Part shown: in pieces, positions 1 through 64,000 of the stretch
How the letters are laid out: the number at the start of each line of letters is the position of its first letter
Numbering within the stretch: the stretch's first letter is position 1
Assembly: GCF_019739195.1 (NCBI RefSeq)
Contig: NZ_JAHHDS010000003.1
Coordinates: 310,001-374,000 of the forward strand
Source of the DNA: Microcella sp.
GTDB lineage: Bacteria; Actinomycetota; Actinomycetes; Actinomycetales; Microbacteriaceae
DNA length: 64,000 nt
Direction: 5' to 3'
The notes under the pieces: model-generated
What the model was told of the DNA's origin: nothing
Seen by the model: only the letters and a program-made list of their open reading frames with translations
Databases searched by the model: none
Made by a program: the position numbers and the translations under genes

Positions 1-421
1 ACTGCCGGGCAGGTTCCGCGGCCGCTGTGCCGAGTTGCTCGCGGAAGAACTGCTCGGCGGCCGCGTTGGCGGCGAGCAGGCGGCTGCGGTTGCCCTGGTC
101 GGCGGCCTTCGCGCCGTCTTCGTAGTGCAGCTCGTAGCCCAGCCGACCCGCGAGGCGCTCGACCGCCTCAGAGAAGGTGACGTGATCCATCTTCTGCAGG
201 AAGGTGAAGACGTCGCCGCCCTCCCCGCAGCCGAAGCAGTGGTAGAAACCCACCTGCGGCCGCACGTGAAAACTCGGGCTGCGCTCGTCGTGGAACGGGC
301 AGAGGCCCTTCATCGACCCGACGCCAGCACTCTTGAGCGTCACGTAGTCGCCGACGACATCGGCGAGATTCGTGCGCGACCTGACTTCGTCGATGTCGCT
401 GCGTCGGATCAGGCCTGCCAC
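1..421 (-). CDS. dnaG: DNA primase DnaG, N-terminal part (runs off the window)
   Basis: Primase that makes RNA primers for replication. Only the N-terminal ~140 codons are present; the gene continues past base 1. The translation begins with a GTG codon (VAGLIRRSDIDEVRSRT) and has the CHC2 zinc-finger pattern, CPFHDERSPSF followed by FYHCFGCGEGGDVF, then the start of the linker to the TOPRIM core. A TAGAAT box lies 7 nt upstream of the GTG and suggests a leaderless transcript. dgt lies immediately downstream-to-upstream on the same strand (its stop is 38 nt before this start), a common actinobacterial pairing. Confidence 0.93.
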   Translation of the reverse strand, partial: MAGLIRRSDIDEVRSRTNLADVVGDYVTLKSAGVGSMKGLCPFHDERSPSFHVRPQVGFYHCFGCGEGGDVFTFLQKMDHVTFSEAVERLAGRLGYELHYEDGAKAADQGNRSRLLAANAAAEQFFREQLGTAAAEPARQ

Positions 422-428
422 AGGGCCG

Positions 429-434
429 ATTCTA
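429..434 (-). promoter_or_regulatory. Putative -10 box (TAGAAT) for leaderless dnaG
   Basis: Reading the minus strand, TAGAAT is followed by 7 nt and then the GTG start of dnaG. No Shine-Dalgarno sequence lies in between. This is the TANNNT-N6/7-start layout typical of actinobacterial leaderless genes. Confidence 0.5.
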
Positions 435-458
435 GGCCCGGGGTGCTGGCCGCGATTC

Positions 459-1709
459 TCAGCCGATGAATCGCTCGTGCCAGATCATCGCGCCCTGGTC
501 GGTGAGGGAGGCGACCTGGTCGACGATCACTCGGCGTCGTGCGGCGTCGTCGGGTGCGGCCGCAAAATCGTCGGCGAACGGGCGATCAAGGGTGCCGGGG
601 CCTGCCTGCCAGAGTGCGTCGGCGAGCTCGACGAGCAGCTTGCGCTGGCGGGCGTAGAGCGGCTGGCGTGCGTTCGTCGACATCACGAGCGTGCCGACGA
701 TGCCCTTGAGCACGGCGATCTCTGCCCGCGTCTCTCGAGGAACGATCACGGTGCCGCCGAAACGAGCGAGCGAAACTGAGGGATGCGCCGCGCGCGTCGC
801 GTGCACCGCCTCGTGCGCGAATCGCCCGATCAGGCGGCTCGTGAGGTTCTTCAGGCCCGCGAGGTCTCGGCGCGAGCCGCTCCAGTTGCTCACCCAGGTG
901 TCGATGGCCGCCAGCCGTTCGAACGCCTCCTCGAGCTCGTCGAGGGTGACGGCGTCGCCGCTCCAGTGCTGCACGCCGGCGAGCAGCGCGTCGTGCTCGC
1001 CGCGCGAAGCGATGAGCGCAGCATCCATGAGTCCGCCGACGATCGCGTCTTCGAAGTCGTGCACGCTGTAGGCGATGTCGTCGCTCAGATCCATGACCTG
1101 CGCCTCGATGCTCGGCACACCGACGGGCGCCCCCTCGCGCATCCACTCGAAGGCCCCACGGTCGTCGTCGTAGACGCCGAACTTGCTGCGGCCGCTCGGG
1201 TCGTCGACACCGTCTTCGCGCGGCCACGGGTACTTGCAGCTCGCGTCGAGGCTCGCCCGCGTCAGATTGAGGCCATAGGTGGCGCCGTCGGGGCCCATGA
1301 CCTTGGGCTCGATGCGCGTGAGCAAGCGCAGCGTCTGCGCGTTGCCTTCGAAGCCGCCGATGTCGCTCGCCCACTCGGCGAGAGCGCCCTCGCCGTTGTG
1401 TCCGAACGGGGGGTGGCCGAGGTCGTGCGCGAGGCAGGCCGTGTCGACGACGTCGGGGTCGAGACCGAGCGCCGTCGCGAGCTCGCGCCCCACCTGGGCG
1501 ACCTCGAGCGAGTGCGTGAGGCGGTTGCGCGCGAAGTCGACACCTGTCGTCGGGCTCAGCACCTGAGTCTTGGCGGCGAGCCGGCGCAGAGCGCTCGAGT
1601 GCAGCAGGCGCGCACGATCACGGGCGAAGTGCCCGCGATTGGTCGAGTGAACCTCGGGCAGTCGCCGCTCGGCGTCGCGCTCGGTGTACAGGTCAGCCTC
1701 CGCTGTGAT
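459..1709 (-). CDS. dgt: dGTP triphosphohydrolase-like protein (HD domain)
   Basis: Deoxynucleotide triphosphohydrolase of the dGTPase family, which removes triphosphate from dNTPs. The HD metal site is visible as HSLEVAQVG and CLAHDLGHPPFGHNGE. The conserved N-terminal block HSSALRRLAAKTQV is in frame but lies upstream of the first usual start codon (GTG at 1562). The frame is open back to a TGA at 1725-1727 and holds no ATG, GTG or TTG before 1562. I place the start at the ATC at 1707-1709 (translation ITAEADLYTERDAERR), which lines up with the expected N-terminus; CTG at 1719-1721 is another option. The 5' end overlaps the dusB stop. The family assignment is firm, the start is not. Confidence 0.85.
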   Translation of the reverse strand: MTAEADLYTERDAERRLPEVHSTNRGHFARDRARLLHSSALRRLAAKTQVLSPTTGVDFARNRLTHSLEVAQVGRELATALGLDPDVVDTACLAHDLGHPPFGHNGEGALAEWASDIGGFEGNAQTLRLLTRIEPKVMGPDGATYGLNLTRASLDASCKYPWPREDGVDDPSGRSKFGVYDDDRGAFEWMREGAPVGVPSIEAQVMDLSDDIAYSVHDFEDAIVGGLMDAALIASRGEHDALLAGVQHWSGDAVTLDELEEAFERLAAIDTWVSNWSGSRRDLAGLKNLTSRLIGRFAHEAVHATRAAHPSVSLARFGGTVIVPRETRAEIAVLKGIVGTLVMSTNARQPLYARQRKLLVELADALWQAGPGTLDRPFADDFAAAPDDAARRRVIVDQVASLTDQGAMIWHERFIG

Positions 1710-2859
1710 GAAGTTCGGCAGCCGTCACTTCGGCGCGGCTCGCGCCCGTGAGATCGCGGCTCTCGAGCCAGCGGTCGGGCAGCGACGGCTTCTTCGGGGT
1801 GCCGGCACGACCACGCTGACCCTCTGCTGCCTCGCCCGGGTACGGTGCGTTGCGGTCAAGCTCACCCAGCAGGTCGTCCATGTGCTGCAAGCTCTCGACA
1901 GCGGCGAGGCGGGCGCGCAGCTCGCCGCCGACGGCGTAGCCCTTGAAGTACCAGGCGACGTGCTTGCGAATATCGCGGCAGGCCTTCGCCTCGTCGTCGA
2001 AGAACTCGACGAGCAGCTCGGCGTGGCGGCGGAACGCGTCGGCGACCTCGCCGAGGCCGGGCTGGATGCGCACATGCCGGTCAGTGAACGCGGCCGAGAG
2101 ATCGCCGAACAGCCACGGGCGACCCAGGCAGCCCCGCCCGACGACGATGCCGTCGCAGCCCGATTGCTCGACCATGCGCAGGGCGTCTTCGGCCGACCAG
2201 ATGTCACCGTTGCCGAGCACGGGGATGCTCGTGATCGATTCCTTGAGCTTTCCGATCGCATCCCAGTCGGCGTTGCCCGAGTAAAAATCGGCCGCCGTGC
2301 GCGCGTGCAGGGCCACGGCGGCGACCCCCGCGCCCTCGGCGGCCTTTGCGGCCTCGAGATAGGTCAAGTGATCGGCGTCGATGCCCTTGCGCATCTTGAC
2401 CGTCACGGGAATGTCGCCCGCAGCCTTCACGGTCGCCTCGACGATGCTCCTGAAATGGTTGAGCTTCCAGGGCAGGGCGGCTCCCCCGCCTTTGCGGGTG
2501 ACCTTGGGCACGGGGCATCCGAAATTCATGTCGATGTGATCGGCAAGACCCTCACCCGCAAGGAACGCCGCTGCCTCGCCTGCCGTCGTCGGGTCGACGC
2601 TGTAGAGCTGGATGCTGCGCACCGTCTCGCTCTCGTGGTGCGTGATGAGGCGCAGGCTCTCGGGAGTGCGCTCGACCAGCGCGCGACTCGTGATCATCTC
2701 GCTGACGTACAGACCCGCACCGTACTCGCGGCACAGCCGTCGGAACGCCGTGTTCGTGATGCCCGCCATCGGCGCGAGCACGACGGGAACGCTCAGCGGG
2801 ATCGGGCCGATGCTGAGCGGTGCTGTCGCGGGTGCGGCGGGCAGGGTGGCGGTAGACAT
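1693..2859 (-). CDS. dusB: tRNA-dihydrouridine synthase DusB
   Basis: FMN-dependent reductase that converts uridine to dihydrouridine in tRNA. The 388-aa product has the TIM-barrel signatures APMAGITNTAF, the catalytic cysteine in NFGCPVPKVTRKGGGAAL, HARTAADFYSG, GNGDIWS and VGRGCLGRPW, followed by the C-terminal helical tRNA-binding domain. The last codons overlap the start region of dgt, so the two genes are probably co-transcribed and translationally coupled. The length is normal for actinobacterial DusB. Confidence 0.95.
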   Translation of the reverse strand: MSTATLPAAPATAPLSIGPIPLSVPVVLAPMAGITNTAFRRLCREYGAGLYVSEMITSRALVERTPESLRLITHHESETVRSIQLYSVDPTTAGEAAAFLAGEGLADHIDMNFGCPVPKVTRKGGGAALPWKLNHFRSIVEATVKAAGDIPVTVKMRKGIDADHLTYLEAAKAAEGAGVAAVALHARTAADFYSGNADWDAIGKLKESITSIPVLGNGDIWSAEDALRMVEQSGCDGIVVGRGCLGRPWLFGDLSAAFTDRHVRIQPGLGEVADAFRRHAELLVEFFDDEAKACRDIRKHVAWYFKGYAVGGELRARLAAVESLQHMDDLLGELDRNAPYPGEAAEGQRGRAGTPKKPSLPDRWLESRDLTGASRAEVTAAELHHSGG

Positions 2860-2896
2860 GGTGCGTCTATTCTCCCAGGTCGCGCTGAAGCCCGCG

Positions 2897-3955
2897 TCAG
2901 TGCCTGTTCAGTGCGTGAGCCTGCTCGATGATGCGCACGGTCTCGAGCGCGTGGCGAGCATCCACCGGAACCGGCGCACCATCGCGGATGCTCGCCGCGA
3001 CCTGCTCGTAGAAGTCGGGGTATGCGCCCTGCTCGGTGGGTACGGGCGTCAGCGGCTGCTCGCCGTTGTCGACGCCGAGCAGGCCCCACTCGGCCTTCGG
3101 GGTCTCGCCGTAGCCTTCGCTGCCGGGCCAGCGGCCAACCTTGAGATCGGGCTCTTGCCCGTCAAGGCCGTAGACGCTGTAGCCGCTCTCGTCACCGAGC
3201 ACGCGGAAGCGCGGTCCGCTCTGCGCAGCGACGCGGCTCATCGTGAGGTGGCTGCGCACGCCACTGTCGTGCCGCAGCGAGATGAACGCGTCATCTTCGC
3301 TGCCGAGGCCCTCGCGCACGGCGCGAAGTTCGGCGACCTCGAGTGTCGCGGGGCCGAAGAGCGTGAGCGCCTGATCGATGAGGTGACTGCCGAGGTCGAA
3401 GAGGATTCCGCCGCCCTGCGCCGGGCTGATCTGGCCCTGCCACTGGTCGCGCTTGGGCGCGCCGAAGCGCTCGAAGGTCGACTCGAAGCGGTGCACCCTG
3501 CCGAGCGCGCCCGTGTTCACGAGCTTCGTGACGGTGCGGAAGTCGCCGTCCCAGCGCCGGTTCTGGAACACCGTGAGCGGTCGCTTCGCTGCATCGGCGG
3601 CGGCGATGATCGCCTCGGCGTCGGCGACCGTCGGCACGAAAGGCTTGTCGATGACGACGGCAGCGCCGGCCTCGAGCGCCGCCACGGCCTGCTCGCGGTG
3701 AACGTGCGGCGGCGACGCGAGCACGATGAGGTCGAGGTCGGCGGCCTGCTCGAGGAGAGCATCCGTCGTCATGATCGCGGCATCGGGATGCGCGGCCGAC
3801 GCCTGCGCCGCACGGTCGGCGTCGCTCGTCGCGATGGCCGCGATCGTGAACGCCGGATTCGTGGCGAGGAAGGGGGCGTGGAAGACTCGACCTGCGAGTC
3901 CGAAGCCGATGATGCCTGCCCTGAGAGGTGCGTCGCGGGGTGCGCTGGAGGTCAT
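2897..3955 (-). CDS. Gfo/Idh/MocA family oxidoreductase
   Basis: NAD(P)-dependent oxidoreductase of 352 aa, substrate unknown. The N-terminal Rossmann fold has GIIGFGLAGRVFHAPFLA, and the family's EKP motif appears as DKPFVP. The C-terminal half is the alpha/beta substrate domain, with LGSHLIDQAL typical of YdgJ/YhhX-like members. It is divergent from the ybaK-like gene. TAGGCT lies 6 nt upstream of the ATG, so the transcript may be leaderless. Dehydrogenation of a sugar or polyol is the usual family role; nothing here identifies the substrate. Confidence 0.85.
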   Translation of the reverse strand: MTSSAPRDAPLRAGIIGFGLAGRVFHAPFLATNPAFTIAAIATSDADRAAQASAAHPDAAIMTTDALLEQAADLDLIVLASPPHVHREQAVAALEAGAAVVIDKPFVPTVADAEAIIAAADAAKRPLTVFQNRRWDGDFRTVTKLVNTGALGRVHRFESTFERFGAPKRDQWQGQISPAQGGGILFDLGSHLIDQALTLFGPATLEVAELRAVREGLGSEDDAFISLRHDSGVRSHLTMSRVAAQSGPRFRVLGDESGYSVYGLDGQEPDLKVGRWPGSEGYGETPKAEWGLLGVDNGEQPLTPVPTEQGAYPDFYEQVAASIRDGAPVPVDARHALETVRIIEQAHALNRH

Positions 3956-3961
3956 GGACTC

Positions 3962-3967
3962 AGCCTA
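3962..3967 (-). promoter_or_regulatory. Putative -10 box (TAGGCT) for the Gfo/Idh gene
   Basis: TAGGCT on the minus strand is followed by 6 nt and the ATG at 3955. There is no Shine-Dalgarno sequence, which suggests leaderless initiation. Confidence 0.45.
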
Positions 3968-3983
3968 CGTGCGAGGAGAACAC

Positions 3984-4469
3984 ATGGTGGAGCTCACGGG
4001 TCGCGAACGCGTGGCCGCCGACGCCGCAGCGCGCGGGCTCGCCGTCGAGTTCATCGAACGGACGCGCGCCTCGTCGCTCGAGGAGGCCGCGACGATACTC
4101 GGCATCACCCCGGCCGACATCGTGAAATCGCTCGTCGTCAAGCGCAGTGACGGCACTTTTCTCTTCGCGCTGATTCCCGGTGACCGGCAGATCTCGTGGC
4201 CGAAGCTGCGCGCGCTCGTCGGCGTGAACAAGCTGCAGCTGCCGTCGCCGGAGCTCGCGCTCTCAGCGACGGGGTACGAGCGCGGCACCATCACGCCGCT
4301 CGGGTCGACGACCGCGTGGCCTGTGTATGCCGATGCGGGCATGGCCGGGCGGCGCGTGTCGATGGGCGCGGGCGAGCACGGTTACTCGCTGTTCGTCGAC
4401 GCCGACGAGCTGCTCGCGGCCCTCTCAGCCGTGGTTGCCGACATCAGCGAGCCACTCGCGCCGCGCTAA
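3984..4469 (+). CDS. YbaK/EbsC-type aminoacyl-tRNA deacylase
   Basis: Protein of 161 aa of the YbaK/ProX editing-domain family, which hydrolyses mischarged tRNA (typically Cys-tRNAPro). It shows the family's conserved Lys and surrounding segments: ADIVKSLVVK, FLFALIPGDRQISW, GYERGTITPLG and the C-terminal SMGAGEHGYSLFVDADEL. The ATG at 3984 is chosen because GAGGAG sits 6 nt upstream; an in-frame ATG at 3954 has no such site. The repeat element at 4482 begins 13 nt after the stop codon. The substrate is inferred from the family only. Confidence 0.88.
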   Translation: MVELTGRERVAADAAARGLAVEFIERTRASSLEEAATILGITPADIVKSLVVKRSDGTFLFALIPGDRQISWPKLRALVGVNKLQLPSPELALSATGYERGTITPLGSTTAWPVYADAGMAGRRVSMGAGEHGYSLFVDADELLAALSAVVADISEPLAPR

Positions 4470-4481
4470 CCCCGCGCTCGT

Positions 4482-4578
4482 ATCCACAATTCAGGAGACG
4501 AGCGCGTGCGGAGGGACGTGGGAGCGCTCGCACGGCGTGTCGCGCGGCTGGGGTTGCAGCAACTCCTGAATTGTGGAG
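4482..4578 (+). repeat. 97-bp inverted-repeat element, copy E1
   Basis: Bounded by aTCCACAATTCAGGAG (first base differs from consensus C) and CTCCTGAATTGTGGAG. The core GGCGTGTCGCG starts 52 nt from the left end and 44 nt from the right end. It lies between convergent genes (YbaK-like stop at 4469, small ORF stop at 4611), where its long hairpin could also act as a bidirectional terminator. I see no target-site duplication. Confidence 0.9.
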
Positions 4579-4610
4579 ATCGGCCGCGTTCGTCGACGCG
4601 GACGGCTTGC

Positions 4611-4730
4611 CTACTCGGGGGCCGCAGAGTTCGCCGGATCGGCGGGCATCAGGCAGGCGTCGCCCTCGCACGCATCGGCAGCGGGGTCGCCGAGCATCGC
4701 GAAGGGCTTCGGCGCAGCATCCGTCGTCAT
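4611..4730 (-). CDS. Small cysteine-containing protein (39 aa) coupled to the DsbA-like gene
   Basis: Open frame of 39 codons starting MTTDAAPKPFAMLGDP and containing CEGDACLMP, two cysteines five residues apart. Its ATG overlaps the stop codon of the DsbA-like gene in the form ATGA, the arrangement of translationally coupled genes. No signal peptide or membrane segment is visible. From memory, similar short acidic ORFs with a Cys pair occur after FrnE-like genes in other actinobacteria, but I cannot verify this here. A role as redox partner, substrate or zinc-binding peptide of the DsbA-like protein is inference. Confidence 0.55.
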   Translation of the reverse strand: MTTDAAPKPFAMLGDPAADACEGDACLMPADPANSAAPE

Positions 4731-5386
4731 GACGCGTCGGCCGTCTCGCGTTCGGCGGCCGCCTGCCGCAGCGCGGCCAGGAACGTCGCGCTATCTTGCG
4801 CTCCCGAGATGCCGTACTTCTCGTCGATGACGAAGAACGGCACGCCCTGGATGCCGTACGCGACTGCTTGCGCCATGTCAACCTTCACGTCGGGCAAGTA
4901 GGTGTGCTCGGCAAGGGCTGTGGCCGCGGCGCTCTGGTCGAGACCGACCTCGGCCGCGAGCTCGACGAGGTCGTCAGCACGGCCGATGTGGCGGCCATCG
5001 GTGAAGTACGCGCGCAGCAGGCGCTCTTTGAGCTCGATCTGCAAGCCGTATGCCTTCGCGAAGTGCAGCAGTTCGTGGGCGAGCACGGTGTTGGTCTGGT
5101 GAATACGGTCGTAGTGATACTCGAGGCCCACCGACTCGGCGATGCCGCTGACGCGATCGACCATCTGCTGCGCTTGGTCGGGGCTGATGCCTTTTCGCTG
5201 GCTCAAATAGTCGACGGGCGAGCCCTCGAAGTCGACCGGGGTGTCGGGCGCGAGCTCGAAGCTGCGGTAGGTCACCTGAACGTCGCCCTCGAACTGCTCG
5301 ACCGCGGCCTCGAACTTGCGCTTGCCGATGTAGCACCAGGGGCACTGCACGTCGGACCAGATTTGCACGCCGATCGGATTGCTCAT
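4727..5386 (-). CDS. DsbA family oxidoreductase (FrnE-like)
   Basis: Thioredoxin-fold protein of 219 aa in the DsbA/FrnE group. The redox motif CPWC is at residues ~16-19, and the cis-proline loop is in GVPFFVI near the C-terminus. There is no signal peptide, so it is probably cytoplasmic, like other FrnE proteins. These act as disulfide isomerases/oxidoreductases, in some species linked to oxidative-stress tolerance. The gene ends in ATGA, overlapping the small Cys-pair ORF. It lies 27 nt downstream of the DUF559 gene on the same strand. Confidence 0.92.
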   Translation of the reverse strand: MSNPIGVQIWSDVQCPWCYIGKRKFEAAVEQFEGDVQVTYRSFELAPDTPVDFEGSPVDYLSQRKGISPDQAQQMVDRVSGIAESVGLEYHYDRIHQTNTVLAHELLHFAKAYGLQIELKERLLRAYFTDGRHIGRADDLVELAAEVGLDQSAAATALAEHTYLPDVKVDMAQAVAYGIQGVPFFVIDEKYGISGAQDSATFLAALRQAAAERETADAS

Positions 5387-5413
5387 GCTGAGCCCAACGT
5401 CGCGCTGGGCCGG

Positions 5414-6418
5414 TTATTCCCTCTGTTTCCCTCGCGCAGTCCGTCGGCGTCTCCACAATTCAGGAGCCGCGCGCGGTCGCAGGCCCGGGGGCGCGCTCTC
5501 ACGGCGTGTCGCGGGGCGTCTGACCTGCGCGACTCCTGAATTGTGGAGATCGACGAGGATGCCGCGCTCGCGCAGCGCGCGCACCGCAGCATCCTGCACC
5601 TCGGGCCAGTGGCCGAAGACGCGCCGAGCGCTCGGCCGCACCGCGTGTAGCCCGACCCGGGTGATGGCCAAGTCGCGCGCGCGATCTTCTTCGAACGAGT
5701 CGCGATGGAACTCGTCGCCGTCGACTTCGACAGCCACCGCACCCTCGAGCACGAGGTCGATTCGCTCGAGGCCGTCGGCGAACGCGACCTGAGTGCTGAC
5801 CTGCACGCCCGCGGCTCGCAGGCGCGTGCGCGCCAGACTTTCGGGCAACGAGTCGCAGTCGTCGGTGCTCGCGTCGACCAGCCAGCGGCGCGGCCCGAGC
5901 CGCTCGCGCAGCGCGGCGAGCTCGATGCGGTCAAGCCGGCCTGTGCGACGCACCCAGTCGAGTACCGCGATGGCTTGTTCGGCGGTCGCGGTGCGGCAGA
6001 CCAGCTCGACGGCCTCGGAAAGTTCGACCATGCCTGTCGACGAGCCCCGATCGTGCGCGAGGCTCACCCAGTGCACGACGACGTTGTCGTCTCGAGCATC
6101 CGCCCGGCGAAGATCGCGTCGCCACTGGTTGCGCAGGCGCGCAGCGTTGGTCGGCACGGCGACATGCAGCGGATGCCGGTCGAGCACCCAGCCGCCGAGC
6201 GCGGCGACCGCGCTGATGCCGGTGAGCCTGCCGCCGACGCGCATGGCCCGAAAACGTGGATCTCGCTCGGGCCACGTCGAGTACCAACCCCGTCGCGGCC
6301 GGTTGAGCGCGCCGGCCTTGAGCGCCCGGCGCAGATCGTGGTCGGTGGCGCCGAGCTCATGCAACCGGCGCCGGTCGAGGGCGCCGCCGTGACGGGCGAC
6401 GAGGTGTACAGCATCCAT
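5414..6418 (-). CDS. AbiEi-like N-terminal domain / DUF559 protein with repeat-derived C-terminus
   Basis: Protein of 334 aa. Residues ~1-60 resemble the AbiEi winged-helix (HGGALDRRRLHELGATDHDL, RRGWY). The C-terminal half has the DUF559/Vsr-type nuclease-like core, with IDLVLEGAVAVEVDGDEFH carrying the D...ExD-type residues. Such proteins are common orphans in actinobacteria; DNA binding or nuclease activity is inferred. The native fold seems to end near ERGILVD. The remaining ~45 residues (LHNSG ... PELWRRRRTARGKQRE) come from repeat copy E2 and its flank, a clear C-terminal extension. No partner toxin gene is adjacent. Confidence 0.75.
   Translation of the reverse strand: MDAVHLVARHGGALDRRRLHELGATDHDLRRALKAGALNRPRRGWYSTWPERDPRFRAMRVGGRLTGISAVAALGGWVLDRHPLHVAVPTNAARLRNQWRRDLRRADARDDNVVVHWVSLAHDRGSSTGMVELSEAVELVCRTATAEQAIAVLDWVRRTGRLDRIELAALRERLGPRRWLVDASTDDCDSLPESLARTRLRAAGVQVSTQVAFADGLERIDLVLEGAVAVEVDGDEFHRDSFEEDRARDLAITRVGLHAVRPSARRVFGHWPEVQDAAVRALRERGILVDLHNSGVAQVRRPATRRESAPPGLRPRAAPELWRRRRTARGKQRE
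5451..5548 (+). repeat. 98-bp inverted-repeat element, copy E2 (within a coding region)
   Basis: Perfect 16-bp termini CTCCACAATTCAGGAG / CTCCTGAATTGTGGAG, with core GGCGTGTCGCG about 52 nt from the left end. The whole element is read through on the minus strand as the C-terminal tail of the DUF559 protein, adding LHNSG at one end and PELWR at the other. Confidence 0.92.
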
Positions 6419-6524
6419 CGCCGCAGGGTGGCGCAGTGCCGGGCCGCCCGAGCGTCGGCGTCACCGAGTCGTGAGTGGCAGCTCGACAGGTTCTCCTGTG
6501 AGGGACGCCCCGGCCTCGGCCGGC

Positions 6525-6621
6525 CTCCACAATTCAGGAGCGGGTCACGTCTGTGAGGCGCGACACGCCGACACAGGGTCGTGGATGCCCTCCCGCGCGC
6601 CGCGACTCCTGAATTGTGGAG
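6525..6621 (-). repeat. 97-bp inverted-repeat element, copy E3
   Basis: Perfect termini at 6525-6540 and 6606-6621. The core GGCGTGTCGCG reads on the minus strand and starts at 6569, 52 nt from the 6621 end. It lies between the glyS stop (6658) and the DUF559 start (6418), so it is transcribed downstream of glyS and could terminate that transcript. The rest of the 6419-6657 gap holds nothing I recognise apart from a GGCC-rich palindrome at ~6510-6525. Confidence 0.92.
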
Positions 6622-6657
6622 ACCGGGCTCGGGTCGACGGGGTTGTCGGCGCGCAGG

Positions 6658-8043
6658 TTACGAGCCGAGCAGCTCGCCGGCCAGGTACGCCTCGAGTTTG
6701 TCGAGCGGGATGCGTTCTTGCGCCATCGTGTCGCGCTCGCGCACCGTGACGGCCTGGTCGTCAAGGGTGTCGAAGTCGACCGTGATGCAGAACGGCGTGC
6801 CAATCTCGTCTTGGCGGCGGTATCGCCGGCCGATCGCGCCGGCGTCGTCGAAGTCGACGTTCCAGTGCTGGCGCAGCCGGTCGGCGAGCTCGCGTGCCAC
6901 GGGCGAGAGCTGCTCGTTGCGCGAGAGCGGCAGCACGGCGGCCTTGATCGGCGCGAGGCGGCGGTCGAGCCGCAGCACCGTGCGCTTGTCGACGCCGCCC
7001 TTGGTGTTGGGTGCTTCATCTTCGTAGTACGCGTCGACGAGGAAGGCCATGAGCGAACGGGTGAGGCCCGCGGCCGGCTCGATGACGTACGGCACCCAGC
7101 GCTCTTCTTTGCTCTGGTCGAAGTACGACAGGTCGACGCCCGAGTGCTCGCTGTGCGTCTTCAGGTCGAAGTCGGTGCGGTTGGCGACGCCCTCGAGCTC
7201 GCCGAACTCCGAACCGGTGAAACCGAAGCGGTACTCGATGTCGACGGTGCGCTTCGAGTAGTGCGAGAGCTTCTCTTGCGCGTGCTCGTAGAGGCGCAGG
7301 TTCTCGGGGTCTATGCCGAGATCGATGTACCACTGCAGCCGCGTGTCGATCCAGTATTGGTGCCACTCTTCATCAGTGCCGGGCTCAACGAAGAACTCCA
7401 TCTCCATCTGCTCGAACTCTCGAGTGCGGAAGATGAAATTGCCGGGCGTGATCTCGTTGCGGAACGACTTTCCGATCTGGCCGATGCCGAACGGAGGCTT
7501 CATGCGGGCCGCGTTGAGCACGTTCACGAAGTTGACGAAGATGCCCTGGGCGGTCTCGGGGCGTAGGTAGTGCATCCCGGATTCCTCCTCGACCGGGCCG
7601 AGGAACGTCTTAAGCAGCCCCGAGAACTCTTTCGGCTCGGTCCACTGCCCGCGCGTGCCGCAGTTGACACACGCGATGTCGGCGAGACCGTTCTCGGGAG
7701 CGCGGCCCTTTTTCTCTTCGTACTCTTCTTCGAGGTGGTCGGCGCGGTAGCGCTTGTGGCAGCTCAGGCACTCGACGAGCGGGTCGCTGAAGACGTCGAC
7801 GTGGCCGGAGGCCTCCCACACGCGCTTGGGCAGGATGACGCTGGAGTCGAGCCCGACGACATCGTCGCGGCGGGTCACCATCGAGCGCCACCACTGGCGC
7901 TTAATGTTCTCCTTCAGTTCGACGCCCAGGGGCCCGTAGTCCCAGGCCGAACGCGAACCACCGTAGATCTCACCGGCCTGAAAGACGAAGCCGCGCCGCT
8001 TGGCGAGCGCGATGACGGTGTCGAGCCGGGATGGGGCAGCCAC
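6658..8043 (-). CDS. glyS: Glycine--tRNA ligase (homodimeric, class II)
   Basis: Charges tRNAGly with glycine. The 461-aa product is the alpha2-type enzyme of actinobacteria and eukaryotes, not the two-subunit GlyQ/GlyS. Visible are the N-terminal [22 protein letters not shown], two zinc-ligand pairs ([16 protein letters not shown]), the class II motif region [25 protein letters not shown], and the C-terminal anticodon-binding domain. Length is typical. A perfect 9-bp inverted repeat lies upstream. Confidence 0.96.
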
Positions 8044-8074
8044 GAGGGAGTCTCCTGTTCTGGCCGAGCTGGAT

Positions 8075-8122
8075 GCCCGGCGCCGAGTAGCACGTAAGCG
8101 TGAAGTCTACTGAGCGCCGGGC
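8075..8122 (-). other. Perfect 9-bp inverted repeat between lipoprotein gene and glyS
   Basis: Arms GCCCGGCGC and GCGCCGGGC are separated by 30 nt that contain TAGACT, a possible -10 box for glyS. It could be a terminator for the lipoprotein gene or a structure in the glyS leader. There is no U-tract, so the role is uncertain. Confidence 0.4.
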
Positions 8123-8141
8123 GTGCCTCCGCGCGGGCGAC

Positions 8142-8780
8142 TCAGCCGCAGTTGGCCGCCAGCACGAACTCGCCCTCGTGAGGGTTCTCGGCACCGGGGA
8201 GCCCTGCGAGAGTGCCCCGGGCGCTGATGTCGGATCCGACGATGCGAATCATCGGATCCGGTCCGTCACCGCGGAACCACTCCGTGCTGCCATCCTCATC
8301 TCCGCCGTTCTGGGCATTAGAGATGTCGTTCAGCTCGCGACCGCCGGTTCCGCCGATGTGCGTCACCTGAACGAGTTCTTCCTCATAGTTGAATCCCAGG
8401 TCGGGGCCGATGCCGCGACGCAGCGAGAGCTCGGTGCGCCCGTATGCGGTGTCACCCTGCACGATGAACTGCACAGTCTCGGCGCCCTCGCGCTCGTCGG
8501 CGGTGCACTCGACGCCGGCGAAGTCGAGTCGCTCGCCCGCGATCTCAATGTAGGCGGTGCCCGCCGCAGCGGGCTCGACTGCATCGTGCAGGCTGTCGGC
8601 CTCAAGACTGTCGAGGCCACCGCCCGTGGCAGACTCGCCGTTCGCGTTCGTCTCGGTGGACTCGGTCTCTTCAATCGCCTGGCCGGGCTCGTCGGTCGAC
8701 GCTGACTCGGGACTGCACCCGACCAGCAGCAGCGCTGTTGCTAGGGTCGTTGACACGGTGATGAGGCTCTTGAACGCCAC
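8142..8780 (-). CDS. Putative lipoprotein of unknown function
   Basis: Protein of 212 aa with a lipoprotein signal peptide: FKSLITVSTTLATALLLVGC, where LVGC is the lipobox and Cys ~20 the lipidation site. An acidic, Ser/Thr/Glu-rich linker follows, then a ~130-residue domain with two further cysteines (VECTADERE and the final AANCG), which could form a disulfide. The GTG start at 8780 is supported by GGAGAGTGAGA just upstream. The layout (linker plus beta-rich domain) resembles small secreted actinobacterial lipoproteins, but I do not recognise the family. Confidence 0.75.
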   Translation of the reverse strand: MAFKSLITVSTTLATALLLVGCSPESASTDEPGQAIEETESTETNANGESATGGGLDSLEADSLHDAVEPAAAGTAYIEIAGERLDFAGVECTADEREGAETVQFIVQGDTAYGRTELSLRRGIGPDLGFNYEEELVQVTHIGGTGGRELNDISNAQNGGDEDGSTEWFRGDGPDPMIRIVGSDISARGTLAGLPGAENPHEGEFVLAANCG

Positions 8781-8892
8781 GATCTCACTCTCCAGAAGGG
8801 TTCTCGTCGTCGGACCAAGGGGTTCCCGGGCCCGGGCAATGAGGTCCCTACCTTTCCGAGAATTGCTCGGAGTCGCAACTTGGAAGGAGTGC

Positions 8893-9687
8893 TCACCCAG
8901 AGGGAGCATCCACCGCCCCGCCGAAGCGGCGGTCGCGACGCGCGAAGTCTTCGATCGCATCCCACAAATGCCGACGCCGGAAGTCGGGCCAGAGCGTGTT
9001 GAGAAAGGCCATCTCGGCATACGCGCTCTGCCAGAGCATGAAGTTGCTCGTGCGCTGCTCGCCGCTCGACCGCACGAACAAGTCCACGTCGGGTTGGTCG
9101 GGTTCGTAGAGGTGGCGCGCGATCGAGCGCTCGGTGATGCGCGCGGGGTCGACCCGACCGGCCTTGACGTCGGCGGCGAGGGCGCGCACGGCATCCACGA
9201 GTTCGACGCGGCCGCCGTAGTTGACGCACATCGTCAGCGTGAGTCCCGTGTTGCCGGCCGTGCGGGCCTGCGCCTCTTCGAGCTCGCTGATGACGCTGCG
9301 CCACAGTCGCGGACGACGACCGGCCCACCGGATGCGCACATTCCAGGCGTCGAGCTGGTCGCGTCGGCGGCGCAGCACCTCGCGGTTGAAGCCCATGAGA
9401 AAGCGCACCTCATCAGGACTTCTACTCCAGTTCTCGGTGCTGAACGCGTAGACGCTCAAGTGCTTCACGCCGATCTGCACAGCACCGGCAACGACATCGA
9501 GCAGGCTCGCCTCACCCGCGCGGTGACCCTCGACGCGCGTGAGGCCCTGACGGTTGGCCCAGCGACCGTTGCCGTCCATGACGATGGCGACGTGCTGCGG
9601 CACGACTTCTCTCCGCAATTCAGGAGGATGCTCGCCCGTCCAGTCGAGCGGACGCAGCGGCTCGGCGTGTCGCGGCTCTCTACTCAC
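8893..9687 (-). CDS. uppS: Isoprenyl transferase (undecaprenyl/polyprenyl diphosphate synthase)
   Basis: Condenses isopentenyl diphosphate onto an allylic diphosphate to make the cell-wall carrier lipid. The cis-prenyltransferase motifs are complete: MDGNGRWA with the catalytic Asp, [12 protein letters not shown], and [21 protein letters not shown] start it at GTG 9687, giving 264 aa. Repeat copy E4 supplies AGGAG 5 nt upstream, the start codon and roughly the first 25 codons ([18 protein letters not shown]). The start overlaps the recO stop (GTGA), so translation is coupled to recO. Confidence 0.94.
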
Positions 9688-9708
9688 GCGGACTCCTGAA
9701 TTGTGGAG
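9611..9708 (+). repeat. 98-bp inverted-repeat element, copy E4, spanning the recO/uppS junction
   Basis: Left terminus CTCCGCAATTCAGGAG (one mismatch), perfect right terminus CTCCTGAATTGTGGAG at 9693-9708, core GGCGTGTCGCG starting 53 nt from the left end. On the minus strand it encodes the last residues of RecO (STIQESA plus stop), a consensus AGGAG ribosome-binding site, and the start and first ~25 codons of UppS. Confidence 0.9.
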
Positions 9709-10493
9709 GCCGCGGCGGCCGCGCGCGCCGTCTCGCGTTCGGCGGTTCTCACGTCGAGGCGCGCATCGACGCGGTCGACGTGCGGCAGTGAGCGCAGGCC
9801 GCGTTCGAGGTGGAACTGCGTGTAGGCCGCCACGATGCCGTTGGCTTGAGCGCGCGCATGTTCTGAACTCGCCTCGGCGACAGCCCAATCGCCCGAGAGC
9901 AGGGCGCCGAGCAACTCGCGCGTCTCGTCCGAGACGCGCGGCGCGCCGGGCGGGGCGACCTCATCAGACACGACACCGCCGAGCTGCACCACGAAGGCGC
10001 TGTGGGGGCCGGGCGCGCCGGTCACGGCGCAGTCGCCGAAGGTCGGCGCCCATCCCGCAATCGAGAGCGACCGCAGCAGATAACTGTCGAGTGTCAGACC
10101 AGGCGGATGATCGCCCCGAGCCAGCGACCGCAACGCGCCGACCAGCAGGAGGTACTGCTGTACCCCTCCGCCGTCGTCGCCCGTGACCCGGTCGGCGGTC
10201 TCGACCATGACGTTCGCGGCGGTGTAGCTGCCGTAGTCAGACGTGATCTCGGCACCGTACGAGCCGAGCGTCTCGGCCTGCTGGATGATGTCGAGGCTGC
10301 GGCCCGCATAGAGCTGCACGTCGGCGACCATGAACGGCTCGAGGCGCGCACCGAACTTGCTGCCCGTGCGCCGCACCCCCTTGGCCACGGCACGAATCTT
10401 GCCGTGGTTGCGGCTGAGCATCGTGACGATACGGTCGGCTTCACCCAGCTTGTGGGTGCGCAGCACGACGATCTCGTCACGGTAGGTCGGCAC
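9684..10493 (-). CDS. recO: DNA repair protein RecO
   Basis: Recombination mediator that works with RecR to load RecA at gaps. The 269-aa product starts [20 protein letters not shown], the usual OB-fold start, followed by the helical domain. The zinc-finger region is degenerate: [13 protein letters not shown] and GGVVSDEV keep one cysteine where many actinobacterial RecO proteins have CxxC pairs. The C-terminal STIQESA is encoded by repeat copy E4, and the TGA stop overlaps the uppS GTG. GATACT 6 nt before the GTG is a possible leaderless -10. Confidence 0.93.
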
Positions 10494-10566
10494 GGCTCCA
10501 GTATCCCGCGCGCGGGTGCGAACGGGCCCGACGGCGCGGCGGGCATCCGCGATTCGGGGTGGCCTT

Positions 10567-10674
10567 CTCCACAATTCAGGAGAATCGGCGGATGCTCAGC
10601 CGAGCCCGCGCAGAGACGCCGCTGATTCCGCGAGCTCGCGCGCGGCGGCATCGAGAAACTCCTGAATTGTGGAG
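10567..10674 (-). repeat. 108-bp diverged inverted-repeat element, copy E5 (in the 3' end of nadS)
   Basis: Both 16-bp termini are perfect, but the element is about 11 bp longer than the others and its core has decayed to GGCGTCTC. Minus-strand sequence near the 10567 end (AGCATCCG, then ATTCTCCTGAATTG) resembles the matching part of the copy in nadB. Its left half encodes the last ~25 residues of NadS, and the nadS stop lies inside the element. Confidence 0.75.
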
Positions 10675-11750
10675 GCCCCCCAGCTGATGCGGATCGCCGT
10701 GCGGGCGGTGTCGGGGTCGTAGCCCATCGCGAGCAGCACGGGTGAGGGCTCGTCGCGCCCGGCCGCGCACGCCGAGCCGCTCGAGGCGAGGATGCCGCGG
10801 TCGTCGAGCGCGATCAGCAGGGGTTCGCCTCCGATGCCGGGCACGACGAACGAGGCGTGGCACGGCAGACGCCGGCTCGGGTGGCCGGTGAGTTGCGCGC
10901 CGGGCACAGTTTCGAGCACCTGCGCGATGAACGCGTCACGTTGCGCTTCGAGCACGGCGAGCGGGTGCGTCGCGCGCTCGACCTCCGTCAGTTCGAGGGC
11001 GACGGCGAGCCCCACGGCCCCGGCGACGTTCTCGGTGCCCGAGCGTCGGTCGCGCTCTTGCCCTCCGCCGTGGATGAGAGGCTCGATCACCGCACCGGTC
11101 GGCAGCAGCAGCGCCCCGATTCCTTTCGGCGCGCCGAGCTTGTGGCCCGAGATCGTCACAGCGTCGAGCGAGGCCAACCCCGCCAGCGGGTACCAGCCGG
11201 CGTACTGCACGGCATCGGTGTGCACGAGGGCACCGACGGAGCGCGCGGCCCCGAGCACCGCGTCGAGCGGCTGCAGGGTTCCGACCTCGTTGTTGGCGGC
11301 CTGCACGCTCACAAGCGCCGTACCGGGTCGGAGGGCTCCCCATGCGGCATCAGCATCCACGACGCCGTCGGCATCGACCGGTATGCGCGTGACCTCGACG
11401 TCATGCCAGCGCTCGAGGTACGCCGCCGACTCGAGCACGGCCTCGTGCTCGATCGCACTCACGAGGATGTGCCGGTCACGGCCTCGGGCGATCGCCGCCA
11501 GAGTGAGGCCGATGACCGCGAGATTGTCGCTCTCGGTGCCGCCGCTCGTGAGCACGACCTGCGCCGGGCGCACGCCGGAGAGCTGGGCGATGCGCGAGCG
11601 GGCATCCGCCAGGGCGTCGGCGGCCCGTCGACCAAGTGCGTGCGTCGACGACGGGTTGCCGTGCTCGCCCGTGAGCCACGGCCACATCGCTTCGAGCACC
11701 TCGCGGCGGGTCGCGGTCGTGGCCGCCTGGTCGAGATCGATGAGGGTCAC
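10596..11750 (-). CDS. nadS: Cysteine desulfurase of the NAD operon (NadS-like)
   Basis: PLP-dependent enzyme of 384 aa that takes sulfur from cysteine. PLP-lysine motif TISGHKLGAPKG, active-site loop SSGSACAAGRDEPS, N-terminal DLDQAATTATRREV. Position 9 nt after nadC matches the Corynebacterium glutamicum nadS, proposed to supply sulfur for the Fe-S cluster of quinolinate synthase. The last ~25 residues, from STIQEFLDAAARELAE onward, are encoded by repeat copy E5. They still match the length and helical character expected for the family's C-terminus. Confidence 0.9.
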   Translation of the reverse strand: MTLIDLDQAATTATRREVLEAMWPWLTGEHGNPSSTHALGRRAADALADARSRIAQLSGVRPAQVVLTSGGTESDNLAVIGLTLAAIARGRDRHILVSAIEHEAVLESAAYLERWHDVEVTRIPVDADGVVDADAAWGALRPGTALVSVQAANNEVGTLQPLDAVLGAARSVGALVHTDAVQYAGWYPLAGLASLDAVTISGHKLGAPKGIGALLLPTGAVIEPLIHGGGQERDRRSGTENVAGAVGLAVALELTEVERATHPLAVLEAQRDAFIAQVLETVPGAQLTGHPSRRLPCHASFVVPGIGGEPLLIALDDRGILASSGSACAAGRDEPSPVLLAMGYDPDTARTAIRISWGASTIQEFLDAAARELAESAASLRGLG

Positions 11751-11759
11751 GGATGCTCG

Positions 11760-12695
11760 CTAGCGCGCGCCGCCGGCACCGCTGCCCGCCTCAGTGCTGG
11801 TCGGTACCCCGTCGATAACGATGTCGAGCCCGAGATCGAGCGCCGGAGCGCTGTGCGTGAGGGCTCCGACCGAGATCACGTCGACGCCGGTCTCGGCGAT
11901 CGCGCGCACGGTGTCGAGCGTCACTCCGCCGCTCGCTTCGACGGTCGCGCGGCCCGCGATGAGGGCCACGCCCGCCCGCAGGTCGTCGAGGCTGAAGTTG
12001 TCGAGCATGATCGTGTCAGGCTCGGCGGCGATGACGGCCTCGAGCTGGCCAAGCCGGTCGACCTCGACCTCGAGGTGCATCGTGTGTGGGATGCGCGCGC
12101 GCACGGCCCGGATCGCCTCGGTGAGGTCGAGCCCCTGCGACTGCAACACGGCGAGGTGGTTGTCTTTGAGCATGACGGCGTCACTGAGCGAGAATCGGTG
12201 GTTGTGCCCGCCGCCCGCGCGCACGGCGGATTTCTCGAGCATCCGCAGGCCGGGCGTGGTCTTGCGTGTGTCGACGAGGCGCACGGGGTTGCCGGTTGCC
12301 GAGAGGGTGCCTGCGACTGCATCGACGTAGCGGCGGGTGAGGGTCGCGACGCCGCTCAGCCGCTGCGCGAGGTTAAGCGCGACCCGCTCGCCGCGCAGAA
12401 TGCCGCGCGCCGAGCCCGTGATCGTCGCGATGACGGTGCCGGGCGCGATCGGGTCGCCGTCCGAGAGGTGCCGCTCGACAACCAGAGTCGGGTCGACGCG
12501 CGTGAAGGCGAGCTCGAGCGGCAGGCCGCCGGCGAAGACGCCGTCGACGCGGCTCACGATGCGGGCCGTGGCCGTTGCGCTAGCGGGAATCGCGGCCTCA
12601 CTCGTGGCGTCACCCCAGGGTGCGTCTTCGTCGAGCGCACGATCGACGATGGCCGTGACGCCCGCGAGCGTCGCGCCCTGCAGGTCGTCGGTCAT
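11760..12695 (-). CDS. nadC: Nicotinate-nucleotide diphosphorylase (quinolinate phosphoribosyltransferase)
   Basis: Converts quinolinate and PRPP to nicotinate mononucleotide, third step of de novo NAD synthesis. The 311-aa product has RLVDTRKTTPGLR, EKSAVRAGGGHNHRFSLSD, AVMLKDNH and the C-terminal ASGGVTLDTVRAIAETGVD. The ATG at 12695 is preceded by GGAGG and overlaps the nadB stop (ATGA). NadA, NadB and NadC together complete the aspartate-to-NaMN route. Confidence 0.95.
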   Translation of the reverse strand: MTDDLQGATLAGVTAIVDRALDEDAPWGDATSEAAIPASATATARIVSRVDGVFAGGLPLELAFTRVDPTLVVERHLSDGDPIAPGTVIATITGSARGILRGERVALNLAQRLSGVATLTRRYVDAVAGTLSATGNPVRLVDTRKTTPGLRMLEKSAVRAGGGHNHRFSLSDAVMLKDNHLAVLQSQGLDLTEAIRAVRARIPHTMHLEVEVDRLGQLEAVIAAEPDTIMLDNFSLDDLRAGVALIAGRATVEASGGVTLDTVRAIAETGVDVISVGALTHSAPALDLGLDIVIDGVPTSTEAGSGAGGAR

Positions 12696-14338
12696 GCGGG
12701 CACCTCCGCGCGAGCATCCGATCTCCACAATTCAGGAGATTCGGATGCTGGACGCACGACGACACGCCGCACGCGCTGCTCGGGGTCGGTCTCGGGGAAG
12801 TCGTCGCGCCAGTGCGCGCCCCGCGATTCGGTGCGGGCCAGCGCGGCCGCGGCGGTCAGGCGCGCGAGCGGCAGCAGCGAGCGGGCTTCATCGTCGGCAG
12901 GGCGAGCATCCGCCAGTTCTCGGGCAAAATCAGCCATTTCGTCGCCTGTTCGTTCGAGACCGAGCGCCTGCCAGGCGCGGTCGCGGATGCGGTCAGCACT
13001 CCACGCGACCGTTCCGTCGGCGAGGGCGTCGGCCGCGATCTCGCGCACGAGCGGCACGGGTGTGTCGAGCTGAGCGCCAGACGCCGACTCCTGAATTGTG
13101 GAGGTCGACACGGCGCTCGCGTCGCGCAGCGCGGGCAGGGGCAGCGCGGGCACCGAGCCCGCGGCATCGACGGCATCGCCCGCGCGCCATCCCACGACGA
13201 CCGCCTCGAGCAGCGAGTTCGAGGCGAGGCGGTTGGCGCCGTGCACTCCCGTCGACCCAGTTTCGCCCACAGCGAACAAGCCCGGAATCGTCGTGCGGCC
13301 ATCCATGTCGGTGAGCGCCCCGCCCATCGCGTAGTGCGCCGCGGGCGTCACGGGCACGGGCGAGGTCGACCAGTCGACGCCGGTCGCGCGCACGAGGGCG
13401 TCGATAGTCGGAAAGCGCTCAGCCAAGACAGAGGCCCCGAGCATCGTCGCGTCGAGCAACACGGGCTGACCGTCCTGAAGCCTCATCTGGCGGGCGATCG
13501 CGCGCGCCACGATGTCGCGAGGGGCGAGCTCGGCCCGCGGGTCGATCTCGAGCATGAAGCGACGTCCGTCGGCGTCGAGCAGCGTCGCGCCCTCACCGCG
13601 CACGGCCTCGGAGACGAGTCCTCCCCCGGCGAGCACGGTGGGGTGAAACTGCACGAACTCGAGGTCGGCGACGACAGCGCCGGCCGCGTAGGCCAGCAGC
13701 ACGCCGTCGCCCGTCGAGACGGGCGGGTTGGTCGTGTGACGGTAGAGCCGTCCGTTGCCCCCGGTCGCGATGATCACAGCATCGGCATCGACGTGCTCGA
13801 CGCCCGCGGGGCTCTCGACAACCGCACCCACGATCGCGCCGTCGCGCACGTTGAGCGAGGTCGCGCGGGCGAATTCACGGGCCCGGATGCGCCCCTCACG
13901 CACCGCGGCAGCCAGAGCCGTTTCGATCACTCGGCCGGTGGCGTCGCCCCCCGCGTGCAGTATGCGCGCGACCGAGTGCGCGGCCTCGAGCCCGCGGGCC
14001 CAGTCGCTCACGTCGTCGAACGGTGCGACGGCGCCCGGCGCGGGGTCGAAGGCCACCCCGAGCCCGACGAGGTCGTGCACCCGGCCGGGCCCCTCGGTGC
14101 AGAGGATGTCGACGGCGACAGGATCACTCAGGCCCGCGCCCGCGAGCAGCGTGTCGCGGGCGTGCAGTTCGGCCGAGTCGTCGGGAAAGACGGCAGCGGC
14201 GATGCCGCCCTGCGCCCACGAGGTCGAACCCGCGGTGAGCACGTCTTTCGTGACGATCGTGACATCGTGCCGGCGCGCGGCGCGCAGGGCGGCGACGAGC
14301 CCGGCCATGCCGCTGCCGATGACGAGGATGTGCGCCAT
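12692..14338 (-). CDS. nadB: L-aspartate oxidase
   Basis: FAD enzyme oxidising aspartate to iminoaspartate, the substrate for NadA. The 548-aa product has VIGSGMAGLVAALRAA for FAD binding, STSWAQGGIAAA, the active-site region TPAAHYAMGGALTD and GLFAVGETGSTGVHGANRLASNS. Two half copies of the repeat lie in the C-terminal region: one gives STSTIQESASG at residue ~412, the other gives SPELWRSD near the end. They bracket the C-terminal helical domain, which still looks intact (DEARSLLPLARLTAAAALARTESRGAHWR is present in separate pieces). The stop overlaps nadC. Confidence 0.94.
   Translation of the reverse strand: MAHILVIGSGMAGLVAALRAARRHDVTIVTKDVLTAGSTSWAQGGIAAAVFPDDSAELHARDTLLAGAGLSDPVAVDILCTEGPGRVHDLVGLGVAFDPAPGAVAPFDDVSDWARGLEAAHSVARILHAGGDATGRVIETALAAAVREGRIRAREFARATSLNVRDGAIVGAVVESPAGVEHVDADAVIIATGGNGRLYRHTTNPPVSTGDGVLLAYAAGAVVADLEFVQFHPTVLAGGGLVSEAVRGEGATLLDADGRRFMLEIDPRAELAPRDIVARAIARQMRLQDGQPVLLDATMLGASVLAERFPTIDALVRATGVDWSTSPVPVTPAAHYAMGGALTDMDGRTTIPGLFAVGETGSTGVHGANRLASNSLLEAVVVGWRAGDAVDAAGSVPALPLPALRDASAVSTSTIQESASGAQLDTPVPLVREIAADALADGTVAWSADRIRDRAWQALGLERTGDEMADFARELADARPADDEARSLLPLARLTAAAALARTESRGAHWRDDFPETDPEQRVRRVVVRPASESPELWRSDARAEVPA
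12723..12780 (-). repeat. Half copy E6a of the inverted-repeat element (3' end of nadB)
   Basis: Terminus CTCCACAATTCAGGAG at 12723-12738; core GGCGTGTCG on the minus strand starts at 12768, 45 nt away, the normal short-arm spacing. The other terminus expected near 12820 is missing. The minus strand is read as NadB codons (RVRRVVVRPASESPELWRS). Confidence 0.75.
13057..13103 (+). repeat. Half copy E6b of the inverted-repeat element (inside nadB)
   Basis: Terminus CTCCTGAATTGTGGAG at 13088-13103; core GGTGTGTCG, one mismatch, starts at 13059, 44 nt from the end. The distal terminus is absent. It is oriented opposite to E6a, so two short-arm halves face each other across about 380 bp of nadB. 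In frame it adds STIQES to NadB. Confidence 0.65.
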
Positions 14339-14341
14339 GAG

Positions 14342-15628
14342 TCAGTCCTTCGGCTTCGCGGCGAGCATGCGCTCAAGCGCGAGCTTGGCGTCGGCTTGCA
14401 CCGACGACTCGACAACGATCTCGTTGACGACGCGACCGGCGACGAGCTCTTCGAGCACCCAAGCGAGGTATCCGGGGTGGATGCGGTACATCGTCGAGCA
14501 GGGGCAGATGACGGGGTCGAGGCAGAAGATCGTGTGCTGCGGGTACTCGGCCGCGAGCCGGTTGACCATGTTGACTTCGGTGCCGATCGCGAAGGTCGTG
14601 GGTTCAGTCGCTCCCGCGACGGCGCGCCGGATGTAGTCGGTCGAGCCCGCCTCGTCGGCGGCATCGACGACCTCCATGGGGCACTCGGGGTGCACGACGA
14701 CGCGCACGCCCGGGTGGTCTACCCGCGCCTGAGACACCTGACCGACGGTGAAGCGCTTGTGCACGCTGCAGAAGCCGTGCCACAGCACGACGCGCGCATC
14801 GAGCAGCTGCTGCTCGGTCGACCCGCCCAGGGGGCGCCGCGGGTTCCACATCGGCATCTGCTCGAGCGGCACGCCCATGGCCTTGGCAGTGTTGCGGCCG
14901 AGGTGCTGGTCGGGGAAGAACAGCACGCGCTGCCCGCGCTCGAACGCCCACTCGAGCACCGTCTTGGCGTTCGACGACGTGCAGACGATGCCGCCGTTGG
15001 CCCCGCAGAACGCCTTGAGCGCGGCCGAGGAGTTCATGTAAGTGACGGGGATGATCGGAACCCGGCCCGACTCGTCGGGCTCGGTGCCGTAGACCGAGAG
15101 CAGCTCGTCCCACGCCGCTTGCACCGAGTCGATGTCGGCCATATCGGCCATCGAGCATCCGGCGGCCAGATTCGGCAGGATCACCTTCTGAGAATCGCGC
15201 GCCAAGATGTCGGCCGTCTCGGCCATGAAGTGCACGCCGCAGAACACGATGTACTCGGCGTCGGGCTTGGTGAGGGCGGCGTTCGCGAGCTGGAACGAGT
15301 CGCCGAGGAAGTCGGCGTGCTGCACGACCTCGTCGCGCTGGTAGAAGTGGCCGAGAATGACGAGCCGCTCGCCGAGGGCCTCTTTCGCGGCGCGGATGCG
15401 GGCGTGCAGCTCGTCGTTCGACGCGTCTTGGTACTCGCGCGGGAGTGCGCCCTGACGGGGCGAGCCGGTCGGAATCACGTCATGCATCGACGAGCCGGGG
15501 CCGTAACCGGGGGTCGGGTCGAACTCCCACGGCCCCTTGTCGAGCTCGGGCGTGCAGGTCTCGCCCGGCGCCTGGCCGTTCGTGATCAGGCGGATGGTCG
15601 TGGCGACGCTGGCGTCGATCGTGGTCAT
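14342..15628 (-). CDS. nadA: Quinolinate synthase NadA
   Basis: 4Fe-4S enzyme that condenses iminoaspartate with DHAP to quinolinate. The 428-aa product shows the cluster cysteines in FCGVHFMAETADI, VHPECPMEVVDAADEAGST and DPVICPCSTMYRIHPGYLA, plus ILGHFYQRDEVVQHADFLGDS. The N-terminal ~60 residues before the core are the longer form seen in actinobacteria. Its ATG overlaps the stop of the upstream regulator gene (ATGA); nadB follows 3 nt after. Confidence 0.95.
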   Translation of the reverse strand: MTTIDASVATTIRLITNGQAPGETCTPELDKGPWEFDPTPGYGPGSSMHDVIPTGSPRQGALPREYQDASNDELHARIRAAKEALGERLVILGHFYQRDEVVQHADFLGDSFQLANAALTKPDAEYIVFCGVHFMAETADILARDSQKVILPNLAAGCSMADMADIDSVQAAWDELLSVYGTEPDESGRVPIIPVTYMNSSAALKAFCGANGGIVCTSSNAKTVLEWAFERGQRVLFFPDQHLGRNTAKAMGVPLEQMPMWNPRRPLGGSTEQQLLDARVVLWHGFCSVHKRFTVGQVSQARVDHPGVRVVVHPECPMEVVDAADEAGSTDYIRRAVAGATEPTTFAIGTEVNMVNRLAAEYPQHTIFCLDPVICPCSTMYRIHPGYLAWVLEELVAGRVVNEIVVESSVQADAKLALERMLAAKPKD

Positions 15629-16323
15629 GCGAGTGCCTTTGCGGGTGAGGTGCTGCGGTTGAGGGGGCCGGCGTCGACGAGCTCGACGGCACCGGTGTAG
15701 CGATAGAGGCGCGGGGGTCGGTGGCGGCCGCCCGTGACGACGTCACCGGTGGGTTCGATCACGCCGCTCGTCTCCATCTGCCGACGGAAGTTGGCCGGGT
15801 CGAGAGGCTTCTGCAGCACGGCTTCGTAGACCTCGCGCAGCTCGGCGAGCGTGAAGCGCGGGCCGAGGAAGGCGTGGGCGATGCGCGAGTACTCCATCTT
15901 CGTGCGCAGCCGCCACAGGGCGTAGTCGACGATGAGGTTGTGGTCGAAGGCCAGGTCGGGCAGGTCGTCGGCGGCGAACCACCGCACGTTGTCGCCGAGG
16001 GTCACGCGCTCGGCTTCGTCGGGCCGCACGAGGGCCCAGTAGACGACCGAGACCATGCGCTGGTCGGGCGAACGGTCGACGTCGCCGAAAGCGTAGAGCT
16101 GCTCGAGGTAGGTCGGCTCGAGCAGCGTCGTCTCGCCCAAATTGCGCCGCGCGGCGCCCTCGAGGCTCTCGTCGGCATGCACCATGCCGCCGGGCAGCGC
16201 CCAGCGGTCGAGGTACGGCTCGCGTGTGCGGCGTACGAGCGGAAGCCACACGCTCGGCGCGCCCGTGCCGTCGGGACGCAGAGCGAAGATGACCGTCGAG
16301 ACGGCGATGGCGATGTCGGTCAT
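15625..16323 (-). CDS. ndnR: NrtR/NdnR-like transcriptional regulator (degenerate Nudix domain + winged helix)
   Basis: Protein of 232 aa. The N-terminal Nudix domain has a degenerate Nudix box: GMVHADE fits GX5E, but the REUXEEXGU part reads RNLGETTLL, so hydrolysis is unlikely. The C-terminal ~80 residues (FTLAELREVYEAVLQKPLDPANFRRQM) match the winged helix of NrtR. NrtR proteins sense NAD metabolites such as ADP-ribose and repress NAD genes; C. glutamicum NdnR sits in an ndnR-nadA-nadC-nadS operon. First gene of nadA-nadB-nadC-nadS here. GGAGGGAG precedes the ATG at 16323. A Nudix hydrolase role is the less likely alternative. Confidence 0.83.
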   Translation of the reverse strand: MTDIAIAVSTVIFALRPDGTGAPSVWLPLVRRTREPYLDRWALPGGMVHADESLEGAARRNLGETTLLEPTYLEQLYAFGDVDRSPDQRMVSVVYWALVRPDEAERVTLGDNVRWFAADDLPDLAFDHNLIVDYALWRLRTKMEYSRIAHAFLGPRFTLAELREVYEAVLQKPLDPANFRRQMETSGVIEPTGDVVTGGRHRPPRLYRYTGAVELVDAGPLNRSTSPAKALA

Positions 16324-16349
16324 GGATGCTCCCTCCGTGCAACTCTCAG

Positions 16350-16374
16350 TGTTACAGTCATGCTGACCTGAACA
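16350..16374 (-). promoter_or_regulatory. Candidate operator palindrome of the NAD operon
   Basis: Imperfect 25-bp palindrome with arms TGTTNNNGTCA and TGACNNNAACA around a 3-nt centre, 26 nt upstream of the regulator's ATG. Its place before an NrtR-like gene and the nad operon makes it a good autoregulatory binding site. I have not compared it with a known NrtR motif. Confidence 0.5.
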
Positions 16375-16458
16375 GAGTCTAGCACTTCGGGTAGGGGTGA
16401 CACGAACCTGGCGGGCGCGTGCGGCGCGCGGAGAGCATCCACCCACCAGAATGAATGC

Positions 16459-17283
16459 GTGGACGACGTCTTCGTGATCCCCCTGTGGGTCGACCTGCTC
16501 GCCGTCGGCATCGGCGCACTGCAGGGTGCGCTCTTCGCCGCGCAGTTTCGCGACCGCCGGCTCGACTGGCTCGGGGTCGCGATCATCGGCATCGTCGTCG
16601 GCTTCGGCGGCGGTTTGCTGCGCGACCTGCTGCTCAACGTTCCGCTCGCTCCGCTGCAGTCGAACCTGTACGTCATTGTGGCCACGGGGGCCGCGCTTCT
16701 CGGCATGCTGCTCGAGCGGGTGTTCTCACGCCTCAATCGCCTGATCACCGTTCTGGATGCCCTTACGATCGGGCTCTTCGGCGCGATCGGCACGACCAAG
16801 GCGCTCGCACTGGGCCTGCCCGAGGTCGCGGCCGTCTTTGTCGGCGTGCTCGCGGCGGTCGGCGGCTCGATTCTGCGCGACTTGCTGCTCAACTTGCCTA
16901 TTGCGCTCATGCACGTCGGCTCGCTTTACGCCGTCGCTGCGGCAGCCGGCTCGAGCACCATTGCCGTGCTGCTGGCGTTCGACGTCAATGTGCTGCTCGC
17001 CGGTGCGATCGGCGTCGCCGTCACCTTCGGCGTGCGCATGGCCTCTGTGCTCTTCGGCTGGAGCCTGCCCGAGCAGCGCGCCATCACGCGGCTGCCCAAG
17101 CTGCCGGCGCTCCCCCGACGCGGCAAGCGCGACGCCGAACCCGGCGACGGCGCACGCACCGTGACGACGTCGACCGGCGTGATCCACCTGCACCCGACGA
17201 CCTCGTCGATCCCGGTCGTCGGCTCTTCGCCACGCGTGCGGAGGCGCTCCCCCATTCCCGGGGCGAGCCGACAGGGCAGGTGA
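16459..17283 (+). CDS. TRIC/UPF0126 family membrane channel protein
   Basis: Integral membrane protein of 274 aa made of two repeats of the UPF0126 unit, each with a GG..RDLLLN signature (GGGLLRDLLLN at ~residue 50, GGSILRDLLLN at ~residue 135). About seven hydrophobic segments are visible, then a charged cytoplasmic tail of ~70 residues rich in Arg/Pro/Thr. Prokaryotic relatives of the trimeric intracellular cation channels conduct K+; the ion here is inferred. GTG start at 16459; no clear Shine-Dalgarno. It ends 4 nt before the sigma-factor gene. Confidence 0.85.
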   Translation: MDDVFVIPLWVDLLAVGIGALQGALFAAQFRDRRLDWLGVAIIGIVVGFGGGLLRDLLLNVPLAPLQSNLYVIVATGAALLGMLLERVFSRLNRLITVLDALTIGLFGAIGTTKALALGLPEVAAVFVGVLAAVGGSILRDLLLNLPIALMHVGSLYAVAAAAGSSTIAVLLAFDVNVLLAGAIGVAVTFGVRMASVLFGWSLPEQRAITRLPKLPALPRRGKRDAEPGDGARTVTTSTGVIHLHPTTSSIPVVGSSPRVRRRSPIPGASRQGR

Positions 17284-17287
17284 GTGC

Positions 17288-18199
17288 ATGACGGCAGACG
17301 CAGTCGCGGTGTTCGAGTCGGCCCGACCTCGGCTGACCGGGCTGGCCTATCGGCTGCTCGGCTCGTGGGCAGAGGCAGAAGATGTCGTGCAAGACGCGTG
17401 GCCTCGCTGGAGCGCCGTCGCGGGCGCCGATATCTCCAACCCTGACGCGTACCTGACGACCATGGTCACGCGGCTGTCGCTCACCGCGCTCGACTCGGCG
17501 CGCGTGCGTCGCGAGCACTACGTCGGCCCCTGGCTGCCCGAGCCCGTCGATACGCGCGCCGACCCCGCCCTCGGCGCTGAGCGTGCCGAGGCGCTCGACC
17601 TCGCCACGCTGCTGCTGCTCGAACGGTTGAGCGGGCCGGAGCGCGCAGCGCTCGTGCTGCGCGAGGCCTTCGCCTACGACTACCCGAGCCTCGCTGAGGT
17701 GCTCGGCACGAGCGAGGCCGCTGCGCGCCAATTGGTCTCGCGCGGGCGCCGAGCCCTTGAGGGCCAGCGGCGTCGGGCCGTCGACCCTGAGCAACGCGAC
17801 CGCGTTCTCGCCGCCTTCGTCGCCGCCGCGCAGGGCGGCGATCTGGCCGCGCTCGAAGCGGTGCTCGTCGGTGACGCGGTCGCGATCAGCGACGGCGGCG
17901 GTGTCGTGAGCGCCGCCCGCCGACCGGTGCACGGGGCCGAGCAGGTCGCGCGCTTCGTGCTCGGGGTGCTCGAGAAGTTCGGGCAAGGTGTGCGCAGCAT
18001 CCCGGTGCAGGCGAACGGCGCGACCGCGTTTCTGGCCGTCGCCGACGTTCCGGCTGGCGTTGAGCCCATCGCGCTTTGGGCTCTCGACATCGGCGATGAG
18101 GGGGTGTGCGGGGTGCTCATCGTGCGGGCTCCCGACAAGCTCGCGCGCTTCGCCGCCGCGGCTCTGTCACAGATCGACGGCCTGCCCGGTCGACTCTGA
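17288..18199 (+). CDS. ECF sigma factor of the ECF41/SigJ type
   Basis: RNA polymerase sigma factor of 303 aa. Sigma-2 region ~residues 8-75 (GLAYRLLGSWAEAEDVVQDAW, NPDAYLTTMVTRL), the ECF41 linker motif YVGPWLPEP, sigma-4 region ~110-160 (REAFAYDYPSLAEVLGTSEA), and a C-terminal SnoaL-like extension with the ECF41-type DGGG motif. In ECF41 factors this extension regulates activity in place of an anti-sigma factor. The downstream SDR-like gene is the typical ECF41 partner and probable target. GGTGAG lies just before the ATG. Confidence 0.92.
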   Translation: MTADAVAVFESARPRLTGLAYRLLGSWAEAEDVVQDAWPRWSAVAGADISNPDAYLTTMVTRLSLTALDSARVRREHYVGPWLPEPVDTRADPALGAERAEALDLATLLLLERLSGPERAALVLREAFAYDYPSLAEVLGTSEAAARQLVSRGRRALEGQRRRAVDPEQRDRVLAAFVAAAQGGDLAALEAVLVGDAVAISDGGGVVSAARRPVHGAEQVARFVLGVLEKFGQGVRSIPVQANGATAFLAVADVPAGVEPIALWALDIGDEGVCGVLIVRAPDKLARFAAAALSQIDGLPGRL

Positions 18200-18201
18200 G
18201 A

Positions 18202-18220
18202 GGGCGCGATCGGCGCGCCC
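18202..18220 (+). other. 7-bp perfect hairpin between the sigma factor and the SDR gene
   Basis: GGGCGCG and CGCGCCC are separated by 5 nt, immediately after the sigma-factor stop and upstream of GAGAGGAG before the next start. It could tune expression between the two genes. There is no U-tract. Confidence 0.45.
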
Positions 18221-18234
18221 CCGAGAGGAGCACC

Positions 18235-18987
18235 ATGACCCTGCTCATCACCGGCGGCACCGGAACCCTCGGCCGCCCCACCGTCGACGCACTGCGCGCG
18301 GCGGGCGTCGAACCGCGCATCCTGAGCCGTCGCCCCGGCTCCGCCCACGCCATTGCCGATCTGCAGTCGGGGGTCGGCCTGCCCGAGGCGCTCGCCGGCG
18401 TCGAGACTGTGCTGCACCTCGCCACGAACCGACGGTCGGATGCTCGCGCGACTCAGCGCCTGCTGCAGGCCGCTCGTGCCGCAGGCGTGCAGCACCTCGT
18501 GTACCTGTCGATCGTCGGCGTCGATGCCGTGCCGCTCGGCTACTACCGTGCGAAGCTCGCCTGCGAGCACCTAGTGGCCGAGTCGGGCGTGCCGTTCACG
18601 ATTCTGCGGGCGACGCAGTTTCACGACTTCGTGGGTGGCTTCTTCTCCGCGCAGCGACGCCTGCCGCGGCTCATCACGCTCGACGTGCCCTTCCAGCCGA
18701 TCAGCACCGCGGCGGTTGCCGAGCGGCTCGTGTCGCTCGTCACCGCGGCGCCGGTCCACGGTCGCGTCGACGACCTCGGCGGCCCCGAGGTGCTGCCCAT
18801 GGCCGAGCTCGCGCGGCAGTGGGTGCGGGCGCGCGGCGCCTCGACCGAGGCCGCCGAGCGCCGGGTCGTCGAGTGGCACTTGCCCGGCGCGCTCGCCGCC
18901 GCCTACCGCGCGGGGCTGCACACGACCGGGCAACCCGGGCCGGGCATCCGCTTCGCCGATTGGGCTGCGACGCGCGACGGGCAGTAG
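18235..18987 (+). CDS. NAD(P)-binding SDR/NmrA-like protein
   Basis: Protein of 250 aa with an atypical SDR fold: LLITGGTGTLGRPTVDAL for NAD(P) binding, VLHLATNRR, VYLSIVGVDA and YYRAKLACEHLV, in which YYRAK takes the place of YxxxK. It is like the COG0702 oxidoreductases/epimerases found next to ECF41 sigma factors. It lies 35 nt after the sigma gene with a strong GAGAGGAG ribosome-binding site, so it is probably co-transcribed and possibly regulated by it. The substrate is unknown. Confidence 0.85.
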   Translation: MTLLITGGTGTLGRPTVDALRAAGVEPRILSRRPGSAHAIADLQSGVGLPEALAGVETVLHLATNRRSDARATQRLLQAARAAGVQHLVYLSIVGVDAVPLGYYRAKLACEHLVAESGVPFTILRATQFHDFVGGFFSAQRRLPRLITLDVPFQPISTAAVAERLVSLVTAAPVHGRVDDLGGPEVLPMAELARQWVRARGASTEAAERRVVEWHLPGALAAAYRAGLHTTGQPGPGIRFADWAATRDGQ

Positions 18988-19053
18988 CCTCGCGCGGCGA
19001 CCCGGGCTAGCATCAGCGCAGCGGAAAACCGACAACCGCTCAGGGAGGCCCTG

Positions 19054-22555
<3,502 letters not shown>

Positions 22556-22572
22556 TCAGCCGACGACGAACT

Positions 22573-22611
22573 CCGCGACGAGGGAGGCTGTACTGCTAAG
22601 CCTCGTCGCGG
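22573..22611 (-). promoter_or_regulatory. leuA leader hairpin (candidate attenuator)
   Basis: Perfect 10-bp arms CCGCGACGAG and CTCGTCGCGG enclose 19 nt, and GAGGCT/AGCCTC can extend the pairing inward. On the minus strand it starts inside the last codons of the leader peptide and ends 47 nt before the leuA ATG. There is no U-run, so it may be an attenuator, a Rho-linked site, or a structure masking initiation. Confidence 0.6.
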
Positions 22612-22637
22612 CAGCGAAGAAGGAGCTGGCCGAACAC
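22596..22637 (-). CDS. leuA leader peptide (13 aa, three consecutive Leu codons)
   Basis: GTG-initiated ORF reading VFGQLLLRCRDEA, then TAG. The three adjacent leucine codons (CTC CTT CTT) include CTT twice, unusual in this G+C-rich sequence, and sit just upstream of the 5' arm of the leader hairpin. Leader-peptide control of leuA is known or proposed in other actinobacteria. A ribosome stalled for lack of charged tRNALeu would cover the 5' arm. Confidence 0.6.
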   Translation of the reverse strand: MFGQLLLRCRDEA

Positions 22638-22665
22638 GGTTTCAGGGTACACCCGCTGTGCGCGA

Positions 22666-22696
22666 GGCCGCACGGTGCGGGGCCGCACGGTGCCGG
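22666..22696 (+). repeat. Two tandem copies of a 15-bp repeat
   Basis: GGCCGCACGGTGCGG is followed directly by GGCCGCACGGTGCCG. It lies upstream of leuA (minus) and the histidine kinase (plus), in the 22638-22916 intergenic stretch. The rest of that stretch shows short inverted repeats (GTGGTCGC at ~22752 with GCGACCAC at ~22793; AGCCTTT/AAAGGCT at ~22828) and no gene I can support. Confidence 0.6.
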
Positions 22697-22916
22697 TCAG
22701 CGTGCACCGCGGGCCCTCGCGGAGCTCCAGTCGCGCATCCGTTGGCGATCGTGGTCGCATCTTGATCGTTTGTGCATCACCTTCTGCAATTCGCGACCAC
22801 ACGACGGGGTTCGGGATGCTGGTGCCTCAGCCTTTCGGATGAAAAGGCTCATCCGCTCGAGTGAGCGGCGCGCGTTTCTGGCGTCGGCGGGCCGCGCGAC
22901 CCGTACCGTGGCGGAC

Positions 22917-24155
22917 ATGTTCGACAGAATCCTCGACAAGCTCACGCCACATCTTCCTCGACTGCGAACCGCCGGTGAACTGGGGCTCGGATTCACGTTC
23001 TCGGTCGTCGCGGCGTACTACGCATCGTCGTACAACTCGAGTATCCCCATGGGTGTGCTGATGTTGCCGCTCGGCGTCGGCATCGCACTCCACCGACTGT
23101 TGCCGCTGTGGGCTTTGCTCGTCTCGACGCCTCCCATCTTTCTCGTCGTCCTCACCGGGTGGAGCGGCGGCACTCCCAACGGAGCTCTCTGGTTCCCGAT
23201 CTACATTGCGATCTTCGGCGCGGTCGCGTACGGCTCGAATCAGACGCGATGGGTAGGGCGTTCCTTCTCCTTGGCTCTGACCGTCGGCTACCTGGCCGGT
23301 GGCCTTTCCTCCGCGGGATACGGTCTGGGGCCGTTCGGACTCCTGGTTCTCTTCCTACCTGCGCTCGCATGGTTCGTCGGCGAGATGGTTCGCGTGCGCC
23401 GTTCGCGCAATGCACTTCGCGCCCAGGTGTCTACCGTGAGCACGCAGCGCGACGCCGCCCTCACGCGAGCCGACCTCGAGGCCGAGCGCACGCGGGTCGC
23501 GCGCGACGTGCACGACATCGTCGCCCACTCGCTCACGGTCGTGATCGCGCAGGCCGATGGGGCGCGGTACGCGACGGCGGGCGACGCCCCCGCGGCGGCC
23601 GACGCCTTCGAGACGATCGCGCAGACCGCACGCGGTGCCCTCGCCGACGTGCGCGTGCTGCTCACCGAACTGCGGCACACGCAAGAGGCCGGGCCGCAGC
23701 CGGGGCTCGACGATCTCGACGCACTGCTCGACTCGATGCGCGACTCGGGGCTCACGCTCGAGGTGCGCGAGTTCGGCGACCGCGGGCGCCTGACCGAGTC
23801 GCGCGAGCTCGCGCTCTACCGCATCGTGCAAGAGTCGCTCACGAACGCGCTGCGGCACGGCGACGGTGCGGCGACGCTCGAGCTCGAGTGGGGCGAGCAG
23901 GCCGTCGACCTCGTGGTGACGAATGCCTCACCCGGGGAGACTCGTGAATTCAAGGAAGGCGGGCACGGCATCGACGGGATGCGCGAGCGGGCATCCCTCG
24001 CCGGTGGCGAGCTGAGCGTGCACGACGGCCCTATGTTCCGTGTGCGAGCACGCCTGCCGCTCGAGGTGCGGGCCGACGGCGGCGACGCCAATCTCTCGCA
24101 GAGCGAGCCAGCAGATGACGTAGAGCACGTCGAGCCGGTCGGAGCCTCGGCGTGA
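22917..24155 (+). CDS. Two-component sensor histidine kinase (NarL-system type)
   Basis: Protein of 412 aa. About five hydrophobic segments in residues ~20-165 form the sensor module, and a short coiled region follows. The HisKA_3 dimerisation box RVARDVHDIVAHSLTVVIAQ carries the phospho-acceptor His, and the HATPase domain has RIVQESLTNALRHG (N box) and GGHGIDGMRERA (G box). The signal is unknown; no transporter or target operon adjoins. The start is ATG 22917, or GTG 22908 with three more residues. Downstream come a 34-codon ORF and the response regulator, all with overlapping start/stop codons. Confidence 0.9.
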   Translation: MFDRILDKLTPHLPRLRTAGELGLGFTFSVVAAYYASSYNSSIPMGVLMLPLGVGIALHRLLPLWALLVSTPPIFLVVLTGWSGGTPNGALWFPIYIAIFGAVAYGSNQTRWVGRSFSLALTVGYLAGGLSSAGYGLGPFGLLVLFLPALAWFVGEMVRVRRSRNALRAQVSTVSTQRDAALTRADLEAERTRVARDVHDIVAHSLTVVIAQADGARYATAGDAPAAADAFETIAQTARGALADVRVLLTELRHTQEAGPQPGLDDLDALLDSMRDSGLTLEVREFGDRGRLTESRELALYRIVQESLTNALRHGDGAATLELEWGEQAVDLVVTNASPGETREFKEGGHGIDGMRERASLAGGELSVHDGPMFRVRARLPLEVRADGGDANLSQSEPADDVEHVEPVGASA

Positions 24156-24256
24156 CCGCGCCCGCCGCTCCCCCTCCTGTCGTCGTGCTGGTGAGCCTGG
24201 TCACCGTGCCTCGCCGACCCCTCGACCCGGCCGCGCTGCCCTGGGACGACCGATGA
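24152..24256 (+). CDS. Tiny ORF (34 aa) bridging the kinase and response regulator genes
   Basis: GTG start overlaps the kinase stop (GTGA), and its TGA overlaps the regulator start (ATGA), so three frames are linked end to start. The product VTAPAAPPPVVVLVSLVTVP... is hydrophobic in the middle and Pro-rich. It may be a real small protein, a coupling device that carries ribosomes to the regulator start, or chance. I recognise no family. Confidence 0.3.
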   Translation: MTAPAAPPPVVVLVSLVTVPRRPLDPAALPWDDR

Positions 24257-24954
24257 CAGCCATCCGCGTACTGCTCGTCGACGACCAGCCGCTCTTCCGC
24301 CGCGGCGTGCGCATGCTCATCGACTCGCAGCCCGACCTGACCGTGGTCGGTGAGGCCGACGACGGCGGCGAGGCGGTGCTCGTCGCCGACGAGTCGCTGC
24401 CCGACGTCGTGCTCATGGACATCCGGATGCCGAACACCGACGGCATCGCGGGCACAGCGGGCATCCTTCAGTCAGCCGAAAACGCAGACCGCACCCCGCC
24501 GCGCGTCATCGTGCTCACGACCTTCGACCTCGACGACGCTGCGCTGCGGGCGATTCGCGCGGGCGCGAGCGGCTTTCTGCTGAAGGACGCCGAGCCCGAG
24601 TTTCTGCTCGCCGCCATCCGCGCCGTGCACGGCGGCCACGCGGTCGTCGCGCCCGGCGCGATCACCGATCTGCTTGCGCACGTGGGCTCTGCGACGGATG
24701 CTCGCCGCGCCCGCACACCCGCCGAACTCTCCGCGGCGCGCGACGCAGCGCTGCCCGACCTCAGCAAGCGCGAGCGCGAGATCTTCGCCGCCGTCGCCGA
24801 GGGCCTCAGCAACGCCGAGATCGCCGCGCGCGAGTTCGTGGCCGAGGCGACCGTGAAGTCGCACGTCGGCCGCATCCTCGCCAAGCTCGGCCTGCGCGAC
24901 CGCGTGCAGGTGGTGCTCTACGCCCACGATCACGGTCTGCTGCCCCGCCGCTGA
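24253..24954 (+). CDS. LuxR/NarL-type response regulator
   Basis: Protein of 233 aa: receiver domain at residues 1-125 with IRVLLVDDQPLFRRGVRML, phospho-acceptor Asp in PDVVLMDIRMP, VIVLTTFDLDD and SGFLLKD (switch Lys). The LuxR-type helix-turn-helix follows at ~175-230 (LSKREREIFAAVAEGLSNAE, EATVKSHVGRILAKLGLRDR). Partner of the upstream histidine kinase. The target genes are not evident. Confidence 0.95.
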   Translation: MTAIRVLLVDDQPLFRRGVRMLIDSQPDLTVVGEADDGGEAVLVADESLPDVVLMDIRMPNTDGIAGTAGILQSAENADRTPPRVIVLTTFDLDDAALRAIRAGASGFLLKDAEPEFLLAAIRAVHGGHAVVAPGAITDLLAHVGSATDARRARTPAELSAARDAALPDLSKREREIFAAVAEGLSNAEIAAREFVAEATVKSHVGRILAKLGLRDRVQVVLYAHDHGLLPRR

Positions 24955-24985
24955 GCACGAAGGCAGCATGCCGCTCCACACTTGG

Positions 24986-25074
24986 TGTCGCAACCACCCG
25001 GCGCCAAACGCGACACGCCGATGAGTAGCGACCTCGTGCGGCGTGTCCTCGCAGAACACCGGGGCGTTGCGACA
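24986..25074 (-). repeat. 89-bp inverted-repeat element with the same core but different ends
   Basis: Ends TGTCGCAAC and GTTGCGACA form a perfect 9-bp inverted repeat. Inside, AACGCGACACG, GAGTAG and GCGGCGTGTC match in order the core of copy E8 read on its minus strand. It fills the gap between the response regulator and era, which are convergent. I read it as a distant relative, or a sibling family, of the 97-bp elements. Confidence 0.55.
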
Positions 25075-25114
25075 GCGAAGGCGCGGGAGGGCCAGCAGCC
25101 GGAGTCGTGCAGCC

Positions 25115-26044
25115 CTAGAACCCGAGCTTGCCGAGTTGCTTCGGGTCGCGCTGCCACTCTTTCGCGACCTTGACGTGCAGCTTGAGGTAGACGCGGCGGC
25201 CGAGCAGCTTCTCGATCTCGAGGCGCGCACGCGTGCCGACTTCGGTCAGGCGCGAGCCCTTGTGCCCGATGATGATGCCCTTCTGGCTGTCGCGCTCGAC
25301 GAAGACGTTCGCGAAGATGTCGAGCACGCCGCCGGGCGCGCGCTCGGCCATCTCGTCGATCGTGACCGCGAGGGAGTGCGGCAGTTCGTCGCTGACTCCC
25401 TCCAGCGCGGCCTCGCGAATCAGCTCGGCGATGCGATCGGTCTCAGACTCGTCGGTGACGGCATCCGCCTCATAGAGCGCGGGCGACTCGGGCATGAGGG
25501 CGATGACCTGCTCGGCCAAGAGGTCGACCTGTTCGCCCGTCACTGCCGAGAGCGGGATCACGAGGTCCCACTCCCGCAGTTCTGAGACCGCGAGCAACTG
25601 CTCGGCCACGCGCGTTGAACCGGCAGCATCGGTCTTCGTCACGATCGCGATCTTGCGGGTGCGCGGAAAGTTGTCGAGCTGCTCATTGATAAACCGATCG
25701 CCCGGGCCAATGGGCTCGTTCGCGGGCACGCAGAACCCGATGACGTCGACATCGCCGAGGGTGTCTTGCACGACCGCGTTGAGGCGCTCGCCGAGCAGCG
25801 TGCGGGGGCGGTGCATGCCGGGCGTGTCGACGACGATCAATTGGCCGGATGCCCGGTGCACGATGCCGCGAATGGCGCGTCGCGTGGTCTGCGGCTTCGA
25901 ACTCGTGATGGCGACCTTTTCGCCGACGAGCGCGTTCGTGAGCGTCGACTTGCCCACGTTCGGGCGGCCGACGAACGTGACGAATCCGGCCCGGAACGTG
26001 GGCTCTGCGTCGGGTGTGCCGCCGCGCGGCTTACGGGCGCTCAT
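25115..26044 (-). CDS. era: GTPase Era
   Basis: Essential GTPase for 16S rRNA maturation and 30S assembly. The 309-aa product has G1 GRPNVGKS, G2 region TTRRAIRG, G3 DTPGMHRP and G4 TKTD. The C-terminal KH domain has GIIIGHKGSRLTEVGTRAR. Its start overlaps the stop of the upstream CBS/CorC-like gene. It is the last gene of the hrcA-dnaJ-rsmE-HIT-phoH-ybeY block, an order conserved in actinobacteria. Confidence 0.96.
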   Translation of the reverse strand: MSARKPRGGTPDAEPTFRAGFVTFVGRPNVGKSTLTNALVGEKVAITSSKPQTTRRAIRGIVHRASGQLIVVDTPGMHRPRTLLGERLNAVVQDTLGDVDVIGFCVPANEPIGPGDRFINEQLDNFPRTRKIAIVTKTDAAGSTRVAEQLLAVSELREWDLVIPLSAVTGEQVDLLAEQVIALMPESPALYEADAVTDESETDRIAELIREAALEGVSDELPHSLAVTIDEMAERAPGGVLDIFANVFVERDSQKGIIIGHKGSRLTEVGTRARLEIEKLLGRRVYLKLHVKVAKEWQRDPKQLGKLGF

Positions 26045-27351
26045 TCGTCTTCGTCGCGGTCGCCGGCGAACGCGATGCGAGCATCCAGCAACGATTGATC
26101 GGCCTTGACGAGAACGGTCGTGACGCGCTTGCGGCGGCCCTCGGTGCGCTCGGCCGTGAGGTGCAGGCCGTCGATCTCGGTCGTCGACCCGGCGACGGGC
26201 AAACGCCCGAGGTGCTTCGTGAGCAGACCGCCGACGGTGTCGACGTCGTCGTCGTCGAGCTCAATGCCGAAGAGATCGCCGAGCTCGTCGACGGGCATGA
26301 ACGCGCTGACGCGGAAGAGGTTCTCGTCGAGTTGCTCGCTATCTGCCTGCTCGCGGTCGTACTCGTCAGCGATTTCGCCCACGAGTTCTTCGATGAGGTC
26401 TTCCATCGTGACGAGCCCCGCGATGCCGCCGTACTCGTCGACGACGAGAGCGAGGTGGTTCGACTCGAGCTGCAGCTGACGCAGTGCATCGTCTGCTTTC
26501 TTCGACTCGGGCAAGAAGATCGCAGGCTTCGCGAGCTGCTCGGCCGGGGTGACGGCACAGGCCTCGGGGTTCTCGTAGGCGAGGCGCGCCGCGTCGCGCA
26601 GGTAGATGATGCCGACGACATCGTCGGTGCTCTCGCCGATGACGGGCACGCGTGAGAGACCCCGCACCAAGAAGATCGACATGGCCTCGGTGACGGTCTG
26701 GTCGCGCTCGAGCACGACCATGTCGGTGCGCGGCACCATGACTTCGCGCACGATCGTGTCGTTGAACTCGAAGATCGAGTGGATGAGTTCACGATCTTCT
26801 TCTTCGAGCACGTCGAGCTCGGTGGCCTCGTCGACCATGCTCAGCAGCTGTTCTTCGCTCGAGAAGCTCGCACTGCTCGGCCGGCCCGGCGTGACGCGGT
26901 TGCCGAGAGCGACGAGCAGATCGGCGACGGGACCGAGCGAGACGCGCACGCCTCGCACGAGCCAATCGGTGCGTGCGAGCATGGCCCGCGGGTTCGCGCG
27001 GCCGACCGAGCGCGGGCTCGACCCGACGAGAATGAACGAGACGAGGATCATGATGCCTGCGCTGACGAGAAGCACGGCCCACCAGTCGGTGAGCAGCGTC
27101 GCGAAGGCGAGCGTCACGAGCACGGCCGCGATGGTCTCCGCGACGATGCGCAAGAAGTTGAGCGCGTTGACGTGAGCCCCGACGTCGGCGGCGACGGCGT
27201 GCAGACGACCGGGCTTCGGTCGCTGGCCGGCGATGTCGACGAGCTCGATGCGGCTCACGACGCCCAGGGCCGCATCGATCGCGGCGAGCAGGCCGCCGAA
27301 GGCCACGAGCAGCAGGGCCACGGCGAAGAAGACGAGGGTGAGGGTGGTCAT
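26041..27351 (-). CDS. CNNM/CorC-type membrane protein with CBS domains
   Basis: Protein of 436 aa. The N-terminal DUF21/CNNM membrane domain has about four helices (TLTLVFFAVALLLVAFGGLL..., TIAAVLVTLAFATLL, VLLVSAGIMILVSFILVG). A CBS pair occupies ~200-330 (REVMVPRTDMVVLE, VIGESTDDVVGIIYLRDA), and a C-terminal CorC_HlyC domain ~345-425 closes it. Annotated as hemolysin-like; relatives transport Mg2+/Co2+ or export Na+. Tight overlaps with ybeY and era imply co-expression. Confidence 0.92.
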   Translation of the reverse strand: MTTLTLVFFAVALLLVAFGGLLAAIDAALGVVSRIELVDIAGQRPKPGRLHAVAADVGAHVNALNFLRIVAETIAAVLVTLAFATLLTDWWAVLLVSAGIMILVSFILVGSSPRSVGRANPRAMLARTDWLVRGVRVSLGPVADLLVALGNRVTPGRPSSASFSSEEQLLSMVDEATELDVLEEEDRELIHSIFEFNDTIVREVMVPRTDMVVLERDQTVTEAMSIFLVRGLSRVPVIGESTDDVVGIIYLRDAARLAYENPEACAVTPAEQLAKPAIFLPESKKADDALRQLQLESNHLALVVDEYGGIAGLVTMEDLIEELVGEIADEYDREQADSEQLDENLFRVSAFMPVDELGDLFGIELDDDDVDTVGGLLTKHLGRLPVAGSTTEIDGLHLTAERTEGRRKRVTTVLVKADQSLLDARIAFAGDRDEDE

Positions 27352-27812
27352 CGCGCTCGGCGCTCGGCGAGCGTGAAGCTCACGAGAATGTCGCGCTGAA
27401 TGCCGAACATCTCTTTCTCGTCATCGGGCTCGGCGTGGTCGAAGCCGAGCAGGTGCAGAATGCCGTGGGTTGTCAGCAGCAGTAGCTCGTCGTGCACCGA
27501 GTGGCCAGCGGTCTCGGCCTGCGCCGTGGCCACTTGCGGGCACAGCACAATGTCGCCGAGAAGCCCGGGCGGCGTGGGCTCGTCGTCGCTGCCGGGGCGC
27601 AATTCGTCCATCGGAAAGCTCAGCACGTCGGTGGGGCCAGGCTCGTCCATCCACTGCACGTGCAGCTGCTCGATCGCGGCCTCGTCGACGAGCACGATCG
27701 CGAGCTCGGCATCACGGTGAACGTTGAGGTGATCGAATGCGTGCAGCGCCAGCCGCTGCAGGCTGGCCTCATCGACCGGGATGCCCGACTCGTTGTTGAT
27801 CTCGACGGCCAT
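27348..27812 (-). CDS. ybeY: Endoribonuclease YbeY
   Basis: Zinc-dependent RNase in 16S 3'-end maturation and ribosome quality control. The 154-aa product carries the UPF0054 zinc motif as HGILHLLGFDHAE with all three histidines, and LGDIVLCP before it. It starts 2 nt after phoH and its stop overlaps the CBS gene. Length and motif are standard. Confidence 0.95.
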   Translation of the reverse strand: MAVEINNESGIPVDEASLQRLALHAFDHLNVHRDAELAIVLVDEAAIEQLHVQWMDEPGPTDVLSFPMDELRPGSDDEPTPPGLLGDIVLCPQVATAQAETAGHSVHDELLLLTTHGILHLLGFDHAEPDDEKEMFGIQRDILVSFTLAERRAR

Positions 27813-27814
27813 GC

Positions 27815-28921
27815 TCAGCGGCCTCCCGCTCCGGGTCGCGGACGACGGTTGGCGCGGTCGCGCGGGAGACCGCGTCGGCGCTCCTCGCGGTTCGCGCCGG
27901 CCGCGGGAGCAGGCAGCCCGTTCTCGCGCGCGTACTGCGCCGCCTGCTTCTCGGCGTCGTACTTCGTGTAGGCGTCGACGATGCGGCCGACGAGGCTGTG
28001 GCGCACGACGTCGTCGCTCGTGAGGCGGGCGAAGTGGATGTCGTCGATGTCATCGAGTACGCGCGTGACGAGCTGCAGACCGCTCGCGCCGGCGGGCAGG
28101 TCGATCTGCGTGATGTCGCCTGTGACAACGATCTTCGAGCCGAAACCCAGGCGGGTGAGGAACATCTTCATCTGCTCAGGGCTCGTGTTCTGCGCCTCGT
28201 CGAGCACGATGAACGCGTTGTTGAGCGTGCGGCCGCGCATGTAGGCAAGCGGTGCGACCTCGACGACGCCCGTCGTCAGCAGCTTGGGCACGAGCTCGGG
28301 GTCCATCATCTCGTTGAGCGCGTCGTAGAGCGGCCGCAAGTAGGGGTCGATCTTGTCGGTGAGACTGCCGGGCAAGAAGCCGAGCCGCTCGCCCGCTTCG
28401 ACCGCGGGCCGCGTCAAGATGATGCGGTCGACCTCTTTGCGCTGCAGCGCCTGCACGGCCTTCGCCATAGCGAGGTAGGTCTTGCCCGTGCCGGCGGGGC
28501 CGATGCCGAAGACGATCGTGTTGAGATCGATGGCGTCGACGTAGGCCTTCTGGCCGAGGGTCTTGGGGCGGATGCTCTTGCCTCGGCTCGTCAAGATTGC
28601 CTGGCTCAGCACCTCGGCGGGGCTGCCGGCGCCCGCGTCGATGATGCGCGCCGAGCTCTGCACCTCGACGGGTTCGAGATCGCGGCCGCTGCGCACCATC
28701 GTGAGCAGTTCGTCGACAAGCGTGCGCGCGGCGGCGACCTGCACGGGGTCGCCTTCGAGCGTGATCTGGTTTCCCCGAACGTGCACGTCGACGAGCGGGT
28801 ACTGGGTCTCGAGCGTGGTCAGCAGTCGGTCGTGGGGCCCGAGCAGTCGGACCATCGCGACGCCGTCGACCTCGAGCTGTTCGCGGGCGGGCGCGGTGCG
28901 CGCCGAATCGTCAGTGGGCAA
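27815..28921 (-). CDS. PhoH family ATPase
   Basis: Protein of 368 aa: N-terminal KH-like region, then the PhoH ATPase domain with Walker A GPAGTGKTYLAMA and Walker B FIVLDEAQNTSP. Members are RNA-binding ATPases/helicases placed with ybeY in ribosome and RNA quality control. The last ~40 residues are Arg/Pro/Gly-rich and basic (REERRRGLPRDRANRRPRPG). The start overlaps the HIT gene by 11 bp. Confidence 0.93.
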   Translation of the reverse strand: MPTDDSARTAPAREQLEVDGVAMVRLLGPHDRLLTTLETQYPLVDVHVRGNQITLEGDPVQVAAARTLVDELLTMVRSGRDLEPVEVQSSARIIDAGAGSPAEVLSQAILTSRGKSIRPKTLGQKAYVDAIDLNTIVFGIGPAGTGKTYLAMAKAVQALQRKEVDRIILTRPAVEAGERLGFLPGSLTDKIDPYLRPLYDALNEMMDPELVPKLLTTGVVEVAPLAYMRGRTLNNAFIVLDEAQNTSPEQMKMFLTRLGFGSKIVVTGDITQIDLPAGASGLQLVTRVLDDIDDIHFARLTSDDVVRHSLVGRIVDAYTKYDAEKQAAQYARENGLPAPAAGANREERRRGLPRDRANRRPRPGAGGR

Positions 28922-29264
28922 GGGATCCTTCGGTCAAGCCTCCCGCGAGCACGTGAGCGTGCACGTGGAAGACGGTCTGCCCGGCATTCGCGCCGGTGTT
29001 GAAGACGAGCCTGAACTGGCCGTCGGCGTGCTCGTTGGCGAGCTGGTGCGCTGTCGCGACCACGTCGGCGAGCAGCGCGGGGTCGCCCGCGGCAAGCTCA
29101 GCGACATCGCGGTAGCGGGACGTCTTGGGCACCACGAGCAGGTGCACAGGAGCCTTCGGCGCGATGTCGCGAAAGGCGATCACGGTGTCGGTCTCATGCA
29201 CGATGTCAGCCGGAGTCTCGCGCGCGATGATGCGCTCGAAGATCGACGGTTCGCTGGTGCTCAT
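28911..29264 (-). CDS. HIT family protein (HinT-like purine nucleoside phosphoramidase)
   Basis: Protein of 117 aa of the histidine-triad superfamily: CIFxxI-like start SIFERIIARETPADIVHET, HLLVVPK, and the triad FHVHAHVLAGG near the C-terminus. It hydrolyses AMP-lysine or similar phosphoramidates in relatives. TAGACT 6 nt before the ATG suggests an internal leaderless promoter in the operon. Confidence 0.92.
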   Translation of the reverse strand: MSTSEPSIFERIIARETPADIVHETDTVIAFRDIAPKAPVHLLVVPKTSRYRDVAELAAGDPALLADVVATAHQLANEHADGQFRLVFNTGANAGQTVFHVHAHVLAGGLTEGSLAH

Positions 29265-29270
29265 GCCCTC

Positions 29271-29276
29271 AGTCTA
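29271..29276 (-). promoter_or_regulatory. Putative -10 box (TAGACT) for the HIT gene
   Basis: TAGACT, 6 nt, then ATG at 29264. There is no ribosome-binding site between, so the HIT-phoH-ybeY part may have its own leaderless transcript. Confidence 0.45.
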
Positions 29277-29287
29277 GAGCGGCTTGC

Positions 29288-30043
29288 TCACCAGCGCCCG
29301 AGGGCGGCAGAGAGCACAGCGATGGCCGCTGGCCCCGCCGTCGAGGTGCGCAACACTGTCGAACCGAGTCGCACTCGTCGAGCGCCCGCAGTCGTCAACG
29401 CCTCGAACTCTTCGGGCGCGATGCCACCCTCGGGGCCGACGACGAGCACAATGTCGTCGACACCCAGCGCTGCGGCGCCGAGCTCGGTGAGCGCGACGTC
29501 ACCCTCAGGGTCGAGTACGAGCATCGTCGCCTGCGGCAGCCGGTCGACGAGCTGCTTCGTCGCGGCAACAGCCTCGACCTCGGGCAGCCACGGGCGCAGC
29601 GACTGCTTGCTGGCCTCGCGCGCGATCGTCGTCCAGCGCTCACGACCCTTGACCGCCTTCGCGGCATCCCACCGCGAGATGCTGCGCGCGGCCTGCCAGG
29701 GCACGACGACGTCGACTCCGAGCTCGGTCGCGGCCTGCACGGCGAGTTCGTCGCGATCGCCCTTGGCGAGCGCTTGCACGAGGTGGATGCGCGTCGCAGG
29801 CCGGGGCGTGCGCTCGACGTGCTCGACCTCGAGGGCGACCTCGGTCGATTCCGCACTCGACACCGTGCCGAGCACGACGAGGCCCGCGCCGTCGCCGAGC
29901 CGCAGGCGTTCGCCGGGGCGCACGCGCGAGACGGCGGCGGCGTGCCGAGCATCCGCCCCCCGTAGCCGCACGATCGCGCCGACCTCGCGACCCGCCTCGC
30001 TCAGTTGCGATGCGAGCGAGTCGTCGAGGTAGAAGTGCGCCAT
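29288..30043 (-). CDS. rsmE: 16S rRNA (uracil-1498-N3)-methyltransferase RsmE
   Basis: SPOUT methyltransferase of 251 aa. An N-terminal PUA-like domain is followed by the trefoil knot with LVVGPEGGIAPEEFEAL and RLGSTVLRTSTAGPAAIAVL, the SAM-binding signatures of RsmE. It follows dnaJ by 7 nt in the hrcA operon, the normal actinobacterial position. Confidence 0.95.
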   Translation of the reverse strand: MAHFYLDDSLASQLSEAGREVGAIVRLRGADARHAAAVSRVRPGERLRLGDGAGLVVLGTVSSAESTEVALEVEHVERTPRPATRIHLVQALAKGDRDELAVQAATELGVDVVVPWQAARSISRWDAAKAVKGRERWTTIAREASKQSLRPWLPEVEAVAATKQLVDRLPQATMLVLDPEGDVALTELGAAALGVDDIVLVVGPEGGIAPEEFEALTTAGARRVRLGSTVLRTSTAGPAAIAVLSAALGRW

Positions 30044-30050
30044 CTCGCGA

Positions 30051-31154
30051 CTAGAGGTTCAGAAAGCGGTCGCGCAGCTTCGAGAAGATGCCCTGCTGGA
30101 AGGTCGCGAACTGCGGAGGCACGGGTCGGCGACTCGAGGCGAACTGCCTGATGAGCTCGGTCTCTTTGTTGTTAAGCCGCACCGGAGTCACGACCTGCAC
30201 GCCGATCTTGAGGTCGCCGCGACCCGAGCCGCGCAAGCGGGTGATGCCCCGCTCTTTGATCGTGATGATCTCGGCGCTCTGCGTGCCCGGCTTGATCTCG
30301 ACGGGTACGTCGCCGTCGAGCGCGGGCAGCGTGACGGTCGTGCCGAGAATGGCGTCGGCCATTTGCACCTCGACGGTGGCGAGCAGGTCGTCGCCGCTGC
30401 GGCTGAAGGTCTCGTGGGTTGCGACCTTGATCTCGAGGTAGAGGTCGCCGTTCGGGCCGCCCGCAGGGCCGACCTCGCCCTGACCGGGCAGCTGGATGCG
30501 CACGCCCGTGTCGACGCCTGCCGGAATATCGACGGGGATCGCTCGTCGCGCACGCACGCGGCCCTGGCCGGCGCAGGTCGGGCACGGGCTGGGGATCACC
30601 GTGCCGTAGCCGCGGCACGTGCCGCACGGGCTCGAGGTCATGACGTTGCCGAGCAGGCTGCGCACGGTGCGCTGGATCTGACCCGAGCCGCGGCAGATGT
30701 CGCAGGTCTGCGGCGAGGTGCCGGGCGAGCAGCACGAACCCTCGCACGTCGAGCACAGAATCGCCGTGTCGACCTCGATCTGACGGTTGGTGCCGAAGAT
30801 GATCTCGTCGAGCTCGACCTCGACCCTCAGCAGGGCGTCTTGACCCCGCTCGCGACGGCTACGCGGGCCGCGCTGCTGCTGGCCACCGCCGAAGAAGGTC
30901 TCGAAGATGTCGCCGAAGCCCCCGAATCCGGATGCTCCCCCGAAGCCGCCCGAACCCCCCAGGTCGTACTGTTGCCGCTGCTGCGGGTCGCTCAACACGT
31001 CGTAGGCGTGCGTCACCTGCTTGAACCGCTCGGCCGCGTCGCTGCTCGGGTTGACGTCGGGATGCAACTCTCGAGCGAGTCGGCGGTAGGCCTTCTTGAT
31101 CTCGTCGGCACTGGCCTGGCGGTCGAGCCCCAGCACCTCGTAATGGTCTGCCAC
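30051..31154 (-). CDS. dnaJ: Chaperone protein DnaJ
   Basis: Hsp40 co-chaperone of 367 aa. J domain at 1-68 with HPD in [13 protein letters not shown], then a Gly/Phe region with [14 protein letters not shown]. The zinc-binding domain has four repeats ([32 protein letters not shown]); the first ends in C rather than the usual G. C-terminal substrate domains follow. It abuts hrcA and is under the same CIRCE element. This is the DnaJ2 type that goes with hrcA, not the dnaK-linked paralogue. Confidence 0.95.
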
Positions 31155-32174
31155 TTATTCCTCACCGAGCAGGCGCGAGACGTAGCGGGCTACGGCGCGC
31201 ACTGCTGCCATGTTGTTCGAGTAATCCATGCGGGTCGGCCCGAGCACGCCGAGCTTTGCCGAGCTGTCGCCGCCCATGCGGTACGCGCTCGTCACGACCG
31301 CAGTCTCTTTGAGCGCCTCATCGTTCTCGCGGCCGATGCGCGCCGAGACACCCTTCTCGTCGACCTGCATCTCGCTGAACAGCTTCAGCAGCGTCACTTG
31401 CTCTTCGAGTGCTTCGAGCACCGGGTACACACTGCCGACGAAATCGCCCTCGGTGCGCACGAGGTTCGCCGCCCCCGCCATGACGAGGCGGTCAGAGCGA
31501 TGCGCATCCACGTGCCCCAGCAGCGCCTCGCCGATGACCGAGACGGTGGGGCGACGGTCGGGAGCGAATTGCTCGCTGAGGGATGCGGCGACGTCGGTCA
31601 CGTCGGCCAGAGCGCGGCCGGCCAGCGTCGCGTTGAGCTTGGCCCGCAACTCGCCCACGAACACCTCGTCGGCCTCGATCGGCAGCTCGATGATGCGCTG
31701 ATCGACCCGGCCGCCGTCGGTGATGAAGACCGTCATGAGGCGCGTCGCGCTCATCGGCACGAGCTCGATGTGCTGCACGCGGGCATTGCCGAGCGTGGGG
31801 TACTGCACGAGCGCGACCTGGTTCGTGAGATGCGAGAGCAGCCGCACGGTGCGCGCGAAGACGTCGTCGAGATCGACCGACTGGTCGAGGAACTGCTGAA
31901 TGGCCTGGCGCTGCGCAGCGCTCAACGGCTTCAGGTCGGCGAACTGGTCGACGAACACCCGGTAGCCCTTGTCGGTCGGCACGCGCCCCGACGAGGTGTG
32001 TGGCGCCGCGATGAGCTCTTCTTCTTCGAGCAGGGCCATGTCGTTGCGGATGGTCGCTGCCGAGACGCCGAACTGGTGGCGGTCGACGATCGCCTTCGAG
32101 CCGACCGGCTCGCGCGAGGCCACGTAGTCGTGCACGATGGCCCGCAGCACGTGCAGAGCGCGATCAGAGACCAT
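31155..32174 (-). CDS. hrcA: Heat-inducible transcription repressor HrcA
   Basis: Repressor of heat-shock genes acting at CIRCE. The 339-aa product has the N-terminal winged helix (LHVLRAIVHDYVASREPVGS, IVDRHQFGVSAATIRNDMA, SSGRVPTDKGYRVFVDQ) and a C-terminal GAF-like domain with VLGPTRMDYSNNMAAVRAVA. GGAGGGAG precedes the ATG. CIRCE lies 20 nt upstream, so the gene is autoregulated. Confidence 0.96.
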   Translation of the reverse strand: MVSDRALHVLRAIVHDYVASREPVGSKAIVDRHQFGVSAATIRNDMALLEEEELIAAPHTSSGRVPTDKGYRVFVDQFADLKPLSAAQRQAIQQFLDQSVDLDDVFARTVRLLSHLTNQVALVQYPTLGNARVQHIELVPMSATRLMTVFITDGGRVDQRIIELPIEADEVFVGELRAKLNATLAGRALADVTDVAASLSEQFAPDRRPTVSVIGEALLGHVDAHRSDRLVMAGAANLVRTEGDFVGSVYPVLEALEEQVTLLKLFSEMQVDEKGVSARIGRENDEALKETAVVTSAYRMGGDSSAKLGVLGPTRMDYSNNMAAVRAVARYVSRLLGEE

Positions 32175-32193
32175 CGTCGACTCCCTCCGTCGC

Positions 32194-32220
32194 TTGGCAC
32201 TCAGTCTTCCGGACTGCTAA
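32194..32220 (-). promoter_or_regulatory. CIRCE operator upstream of hrcA-dnaJ
   Basis: TTAGCAGTC-N9-GAGTGCCAA on the minus strand, against the consensus TTAGCACTC-N9-GAGTGCTAA: two mismatches and exact 9-nt spacing. TAGAAT just upstream on the minus strand is a plausible -10, so HrcA binding would block initiation. Confidence 0.9.
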
Positions 32221-32391
32221 TTCTACCCCGCCACACTGTGACCCGGTCCTTGCCTGGCGGTGTCGCGCGCGCTAGGTTTGCCGCGTGCTCTCGCCGATGA
32301 GGGTGGTCTCTGCTCTGAGTCGGCGCGTCATGCACACGTGCTCCACCCCGGGAAACCCAGTCCGCACAAGGATCATCGAAAGGCAGCACCT

Positions 32392-32787
32392 ATGACTGAC
32401 CAGACCCCTCCCCCCGCCAGCCCGGCTCCGGCTGCTCCTCTGAGCGAGGCCGAAGACCGCCAGTGGGCGTCGTTCGCCCACCTCGGCGGAATCCTGGGCA
32501 TTCTGCCCGCCCTGATCATCTTCCTGGTGTTCAAGGACCGCGGCGCGTTCACGCGCGGGGAGTCGAAAGAGGCCCTGAACTTCCAGATCACCGTCATCAT
32601 CGCGTACATCGCGGTCAACGTGCTCAGCTGGATCATCGGCGCCGTCACCTTCGGCCTCGGTGCGCTGCTCGGCCTGCTGACCCCGCTCGTCTGGATCGGC
32701 GCGGTGATCTTCTCGATTCTCGGCTTCGTGAAGTCGAAGGACGGCAACGCGTACCGCTACCCGGTCTCGATCCGACTCGTCAAGTAG
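32392..32787 (+). CDS. DUF4870 domain membrane protein (first copy)
   Basis: Protein of 131 aa: a Pro/Ala-rich N-terminus of ~20 residues, then EDRQWASFAHLGGILGILPA, ALIIFLVFKDRGAFTRGESKEALNFQ in the family pattern, and three hydrophobic helices. DUF4870 proteins are small membrane proteins of unknown function. GAAAGGCAG precedes the ATG. A strong hairpin follows, then a paralogue with related layout. Confidence 0.88.
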   Translation: MTDQTPPPASPAPAAPLSEAEDRQWASFAHLGGILGILPALIIFLVFKDRGAFTRGESKEALNFQITVIIAYIAVNVLSWIIGAVTFGLGALLGLLTPLVWIGAVIFSILGFVKSKDGNAYRYPVSIRLVK

Positions 32788-32808
32788 TCGTTTCACCAGG
32801 AGCACATT

Positions 32809-32841
32809 CGAGGGGCTCGGCCGACACGGCCGGGCCCCTCG
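32809..32841 (+). terminator. Hairpin terminator after the first DUF4870 gene
   Basis: Arms CGAGGGGCTCGGCCG and CGGCCGGGCCCCTCG pair over 15 bp with one mismatch and a 3-nt loop, followed by GGTGTTTAA. It ends 16 nt before the next start codon. Confidence 0.7.
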
Positions 32842-32857
32842 GGTGTTTAATGGCCGC

Positions 32858-33229
32858 ATGACCGATCAACCTCCTACCAACCCGTACGCCGCCACTCCGC
32901 AGCCCATGAGCCCTGCCGACGAAAAGCTGTGGGCGACGCTCGTGCACGTGGGCGGCATCTTCTTCGGCTTCATCCCGGCCCTCATCGGGTTCCTCGTGCT
33001 CGGCAACCGGGGGCCCTTCGTACGCGGGCACACCGCCACCGCGCTCAACTTTCAGCTGACGATGATCATCGCGGCCGCGATCGGCGCGATCACCTCGTGG
33101 CTCATCATCGGCATCTTCATCATCATCGCCGTGAGCATCGTCATCATCGTGCTCTCGATCATCGCGGCGATCGCGGCCAATCGCGGCGAGGCCTACCTCT
33201 ACCCGCTGACGATCCCGTTCATCAAGTAG
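32858..33229 (+). CDS. DUF4870 domain membrane protein (second copy)
   Basis: Protein of 123 aa, paralogue of the preceding gene: SPADEKLWATLVHVGGIFFG, then FVRGHTATALNFQLT and three hydrophobic helices ending NRGEAYLYPLTIPFIK. The start is ATG 32858 (MTDQPPTNPYAATP), matching MTDQTPPP of the first copy. A GTG at 32843 would add five residues inside the terminator hairpin edge. It is convergent with hemW, with 3 nt between stops. Confidence 0.87.
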   Translation: MTDQPPTNPYAATPQPMSPADEKLWATLVHVGGIFFGFIPALIGFLVLGNRGPFVRGHTATALNFQLTMIIAAAIGAITSWLIIGIFIIIAVSIVIIVLSIIAAIAANRGEAYLYPLTIPFIK

Positions 33230-33232
33230 CCG

Positions 33233-34459
33233 TCAGTCGGGCAGCAGACGGCGCACGACGCCGTCGGCGAGCAGGCGCCCGCGCAGCGTGAGCACGATCG
33301 TGCCGCGCAGCGCGGGCCCCGGCTCGACGAGCTCATCCGCGATGAGGCCGGCGACTGCTCGGCGGCCGAGCGGGGTGAGAGCATCCGTCGACAGGCCCTC
33401 GCGCAGGCGCACCTCGAGCAGCACGCGTTCGGTGCGGCGCGACTCGTCGTCGAGGGTCTCGCGGCCCGCGGCTGGGCTCAGCCCGTGCGCGAGTCGGTCG
33501 GCATAGGCGGCAGGATGCTTGACGTTCCACCAGCGCACGCCGCCGATGTGGCTGTGCGCGCCGGGGCCGACGCCCCACCAGTCCTGCCCGGTCCAGTAGG
33601 CGCGGTTGTGGCGCGAGCGATGGTCGGGGGTGCGTGACCAGTTGCTCACTTCGTACCAGTCGTAGCCCGCGTCTCTCAGCCGCGCGTCGAGCACCTCGTA
33701 GAACAGCGCATGCAGGTCGTCGTCGACAGGCGGCACCTGACCGTGCGCAATCTGGCGGGCGAGCTTCGTGCCGGGCTCGACGATGAGCGCGTAGGCACTC
33801 ACGTGGTCGGGCTCGGCCGCGAGCGCCGCATCGAGGCTGTGCTGCCAGTCGGCCTCGGTCTCACCCGGCGTGCCGTAGATGAGGTCGAGGCTCACGGCGA
33901 GCCCGGCGGCCTTTGCGGCCGCGACGACGCGCGGCACGTTTTCGGGGTCGTGCGTGCGCTCGAGCACCGCGAGCACGTGCGGCACGACCGACTGCATGCC
34001 GACGCTCACGCGCGTGAAGCCCGCGGCGGCGAGCCGCTCGAGGCCCGCCTCGTCGATCGAGTCGGGGTTCGCCTCGGTCGTGATCTCGGCCCCCTCGGCG
34101 ATGCCCATGTGCTTGCGCACCGCGTCGAGCATGCGCGCGAGATCGCTCGTCGGCAGCAGCGTCGGAGTCCCGCCTCCGAAGAAGACCGTGCGGGCCGGGC
34201 GCGGCGACAGGCCGATCTCGTGCAGCACGCGCGCGGCGAGCTCGACCTCGGCGATCGCCTGGTCGGCGAAGTCGCTCTGCCTGACGCCGCGCACCTCGTC
34301 GGCCGTGTAGGTGTTGAAGTCGCAGTAGCCGCAGCGCACGCGGCAGAACGGCACGTGCAGGTACACCCCGAGGTCGCGCTGCTCGGCGCCCGCGAGCACG
34401 CTCGGCGGCAGCATCCCGTCGTCGGGCGCCGGGTCGGCGAGGGGTAGGGCGCTGGGCAC
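33233..34459 (-). CDS. hemW: Radical SAM protein HemW
   Basis: Coproporphyrinogen-III-oxidase-like radical SAM protein, now regarded as a heme chaperone. The 408-aa product has VYLHVPFCRVRCGYCDFNTY with the CxxxCxxC cluster motif, FFGGGTPTLL, GMQSVVPHVLAVLERTH and a C-terminal HemN_C domain. The CxxxCxxC is not followed by the extra Cys of true HemN. GGGAGG precedes the GTG start. It lies with hrcA-dnaJ as in other actinobacteria, but lepA, its usual neighbour, is 15 kb away. Confidence 0.94.
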   Translation of the reverse strand: MPSALPLADPAPDDGMLPPSVLAGAEQRDLGVYLHVPFCRVRCGYCDFNTYTADEVRGVRQSDFADQAIAEVELAARVLHEIGLSPRPARTVFFGGGTPTLLPTSDLARMLDAVRKHMGIAEGAEITTEANPDSIDEAGLERLAAAGFTRVSVGMQSVVPHVLAVLERTHDPENVPRVVAAAKAAGLAVSLDLIYGTPGETEADWQHSLDAALAAEPDHVSAYALIVEPGTKLARQIAHGQVPPVDDDLHALFYEVLDARLRDAGYDWYEVSNWSRTPDHRSRHNRAYWTGQDWWGVGPGAHSHIGGVRWWNVKHPAAYADRLAHGLSPAAGRETLDDESRRTERVLLEVRLREGLSTDALTPLGRRAVAGLIADELVEPGPALRGTIVLTLRGRLLADGVVRRLLPD

Positions 34460-34483
34460 GCCCCCATCCTCCCAGCCTCGCCC

Positions 34484-34579
34484 TCCACAATTCAGGAGTC
34501 GGGCTCGCCGACGCGGGCTGCGGATGCTCTGCCGGGCGTGTCGCGGCGTGGGAGCATCCCGAACTCCTGAATTGTGGAG
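34484..34579 (+). repeat. 96-bp inverted-repeat element, copy E7
   Basis: Perfect termini at 34484-34499 and 34564-34579; core GGCGTGTCGCG starts 51 nt from the left end. It lies between divergent genes (hemW start 34459, monooxygenase start ~34630), so here it is in a promoter region and cannot be a transcript-end hairpin. It also contains GGATGCTC and GAGCATCC. Confidence 0.92.
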
Positions 34580-34629
34580 ATCGCCCCAGGCGGCGTCGAG
34601 CTCGGCACCGAAGACTCAGAGTGGAGACG

Positions 34630-35748
34630 ATGAACCAGAAGGCAGAGCTACCCGACCGCATCGAGGTGCTCGTCGTGGGCGGCGGGCAAGCCGGCCTCGG
34701 CATGGGGTACCGGCTGCGCGAGGCCGGGGTGCCCTTCGTGATCGTCGATGATCGCGCTCGCACGGGCGACGTGTGGCGTGCTCGTTGGCGCAGCCTCGTG
34801 CTGTTCACTCCGCGCCGGTTTGCGGCGCTGCCGGGGCTGCCGCTGCCGTCGTCGACGGGCTATTACCCGACGCGCGAGCAGATGGCCGACTACCTCGAGC
34901 ACTACGCCGCCGAGTTCGCGCTGCCGGTCGTGCGCGAGACTCGGGTCATCGCCATCACCCGCGCGGGCGACGAATTCGTCGCCGAGACGACGCGCGGCAC
35001 CGTGCGGGCTCGCGCCGTCGTCATCGCGACGGGTCCGTTCCAGTACCCGCGCATTCCCCGCGTCGGCGCCAAGCTCGAGCTGAGCGTGGCGCAGCTGCAC
35101 TCCAGCGCGTACACCTGCGCCGACGACCTGCCGCACGGCCGCATCGCCGTCGTCGGCGGCGGCAACTCCGCCGCGCAGCTCGCCGTCGAGCTCGCCGACA
35201 GCGACCGCGCACGCGACGTCACGATGATCGCGCCGCAGCAGCCCTGGTTCATTCCCGAGCGAATCCTCGGCCTTACGGTCTACTGGCCCCTGAAACTGCT
35301 GGGCATCTTGAGCTCGCCGGCCGACAGCCGCATCAGCGAGTACATTCATTCGCGCGGTGACGGAATCCTGGGCACCGAGGCGAAGCGCGCCGTGCGATCG
35401 GGTCGACTGCGTCTGCTCACGAGCCGCGTGGTGGATGCTCACGAGCGCTCGCTCGTGCTCGCCGACGGCACCCGACACGAAGTCGATGCGGTGCTCTGGG
35501 CGACGGGCTTTCGCACGCACTACCCGTTCATGCAGGTCGAGGGTGCGCTCACGGAGCACGGCGGGCCGCTGCACGAGGGCGGCGTCTCACCCGTCGACGG
35601 CCTCTACTGGCTCGGGCTCCCGTGGCAGCGTCGACTCGATTCGTCGATCATCCATGGCATCGCCGCCGACTCGGCCGACCTTCTCGCGCCGCTCGAGCGG
35701 CACCTCGGTCTGTTGCGCAGCGCTGCCTCTGACAGCATGGAACCGTGA
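34630..35748 (+). CDS. Flavin-containing monooxygenase-like NAD(P)/FAD oxidoreductase
   Basis: Protein of ~372 aa. FAD motif VLVVGGGQAGLGMGYRL at the N-terminus, YPTREQMADYLEHYA, ATGPFQYPRIP (the conserved ATG of this family), NADPH motif IAVVGGGNSAAQLAVELA and VLWATGFRTHYP. This is the CzcO/YpdA-like group; the substrate is unknown. GTGGAG lies 3 nt before the ATG; GTG 34621 is an alternative. The next gene's GTG overlaps its stop. Confidence 0.85.
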   Translation: MNQKAELPDRIEVLVVGGGQAGLGMGYRLREAGVPFVIVDDRARTGDVWRARWRSLVLFTPRRFAALPGLPLPSSTGYYPTREQMADYLEHYAAEFALPVVRETRVIAITRAGDEFVAETTRGTVRARAVVIATGPFQYPRIPRVGAKLELSVAQLHSSAYTCADDLPHGRIAVVGGGNSAAQLAVELADSDRARDVTMIAPQQPWFIPERILGLTVYWPLKLLGILSSPADSRISEYIHSRGDGILGTEAKRAVRSGRLRLLTSRVVDAHERSLVLADGTRHEVDAVLWATGFRTHYPFMQVEGALTEHGGPLHEGGVSPVDGLYWLGLPWQRRLDSSIIHGIAADSADLLAPLERHLGLLRSAASDSMEP

Positions 35749-36413
35749 CCACCACCATCCTCTGGGACGTCGACGGAACCCTGCTGCTCAACAGCTACAC
35801 GGGCGGCGGCGAGCTCTACCACACGGCGATCGAGCGCACCGTGGGCCGCGAGCTGCACCCGCCGCTGCCGCGCACGCACGGCAAGCCCGACGGGCTCATC
35901 CTCAGCGAGATCCTCGCCCACTTCGGCTTCGGCGACGAGTGGCACGAGCGCGCGCGGGCGACGCTCGACGAGCTCTCGATCGAGCGGCACCGCAGCGGCG
36001 ACGCCCGCGAGACGGCACCGGGCGTGACGGATGCTCTGCGCGCCGTCGCCGCGCGCGGCTGGCACAACGCGCTGCTGACGGGCAACTCGCTCGTGCGCGC
36101 TCGCGTGAAGCTCGAGGGCGCCGGGCTCGGGCCCGAGTGGTTCGACTGGGAGCGTTCGTTTTTCGGCTCGACGGCCCGCGACCGCAGCGAGATCACCCGC
36201 GCGGCGCGCGAGGCGCTGCCCGGCGAGACCCTCGTGATCATCGGCGACACCCCGCGCGACGACGAGGCCGCGGCCGCCGCGGGCATGCCCTTCATCGGCG
36301 TCGCGACGGGCGTCTTTACCGTCGACGACCTGCGTGAGACGGGCGCGGTGCTCGTCGTCGCCGATCTCGCCCAGTCGCTCGATGAGGTGCTCGCAGCGAT
36401 CGAGCCGCTCTAG
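35745..36413 (+). CDS. HAD-superfamily hydrolase
   Basis: Protein of 222 aa with the HAD motifs: ILWDVDGTLL (nucleophile Asp), LLTGNS, and VIIGDTPRDDEAAAAAGM. The alpha-helical cap between motifs 1 and 2 is like the phosphoglycolate-phosphatase group. The GTG start overlaps the monooxygenase stop (GTGA). The substrate cannot be told from sequence. It is convergent with the next gene, overlapping by 4 bp. Confidence 0.9.
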   Translation: MTTTILWDVDGTLLLNSYTGGGELYHTAIERTVGRELHPPLPRTHGKPDGLILSEILAHFGFGDEWHERARATLDELSIERHRSGDARETAPGVTDALRAVAARGWHNALLTGNSLVRARVKLEGAGLGPEWFDWERSFFGSTARDRSEITRAAREALPGETLVIIGDTPRDDEAAAAAGMPFIGVATGVFTVDDLRETGAVLVVADLAQSLDEVLAAIEPL

Positions 36414-36790
36414 CTGACGAGCGCGACCCCTTGCACGAACCAGATCTGGTTCATGCGGAACACCATGACGGCGACGGCGAGGCTCGCGACACCCATGACC
36501 ACGGTCGCCCAGCGCGAGCGGTCGACGAGCGCCCAGGCGATCGCGGCAACCTGCAGCACGAGGGCGACGACGAGGTAGATCCACCACTCGACGAGGTCGC
36601 CCGTCGGCTCGTTGCCGACGAACGGCGCGACGAGGCCGATGACGATCTGCACGATGAGCACGAGCGCCACGGCGGCGGTGGGCAGCACGCTGTAGTCGTC
36701 GGGTTTGCGGCCGATGCCGCCGAGCACGAGGGCGGCGACGCCGGCGACGACGCTGACGATGATGGCGATCGTGGTGAACCACTCGATCAC
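36410..36790 (-). CDS. Small four-helix membrane protein downstream of truB
   Basis: Protein of 126 aa with four hydrophobic helices (TIAIIVSVVAGVAALVLGGI, LPTAAVALVLIVQIVIGLVA, WWIYLVVALVLQVAAIAWAL, VVMGVASLAVAVMVFRM). The function is unknown. The GTG start overlaps the truB stop by 4 bp, so it is translationally coupled to truB. Confidence 0.8.
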   Translation of the reverse strand: MIEWFTTIAIIVSVVAGVAALVLGGIGRKPDDYSVLPTAAVALVLIVQIVIGLVAPFVGNEPTGDLVEWWIYLVVALVLQVAAIAWALVDRSRWATVVMGVASLAVAVMVFRMNQIWFVQGVALVS

Positions 36791-37716
36791 GGTGCTGCCT
36801 CCTGGGCGCTGTCGTTCGGGAACCCGACCAGCGTACGACCGCGGCCCTCACGCACGCTGATGAGGGCGACGAGGCGGTCGGGATGCGCGCCACCCGCACC
36901 CCGCTCGATCGCGGCGACCGGCTCGGCGTCGGGCTGCGCGGGCAGGGCGAGCAGCTTGCCGTGCCCGAGGTCGCGGGCCCGCGCGGCATCGACCTCGAGC
37001 ACCGGGAACAGCTGCGCGGCGACCTCGGCAGGGCTCGCGAGCAGGCTGGCACCCTGCTCGGCCAGCTCGTCGAGACTCACGGCGTCAGCCACGTCGAACG
37101 GCCCGACGCGCGTGCGCCGCAGCGCCGTCAGGTGCCCGCCGATACCGAGTGCCGTGCCGAGGTCGCGCGCGAGGGCGCGGATGTAGGTGCCCGAGCTGCA
37201 GTCGATGCGAGCATCCACCTCGATCGCGGTCGCGGTGCGTCGCACGGCCAGCGCCTCGAACGCGCTGATCGTGACGCGGCGCGACGCGAGCTCGACCTCT
37301 TCGCCCGCGCGCACGCGGTCGTAGGCGCGCTTGCCGTCGACCTTGATCGCGCTCACTGAACTGGGTCGCTGGTCGATCTCACCCGTGAGGGCGCGGATGC
37401 CCGCCACGAGCGCGTCGTCGGTCACTGCCGCGATCGCCGCGGGCTCGGCCGTGCTGACAACCTCACCTTCAGCGTCGTCGCTCGTCGTCGCGGCGCCCAG
37501 CCGCATGGTCGTCTCATACGTCTTGTCGAGGCCGACCAGGTAGGTGAGCAGGCGCGTGGCCGGGCCGACTCCGAGTGTGAGCAGGCCCGTCGCCATCGGG
37601 TCGAGGGTGCCGGCGTGGCCGACCTTGCGGGTGTTGAGCGCGCGGCGCGCACGCGCGACGACGTCGTGGCTCGTGAGACCCTGCGGCTTGTCGACGAGCA
37701 GCAGTCCGGTGGTCAT
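36787..37716 (-). CDS. truB: tRNA pseudouridine(55) synthase TruB
   Basis: Makes pseudouridine 55 in the T-loop of tRNA. The 309-aa product has GLLLVDKPQGLTSHDVV, the catalytic Asp in KVGHAGTLDPMATGLL, YETTMRLG, RPSSVSAIKVDGKRAYDR and CSSGTYIRALARDLG. The ATG at 37716 is preceded by GGAGG; TAGCGT lies 7 nt upstream too. ribF, often next to truB in actinobacteria, is 9 kb away. Confidence 0.95.
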   Translation of the reverse strand: MTTGLLLVDKPQGLTSHDVVARARRALNTRKVGHAGTLDPMATGLLTLGVGPATRLLTYLVGLDKTYETTMRLGAATTSDDAEGEVVSTAEPAAIAAVTDDALVAGIRALTGEIDQRPSSVSAIKVDGKRAYDRVRAGEEVELASRRVTISAFEALAVRRTATAIEVDARIDCSSGTYIRALARDLGTALGIGGHLTALRRTRVGPFDVADAVSLDELAEQGASLLASPAEVAAQLFPVLEVDAARARDLGHGKLLALPAQPDAEPVAAIERGAGGAHPDRLVALISVREGRGRTLVGFPNDSAQEAAP

Positions 37717-37767
37717 GGCCTCCACGCTAGCGGGCGCGGGCGACGGCGGTCGTACGGCTGCCGCGCC

Positions 37768-37773
37768 TAGGCT
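37768..37773 (+). promoter_or_regulatory. Putative -10 box (TAGGCT) for the ketopantoate reductase gene
   Basis: TAGGCT, 7 nt, then ATG at 37781. The intervening GGCGAGC gives no clear Shine-Dalgarno; a leaderless transcript is likely. Confidence 0.5.
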
Positions 37774-37780
37774 GGCGAGC

Positions 37781-38773
37781 ATGCGCATGGCGGTCATCGG
37801 AGCGGGCGCGGTCGGCGGCCTCGTGGCCGCACTGGCCGCGCGCGCGGGGCACGAGGTGCTCGTGACCGCGCGCGGCGAGCATGCCGAAGCGATCGCCTCC
37901 GCCGGGCTGCACGTCGACGGCGGATGGGGCGAGTGGGTGGCCGCGGTCGAGCTCGTCGAGAGCATCCCGAACCGCGCCCTCGACCTGCTCGTGCTCGCCA
38001 CGAAGGCGCACGACTCCGCGACCGCCCTCGAGGGGTGGGGCCCTCATGACGGCACGCCCGTTCTCGTGCTGCAGAACGGCCTGGGCGGCGAAGATGCCGT
38101 GCGGGATGCCCTGCCGCACTCCCCCGTCGCGATCGGCCTCGCGCTCTTCGCCGTCAGCCTCACGGCCCCGGGGCACGTCACCGTCACGGGCCCCAACGGC
38201 CTCACATTCGGCGGTGACGCGGCCGCCGTGGCGGTCGCCGAGCCCCTGCTGCGTGAGGTGCTGCCCGCTGAGATCGTGCTCGCCGAGAACATCCGCGGCG
38301 CCCAGTGGACCAAGCTGCTCATCAATCAGGTCAACGCCTTGCCCGCCATCACGGGCCTCAGTGTGCAGCAGACCATCGCCCATCCGGGTCTGCGCGATGT
38401 GCTCGCGCGCGCGATGGTCGAGACGGTGCGGGTCGGTACCGCGGCCGGCGCCCGCTGGGGCCGCATCGGGGCGGTGGATGCCGATGCCGTCGCCGCCGTG
38501 CGCGCGGGCGGCACTCCCGCTGCCGAGCATCTCGCTCAGCACCTCGCCGCCGGAATGGGCGACGTGCCCAACCCGGCCTCGATGCTGCAGAGCATTCGCC
38601 GCGGCCGCACGACCGAAGTCGAGGCGATCAACGGCGCCGTCGTCGCCCTCGGCACGCAGCACGGCGTCCGCACCCGGGTGAACGCCGCGCTCGTCGCCCT
38701 CGTGCACGCCGTCGAGCGCTCAGGCGAGCACCTCGCGCCCGCCGAGCTCGCGGCGAGCATCCCTCCCCTCTGA
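37781..38773 (+). CDS. panE: 2-dehydropantoate 2-reductase family protein
   Basis: NADPH-dependent reductase of 330 aa of the ApbA/PanE family: AVIGAGAVGGLVAALAARAG for the cofactor, VLVLQNGLGGEDAV, the catalytic region WTKLLINQVNALPAITG with the conserved Lys and Asn, and SMLQSIRRGRTTEVEAINGA at the C-terminus. Converts ketopantoate to pantoate in CoA synthesis, although distant homologues act on other 2-keto acids. The stop is 1 nt before repeat copy E8. Confidence 0.88.
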   Translation: MRMAVIGAGAVGGLVAALAARAGHEVLVTARGEHAEAIASAGLHVDGGWGEWVAAVELVESIPNRALDLLVLATKAHDSATALEGWGPHDGTPVLVLQNGLGGEDAVRDALPHSPVAIGLALFAVSLTAPGHVTVTGPNGLTFGGDAAAVAVAEPLLREVLPAEIVLAENIRGAQWTKLLINQVNALPAITGLSVQQTIAHPGLRDVLARAMVETVRVGTAAGARWGRIGAVDADAVAAVRAGGTPAAEHLAQHLAAGMGDVPNPASMLQSIRRGRTTEVEAINGAVVALGTQHGVRTRVNAALVALVHAVERSGEHLAPAELAASIPPL

Positions 38774-38774
38774 T

Positions 38775-38871
38775 CTCCACAATTCAGGAGTCAGCGCAGC
38801 GCCAGTTGCCCGACACGCCGCAAGAGCGCTCTACTCGCCCACCTCGTGTCGCGTTCTCCTGAATTGTGGAG
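38775..38871 (-). repeat. 97-bp inverted-repeat element, copy E8
   Basis: Perfect termini at 38775-38790 and 38856-38871; core GGCGTGTCG on the minus strand starts at 38819, 52 nt from the 38871 end. It begins directly after the panE stop and lies between convergent genes. The flanks GAT and GAC are near-symmetrical, but I see no direct duplication. Confidence 0.92.
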
Positions 38872-38892
38872 ACGACACGGGGTGGCTCCCCA

Positions 38893-38908
38893 TCCGAAGT
38901 TGTGGAAG
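38893..38908 (-). repeat. Solo terminus-like sequence (related half-site)
   Basis: On the minus strand CTTCCACAACTTCGGA. It has the same design as the 97-bp element terminus (CTYC-ACAAYT-...-GGA) with two shifted bases, and lies 22 nt from copy E8. A matching solo sequence is at 59571-59588. Confidence 0.4.
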
Positions 38909-38915
38909 CGCGCAG

Positions 38916-39797
38916 CTAGAGCATCGACTTGGTGTGCCAGACGGTCTTCGTCTCGACGAAGGCGGTGATGCGCTCGAGCGCGGGGCGCGGGATGCCCGCC
39001 ACGGGCGCCACGACGCGCTTGAGCGTCTCGGCCGCCGCGAGCTGCAGATCGACCCAGCTCTCGCCCTTCGCGCCCTCGAGCGAGCCGGCCCCCGTGAGGT
39101 CGAGCGCGTTGACGTCGGCGTGTGCGGCGAGCCACGGCATGATCTCGGCCGCGGATCCGGTGAGCATGTTGATGACTCCCCCGGGCACGTCTGAAGTCGC
39201 GAGCACCTCGCTCAGCGAGATCGCCGAGAGCGGTGCGGCCTCATCAGCCACGACGACGACGGTGTTGCCACTCACGACGATCGGCGCGATCACCGAGACG
39301 AGCCCGAGCAGCGAGCCGCTCGCCACACCCTGCGGCGCGACCGCGGCGACGACGCCCGTCGGCTCGGGCACCGAGAGGTTGAAGTACGGCCCCGAGACGG
39401 GGTTCGCGTTGCCCGCCACCTGCGCGTACTTGTCGGCCCAGCCGGCGTACCAGACCCACACGTCGATCGCCGTGTCGACCTGCGCAGAGGCCTGCGCAGC
39501 CGTCACACCCTCGGACGACTGAATCTCGTCGACGAACTGCGCCCGCCGCCCCTCGAGCAGCTCGGCGATGCGGTAGATGACCTGGCCACGGTTGTAGGCC
39601 GTGGCGCCCGCCCAGCCGCAGACTGCGGCACGCGCGGCGACGACCGCATCGCGGGCATCCTTGCGCGAGGCCTTCGCGGCATTGGCGAGAAAGTCGCCCT
39701 TCGCCGAGACGACCTCGTAGGTGCGGCCGCTCTCGCTGCGCGGAAACTTGCCGCCGATGTAGAGCTTGTACGTCTTGGGAACGGTGAGCCGGCTCAC
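38916..39797 (-). CDS. Truncated aldehyde dehydrogenase-like protein (probably non-catalytic)
   Basis: Protein of 293 aa that aligns with the N-terminal NAD-binding part of aldehyde dehydrogenases (KLYIGGKFPRSESGRTYEV, WAGATAYNRGQVIYRIAELLEGRR). It lacks the LELGG glutamate region (here LDLTGAGSLEGAKG) and the catalytic cysteine. The start overlaps the stop of the full-length ALDH gene, so the two are made together. It may be a structural partner, or act with deoxyribose-derived acetaldehyde metabolism. The function is inferred from linkage only. Confidence 0.8.
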   Translation of the reverse strand: MSRLTVPKTYKLYIGGKFPRSESGRTYEVVSAKGDFLANAAKASRKDARDAVVAARAAVCGWAGATAYNRGQVIYRIAELLEGRRAQFVDEIQSSEGVTAAQASAQVDTAIDVWVWYAGWADKYAQVAGNANPVSGPYFNLSVPEPTGVVAAVAPQGVASGSLLGLVSVIAPIVVSGNTVVVVADEAAPLSAISLSEVLATSDVPGGVINMLTGSAAEIMPWLAAHADVNALDLTGAGSLEGAKGESWVDLQLAAAETLKRVVAPVAGIPRPALERITAFVETKTVWHTKSML

Positions 39798-41332
39798 TTC
39801 GCGACCGCCTTTCGGGTCTGCTTGGGCTTTCGAGTAGCGCGCTTAGCGTCAGCAGGGGGCGTGGATGCTGCGCTCAACGCGGCCGGAGCATCCCACCCGC
39901 TCGCCTCAAGGTAGGCAGCCAGCCCGTGGCGACCACCCTCGCGGCCGTAGCCCGACTCTTTGTAGCCGCCGAACGGCGACGCGGGGTCGAAGCGGTTGAA
40001 GGTGTTGGCCCACACGACGCCCGCCTTGAGCTGGTCGACGAGGGCGAGCATGCGGCTGCCCTTCTCCGTCCAGATGCCGGCCGAGAGGCCGTAGGGCGTG
40101 TTGTTCGCCTTCGTGATCGCCTCGGCGGGCGTGCGGAACGTCAGCACCGACAGCACGGGGCCGAAGATCTCTTCGCGCGCGATCGCGTGTGCGGCGCTGA
40201 CCTTCGTGAAGATCGTCGGCGCGAACCAGAAGCCCTTGTCGGGAATGCGGCAGTCGGCCGTCCAGCGCTCGGCACCCTCGTTCTCGCCGGTGTCGCTCAG
40301 CGTGCGGATGCGCTCGAGCTGCGCGGCCGAGTTGATCGCGCCGATGTCGGTGTTCTTGTCGAGCGGGTCGCCCATGCGCAGGGTCGACAGCCGCGCCTTG
40401 AGGCGGTCGATGACCTCGTCGTGCACGTTCTCCTGCACGAGCAGGCGCGAGCCCGCGCAGCATACATGACCCTGGTTGAAGAAGATGCCGTTGACGATGC
40501 CCTCAATCGCCTGATCCATCGGCGCGTCGTCGAAGACGATGTTGGCGGCTTTGCCGCCGAGCTCGAGCGTGAGGCGCTTCTGGGTTCCGGCGACCTGGCG
40601 CGCGATCATCCGGCCGACGTTCGTCGACCCCGTGAAGGCGACCTTGTTGACGTCGTCGTGGGTCACGAGCGCCTGGCCGGTCGGGCCGGGGCCCGTCACG
40701 ATGTTGACGACGCCGGCTGGCAGGTCGGCCTGCTGCAGAATCTCGGCGAAGAGCATCGCCGTGAGCGAGGTCGTCTCGGCGGGCTTGATGACGACGGTGT
40801 TGCCCGCGGCGAGAGCCGGAGCGATCTTCCACGCGAGCATGAGCAGCGGGAAGTTCCACGGAATAACCTGGGCCGCAACGCCGAGCGCGCGCGGGTTCGG
40901 ACCCAAACCGGCGTGCTCGAGCTTGTCGGCCCAGCCCGCGTAGTAGAAGAACCACGCGGCGACGAGCGGCACGTCAACGTCGCGCGTCTCGCGAATCGGC
41001 TTGCCGTTGTCGAGGCTCTCGGCCACGGCGAGCTCGCGCGCGCGCTCTTGCACGAGCCGCGCGATGCGGAACAGGTACTTGCCCCGGTCGCTGCCCGACA
41101 TGCGCGACCAGACGGTCTCGTAGGCCCGTCGCGCAGCGCGAACAGCCGTGTCGACATCGCCGGCCGTGGCCTGCGCGATGCTCGCGATGACCTCTTCGGT
41201 CGCGGGCGAGATCGTGTCGAACACGTCGCCGTGACCGTCAACGAATTCGCCGTCGATGAAGAGGCCGTACTGCGCCTTGAGGTTCAGGATGCTGGGCGAC
41301 TCAGGGGCCGCCGCATATTCGAGAAAGGCCAT
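39794..41332 (-). CDS. Aldehyde dehydrogenase
   Basis: NAD(P)-dependent dehydrogenase of 512 aa: FTGSTNVGRMIARQVAGT, catalytic Glu in LTLELGGKAANIVF, catalytic Cys in NQGHVCCAGSRLLVQ, and EEIFGPVLSVLTF. A C-terminal Lys/Arg-rich tail (KRATRKPKQTRKAVAK) follows the normal end. In an operon with deoC it probably oxidises the acetaldehyde released from deoxyribose-5-phosphate. The stop is 3 nt from the next frame (overlap of 4 bp). Confidence 0.92.
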   Translation of the reverse strand: MAFLEYAAAPESPSILNLKAQYGLFIDGEFVDGHGDVFDTISPATEEVIASIAQATAGDVDTAVRAARRAYETVWSRMSGSDRGKYLFRIARLVQERARELAVAESLDNGKPIRETRDVDVPLVAAWFFYYAGWADKLEHAGLGPNPRALGVAAQVIPWNFPLLMLAWKIAPALAAGNTVVIKPAETTSLTAMLFAEILQQADLPAGVVNIVTGPGPTGQALVTHDDVNKVAFTGSTNVGRMIARQVAGTQKRLTLELGGKAANIVFDDAPMDQAIEGIVNGIFFNQGHVCCAGSRLLVQENVHDEVIDRLKARLSTLRMGDPLDKNTDIGAINSAAQLERIRTLSDTGENEGAERWTADCRIPDKGFWFAPTIFTKVSAAHAIAREEIFGPVLSVLTFRTPAEAITKANNTPYGLSAGIWTEKGSRMLALVDQLKAGVVWANTFNRFDPASPFGGYKESGYGREGGRHGLAAYLEASGWDAPAALSAASTPPADAKRATRKPKQTRKAVAK

Positions 41333-41335
41333 GAT

Positions 41336-42349
41336 CTAGTCCACCGTCACGTAGTCGGGGCCACTGTAGTGACCGGTTCGCATCTTCTGGCGCTGCAGCA
41401 GCACGTCGTTGACGAGGCTCGAGGCGCCGAACCGCCACAGGTGCGGCGTGAGCCACTCTTCGCCCACGGTCTCGGCGACCGTCACGAGGTAGCGCACGGC
41501 GTCTTTCGACGAGCGGATGCCGCCCGCCGGCTTCATGCCCACCTTCTCGCCCGTGAGGCGGTGCCAGTCGCGAATCACTTCGAGCATGAGCAGCGTGACG
41601 GGCAGCGTCGCCGCGGGGCTCACCTTGCCCGTCGAGGTCTTGATGAAGTCGGCACCGGCGAGAATCGCGAGCCAGGATGCCCTCCGCACGTTGTCGTAGG
41701 TCTGCAGCTCGCCGGTCTCGAGAATGACCTTGAGGTGCGCTGCAGTGCCGTCGGGTCGCGCGCACGCCTCTTTCACGGCGACGATCTGGTCGAACACGAC
41801 GCCGTACTGGCCGCTGAGGAAGGCCCCGCGGTCGATGACCATGTCGATCTCATCGGCGCCGGCAGCGACAGCCTCGCGCGTGTCGGCGAGCTTGATGGCG
41901 AGGCTCGCGCGCCCCGAGGGGAACGCCGTGGCGACGGCCGCCACGCTCACGAGCCCCTGGTCGGGGTCGCCGTGCCGGGCGCCGAGCGCCTCGACCGCGT
42001 AGGGCACCATGTCGCCGTAGACGCACACCGCGGCGACGCTCGGCGTCGTCAGGTCGGTGGCGTCGGGCGTGATGGCCTTGGCGACGAGCGAGCGCACCTT
42101 GCCGGGGGTGTCAGCACCCTCGAGCGTCGTCAAGTCGCAGGTGCGGATGATCGTGTCGAGGGCCCACGCCTTCGACGTGGTCTTGATCGATCGGGTGCTG
42201 AGGCCCGCGGCGCGCTGCTCGAGGCCCACGGCGTCGACACCGCTGAGCCCTTCGAGGTGCAGCCGCAGCGCGGTCTCAGTGAGGTCGCCGCCGAGCAGAC
42301 GCTCGGCGCGATCCGTCGGTGCGAGACCGACGGGCTGGGTGATGGTCAT
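41336..42349 (-). CDS. deoC: Deoxyribose-phosphate aldolase
   Basis: Splits 2-deoxyribose-5-phosphate to acetaldehyde and glyceraldehyde-3-phosphate. The 337-aa product has the Schiff-base Lys in FIKTSTGK, the second active-site Lys in KPAGGIRSSKDA, and DEIDMVIDRGAF. It is of the longer DeoC type, with an ~80-residue N-terminal extension. The ATG overlaps the stop of the upstream regulator (ATGA). Confidence 0.94.
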   Translation of the reverse strand: MTITQPVGLAPTDRAERLLGGDLTETALRLHLEGLSGVDAVGLEQRAAGLSTRSIKTTSKAWALDTIIRTCDLTTLEGADTPGKVRSLVAKAITPDATDLTTPSVAAVCVYGDMVPYAVEALGARHGDPDQGLVSVAAVATAFPSGRASLAIKLADTREAVAAGADEIDMVIDRGAFLSGQYGVVFDQIVAVKEACARPDGTAAHLKVILETGELQTYDNVRRASWLAILAGADFIKTSTGKVSPAATLPVTLLMLEVIRDWHRLTGEKVGMKPAGGIRSSKDAVRYLVTVAETVGEEWLTPHLWRFGASSLVNDVLLQRQKMRTGHYSGPDYVTVD

Positions 42350-43356
42350 GAGGCGTCCTCTCGGGAGGCGGTGGTGGCGAGGTCGAGGTCGTGCGTGTCA
42401 TCGGGGTGTCCGAGCAGGGCCCGCGCGGTGTGCTCGTCGGTCACGAGCACCGAGCAGAGGCCGTGCGTCACGATCGCGCGGGCGACCGCGTGTTTGGGCT
42501 CACCGCCGATCACGAGAATGCTCGTACTCGAGGCGCGCAGCTCTTCGAGGCCGAGGCCGAGCGTGCGAGCATCCAGTTCGGGGTCGGCGATCGTGCCGTC
42601 AGCCGTGATGTAGCGACCGATGACATCGCCCACGGCGCCGCGCTCGACGAGCCGTGTGATGTCGGCGGGCGTGAGGTAGCCGCTGTCGACGTGCACCGAG
42701 CTCGTGTCGGCGACGCCCGCGCTGTACAGGTAGGCGCTCGCTCCGCGCGCCATCTGCACGACGCCGCTCACGGTGCGGTCGCCTTCGATCGCGCGTTTGG
42801 TCTCGAGCCGCTCGAGAATGGCGGGGGTCGGCAGCAGAGTTGCCTGGCCGCCCGCCTTCTGCGCGATCATGACGGCCGTGCTCGCGGCGTTGCCGGGGCG
42901 CTTGCTGAGGCTCACGCCGCCGTTGATCTGTACGACGTTGACGCCCGTCGACCAGCCGACCGGCAGGGCCTCGGCCACCTGGTGCAGCGTGCGGCCCCAG
43001 CTGACGCCGAGCAGGCGCGGCACCGGTCGGTGGCTCACGAGGTAGTCGGCGGCGGCTTCTGAGACGCGCGCCTGCAGCTCGACCTCGTCGACCGGAGCGG
43101 GCACGACGACCGCATCGTTGAGGGCGAAACGCGCCGTCAGCTCGCGTTCGAGGGCGAGTCGGCGGGCGCGCGGGTGCACGATCTCGATGCGGATGATGCC
43201 GCGCTCGCGCGCCTGAGCGAGCAGCCGGCCGACCTTCCAGCGAGTGACGCGCAAGATTGCACCGATCTCGTCTTGCGTCTTGTTCTCTTCGTAGTAGAGC
43301 TCGGCGGCGCGCACAGCGAGCAGCTCATTGGCTGCGGCGGTGTCGACGGGCACCAT
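42346..43356 (-). CDS. SorC/DeoR-type sugar-binding transcriptional regulator
   Basis: Protein of 336 aa. N-terminal helix-turn-helix (YYEENKTQDEIGAILRVTRWKVGRLLAQARERG), then the SorC-family effector domain (VSWGRTLHQVAEALP, VVQINGGV, GYLTPADITRLVERGAVGDV, DGTIADPELDARTLGL) that binds a sugar phosphate. It is the first gene of the operon with deoC and two ALDH-like genes, so the likely inducer is deoxyribose-5-phosphate. Palindromes upstream may be its sites. Confidence 0.9.
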   Translation of the reverse strand: MVPVDTAAANELLAVRAAELYYEENKTQDEIGAILRVTRWKVGRLLAQARERGIIRIEIVHPRARRLALERELTARFALNDAVVVPAPVDEVELQARVSEAAADYLVSHRPVPRLLGVSWGRTLHQVAEALPVGWSTGVNVVQINGGVSLSKRPGNAASTAVMIAQKAGGQATLLPTPAILERLETKRAIEGDRTVSGVVQMARGASAYLYSAGVADTSSVHVDSGYLTPADITRLVERGAVGDVIGRYITADGTIADPELDARTLGLGLEELRASSTSILVIGGEPKHAVARAIVTHGLCSVLVTDEHTARALLGHPDDTHDLDLATTASREDAS

Positions 43357-43420
43357 GAGGGGCTCCCCTGCGGTCGTGGGCGTGCGGTCTCTTCAGGCTA
43401 GGCGGGCAGAGTGCGCGCAT

Positions 43421-43452
43421 CAACAAATGTTGCGGTTGTGCTCAGATGAGCA
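43421..43452. promoter_or_regulatory. Pair of palindromes between the deo regulator and the ROK gene (candidate operators)
   Basis: CAACAAATGTTG (43421-43432) and TGCTCAGATGAGCA (43439-43452) are perfect palindromes 6 nt apart in the 206-nt divergent intergenic region. The first lies about 65 nt upstream of the regulator start. Binding by the SorC-type regulator is likely but unproven. The remaining sequence holds TACGCT near 43510 as a possible -10 for the ROK gene. Confidence 0.5.
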
Positions 43453-43562
43453 GACCGACGCGCAGTGCGCCTTGACCCGCATCGAGCGGGGGAACACGCT
43501 CGGTACGCTGGCGATGACATCGAGCGAGCATCCGTCGCCGCTCTCTGCGCGGAAGGAACCCT

Positions 43563-44492
43563 GTGACCGACTACGCCCTCGCCGTCGACCTCGGCGGCAC
43601 GAAGGTCGAGGCCGCGCTCGTCGATGCTCAGGGTTCTGTGCTGGCCGAGTCTCGGCATCGCCGCCCGACCGGCGCTTCGTCGACCTCGCCGCAGCTCGAG
43701 ACCGCCGTGACCGAGGCGGTGCGGGATGCCCTCGCGGCGCTGCCCGCCGACGCGACCCTGCTCGGCGCCGGCATCGGCAGTGCGGGCCCCATTGCCGGCA
43801 CGACCGGCAACGTGTCTCCGCTCAACCTCGCGGCCTGGCGCGACTACCCGCTCGGCGATCTGGTCGCGCAGCAGGTGCCCGGGCTGCCCGTGACCCTGCG
43901 GATGGACGGCATCTGCATCGCCCTGGCCGAGGTGTGGCTCGGCGCGGCGCAAGGCGAGTCGAACGTCATGGGCATGATCGTCTCGACCGGTGTCGGCGGC
44001 GGGCTCATTCTCGGCGACCGCGTCATTGCGGGGCCGACCGGCAACGCCGGGCACATCGGGCACGTCGCGGTGACGGGCCATGACGCGCTCTGCGCGTGCG
44101 GCGCGCGCGGCTGCCTCGAAGCGGTCGCCTCGGGCCCGCGCACGGTCACGTGGGCGCGCGAACACGGTTTCGCGGGCGAGACGGGCGAGCAGCTCGCCGA
44201 GGCTGCTCGTGCCGGTGATAGGACGGCGCGTGACGCGATCGAGCGCTCAGCCACGGCGGTCGGGCGCGCGATCGCCAGCGCGGGCGCCCTCGTCGACCTC
44301 GACGTCGTCGCGATCGGCGGCGGCTTCAGCCACGTGAGCGACGACTACATCGACCTCGTGCAGGCCGCCGTGCGCGCGCACAGCGACTTCGGTTTCGTCA
44401 CGAAGACGCGCGTCGTGGCCTCGGGCCTGAGCGGCGAAGGCCCGCTCATCGGCGCCGCGGCGCTCGTGCACCGCGCCGACTTGCTCGGCTGA
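43563..44492 (+). CDS. ROK family sugar kinase
   Basis: Protein of 309 aa: ATP site ALAVDLGGTKVEAALVD, GIGSAGPIAGTTG, VSTGVGGGLILG, and the ROK zinc motif with GHIGHVAVTGHDALCACGARGCLE in pieces giving HxCxCGxxGCxE-type ligands. With no N-terminal helix-turn-helix it is a kinase (glucose, N-acetylmannosamine or similar), not a repressor. GGAAGGAA precedes the GTG start. It is divergent from the deo operon. Confidence 0.9.
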   Translation: MTDYALAVDLGGTKVEAALVDAQGSVLAESRHRRPTGASSTSPQLETAVTEAVRDALAALPADATLLGAGIGSAGPIAGTTGNVSPLNLAAWRDYPLGDLVAQQVPGLPVTLRMDGICIALAEVWLGAAQGESNVMGMIVSTGVGGGLILGDRVIAGPTGNAGHIGHVAVTGHDALCACGARGCLEAVASGPRTVTWAREHGFAGETGEQLAEAARAGDRTARDAIERSATAVGRAIASAGALVDLDVVAIGGGFSHVSDDYIDLVQAAVRAHSDFGFVTKTRVVASGLSGEGPLIGAAALVHRADLLG

Positions 44493-44497
44493 GCGGG

Positions 44498-45754
44498 CTA
44501 CGGCTGCAGCGCGCCGCCGAGGTCGTCTTCGACCCGGTCGCCGCGCGCGAGCAGCGGAATCGCGGGCACGGTCAGCGCGACGATGACGAGCAGCACGACG
44601 AGGCTCGGCACCCACGAGCCGGTGAGCTCGTGCAGCGCGCCGAGGGCGAGTGGGCTGATCGCCGCGATGGCGTAGCCGACGGTCTGCACGAATCCGCTGA
44701 CGTTGGCGGCGTTCGTCGCTGACGCGGTGCGCAGCGAGAAGAGCGCGAGGCACATCGGAAAGGTGATCTGCCCCAGCCCGATCGCGGCGACCCAGATCAC
44801 GGGTGCGAGGGCAGGCGCGAGCAGCAATCCTCCGTAGCCGAGCCCGAAGAGCATCATCGACGTGAGCAGAAGGGGCGTCGGCGTGCGCAGCCGCGCGGTC
44901 AGCACGGGCGCGACGAGCGCGAGCGGCATGCCGAGAATGGCGAAGAGGGCGAGCAACGAGCCGGCTTCGGCCGCTGTGACGCCCGCGATGTCTTGCAGAA
45001 TCACGGGCAGTAGCCCGAACGTCACGTAGGCCGAGATGCTCGAGACCGTGAAGGGAATCGTGATGCCCCACACCGTGCGCGACCGGGCCAGTTGCGCGAA
45101 GCGGTGGGTGTCGGGCTCGGTGATGTCGTCGGCCGCTTCGCCCCGCGCCGTCGCGGCTTTCGCGGCGGCGGCGCTGCGGGCTGCGCGCACGACGAGCAGC
45201 ACCCACGGCACGACGGCGACCAGCACGACGAGCGCCCAGGTCGCGAGTGACAAGCGCCAGCCAGACTCGTCGGCGATCGGCACGGCGAGCAGCGGTGGCA
45301 GTGCCGACATGGTCGCCATGATCGTGGCGTAGGCGGCCGTCATCGGTCCGATCGAACCGGGCGTGAAGCGCTTGACGGCCGAGGGCAGCAGCACGTTGCC
45401 GAACCCTGCGCCGAGCAGTACGAGCAGGCTGCCGAGCACGAGCACGATGAAGTCGGGAGCCGCGGCGCGCACGAGGTGGCCTGAGATCATGACCCCGATG
45501 GCGAGCAGCAGGGCCCGCTCGAGGCCGATGCGATGCCCGACGGCCGGTGCCGTGAGTCCGGCGATCGCGAAACCGATGGGCGGCAGCATGCCCAGCACGC
45601 CGAGCGCCGTTGCCGAGAGCGCGATGTCAGAGTCGATGAGTGGCGCGAGCGGCGAGAGTGCCCCCACCGGCAGGCGCAGAGTCGCGGCGATGAGCACGAT
45701 ACCGGCGATGCCGAGAGCGACGCCTCCGCGGCGGCTGATCGGGGCGTCGGTCAC
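44498..45754 (-). CDS. MFS transporter (CynX/NimT-like)
   Basis: Membrane transporter of 418 aa with about 12 hydrophobic helices. The start LGIAGIVLIAATLRLPVGALSPL and the GHRIGLERALLLAI loop fit the CynX/NimT subgroup, whose members export or import small anions and drugs. The substrate is unknown. TAGGCT 6 nt before the GTG suggests a leaderless transcript. It is convergent with the ROK gene. Confidence 0.88.
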   Translation of the reverse strand: MTDAPISRRGGVALGIAGIVLIAATLRLPVGALSPLAPLIDSDIALSATALGVLGMLPPIGFAIAGLTAPAVGHRIGLERALLLAIGVMISGHLVRAAAPDFIVLVLGSLLVLLGAGFGNVLLPSAVKRFTPGSIGPMTAAYATIMATMSALPPLLAVPIADESGWRLSLATWALVVLVAVVPWVLLVVRAARSAAAAKAATARGEAADDITEPDTHRFAQLARSRTVWGITIPFTVSSISAYVTFGLLPVILQDIAGVTAAEAGSLLALFAILGMPLALVAPVLTARLRTPTPLLLTSMMLFGLGYGGLLLAPALAPVIWVAAIGLGQITFPMCLALFSLRTASATNAANVSGFVQTVGYAIAAISPLALGALHELTGSWVPSLVVLLVIVALTVPAIPLLARGDRVEDDLGGALQP

Positions 45755-45760
45755 TGACCC

Positions 45761-45766
45761 AGCCTA
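45761..45766 (-). promoter_or_regulatory. Putative -10 box (TAGGCT) for the MFS gene
   Basis: TAGGCT, 6 nt, then the GTG at 45754 on the minus strand. There is no Shine-Dalgarno. Confidence 0.45.
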
Positions 45767-45810
45767 GGGTTCGGCCCGCCTGCTCTCGGCCACGGTGCGC
45801 TCGCGCCGCC

Positions 45811-45816
45811 TACAGT
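45811..45816 (+). promoter_or_regulatory. Putative -10 box (TACAGT) for the 218-aa protein gene
   Basis: TACAGT, 6 nt (GGAGCA), then GTG at 45823. The six-base gap is too short for a normal ribosome-binding site, so initiation may be leaderless. Confidence 0.4.
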
Positions 45817-45822
45817 GGAGCA

Positions 45823-46479
45823 GTGACCGACTGGGCCCGCTTCCTTCCCTTGAGCAACCGCGACCGCGGCGACGAATCGAGCGTGAGTCGTAACTGGTCG
45901 CGCGCGACGAGCGGCATGCTGCTGGGCCTCGCCGCGGTGCTGGATGCCCGCCCCGAGGTGCTTGATCAGCCGACCCTCCGGCCCGATGTCTCGGTTGCCG
46001 CGGCCACGCGCGAGCTGCTCGCGCAGCTGCGCTCGACCCGCTGGCAGCGCGCGGCAGCCCGCATCGGCGCGGTCGAGTCGGCGAACCCCGACGTCGAGGC
46101 GCTCACCAATGCCGAGCTCGCCGACGCCGTGCAGGCCGAAGCGATCGCGCGTTCCGCTGCCCGAGCTCGCACCTCGGTGCGCGAGCTCGGCGCCGTGCTC
46201 GTGCTCGCGCTCGACCTGCGCGCCTCGATCGGCGCCGCGATCGAGGTCGACCCCTTCGTGAGCGGAGCCGTCGCTCTCGATCTGGCCGTGCGCATGCGCA
46301 ACCCCCGACGGGCGGTCGTCACGGCGCGCACCCTCGTTGCCGTCGACGGAGAGTGGCAGGTAGGCCGCGGGCCGGCACTGCCCGCCACGGCCGCGTCGAT
46401 CGTGCTGTTCCTCGCAGGCCGGGGCGGTGTGCCGACGACCGTCGAACACGACGACGGGCCGAGTTCACCCAACGACTAA
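45823..46479 (+). CDS. Conserved-looking protein of unknown function (218 aa)
   Basis: I do not recognise the family. The sequence is Ala/Arg-rich, predicted mostly helical (ELLAQLRSTRWQRAAARIGAVE, ELADAVQAEAIARSAARART), with one moderately hydrophobic stretch (VRELGAVLVLALDLRASIGAAI) and a beta-like C-terminal part. Codon use matches its neighbours. It overlaps the 3' end of ribF by 4 bp in convergent orientation. Confidence 0.6.
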   Translation: MTDWARFLPLSNRDRGDESSVSRNWSRATSGMLLGLAAVLDARPEVLDQPTLRPDVSVAAATRELLAQLRSTRWQRAAARIGAVESANPDVEALTNAELADAVQAEAIARSAARARTSVRELGAVLVLALDLRASIGAAIEVDPFVSGAVALDLAVRMRNPRRAVVTARTLVAVDGEWQVGRGPALPATAASIVLFLAGRGGVPTTVEHDDGPSSPND

Positions 46480-47420
46480 GTCGGGGCGGGCAGCCCCAGC
46501 ACGTCGCGGATGCGCAGCTCGTCGGCACCCATCTGCGCGGCAAGAGCATCCGCCGACGGAAACTTGTGCATGGGCCTGATGTACTCGATGAACTCGAGCT
46601 CGACGACCTGGTCGTAGAGGTCGAGGTGCACATCGATCGCGTGGGCCTCGACGGTCTTCTCGGGCACGTCACCGAACGTCGGGTTGTTGCCGATCGAGAC
46701 CGCGGCGCCGTAGCGGTCACCGCCCACGTGTAGCCAGCACGCGTAGACGCCGTCGGCGGGAATGTAGCCCTCGGCATCGTGGGCGAGGTTCGCGGTCGGG
46801 TAGCCGAGGTCGCGGCCGCGCTGGTGGCCGTGCACGACGAGCGAGCGGATGCGGTGCGGTCGACCCAGTGCCTCGGTCGCCTCGGTCGTGAGCCCGGTCG
46901 CGAGCATGCCGCGGATGCCGGTGGAGGAGATGCGCGTGCCGTCATGCTCGCACACGTCGTCGACGAGGGCGACCGCGAACCCGCCGCGCTCGCCCGCTGA
47001 CCGCAACGAGTCGACCGTGCCCGAGCCGTGAGCGCCGTAGCGGAAGTCGGCGCCGACGAGCACGACCTCGGCACTCAGGCCGGCGACAAGCACCTGCGCA
47101 ACGAAGTCATCAGCTGTCAGTGCCGCGAACTCGGGGGTGAAGGGCAGAACCACGACGATGTCGACGCCCGCTTCGAGCAGCGCTTCGGTCTTCTGCTCGA
47201 CGCTGAGCAGAGGCTCGGGGGCGGTCTCGGGGCTCAACACCGAGGCGGGGTGTCGGTCGAACGTGACGACGACTGTGCGCCGCCCTTGGGCTTCGCTCGC
47301 GAGGCGCTCGAGCACGGCGCGATGGCCACGGTGCACGCCGTCGAACTTGCCGATCGTGACGGCGCTCGGGCGACCATCGCGGGGCAGGTTCTCGATGCCG
47401 AGCACGAGCTGGCCAGTCAT
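46476..47420 (-). CDS. ribF: Bifunctional riboflavin kinase / FAD synthetase
   Basis: Makes FMN and FAD from riboflavin. The 314-aa product has the N-terminal nucleotidyltransferase domain (VTIGKFDGVHRGHRAVL, VGADFRYGAHGSGTVDSL, ISSTGIRGML) and the C-terminal kinase domain (VVHGHQRGRDLGYPTANL, AVSIGNNPTFG). The ATG at 47420 overlaps the stop of the upstream membrane protein gene (ATGA). Confidence 0.95.
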   Translation of the reverse strand: MTGQLVLGIENLPRDGRPSAVTIGKFDGVHRGHRAVLERLASEAQGRRTVVVTFDRHPASVLSPETAPEPLLSVEQKTEALLEAGVDIVVVLPFTPEFAALTADDFVAQVLVAGLSAEVVLVGADFRYGAHGSGTVDSLRSAGERGGFAVALVDDVCEHDGTRISSTGIRGMLATGLTTEATEALGRPHRIRSLVVHGHQRGRDLGYPTANLAHDAEGYIPADGVYACWLHVGGDRYGAAVSIGNNPTFGDVPEKTVEAHAIDVHLDLYDQVVELEFIEYIRPMHKFPSADALAAQMGADELRIRDVLGLPAPT

Positions 47421-47851
47421 GCGAGCACCTGCGTGCGAGCATCCGTCGCCCGCGCCCTCGCGACGCGGCGCAGCCATAGCAGGCCGAGCACCGGCAGCAC
47501 GAGCGGGATGAAGGCGTAGCCGCGGCCGAAGAGGCTCCAGACGGTGTCGTCGGGAAAGAGTTCGGGGTCGATGAGGCTCAGCGTGCCGACGACGATCACG
47601 CCGACGAGCTCGAAGACGATCGCGATCACGGCGATGCGGAACCACACGGCACCCCGCGCGACGAGCGCGACGGTCGCGATGACGTAGACGACCGCGGCGA
47701 GCGCCGAGAGGCTGTAGGCAAGCGGCGCCTCGTCGAATTTGGTGATGATCTGATACGTCGAGCGGCCGATCGCGGCGAGCGCGAGAATGCCGTACACGGC
47801 AATCAGCACGCGGCCGATGCCGGCGCTCGTCGGGCGCAGTTCTTCGCTCAC
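47417..47851 (-). CDS. Four-helix membrane protein upstream of ribF
   Basis: Protein of 144 aa with four hydrophobic segments (VLIAVYGILALAAIG, LSALAAVVYVIATVALVA, FRIAVIAIVFELVGVIVVG, AFIPLVLPVLGLLWL). The function is unknown; similar proteins occur as hypothetical membrane proteins in Microbacteriaceae. The stop overlaps the ribF start, implying coupling. Confidence 0.8.
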   Translation of the reverse strand: MSEELRPTSAGIGRVLIAVYGILALAAIGRSTYQIITKFDEAPLAYSLSALAAVVYVIATVALVARGAVWFRIAVIAIVFELVGVIVVGTLSLIDPELFPDDTVWSLFGRGYAFIPLVLPVLGLLWLRRVARARATDARTQVLA

Positions 47852-47865
47852 CGTGTCAGCCTAAG

Positions 47866-48543
47866 TCAGGCTGGCTGAGCAGAGATCGGGCCCATGAGCG
47901 CGCGCAGAAACCGTCGCGCAATCATCGTGCGGGCCAGTAGCAGTCCGGGCAGCAGCGGCCAGGCCCACCAGGAGGCGGGCCGCGCGAAACTGCGCACGGT
48001 GAGCCACACCGAGCCATCGTCGGTCTGCTCGAGCGTGAACGATTCTTCGCCCGAGAACGGATGCCCGGGCAGGGTTCCGACCGCGTACATGACGCGCCCC
48101 TCGTCGACCTCGAGCAGCACGACCCGGGTCGGCAGCGGCAACCAGATGCTGCGCCGCACCTCGAGGCCGACCACGATGATGTCGCCCGCGCGCAGATGCC
48201 GCGCGCCACTGCCCGTGTAGACCTCGTCGACCGCACCGACCTGGGCGGGCTCGGCAGGCTCGCCCTGCTCGTCGAACTCGACGGGCTGGTACTCGCGCTC
48301 GGCGTCGGCCGCCGAGACGGGCGTGATGCGCACGCCCATGCCTGCACCGCGGTAGACGCCGCCCGTCAGCAGCTCGTCGACCGCGTAGGCCCACCGGTCG
48401 TCGCCGTGGCCGATGCGTCCGCGTAGCTCGAGCGGCCGGTAGCCGGCGGGCGGATACTGCATCAGATCGGGCGCCTGGCTCGCGCCGACGGCGGCGTATG
48501 TCACCGCTTGCTGCTGGCGCGCGTCATCGCGATCAGTGCTCAC
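47866..48543 (-). CDS. DUF1990 family protein
   Basis: Protein of ~225 aa. Family features: VTYAAVGASQAPDLMQYPPAGYRPLE near the N-terminus (read in parts), GAGMGVRIT, AGDIIVVGLEV, YAVGTLPGHPFSGEESFTLE, and a hydrophobic C-terminal segment (WWAWPLLPGLLLARTMIARR) that may touch the membrane. The function is unknown. I place the start at GTG 48543; an in-frame ATG at 48597 would add 18 residues overlapping the downstream inverted repeat edge. Confidence 0.82.
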   Translation of the reverse strand: MSTDRDDARQQQAVTYAAVGASQAPDLMQYPPAGYRPLELRGRIGHGDDRWAYAVDELLTGGVYRGAGMGVRITPVSAADAEREYQPVEFDEQGEPAEPAQVGAVDEVYTGSGARHLRAGDIIVVGLEVRRSIWLPLPTRVVLLEVDEGRVMYAVGTLPGHPFSGEESFTLEQTDDGSVWLTVRSFARPASWWAWPLLPGLLLARTMIARRFLRALMGPISAQPA

Positions 48544-48598
48544 ATGTTCCAGCGTACGGCGAACGCGGGCGCCAAGCCGCCGCGAGGTGTGGTTCATC

Positions 48599-48668
48599 GG
48601 CGGACTCGTGAATCCAAGGAACTATGTGAGCGAAGTCACCGCACTTTCCTTGCATTCACGAGTCCGCC
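48599..48668. repeat. 70-bp inverted repeat with 23-bp arms
   Basis: Arms begin GGCGGACTCGTGAAT on one side and end ATTCACGAGTCCGCC on the other; 22 of 23 bases pair around a 24-nt loop. It is unrelated in sequence to the 97-bp family. It lies between the UPF0303 stop (48698) and the DUF1990 start, both on the minus strand. It could be a terminator for the upstream gene or another small mobile palindrome. Confidence 0.8.
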
Positions 48669-48697
48669 GCGAGACGGTCAGGGTCTCGAGGCGTCTC

Positions 48698-49183
48698 TCA
48701 AGCGCCGAGGTGCTCGCTCAGCGCTTCGACGATGAGCGCGTGGTCGACTTCTTGCGGCTGCCCCGAGACGGCGATCGTGCCGACGACTCCGACCCCGCGA
48801 ATCGTCAGCGGAAAGCCCCCGCCGTGGCCGGCGAACTGCAAAGGGTCGATCCAGGGAGCCTCTTCGAAGGTCGATCCCCCGCGTCGCGCCTGCAGGCCCA
48901 CCAGGTAACTCGACGTGCCGAACTCGCGCACCGTGCGCTTCTTGCGCTCGATCCAGGCACCGTTGTGCGCCGACGTGCCCGGCAGCGCGCAGTGGAACAG
49001 CCGCTGCTCGCCCAGTGCGATGTCAATCGTGATGGCGAGAGCCCGCTCGAGGCCGAGGGCACGCAGCCGAGAGCCCAGCATCCACGCGTCCTCTGCGCTG
49101 AACGTGGAGAACTGCAGGCGCTGCTCCTGCTCGACGACTTCGGCGATGCGGGCGTCGAGCTCGGCGCGATCGACGTCGGTCAC
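48698..49183 (-). CDS. UPF0303/GlcG-HbpS-like protein
   Basis: Protein of 161 aa. The sequence ([91 protein letters not shown], in pieces) fits the UPF0303 branch of the heme-degrading/GlcG-HbpS superfamily. The biochemical role is not established. The ATG overlaps the lepA stop by 4 bp. Confidence 0.85.
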
Positions 49184-51048
49184 TTCTTCTTGACCTCGAC
49201 GTCGCCCGAGAGCGCGGCGATGAAGGCCTCTTGCGGCACTTCGACGCGACCCACCATCTTCATGCGCTTCTTGCCCTCTTTCTGCTTCTCGAGCAGCTTG
49301 CGCTTTCGGGTGATGTCACCGCCGTAGCACTTGGCGAGCACGTCTTTGCGCATCGCGCTGATCGACTCGCGCGCGATGATGCGGGCGCCGATCGCGGCCT
49401 GAATCGGCACCTCGAACTGCTGGCGCGGGATGAGCTTCTTGAGGCGCTCGGTCATGAGCACGCCATAGGCGTAGGCCTTCTCGCGGTGCACGATCGCGCT
49501 GAACGCGTCGACAGCCTCGCCCTGCAGCAGAATGTCGACCTTGACGAGGTCGGCCTCTTGATCGCCCGCGGGCTCGTAGTCGAGGCTCGCATAACCGGCC
49601 GTCTTGCTCTTCAGGTGATCGAAGAAGTCGAAGACGATCTCGCCGAGGGGCATCGTGTACTTGATCTCGACGCGGTCTTCGCCGAGATAGTCCATGCCGA
49701 TGAGCGTGCCGCGTCGGCTCTGGCAGAGCTCCATGATCGTGCCGACGTAGTCTTTCGGCGCCAAGATCGCGGCGCGCACCATCGGCTCGGTCACGGTGGC
49801 GATCTTGCCGCCGGTCGGAAACTCGCTCGGGTTCGTCACGACGAAGTGCTTCTTGTCGTCGGTCACCACCTCGTAGGTCACGCTCGGCGCCGTCGAGATG
49901 AGGTCGAGGCTGAACTCGCGCTCGAGCCGCTCGGTAACGATCTCGAGGTGCAAGAGCCCCAAGAACCCGCAGCGGAAGCCGAAGCCCAGCGCCACCGACG
50001 TCTCGGGCTCGTAGTTGAGGCTCGCGTCAGACAGCTTCAGCTTGTCGAGCGCCTCACGCAGCACCGGGTAGTCGCTGCCGTCGATCGGGTAGAGCCCCGA
50101 GAACACCATGGGCTTCGGGTCGGTGTAGCCCGCGAGCGCCGTCGACGCGGGCTTCTGCGCGTTGGTGACCGTGTCGCCCACCTTCGACTGGCGCACGTCT
50201 TTCACTCCGGTGATGAGGTAGCCGACCTCTCCGACCCCCAGGCCCTTGCTGGGAGTGGGCTCGGGCGAGCTGACGCCGATCTCGAGCAACTCGTGGGTCG
50301 CCCGCGTCGACATCATCTGGATGCGCTCGCGCGGGCTGAGGCGGCCATCCACCATGCGCACATAGGTGACCACGCCGCGGTACGAGTCGTACACCGAGTC
50401 GAAGATCATCGCGCGGGCCGGGGCGTTAGGGTCGCCCGTCGGCGCCGGAATCTGCCGCACGACCTCGTCGAGCAGGTCTTCGACGCCCATGCCCGTCTTG
50501 CCGCTCACTCGCAGCACGTCGTCGGGGTCGCCGCCGATGAGCCCGGCGAGCTCTCGCGCATACTTCTCGGGGTCGGCTGCCGGCAGGTCGATCTTGTTGA
50601 GCACCGGGATGATCGTCAGGTCGTTCTCGAGCGCCAGGTAGAGGTTCGCCAGCGTCTGGGCCTCGATGCCCTGCGCCGCATCGACGAGCAGAATCGCGCC
50701 TTCGCAAGCGGCGAGGCTGCGGCTCACCTCGTAGGTGAAGTCGACGTGGCCGGGCGTGTCGATCATGTTGAGCGCGTAGGTGACGGGCTTGCCGCCCTCC
50801 TCCGGAGCAAGCGCCCACGGCATGCGCACTGCCTGGCTCTTGATGGTGATGCCGCGCTCGCGCTCGATGTCCATGCGGTCGAGATACTGCGCGCGCATGT
50901 CGCGGTCGCTGACGACACCCGTGATGCCGAGCATGCGGTCGGCAAGGGTCGATTTGCCGTGGTCGATGTGCGCGATGATGCAGAAATTGCGAATCAGCGT
51001 CGGGTCGGTCGCGGCAGGGGCGAGGGCGGTGGAGGCGCGGGGAGACAT
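49180..51048 (-). CDS. lepA: Elongation factor 4 (LepA)
   Basis: Ribosome-associated GTPase of 622 aa. G domain: [60 protein letters not shown]4-specific C-terminus: [20 protein letters not shown] and [20 protein letters not shown], read in parts. The start is the ATG at 51048. It is divergent from rpsT. Its usual neighbour hemW is separated by a 15-kb block. Confidence 0.96.
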
Positions 51049-51253
51049 TGCCGCCCATTCTCCCACGACGCGAGTGGCCGATGACACACAGCACCTGGTA
51101 ACGTAAGCGGTTGGCTTGCGTGTCAGAAAGCCCTCTCTCTTTCGACACGGAATGCGGCTGGGACCAGTTCGCCTCGCATCTTCACGTTCGGATGCGCGCA
51201 ACCCCCACCCCGGCCGCCTCACTCACACCGTTCCTGAAGAAGAAAGCACACAC

Positions 51254-51514
51254 GTGGCAAACATCAAGTCGCAGATCAAGCGCATCAAGACCAACCTCAA
51301 GGCGCAAGAGCGCAACAAGGCTGTCAAGAGCGAGCTCAAGACGGCGATCCGCCGCACGAACGAGGCCGTCGCCGCTGGCGACAAGGCCACGGCCGAAGCC
51401 GCCCTCAAGACGGCGACCAAGAAGCTCGACAAGGCCGTCAGCAAGGGCGTCATTCACGAGAACCAGGCGGCGAACCGCAAGTCGTCGATCGCCAAGAAGG
51501 TCGCCGCGCTCTAG
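51254..51514 (+). CDS. rpsT: 30S ribosomal protein S20
   Basis: Primary 16S rRNA-binding protein of 86 aa: [35 protein letters not shown] and [17 protein letters not shown]. The start is GTG (51254), preceded by GAAGAAAG. The 205-nt gap from lepA holds both divergent promoters; TAACGT at ~51097 is a candidate -10. A hairpin terminator follows. Convergent holA comes next. Confidence 0.97.
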
Positions 51515-51531
51515 CAGCCACCCGCTTCACC

Positions 51532-51567
51532 CGAACGACCCGTCGGCTCCGGCCGGCGGGTCGTTCG
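51532..51567 (+). terminator. Hairpin terminator after rpsT
   Basis: Arms CGAACGACCC and GGGTCGTTCG are perfect (10 bp) and extend inward with CGG/CCG pairs around CTCC, followed by TCGTTTG. It lies between the convergent rpsT and holA stops and can serve both. Confidence 0.8.
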
Positions 51568-51583
51568 TCGTTTGCAGTGCGAG

Positions 51584-52612
51584 CTAGAGGTCGTGGCCGC
51601 GGGCGGAGACCGTGCGCACGAGAGTCTCGACGGCGTAGACCGGGTCGCGGCCTGCGCCCTTGACGGCAGCGTCGGTCTCGGCGGCGGCGAGGATCGCGCG
51701 GCCGAGGCCCGCTTCGTCCCAGCCCTGCAGGTCGCGGCGCGCGCGGTCGACCTGCCAGGGCGCGAGGCCGAGCGACGACGCGACCTGGCCGCTCGCGCCG
51801 CGCGTGCCGCCCACCTTGGCCATCGTGCGCAGCTTCATCGCGAAGGCGGCCACCATCGGCACAGGGTCGGCCCCGGTCGCGAGTGCGTGGCGCAGCAGCC
51901 CGAGCGCTTCGCCGTGCCGACCGGCAATGGCGGCGTCGGCCACGGCGAACGCGTTCGTCTCGACCCTGCCGCCGTAGTACTTCGCCACGGTCTGCTCGGT
52001 GATGTCACCCTCGGTGTCGGCCATGAGCTGCTGGCACGCGCCCGCGAGCTCGGCGAGGTCGTCGGTGAAAGCGCTCACGAGCGCGCGCAGCGCTGCCGGG
52101 GCGATCGGGCGCGCGGCATGCCGGAACTCGGCTGCCGCGAAGTCGGCGCGATCGCTGTCGCGCTTGAGCTCGGCGCAGACGACCTCGATGCCGCCGCCGA
52201 CTCCCTGACGAATGGCGTCGAGCAGCTTCTTGCCGCGCACTCCCCCACTGTGGCGGATCAGCAGCGTCGTGTCGTCGGCCGGAGTTTCGAGGTACTCGAG
52301 CGCCTCCTGCAGAAACGCGTCGTTCATCGTCGAGGCCCCGTCGACCCTGATCAACCGGGGTTCGCCAAACAGCGACGGGCTCGCAAGGCTCATGAGCTCG
52401 CCGGGCGCGTAGGCATCGGCCATGAGGTCGTGCACCTCGAGGCTCGCGTCGATGTCGCGGAGGGCATCCCGCAACTGACGGCTCGCGCGCTCGGCGAGGA
52501 AGCCCTCGGGGCCGCTCACGAGAATCACGGGCGCCGGCCGGATTTGGTGCCAGGCGACTTGCGGGATGCTCGCGGCAGCTCGCGCGGAGGAGGCCTTCTT
52601 CGGCGCAGCCAT
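51584..52612 (-). CDS. holA: DNA polymerase III subunit delta
   Basis: Clamp-loader subunit of 342 aa. VILVSGPEGFLAERASRQL at the N-terminus, RLIRVDGASTMNDAFLQ, LIRHSGGVRGKKLLDAI, and the C-terminal helical collar domain (YYGGRVETNAFAVADAAIAG in parts). It lies in the conserved comEA-comEC-holA-rpsT order. Confidence 0.93.
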   Translation of the reverse strand: MAAPKKASSARAAASIPQVAWHQIRPAPVILVSGPEGFLAERASRQLRDALRDIDASLEVHDLMADAYAPGELMSLASPSLFGEPRLIRVDGASTMNDAFLQEALEYLETPADDTTLLIRHSGGVRGKKLLDAIRQGVGGGIEVVCAELKRDSDRADFAAAEFRHAARPIAPAALRALVSAFTDDLAELAGACQQLMADTEGDITEQTVAKYYGGRVETNAFAVADAAIAGRHGEALGLLRHALATGADPVPMVAAFAMKLRTMAKVGGTRGASGQVASSLGLAPWQVDRARRDLQGWDEAGLGRAILAAAETDAAVKGAGRDPVYAVETLVRTVSARGHDL

Positions 52613-52703
52613 GGGGCTCCTCTCGGCGACGGGTTCGCGGCGGTGCGCAGTGTGAGCGCTGCCGGTTCGGCGCCGACGCGGGGTCGCGCGGCACGACTCC
52701 AGA

Positions 52704-55100
52704 CTAGTTCTCTACCCCGACGGTCGACGCTCGCTCCCGCCACAGTCGCAGCCCGTCTGCGCCCCTCGACACGAGCACGAGACCGTGCCCGTCGCTGCGG
52801 GCGACCGTGCTGCCGAGCGATTCGAGCTCGGCGACAAGTGCCGGTGCCGGGTGTCCGTACCCGTTCTCGGCACCGACTCCGATGAGCGCCACGGCGGCGC
52901 CGAGCTGTCGGTAGAGGTCGAGGTGCTGATCGGGTGAGCCGTGGTGACTGACTTTGACCACGTCGACGACGCCAAAGTCGTATGCCCCCATAAGCATGCG
53001 CTGCGACTGCTCGCCGAGGTCGCCGAGTGCGACCGTGCTCGGGCACGAGCCACCCTCGATGGCGAGCACCAGACTCGCATCGTTGCCGGGCTCGATGCCG
53101 CGGTGCGCGGGCGGCCAGAGCACGGCCCAGTCGCAGTCGCCGAGGCGGCCGCGCTCACCCTCGGCGACGGTGTCGACGACGGCTCCCCCCGCGAGCAGCG
53201 CTGCGACGACCGCCTCGTCAGCGGCCCGCCCGGTCGGGCCGACGATCGCGCGGTCGACGCGCCCGACGACGACCTCGACCGCACCGACGTGATCGAGGTC
53301 GAAGTGCGTGAGCACGAGCAGGTCGATGCGATCAATGGCCAGGCTCGACAGGCACGACGACAGCAACTCAGGTTCGGCCCCCGTGTCGATGAGGGCGACC
53401 TGGGCTCCACTGCGCACGAGCACGGCGTCGCCCTGCCCCACATCGCACTGAGCGAGCACCCAGTCGGCGGGGCGTCCGAGTGCTCGCAGCGCCGTCACTC
53501 CCACGGTCGCCCCCATGACCACCACGAGGGTCGCAGCCACACCGATCGCGACTGTGCGTCGCACGTGCCGCGTGCCGAGCGCCACGGGCACGCCGAGTGA
53601 GAGGAGGGCCGCCAGAGTCAACCCTGCGAGCAGCACTGCCCCGCCCGCACCCTCGGGCCACGGCAGCAGCGCCCCCGGCAGCCCCGAGCTCGCCCGCGCG
53701 ACCCCGGCGATCCAGGCCGAGGGCAGCCACGCGATCGCGGCGACGAGGGTGGCGAGCGGCGGGATGACCGGCGCCAGCAGGCACGCGATCATGCCCACGA
53801 TCGTCGCGACGGGGGCTGCTGGCGCCGCGAGCACGTTGGCCACCACCCCGCTGAGCGGCACTTCGGGCGCGAGCAGAATCAGCACGGGCTGGCACGCGAG
53901 CTGCGCCGCGAGCGGCACGGCGATCCAGAGTGCGAGGGGCGCGGGCAGCACACGCCCGAGCCGCTCAGCGATCGGACCCGCGAGCACGAGCAGCGCCGCC
54001 GTCGCGAGCACCGAGAGCGTGAAGCCGTACTCCCGCGAGATCCACGGGTCGAGCACGACGATGCCGAGCACCGCGACACCCAGCACAGGCAGCCCGCGCG
54101 CGGGTCGCCCGCTCGCCAGCGCGACGAGCACGACCGACGCCATGACGGCTGCCCTCACCACGCTGGGCTCGGGCGTCACCAGCACGACGAACCCCGCGAG
54201 CGCCGCGAGCGCGACCCCGACTCGCACCGGTCGCCGCCAGCGAGCAAGCGTGCCGATGCCGAGCACGAGCCCAACGACGATCGCGCAGTTCGCCCCCGAG
54301 ACCGCCGTCAGGTGGCTGAGCGCGCTGCGCTTCATCGCCTCGTCGAGGTCGTCGCCGACCGCGGTCGTGTCGCCGATCGCGAGGCCCGGCAACAGGTCGG
54401 CTCCGTCGCCCGCGAAGGGCTGCATGAGTTCGAGAAAGCCGGCCCGCAGGTCGTCGGCGGCCCCGAGCAAGGGCGCAGGTCGGGCGACGGGCTCGAGCGG
54501 CATGAGCACCCGCACGAGCGCCACCCGATCGTCGCCCGGGTCAAGCGCCACGAGCCGCACGAGCCCCTCGAGGCGCGACCCCAGCGGCATCCGCTCTGCC
54601 GCGCTCAGCCCGAGCACGCGCACCGGAACCCGCACTGCCACGCGCTCGCCAGCGCTGGTTTCGACCTCGACGACCAGCGCATCGGCGCTCGAGCCCCATG
54701 CCGCACCCTCGCGCGGCGTCACCGTCTGCTCGAGTTCAAGCACCACGGTCACGGCCGCGCCAGAGTCGAGCGCCGCGGCGATCACGGGCGGTGTGCGTGC
54801 GGGCGCGACGAGAGCGACCGCCGCCGCAATCACCGCGATGGCGATCACACTTGGGATGCTCGCCGCGAGCACCCCGCTCCCCCGGCCGCCCCGCGCGCGC
54901 CGATTCGCCACGCGACCGCGCTCCCGCCATGCCAGCGCCGCCGCAACCGCGGCCGCCGCACCCGCGACCGCCCAGGCCGCGTCGGCCGCGCCGACGAGCA
55001 CGACCGCGGTCAGCCAGCCGGCGAGGGCAGGCAGCGCGAGGCGAGCATCCGCGACCCCCACCGCACCGCCGATCGGAACGGAGGCCGACGCCACGCTCAC
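52704..55100 (-). CDS. comEC: ComEC/Rec2 family DNA-uptake channel protein
   Basis: Membrane protein of 798 aa. An N-terminal hydrophobic region with about ten helices holds the Competence domain (SALSHLTAVSGANCAIV, GLPVLGVAVLGIVVLDPW). The C-terminal metallo-beta-lactamase-like domain has CDVGQGDAVLVRSGAQVALIDTG, LVLTHFDLDHVGAVEVVV and VKVSHHGSPDQHL in parts. In competent bacteria ComEC moves single-stranded DNA across the membrane. No pilus genes are in the window, so function in uptake is possible but not shown. Confidence 0.92.
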   Translation of the reverse strand: MSVASASVPIGGAVGVADARLALPALAGWLTAVVLVGAADAAWAVAGAAAAVAAALAWRERGRVANRRARGGRGSGVLAASIPSVIAIAVIAAAVALVAPARTPPVIAAALDSGAAVTVVLELEQTVTPREGAAWGSSADALVVEVETSAGERVAVRVPVRVLGLSAAERMPLGSRLEGLVRLVALDPGDDRVALVRVLMPLEPVARPAPLLGAADDLRAGFLELMQPFAGDGADLLPGLAIGDTTAVGDDLDEAMKRSALSHLTAVSGANCAIVVGLVLGIGTLARWRRPVRVGVALAALAGFVVLVTPEPSVVRAAVMASVVLVALASGRPARGLPVLGVAVLGIVVLDPWISREYGFTLSVLATAALLVLAGPIAERLGRVLPAPLALWIAVPLAAQLACQPVLILLAPEVPLSGVVANVLAAPAAPVATIVGMIACLLAPVIPPLATLVAAIAWLPSAWIAGVARASSGLPGALLPWPEGAGGAVLLAGLTLAALLSLGVPVALGTRHVRRTVAIGVAATLVVVMGATVGVTALRALGRPADWVLAQCDVGQGDAVLVRSGAQVALIDTGAEPELLSSCLSSLAIDRIDLLVLTHFDLDHVGAVEVVVGRVDRAIVGPTGRAADEAVVAALLAGGAVVDTVAEGERGRLGDCDWAVLWPPAHRGIEPGNDASLVLAIEGGSCPSTVALGDLGEQSQRMLMGAYDFGVVDVVKVSHHGSPDQHLDLYRQLGAAVALIGVGAENGYGHPAPALVAELESLGSTVARSDGHGLVLVSRGADGLRLWRERASTVGVEN

Positions 55101-55705
55101 ACCGTCACCTGGTCGCGCATGCCGTCGAGTGTCTTCGGCCCGATGCCCGAGACGGCGGTCAGTTCATCGACGCTGCGAAAAGGCCCGTTCTGCTCGCGCC
55201 AGGCGATGATGCGGGCGGCGAGCGCGGGGCCGACGCCCGCGAGAGTCTCGAGCGCTGCGGCATCAGCGGTGTTGAGGTTGACGCGGCCCTGAGCGTCAGG
55301 GCCCGTGGCACCCCCGACCGAAGGCGGTGGGGCCTCGCCGACACGCGGCACGTACAGCTGCTCGCCATCGGCGACGACGCGGGCGAGGTTGACGGCACCG
55401 AGGTCGGCGTCGTCGGTCGGGCCGCGAGCAGCCGCGATCGCATCGACAACGCGACTGCCGAGCGGCAGCTCGACGATGCCGGGTTCGTCGACGGCGCCGT
55501 GCACGTGCAGCACCACGACATCGGTCGGCACAGGGCCGTCGGAGAGCTCGACCGCGTCATCGGCAGGTAGCGCCACCTCGACCGTTTGCCCGCCCGGCGT
55601 GAGCACCGTGCCGACGACGGCCGCGCCGAGCCCGAGCAGAGCGAGCACCACCACGCCGCCGAGCGCGGCGCGCACGCGCACCGACCGGCGGGGAGGTTCG
55701 TCCAC
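55097..55705 (-). CDS. comEA: ComEA-like helix-hairpin-helix DNA-binding protein
   Basis: Protein of 202 aa. One N-terminal membrane anchor (ALGGVVVLALLGLGAAVVGTVL), a SLBB-like middle domain (VVLHVHGAVDEPGIVELPLGSRV) and a C-terminal ComEA helix-hairpin-helix (VNLNTADAAALETLAGVGPA, FRSVDELTAVSGIGPKTL). Binds incoming DNA outside the membrane in competent bacteria. Overlaps comEC by 4 bp. Confidence 0.93.
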   Translation of the reverse strand: MDEPPRRSVRVRAALGGVVVLALLGLGAAVVGTVLTPGGQTVEVALPADDAVELSDGPVPTDVVVLHVHGAVDEPGIVELPLGSRVVDAIAAARGPTDDADLGAVNLARVVADGEQLYVPRVGEAPPPSVGGATGPDAQGRVNLNTADAAALETLAGVGPALAARIIAWREQNGPFRSVDELTAVSGIGPKTLDGMRDQVTV

Positions 55706-55762
55706 CGCGGCAGGCTAGGCGCCGCCCACTCCCCCGCTCGGCACGAGCCGAGAACCGGTGAC

Positions 55763-58348
55763 TTACTGCTTGACGGTCGCGATGTTGACGACTCGCGGCG
55801 CCCGCACGATGACCTGCGCGATCTCGCGATCGCCGATGGCCCGTTGCACGTTCTCTGACGCCCGCGCAAGCTTCTCGAGCTCGTCGCCTCCGATCGTCGG
55901 GCTCACCTCGAATTTGTCGCGCACCTTGCCATCGACCTGCACGATCGCGGTGATCGACTCCTCGACGAGCAACAGCGGGTCGGCTTTGCGCCAGCCGGCA
56001 AACGCGACGAGGTCGTCTTTCGTCTCGCCGCCGTGGCCGAGCCGCGCCCACATGTCTTCGGCCGTGTAGGGCGCGAAGAGCGAGAGGGCCACGGCCACGA
56101 CCTCGACAGCCTCGCGCACGGCGGGGTCGGCCGCGCCGGGGCCCGAGTCGACTGCCTTGCGAATGGCGTTGACGAGTTCCATCGTGCGCGCGACGGCCAC
56201 GTTGAACTTGAAGGCCTCGATCTGGCCGGGCACATCGGCCAAGAACCGGTGCGTGATGCGCCGCAGTGCTTGATCGCCCAGCGCGGGGTCGGCGCCAACG
56301 GGCGCGCTGACCTCGCCCGAGAGCCGCCAGGCACGAGCCAAGAACTTCTGCGACCCCGTGACCGACACGTCACGCCAGTCGATGTCGTCTTCGGGCGGGC
56401 CAGCGAAGGCCATCGACAGGCGCACGGCGTCGACGCCGAAGCTGTCGAGCTCTTCGGTGAAGTAGACGAGGTTGCCCTTCGACTTCGACATCTTGGCGCC
56501 GTCGAGAATGACCATGCCCTGGTTGAGCAGCTTGGTGAAGGGCTCGGTGAAGGTCACGTAGCCCATGTCGAAGAGCACCTTGGTGATGAAGCGTGCGTAG
56601 AGCAGGTGCAGAATCGCGTGCTCGATGCCGCCGACGTACTGGTCGACGGGCGCCCACTTGTCGGCCTCGCGCGGGTCAAAGGCCTGCGTGTCGTCGCTCG
56701 GGTTCAAGAAGCGCAAGAAGTACCACGACGAGTCGACGAACGTATCCATCGTGTCGGTGTCGCGGCGGGCAGGCCTGCCATCGGGCGTGGTCGTCGCGAC
56801 CCAGCTCTCGAGCCCGCCGAGGGGCGAGGTGCCCTTGGGCTTGAGGTCCATGCCCTCTTCGTAGGGCAGAAGCAGCGGCAGAGCATCCAGCGACATGGGC
56901 ACTTCGGTGCCGTCGTCGGTGTACATGATCGGAATCGGCGTGCCCCAGTACCGCTGACGGCTGATAAGCCAGTCGCGAAGGCGATAGGTCTTGGATGCCC
57001 GCCCCGTGCCGCGCTCTTCGAGCAGCTCGATCGCCCGCTTGATGGCGTTCGACTTGCTGAGGCCGTCGAGCGGGCCCGAGTTGATCATGCGGCCGTCGCC
57101 CGTAAGCGCCTCGCCGGTGGTCACGGGGTCGAGCTGAGGAATGTCTCCCGATTCGAGCATCTCGGGCGTGATGACGGGGATCGCGCCGGTGACGGGCGCG
57201 TTCGTGTCAACAACCACCTTGACCGGCAGGTCGAACGCGATCGCGAAGTCGAGGTCGCGCTGGTCGTGGGCGGGCACGGCCATGATCGCGCCGTGGCCGT
57301 AGTCGGCGAGCACGTAGTCGGCGGCCCAGACGGGAAGGCGCTCGCCGCTGACCGGGTTGATCGCCCAGCGGTCGAGAAAGACGCCGGTCTTCTCGCGCGT
57401 GGTGTCTTGGCGGTCGATCTCGCTCTTCTTCTGCGACTGCTCGAGGTAGGCCTGAAAGGCCATGCGCACCTCGGGCGTCGAGCCCGCGGCGAGCTCGGCG
57501 GCGAGGTCGCTGTCGGGGGCGACGACCATAAAGGTCGCACCGAACAGCGTGTCGGGGCGCGTCGTGAAGACGGTGACGGGGCTGTGGTGGCCCTCGATAA
57601 CAAAGTCGACGTCGGCGCCGGTCGAGCGGCCGATCCAGTTGCGCTGCATCGTGAGCACCTTGGCCGGCCACGAGCCTTCGAGCTGGTTGAGGTCGTCGAG
57701 TAGCCGGTCTGCGTAGTCGGTGATCTTGAAGTACCACTGGGTGAGCTTCTTCTTCACCACGACGGCGCCCGAGCGCTCGCTCGTGCCGTCGGGCAGCACC
57801 TGCTCGTTGGCGAGCACGGTCATATCGACCGGGTCCCAGTTCACCCAGCTGTCTTTGCGGTACGCGAGGCCCTTCTCGTACATCTTCAAGAACAGCCACT
57901 GGTTCCAGCGGTAGAAGTTCGGATCGCTCGTGTGCAGCACGCGGGTCCAGTCGAAGCTCGCGGCGTAGCGCTCCATCGAGGCGCGCTGCTGCGCGATGTT
58001 TTCGTAGGTCCAGATGCGGGGGTCGGCTCCGCGCTTGATGGCGGCGTTCTCGGCGGGCAGGCCGAACGAGTCCCACCCGATGGGGTGCAGCACCGTGAAG
58101 CCCTGCTGGCGCCAGTAGCGCGCGACGACGTCGCCGAGCGCGTAGACCTCGGCGTGACCCATGTGCAGGTCGCCGCTCGGGTACGGGAACATGTCGAGGA
58201 TGTACTTGCGAGGCTTCGCGTCGCTCGGATCATCGACCGTGAAGGGCTGAAGCTCGTTCCACACCGGAGCCCAGCGCGCCTCGATGCGCGCGAAGTCGTA
58301 GGCGTTCTCGTCGGGCTGCTCGTCGGTCACGGCGGGGTCTCGTTTCAC
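55763..58348 (-). CDS. leuS: Leucine--tRNA ligase
   Basis: Class I synthetase of 861 aa. The HIGH motif is HMGH in [19 protein letters not shown], the CP1 editing domain has [17 protein letters not shown], and KMSKS is in [13 protein letters not shown]. Anticodon-binding and C-terminal domains are complete. The GTG start at 58348 follows pabB by 28 nt on the same strand. Length is normal. Confidence 0.96.
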
Positions 58349-58376
58349 ATCAGTGCGTGGTGGCGGGGCGAAGTTC

Positions 58377-59777
58377 TCAGATTACCGTCTGCACGTGCGC
58401 GTCAGCGGCACCGAGCGCGCGCAGCAGCGCGGCGGCCTTGAGGCGCATCTCGGCCACTTCGGCGATCGGCTCACTCAGCGCCGTGATGCCGCCGCCCGCG
58501 CCGATGGTCGCGCGACTTCCCTCGACGACGATGCTGCGAATGACCATGGCCAGATCGGCGGTGCCGTCGGCGCCGAGGTAGCCGAACGCTCCCGAGTAGA
58601 TGCCTCGGGGGCCGGCCTCAAGCTCGGCGAGCAACTCGATGGCTCGGCGCTTGGGCGCGCCCGTCATCGAGCCGGCGGGAAGACACGCGGCCACAGCATC
58701 CAGCGCATCAAGACCTGGCCGCAGGCGTCCTTCGACGGTGCTCACGAGTTGATGCACGTGGGCGTAGCTCTCGACCTCGAGCAGGCCCGTGACGGTGACG
58801 CTGCCGACCTCGCACACGCGCGCGAGGTCGTTGCGCATGAGGTCGACGATCATGAGGTTCTCGGCCTGCTCTTTGTCGCTCGCGGCGAGTTCGGCGGCGA
58901 GCGCCGCATCGCGCGCGGGCTCGGCATCGCGGGGCCGCGTGCCCTTGATCGGCCGGGTCTGCACCACGCCGTCGGTGACGCGCAAGAAGGTCTCGGGGCT
59001 CGCACTCAAGAGCGTGGTGCCACCGATGCGCACGAGCGCTCCGTGGTGGGCGGGGCTCGACCGTCGCAGCCGTCGGTAGACCGAGGCGGCGGCGAGTGGC
59101 GACTCGTCGACGGTCTCGAGCTCGGCTTGGGTGGTGAGGCACAACTGGTAGGCATCGCCGTCGCGGATGCTGCGCTGGCACGCGCGCACCAGGTCGGCAT
59201 AGTGCTCGTCGGTGTCGCGCCAGACCACCGACATCGCGGCGCTCGGCGCGGGGCCCTTTCCAGCGGCGTCGACGGATGCTGATGCCGCCCCCTGCAGCAC
59301 CGCGAGCATGCGCTGCCGCCACTCGTCGAGCTCGCCGCTCCAGTCGCCGTGGCCGTCGAGGTCGAGCGCCACGAGTCGGGCGGTGCCCTGCTCGTGGTCG
59401 ATTTCGATACCGCGGTCGACGCGCAGCCAGGCCGCGCGATGCTCGGGCGGAACGATCTCGACGGGAAGGCCCATCGTCTCGTCGCGCAGCTCGTAGCCGA
59501 ACCAGCCGACGAGACCAAGCGGCACGGCCGTGGCACCCATTGCGGCGGGCACGGCGAGCGCGGCGATCTCCTTCCGAAGTTGTGGAAGCACCGGCGCAGC
59601 GTTGTCGAGGTGCACGCGCTCGCCGACGGCGATGAGGCTGCGGCCGGTGCGCGCGCCGATGCCACTGTCGAGCCAGACGAACCCGTCGGCATCAGGGTGC
59701 TCACGCTCGAGTAACGCCGCCACGGTCTCGGCATCGAGCGGCGCCGCGACCGAATGCCCGAGAACGCCGTGCCGCAT
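58377..59777 (-). CDS. pabB: Aminodeoxychorismate/anthranilate synthase component I (PabB-like)
   Basis: Chorismate-utilising enzyme of 466 aa. The C-terminal chorismate-binding domain has [41 protein letters not shown] (in parts), and [20 protein letters not shown]. The PIKGT motif and the adjacent aminotransferase class IV gene favour p-aminobenzoate rather than tryptophan synthesis. No glutaminase domain is fused. A solo repeat terminus at 59571-59588 encodes LPQLRKE. It starts 12 nt from the divergent pabC-like start. Confidence 0.9.
59571..59588 (-). repeat. Solo terminus-like palindromic sequence inside pabB
   Basis: Minus strand CTTCCACAACTTCGGAAG: outer CTTCC/GGAAG pair around ACAACTTC. 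It matches the solo at 38893 over 16 bases and shares the layout of the CTCCACAATTCAGGAG terminus. It is read in frame as LPQLRK. Confidence 0.45.
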
Positions 59778-59792
59778 ACGCTGAAGTGTATG
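59775..59792. promoter_or_regulatory. Symmetrical divergent leaderless promoter between pabB and pabC
   Basis: CATACGCTGAAGTGTATG is a near-perfect palindrome. Plus strand: TACGCT, 7 nt, ATG of the pabC-like gene. Minus strand: TACACT, 7 nt, ATG of pabB. Each start codon is adjacent to the opposite -10 box, so the two RNA polymerases would exclude each other. There is no room for a ribosome-binding site. Confidence 0.6.
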
Positions 59793-60614
59793 GCCGAGGT
59801 CGAGCAGGGTCGCCCAGAAGAGGGGCTGCACGCCTGGGTGCCTGGCACGGCGCGCACCTGGCAGGTCGTCGACTGGTGCGACCCACACGACGGCCGGCTG
59901 CTCGTCGCCGACTCGTGGCGTGTCATCGACGGCATGGCGCGGGGTCTCGGGCACCATCGGGCGCGCTTCCTCGCTGGCGTGGCCATCCAGTGCCCCGACA
60001 AGGTCGACGCTGCCGCGCGCTTCGTCGACGACGCGATCGCCGCGCTGCCCCGGCACGGCGACTGGTTTCCGCGCATCGAACTGCGCACGCGCGACGGAGA
60101 GGATGGGGCGCAGTGGTGGCTGCGCCTGCGCCCGACTCCCCCGCCGAGCACCGACGTCGTCGTCGCGACCGCACCGCGCGATGTGCGCACGCAACCGCTG
60201 GTCAAGGGCCCCGACCTGGATGCCCTGTTGAGCCTCCGCACCGCCGTGCAGCCTCTCGGCGCGGGCGAAGCCGTAATTCTCGACGCCGACGGGCATCTTG
60301 TCGAAGGTGCGTACAGCGGGCTGCTGTGGTGGCACGACGGGGTGCTCGTGCGGCCCGCCGACACGCTGCCGCGCATCGCGAGCGTCACCGTCGACCTCGT
60401 GCTCGACGCCGCGCGCGCCGCGGGCGTGCCGCTCAGTCAGCGGCGCGCCCGCCCAGAAGAGCTCGAGGGCTGCGAAGTGTGGGTGCTGAGTGCACTCCAC
60501 GGGCTGCGGGTCGCGACCGCCTGGGTCGACGGTCCGACCCTCACCCCTGGTGATCGCGCGGCTGAAGGGCGCGCCTGGCTCGCGGCGGCCGCCGCAGCGT
60601 TACCGAGCAGCTGA
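59790..60614 (+). CDS. pabC: Aminotransferase class IV / aminodeoxychorismate lyase-like protein
   Basis: PLP enzyme of 274 aa of the class IV fold. The PLP-lysine region is LVKGPDLDALLSLR, and EAVILDADGHLVEGAYSGLLWW corresponds to the conserved substrate-loop segment. Divergent pairing with pabB supports 4-amino-4-deoxychorismate lyase (p-aminobenzoate for folate). A branched-chain or D-amino acid aminotransferase is the alternative. The start at ATG 59790 is favoured by the leaderless promoter. Confidence 0.82.
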   Translation: MAEVEQGRPEEGLHAWVPGTARTWQVVDWCDPHDGRLLVADSWRVIDGMARGLGHHRARFLAGVAIQCPDKVDAAARFVDDAIAALPRHGDWFPRIELRTRDGEDGAQWWLRLRPTPPPSTDVVVATAPRDVRTQPLVKGPDLDALLSLRTAVQPLGAGEAVILDADGHLVEGAYSGLLWWHDGVLVRPADTLPRIASVTVDLVLDAARAAGVPLSQRRARPEELEGCEVWVLSALHGLRVATAWVDGPTLTPGDRAAEGRAWLAAAAAALPSS

Positions 60615-60684
60615 GCACAGCGCGCGGGTGCGCGCGGAGCATCCGGTCGCCTGCTGTTCACCTGCCCGAGCCACGCTGGCGAGC

Positions 60685-61290
60685 GTGGAGGCGATCACAC
60701 AGTGGGTCATCGACGCTTCGGGGTCGCCCTGGGTGCTGCCGATCGTCGCCCTGCTCACGATTCTCGACGCGTTTCTCGTCATCGTGCCGAGTGAGACTGC
60801 CGTCGTTGCCCTCGCGACCCTCAGCGTCTCGAGCGGCACCCCGAACCTCGCGCTGCTCATCGTCGTCGCCGCACTCGCGGCCATGATCGGCGACAGCCTG
60901 ACCTACGCGCTCGGCCACAAACTCGGTGCGCCCCTGCTCGCGCGCATCAGGTCGCCGCGGGTGCAGAACGTCTTCGCCTGGGCGCGTGCCGCGCTCGACC
61001 GGAGGGCTGCGCTCGTCATCTTCATTGCGCGCTACATTCCCTACGGCCGTGTCGCCGTCAACCTCGTGGCGGGTGCGACGGGCTTCGGCTACCGCCGATT
61101 CTTGCCGCTCAGTGCTCTCGCCTGCCTGGCCTGGGCGGTCTACAACGTCGCTCTCGGCGCCGCCTTCGGCGTGTGGTTGGGCGACAATCCCGTGCTGGCG
61201 GTCGTCGTCTCCGTCGTCGTCGCGATCGTCATCGGCCTGATCGTCGATGCGATCCGCGTGCGTCGAGAGCGGCGCCAGACCGCGGAATGA
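60685..61290 (+). CDS. DedA family membrane protein
   Basis: Protein of 201 aa. The DedA/SNARE-associated pattern is visible: VPSETAVVALATL, MIGDSLTYALGHKLG, FIARYIPYGRVAVNLVAGATGF, with about five hydrophobic helices. Recent work places DedA proteins in recycling of undecaprenyl phosphate and membrane homeostasis. The GTG start at 60685 has CACGCT 7 nt upstream and no Shine-Dalgarno. A weak CGCGCG hairpin at 60621-60636 lies between it and the pabC-like gene. Confidence 0.88.
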   Translation: MEAITQWVIDASGSPWVLPIVALLTILDAFLVIVPSETAVVALATLSVSSGTPNLALLIVVAALAAMIGDSLTYALGHKLGAPLLARIRSPRVQNVFAWARAALDRRAALVIFIARYIPYGRVAVNLVAGATGFGYRRFLPLSALACLAWAVYNVALGAAFGVWLGDNPVLAVVVSVVVAIVIGLIVDAIRVRRERRQTAE

Positions 61291-61299
61291 CGCTGCAAT

Positions 61300-61420
61300 C
61301 CGGGGGTAGAACGGTCGTGTACCCCGACAGGGTGACACCCCGACTGGGGGGGTGACGATTCCTCCCCCTCAGGGGGTACTGCCCCGTAGACTGACGACGC
61401 TGGTTTCGGGACCAGCACCT
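61300..61420 (+). other. G/C-run intergenic region with weak stem-loops
   Basis: Holds CGGGGGTA...TACCCCG (61302-61327), a G7 run at 61346-61352 that can pair with CCCCC at 61364-61368, and a CTGGT/ACCAG hairpin before the next gene. It probably includes the DedA gene's transcript end and the leader of the DUF2510 gene. No ORF is supported. Confidence 0.35.
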
Positions 61421-61435
61421 GAGGGGGAAATCAGC

Positions 61436-62779
61436 GTGTCAGAAGACGAATACGGTCGCGTGCCGGCGGGGTGGTACCCCGACCCGCTCGGCCTTCCGCA
61501 ATTGCGGTGGTGGGACAACCACTCCTGGACCGAGCACGTCTCAGACGCCCGTCAGCCGATGATGCCGACTGCGGCAGCCGCGCCCACGATGTTCGCCGAC
61601 GACGAGCTGCCGACCCGACGCGGTCGCCGCAGCACCGAGTCGGCTCCTGAGACCGACGAATCGCCGATCGCTCAGCCCACCGCGGCGACTCTGCGTCAAC
61701 TCGCGCCGCCGTCGACCGCTGAAGCGCCGCCGCTCATCGACCCGAGCGCGCCCTCGGCCCCAGCAGCCTCAGTGCCCTCGGCCGCTGCGCCCTCGGCCGC
61801 TGCGGCGACGCCGACCGCATCGAACCCCGCCGACGCCTTCGCGGCCGCTGCCTTCGCCGACCTCGCCGCCGATACGGCGCGCACGACGCGTCAGGAACCG
61901 AGCGAGCCCTGGGTTCCACTGCAGAGCACCTCGGCACCCGTGTCGTCGGTGCAGACCGGCTCATCGCCCTTCGGCTCGGGCGCAGGCGCCGGCTCTCCGG
62001 CCTACGGCTCCGCCCCCGGCTATGGCTCGGCTCCGGGGTACGGCTCGGCACCCGGCTTCGGCTCTGCCCCGAACGCGCCCGCCTTCACGCCCGCCTGGTC
62101 AGAGTCGCCGGTCTCGGCGAGCGACCCGGGCCGCCGCGGCACGCACCAGACCCTCGGCACGACTGCGCCGCACCTGCAGACGATCGAAGTGTGGGCCATC
62201 GCCCTGCTGCCGATGCTGCAGCTGCTGCTGAGCCTGCTCGTCGTCGCCGCGTTCTCGACCGGCCCGAGCGTCGCCTTCATGGCCGCGATCTGGCTCGGAC
62301 CCCTGCCGATCATCATCGTCTTGGCCCTGCTGGATGCTCGCACGCTGCGTCGCCGCGGCGTCGACCGCGTCGCCAGCGGGTGGTGGGCCGCCCTCGGCGC
62401 TCCGATCTTCTTGATCGTGCGCGCCGTGACGCTCAGCCGCATCTCGGGCAGCGGCTACGGCCCAGTTGGGGTCGCGCTGCTTCTCACCGGTCTCGTCGGC
62501 GCATCGATCCTGGCCGTTCCCGGCCTCATCATCGCCGCCTTCCCGACCGTGTTCGCCGCCGAGGCGTCGAACAGCATCGAGCTCAACGCCCGCAGCATCG
62601 GCTCGGCCATGGAGGTCTCGTGCCCGGCCACGCCGCCGCTGTTCATCGGCCAGCAGCTGCGCTGCCCCGCCGTGAACACCTCGGGCGAGAACCTGGTGGT
62701 GACGGTCAGCCTGCAGCGGTCGAACGGGTGGATCGCGTGGCAGGTCGACGACTGGGGAATCTTCAGCGTGGTTCGCTGA
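61436..62779 (+). CDS. DUF2510 membrane protein with low-complexity linker (first copy)
   Basis: Protein of 447 aa. DUF2510 domain at ~10-35 (PAGWYPDPLGLPQLRWWDNH), then ~200 residues of Ala/Pro/Ser linker with four near-identical GYGSAP repeats (62000-62071). Four or five hydrophobic helices follow (~240-375) and a soluble C-terminal domain with two Cys (VSCPATPPLF, LRCPAVNTSG). DUF2510 is a short Trp-rich actinobacterial domain of unknown role. GGGGGAAA precedes the GTG start. Confidence 0.85.
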   Translation: MSEDEYGRVPAGWYPDPLGLPQLRWWDNHSWTEHVSDARQPMMPTAAAAPTMFADDELPTRRGRRSTESAPETDESPIAQPTAATLRQLAPPSTAEAPPLIDPSAPSAPAASVPSAAAPSAAAATPTASNPADAFAAAAFADLAADTARTTRQEPSEPWVPLQSTSAPVSSVQTGSSPFGSGAGAGSPAYGSAPGYGSAPGYGSAPGFGSAPNAPAFTPAWSESPVSASDPGRRGTHQTLGTTAPHLQTIEVWAIALLPMLQLLLSLLVVAAFSTGPSVAFMAAIWLGPLPIIIVLALLDARTLRRRGVDRVASGWWAALGAPIFLIVRAVTLSRISGSGYGPVGVALLLTGLVGASILAVPGLIIAAFPTVFAAEASNSIELNARSIGSAMEVSCPATPPLFIGQQLRCPAVNTSGENLVVTVSLQRSNGWIAWQVDDWGIFSVVR

Positions 62780-62785
62780 GCGAAT

Positions 62786-62817
62786 GCGCGCCGAGCGGCC
62801 CGAACCGCTCGGCGCGC
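62786..62817 (+). terminator. Strong hairpin terminator after the first DUF2510 gene
   Basis: Perfect 13-bp stem, arms GCGCGCCGAGCGG and CCGCTCGGCGCGC, loop CCCGAA. It is followed by ATAATCG, which may instead be part of the -10 region (CATAAT) of the next gene. Confidence 0.75.
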
Positions 62818-62871
62818 ATAATCGAAAGCACGACCCGGTCGGGGGACCGGGAACACATGGGGGAAAGAGCA

Positions 62872-63738
62872 ATGACGAACACGACGACGGTGCGGGTGCC
62901 GGCCGGGTGGTATCCCGACCCGGTGACGCTCGCCGATTCGGGTGCGGCTACGCAGCGCCGGTGGTGGGACGGCACCGCGTGGTCGAACCACACTGCTCCG
63001 TTCGAGGCGCCTCGCGCCGCGGCAGCGTCGCCGACGATCGCGCTCACCGCTGTCGGCAGCGCGCCGACGACCGTCGGGCCGGGCGATTCGGCTCGCACCG
63101 CCGAGAGCATGCCGCTGCACCCCGTTGCCGCACGGCCGTCGACTACGCGTAGCCGCATCGAGGCCGAGGTCGCGTCGTCCGCGCCCTACTCGGCGTTCTC
63201 GCCGAGCACCTCGTCGGTGCCGTTCTCATCGAACTCGGTCGGCTCGGCCGGCACCCAGGTCGACTACGAGCCCTTCGCGCACCGTCGCCACGCTGAGGCA
63301 CTCGCCCACGTGTCGCACCGCGCGACGACGCGCAACCCGCAGGGCCTGCGCGTGCACACCGTCTCGATCTGGCTCATGGCGACGATGCCCGTTACCCAGG
63401 CGTTGCTGATCTTCTGGGTCTTCAGCTCGCTGCCGCCCGAGAGCTCGAGCTGGACTCGCGCTCTCGCCGTTGCCCTGCCGTTCGTGCTCTCGGCCGCACT
63501 CGCAGGTCAAGACACGCGCCTGCTCGAGAGCTCGGGCCACTTGCGCACCGCTCCGTGGATCGCCGCACTCATCACTCCCCCGGTCTACCTCGCCGTGCGC
63601 GGGTTGCGCGTGTCGCGCGCGACCGGAGCGTCGCCGTGGCCTCTCGTCATCTGGGTGATCGCGCAGCTTGGGGTCATCGCCGTCTGGTTCAGCCTCGACC
63701 CCGCCGCGGTGCAGCTGGTGCTGGAGCAGTTGGGCTGA
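62872..63738 (+). CDS. DUF2510 membrane protein (second copy)
   Basis: Protein of 288 aa, paralogue of the preceding gene: DUF2510 domain (VPAGWYPDPVTLADSGAATQ, RRWWDGTAWSNHTAPF), a Ser/Ala linker, then four hydrophobic helices (~160-285). It lacks the C-terminal Cys domain of the first copy. The leader repeats the same design: a perfect hairpin CCCGGTC/GACCGGG at 62834-62851, then GGGGGAAA before the ATG. An in-frame ATG at 62857 would overlap that site. Confidence 0.85.
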   Translation: MTNTTTVRVPAGWYPDPVTLADSGAATQRRWWDGTAWSNHTAPFEAPRAAAASPTIALTAVGSAPTTVGPGDSARTAESMPLHPVAARPSTTRSRIEAEVASSAPYSAFSPSTSSVPFSSNSVGSAGTQVDYEPFAHRRHAEALAHVSHRATTRNPQGLRVHTVSIWLMATMPVTQALLIFWVFSSLPPESSSWTRALAVALPFVLSAALAGQDTRLLESSGHLRTAPWIAALITPPVYLAVRGLRVSRATGASPWPLVIWVIAQLGVIAVWFSLDPAAVQLVLEQLG

Positions 63739-63786
63739 CGCTCGGAGGGCATCCGCCCCCGTCATGCTGCTCTCGGGTGGCCGTCG

Positions 63787-63792
63787 TAGGCT
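63787..63792 (+). promoter_or_regulatory. Putative -10 box (TAGGCT) for the last gene
   Basis: TAGGCT, 6 nt, then GTG at 63799: the same leaderless layout seen at several other genes here. Confidence 0.4.
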
Positions 63793-63798
63793 CGAGAG

Positions 63799-64000
63799 GT
63801 GGATGAGACGCGCAGTCGCCGGGGCGCCAGCCTCGAGGTTCTGCGTGCCGAGGCGCACGACGAGTTGCAGACGGTGATTCTCGCGCGAGCGCGCGACGGT
63901 GAAGACCCGTGGGACTTCATGAGCGAGCTGCCCTCGGTCGACGAGCTGGTGGTGTGGATGCTCAGAGCCGACCGCATCCGCGATGACGGTGATCGCCTGC
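63799..64000 (+). CDS. Unknown protein, 5' part only
   Basis: Open frame from GTG 63799 to the window end (67 codons), starting VDETRSRRGASLEVLRAEAH and continuing with an acidic helical region (DPWDFMSELPSVDELVVWML). No family is recognised from this fragment. Codon use is like that of the neighbours. Confidence 0.55.
   Translation, partial: MDETRSRRGASLEVLRAEAHDELQTVILARARDGEDPWDFMSELPSVDELVVWMLRADRIRDDGDRL

Follow-up and report, generated by a model that had tools for sequence, protein, structure and literature searches.

Paired inverted 16-bp arms around an AbiEi/Vsr-like nuclease gene in Microcella as probable cognate sites of the nuclease

We wondered what the inverted repeats of about 97 bp might be that recur within and between genes in a stretch of 64,000 nucleotides of a Microcella sp. 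genome (the window; NZ_JAHHDS010000003.1, positions 310,001 to 374,000). The first-pass annotation had taken them for a single family resembling REP or MITE-like mobile elements. The family is real and single, with more copies elsewhere in the genome. We found 16 matches to CTCCACAATTCAGGAG in the window (at most three mismatches), whereas shuffled windows contained 0.14 on average and 2 at most, and 0 of 100 reached 16. These arms form seven inverted pairs of 97-108 bp and one 381-bp pair in nadB (Table 1). The earlier coordinates were correct for the presence of the pairs but one off for E7, which begins at 34483 and not at 34484, and the two 'half copies' described in nadB are indeed two arms but together constitute an inverted pair. 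The 365-bp offset between these nadB arms (12723-12738 and 13088-13103) is unchanged in genomes G204, G205, G206 and G218. As described previously, GGCGTGTCG occupies a set position in all six full copies; it additionally adjoins the nadB arm at 12723 and is absent from the 108-bp copy E5. By itself the 9-mer is weak (10 matches in the window versus 3.2 expected), so that its signal is the fixed position and not the count. Because the common interior words of 29 elements whose arms carry spelling B or C do not include GGCGTGTCG, this motif belongs to the spelling-A clade and not to the family as a whole.

Table 1. Arm pairs and the nuclease gene in the window. The strand of an element is the direction of its GGCGTGTCG.
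Feature	Position	Strand	Description
E1	4482-4578	+	97-bp pair, intergenic; left arm with one mismatch
E2	5451-5548	+	98-bp pair across the 3' end of the nuclease gene
Nuclease gene	5420-6418	-	AbiEi-type winged helix and Vsr-like (MTES_1575/DUF559) nuclease; proposed arm binder
E3	6525-6621	-	97-bp pair upstream of the nuclease gene
E4	9611-9708	+	98-bp pair; left arm with one mismatch, within uppS coding DNA
E5	10567-10674	.	108-bp pair; right arm in the 3' part of a nifS-like cysteine desulfurase gene
E6	12723-13103	.	Pair with both arms in nadB, outer length 381 bp
E7	34483-34579	+	97-bp pair
E8	38775-38871	-	97-bp pair

The annotation had proposed a search for a Y1/RAYT-like or other transposase gene flanked by the 16-mer. 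A 16-mer-flanked gene of a DNA-processing enzyme does exist, located between E2 and E3, but its product is an AbiEi/Vsr-like nuclease rather than a Y1/RAYT protein. Among 20 members of the nuclease family, 17 are matched by Pfam AbiEi_4 and 19 by the PADLOC AbiEi model, the match of the window protein alone lying under the cut-off. Structure prediction of the protein from three sequences reached a mean pLDDT of 43.7, with only residues 1-50 at about 75-89. Proteins of the AbiEi-MTES_1575 type occur in at least 65 of the 84 Microbacteriaceae genera examined, and in the open-licence literature we found neither a paper that assigns them a role nor a description of this arrangement of a gene with paired sites. 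Relatives of the protein were absent from the viral, plasmid and phage collections searched, and an origin from such elements was rejected; ten single 16-mer matches in viral contigs were taken as chance by judgement rather than by a computed expectation.

In Microcella, the sites gather around the gene. Of the 249 arms counted in eight genomes, 219 are no more than 100 kb away from the nuclease gene, compared to about 19 expected under a uniform distribution, and in the four spelling-A genomes counted 30 of 150 arms lie farther away. For these distances G000, which consists of four contigs, was treated as a single circle as long as its contigs combined; arms were listed with a mismatch limit of 1 for B/C and 2 for A, and those of G204 by a degenerate pattern. 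In each of the 13 Microcella genomes with readable flanks (G000, G189, G201, G203, G204, G205, G206, G207, G218, G219, G220, G074 and G137), the gene has a pair on either side, the downstream pair being 1-2 kb away from the gene in G137 and G203. G216 possesses no B/C-spelling site in its whole genome, and its aligned DNA lacks the stretch from E2 through the gene to E3, arms and gene both being absent. G199 carries B-type arms and yielded no PF18741 match near nadB, with a model that also missed the genes of G218 and G074.

The same arrangement extends beyond Microcella. We analyzed 89 related nuclease genes from 46 Microbacteriaceae genera, taken roughly by rank, with some passed over, from at least about 150 matches listed. 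At a score of at least 9, a threshold chosen after the scores had been seen, 42 of the 89 genes had pairs of the same spelling on both sides and 47 failed, compared to 0 of 89 outer-flank controls and 35 of 882 permuted gene-flank pairings; at a score of at least 7 the corresponding values were 43 of 89, 1 of 89 and 52 of 882. In the 42 passing units, the upstream pair and the gene start were separated by a median of 102 bp. When nine other units were scanned (the G076 unit was excluded because its spelling was not confident), four had many further pairs within 40 kb and two had none beyond the flanking ones. The four site-rich units do not represent four independent cases because all share one related, TCGGAAAYTCAGGA-like spelling.

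Spelling goes with the N-terminal part of the protein. Similarity in the N-terminal 100 residues predicted spelling after control for the nuclease part (partial rho 0.49; 0 of 2000 permutations), whereas the nuclease part did not after control for the N-terminus (partial rho 0.01; 891 of 2000). At the level of sequence, spelling tracks the DNA-binding N-terminus and not the nuclease, a correlation that still includes the shared descent of the gene and its flanking sites. Pair lengths gather near 86-87, 97-100, 108-110 and 119-120 bp. In 30 of the 42 units, the upstream pair matches the downstream pair in length to within 2 bp, and in 11 of the remaining 12 the two differ by 10-12, 19-22 or 53 bp. 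A phase test of 12 non-zero differences gave a modest result (R 0.64, reached by 79 of 5000 random sets), and for the B/C lengths (28 of 29 elements, the 131-bp element omitted) periods from 10.5 to 12 fit about equally. The length steps may be read as indirect support for cooperative binding. Taken together, we consider it probable that the 97-bp repeats are the cognate paired sites, each with two inverted 16-bp arms in helical phase, of the nuclease encoded at 5420-6418(-).

A REPIN- or MITE-like repeat, in which the 97-bp element itself moves by means of this nuclease or an unseen transposase and clusters through short hops, would account for other features. Spelling-A elements have length and central motif in common, their interiors outside the motif are slightly more alike than shuffled ones (0.371 versus 0.304 in the 88 of 96 A elements that measure 97-99 bp), and the anatomy resembles that of REPIN-RAYT (PMC3116915). 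G000 also contains two interiors, 385 bp apart, that are 92% alike between unlike flanks, and G209 a similar couple of near-identical interiors; whole elements have therefore been copied locally in places, and limited mobility may remain. However, the same loci in relatives have pairs as well, spelled differently, and armless relatives align without gaps at uppS and nifS, where the arms overlie coding DNA and we saw neither a clean empty site nor a target duplication. Such same-locus pairs and gapless relatives are the outcome that the first-pass annotation had itself named as making a mobile family unlikely, here a simple one. As it had remarked, the element flanks inspected showed no target duplication. 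The uppS residues PPELRRE are identical with and without the arm, and RR becomes ST in spelling B. The missing common interior word of B/C elements and the helical steps in length argue against movement as well, and we regard a mobile repeat as improbable. Between G206 and G207, identity in 12 pairs, selected for their presence in G206, was 378/384 in arms, 730/800 in interiors and 1286/1440 in flanks, so that arms are conserved while interiors drift; in another comparison, which took arms with at most three mismatches, arm conservation partly reflects the choice of matches. Homogenisation of the arms by cruciform conversion was rejected, since at positions 4, 5 and 9 one arm varies independently of the other; at B/C position 16 the variants of the two arms are associated (p 1.3e-4), which we attribute to the pooling of two spellings.

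The sites might alternatively belong to a selfish nuclease of the homing type that cuts siteless DNA near its own locus and is spread through co-conversion; its own allele would be marked or protected by the pairs. Linkage of sites and gene fits this idea, as do the nuclease-part profile, which reaches 3r3p, named a mobile intron protein (E 0.0016), and the PADLOC homing-endonuclease model, which matches 4 of the 20 members. The genes nevertheless hold one neighbourhood across the genus rather than move, and relatives are missing from the viral, plasmid and phage collections mentioned above, which leaves homing an unlikely explanation. Chromosome-organising sites, either of a terminus macrodomain (matS-like) or of a centromere-like array (parS-like), would explain a regional cluster of short conserved sites, some in genes, in the dif-containing half. 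A terminus macrodomain was suggested by the dnaA positions and rejected once dif was placed by its sequence pattern (one match per genome, 1-2 mismatches). One pair lies 16-23 kb from dif in four A genomes, but the main clusters are all on one side of dif, about 70-350 kb away, and track the nuclease gene, and other units are located elsewhere with other spellings; we deem this reading very unlikely. RNA-level hairpins acting as terminators or processing sites are hardly credible: the perfect inverted arms could pair in RNA, but the interiors are variable, Rfam gave zero matches in window positions 4000-40000 and arms occur within genes as well as upstream of them and between convergent ones.

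Cognate pairs around the gene, operator-like and maintained by selection, are thus the best reading of these comparisons. The nuclease would bind each arm and act jointly across both arms of a pair. Autoregulation of the AbiEi kind would run through the pair that lies about 100 bp ahead of the start codon, and the pair near the stop codon, together with the surrounding pairs, might capture newly made nuclease close to its own gene, keeping it scarce and tethered until a trigger, perhaps foreign DNA, frees it. Upon loss of the gene, the sites would decay. We offer this autoregulation-and-tethering step tentatively, as rather doubtful; autoregulation leaves the sites tens of kb away unexplained. 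More broadly, we see about an even chance that Microbacteriaceae harbor a class of chromosomal nuclease-site systems new to the literature: AbiEi/Vsr nucleases, of which one genome often has several, each with private, helically phased pairs flanking its own gene and often a cloud of pairs around it, where selection would keep sites even in housekeeping genes, spellings would change with the winged helix and the linked sites would serve as tether or antidote. If private, co-evolving site sets exist, each genome represents several natural experiments in protein-DNA specificity, residue by base. This raises the question why selection would alter codons in uppS, nifS and nadB so as to preserve the putative sites of a nearby nuclease, and it cautions that inverted repeats near such genes are not necessarily transposon ends.

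ParB-parS and MatP-matS resemble the Microcella case in that short conserved sites for a single DNA-binding protein cluster in one region, some of them in genes; here the protein is unrelated, the pairs are phased, the private spellings are many and, unlike matS, the cluster follows the nuclease gene and is not centred on dif. Unlike at the insertion site of a MITE, siteless relatives align without gaps at uppS and nifS, and the inspected flanks showed no target duplication. Vsr-like homing endonucleases such as the 3r3p protein, which we take to be the EDxHD family, have a nuclease domain related by profile, whereas the window protein has its own winged helix and its gene stays in one neighbourhood with cognate pairs around it. 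AbiEi reportedly binds inverted repeats cooperatively and autoregulates (PMC7319586). Operators of the type IV AbiE toxin-antitoxin system share the AbiEi-type winged helix and the inverted repeats upstream of its own gene; here the winged helix is fused to a nuclease, a second pair lies near the stop codon and further pairs are distant. REPIN-RAYT likewise consists of inverted 16-mer doublets beside a single-copy, vertically kept enzyme gene, and there, too, each of several spellings corresponds to an enzyme gene of its own. In contrast, the gene between the pairs here encodes an AbiEi and Vsr-like (MTES_1575) nuclease and not a Y1/HUH enzyme, Microcella sites mostly ring the gene within about 100 kb rather than spreading genome-wide, their arms overlie coding DNA (uppS, nifS, nadB) without insertion instead of being extragenic, B/C interiors are not conserved and pair lengths step by about a helical turn. 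Among known systems, REPIN-RAYT is the closest counterpart, but with an unrelated enzyme.

The 16-mer and its inverted partner lie in the window, which corresponds to G000:C3:310001-374000, as the first-pass annotation had described them, apart from one start that was off by one base. The whole genome (G000) holds 29 copies of the 16-mer, here called arms, at up to 1 mismatch (reversed control 0) and 32 when 2 mismatches are allowed. Of 199 family genomes, 2 contained the exact 16-mer (spelling A), and both belong to Microcella. A degenerate pattern with up to 2 mismatches gave 14-52 sites in 14 of 26 Microcella genomes and 0-5 in the other 12, several of which use another spelling, B or C (table). 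The wider pattern STYNRCAAYTCAGGAS occurred in 16 of 85 sampled genera, mostly at low copy, and its reversed control also matched a few genomes.

Coordinates and patterns of the nuclease gene, alternative arm spellings and further features
Feature	Location or pattern	Strand	Remark
Nuclease gene	window 5420-6418	(-)	E3 upstream, E2 over 3' end
Spelling B	GTC[AG]ACAA[CT]TCAGGAC		G218, G201, G074, G208, G202, G213, G199
Spelling C	GTCGACAACTCAGGAG		G137, G203
Near-dif pairs far from main cluster	G000:C3:54234-54330; G204 311 kb; G205 2.33 Mb; G206 1.38 Mb
Part of E2 region, coding	window 5417-5548		nuclease near C-terminus (HNSGVAQ...APELWR)
Arm array	G000:C3:377479-378029 (L114:11480-12030)		three same-direction arms every 34 bp, then pair
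AbiEi-nuclease gene	G000:C2:87691-88560		stop inside matched stretch
AbiEi-nuclease gene	G000:C3:1983750-1984601		stop inside matched stretch; own-spelling pairs on both sides
Nuclease homologue, genus g67	between L203:521-595 and 1501-1574		two tblastn pieces
Unit with close arms only	around G068:C1:1658420-1659259 (L382-L385)		11 own-spelling arms within ~0.2 kb of gene, none farther

The gene between the inverted pairs E2 and E3 encodes a protein matching AbiEi_4 and MTES_1575, both under the curated cut-offs. Among 20 aligned relatives (alignment A1), AbiEi_4 was matched in 17, MTES_1575 in 20 and DUF559 in 17, D221, E231, H238 and D245 were invariant, and the protein profile reached the solved structures 3hrl and 3r3p. 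The C-terminal extension encoded by E2 is present in the G189 orthologue and absent from the other paralogues of A1. In every one of the 13 Microcella genomes with flanks read, the orthologue sits between two pairs; in G200, G202 and G208 a homologue is found no more than 10 kb from nadB. Gene and sites are missing together from G216: its aligned DNA jumps from before E2 to after E3, no homologue was found at the corresponding place, and B/C sites were absent genome-wide at 1 mismatch, a single isolated match at 2 mismatches lying near nadB. Near nadB in G215 we found neither a PF18741 match nor any B/C match.

The arrangement extends beyond Microcella orthologues. Several Microcella PF18741 paralogues have flanking pairs in other spellings, and among the matches listed, 70 genomes out of the 90 searched in the family, and 65 of 84 genera, had relatives detected with A1. 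We examined 89 loci from 49 genomes and 46 genera, again among the matches listed; 42 had same-spelling pairs on both sides at a score of at least 9. As controls, the outer flanks of these loci reached this score in 0 of 89 cases and permuted pairings in 35 of 882. Upstream pairs end a median 102 bp ahead of the gene start; for downstream pairs, the median distance between stop codon and pair start is 10.5 bp, with a wide spread (-237 to 292). Site similarity tracks protein identity, with the signal carried by the N-terminal part. These statistics ignore shared descent; what is informative in the test is how differently the two parts of a single protein behave. The g67 pairs are close to Microcella's in spelling.

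Some units, each a nuclease gene with its own-spelling flanking pairs, are surrounded by further pairs. Scanning 60-93 kb around nine units from seven genomes (two being further units of G000) for the own spelling at up to 2 mismatches gave 27, 9, 16, 6, 27, 8, 4, 22 and 11 arms; the reversed control yielded 0-2. Many extra pairs surrounded four units (G084, G021, G037, G048), one or two surrounded three (G082, G068a, G000 at 2.06 Mb), and two had none past the flanking ones within the scanned range. Since the four pair-rich units have a TCGGAAAYTCAGGA-like spelling in common, they are related cases; this spelling also occurs at a second G021 unit and beside another G084 nuclease locus. One distant 20-kb stretch from each of these four genomes contained 0 arms at up to 1 mismatch and 1 arm in total at 2 mismatches.

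Clustering around the gene was likewise seen in Microcella: all 99 arms in G218, G201, G203 and G137, and 120 of 150 in the spelling-A genomes G205, G206, G204 and G000, lie within 100 kb of it. The main clusters are ~70-350 kb away from dif, which was placed by pattern matching, each genome giving a single hit at 1-2 mismatches. In each of these spelling-A genomes a single pair lies 16-23 kb from dif, possibly one shared site. The tabulated array, which resembles one in G205 (L115) and one in G204 (L116), lies beside an ORF that we take to be helicase-like, and a second element, 92% alike, follows 385 bp farther along.

The arms show constraint. Across 12 orthologous pairs of the close genomes G206 and G207, identity was 98.4% in arms, 91.3% in interiors and 89.3% in 60-bp flanks; arm variation falls mainly at positions 4, 5, 9 and 16. 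Pair lengths cluster at 86-87, 97-100, 108-110 and 119-120. In 30 of 42 units the pair upstream of a gene matches the downstream one in length to within 2 bp; in the remaining 12 the two differ by 6, 10, 10, 10, 11, 11, 12, 12, 19, 19, 22 and 53. G201 and G218 carry symmetric arrays of several + arms followed by several - arms, with same-strand spacing of 44-56 bp.

Relatives carry arms of another spelling at loci shared with the window, and these do not look inserted. B-type arms occur at E2, E3, E4, E5 and nadB in G218, at nifS and nadB in G213, and at nadB in G201, G208 and G074. In uppS, which holds the left arm of E4, PPELRRE uses codons GAG CTT CGG CGA/CGT in siteless G216 and G215 and GAA TTG CGG AGA in six arm carriers; G218 reads PPELST. 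The nifS peptide at the right arm of E5 is mostly STIQE with A, STTQD with B and TTTAE or STTAE in siteless relatives, aligned without gaps. The second nadB arm is not gapless, because siteless relatives have a gap there. The E1 pair is present in G206 and absent from G207, with a boundary that is not clean; this locus (window 4470-4650) is unstable, with ~0.55 kb of extra sequence in G216. The copied interiors of A-clade elements would be compatible with a degree of REPIN-like mobility.

The association of gene and sites, the covariation with the N-terminus, the constraint on the arms and the joint absence from G216 are established at the level of sequence. The protein would bind the arms with cooperation across a pair, and autoregulation, tethering and a trigger of the nuclease may be involved. 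No description of a nuclease gene arranged with cognate pairs was found in the open-licence papers searched. The gene-site system is like REPIN-RAYT in anatomy but differs from it in both enzyme and distribution. With AbiEi operators it has in common a winged helix and upstream inverted repeats; its additional features are a nuclease, a pair downstream of the gene and, at some loci, a surrounding cloud of pairs.
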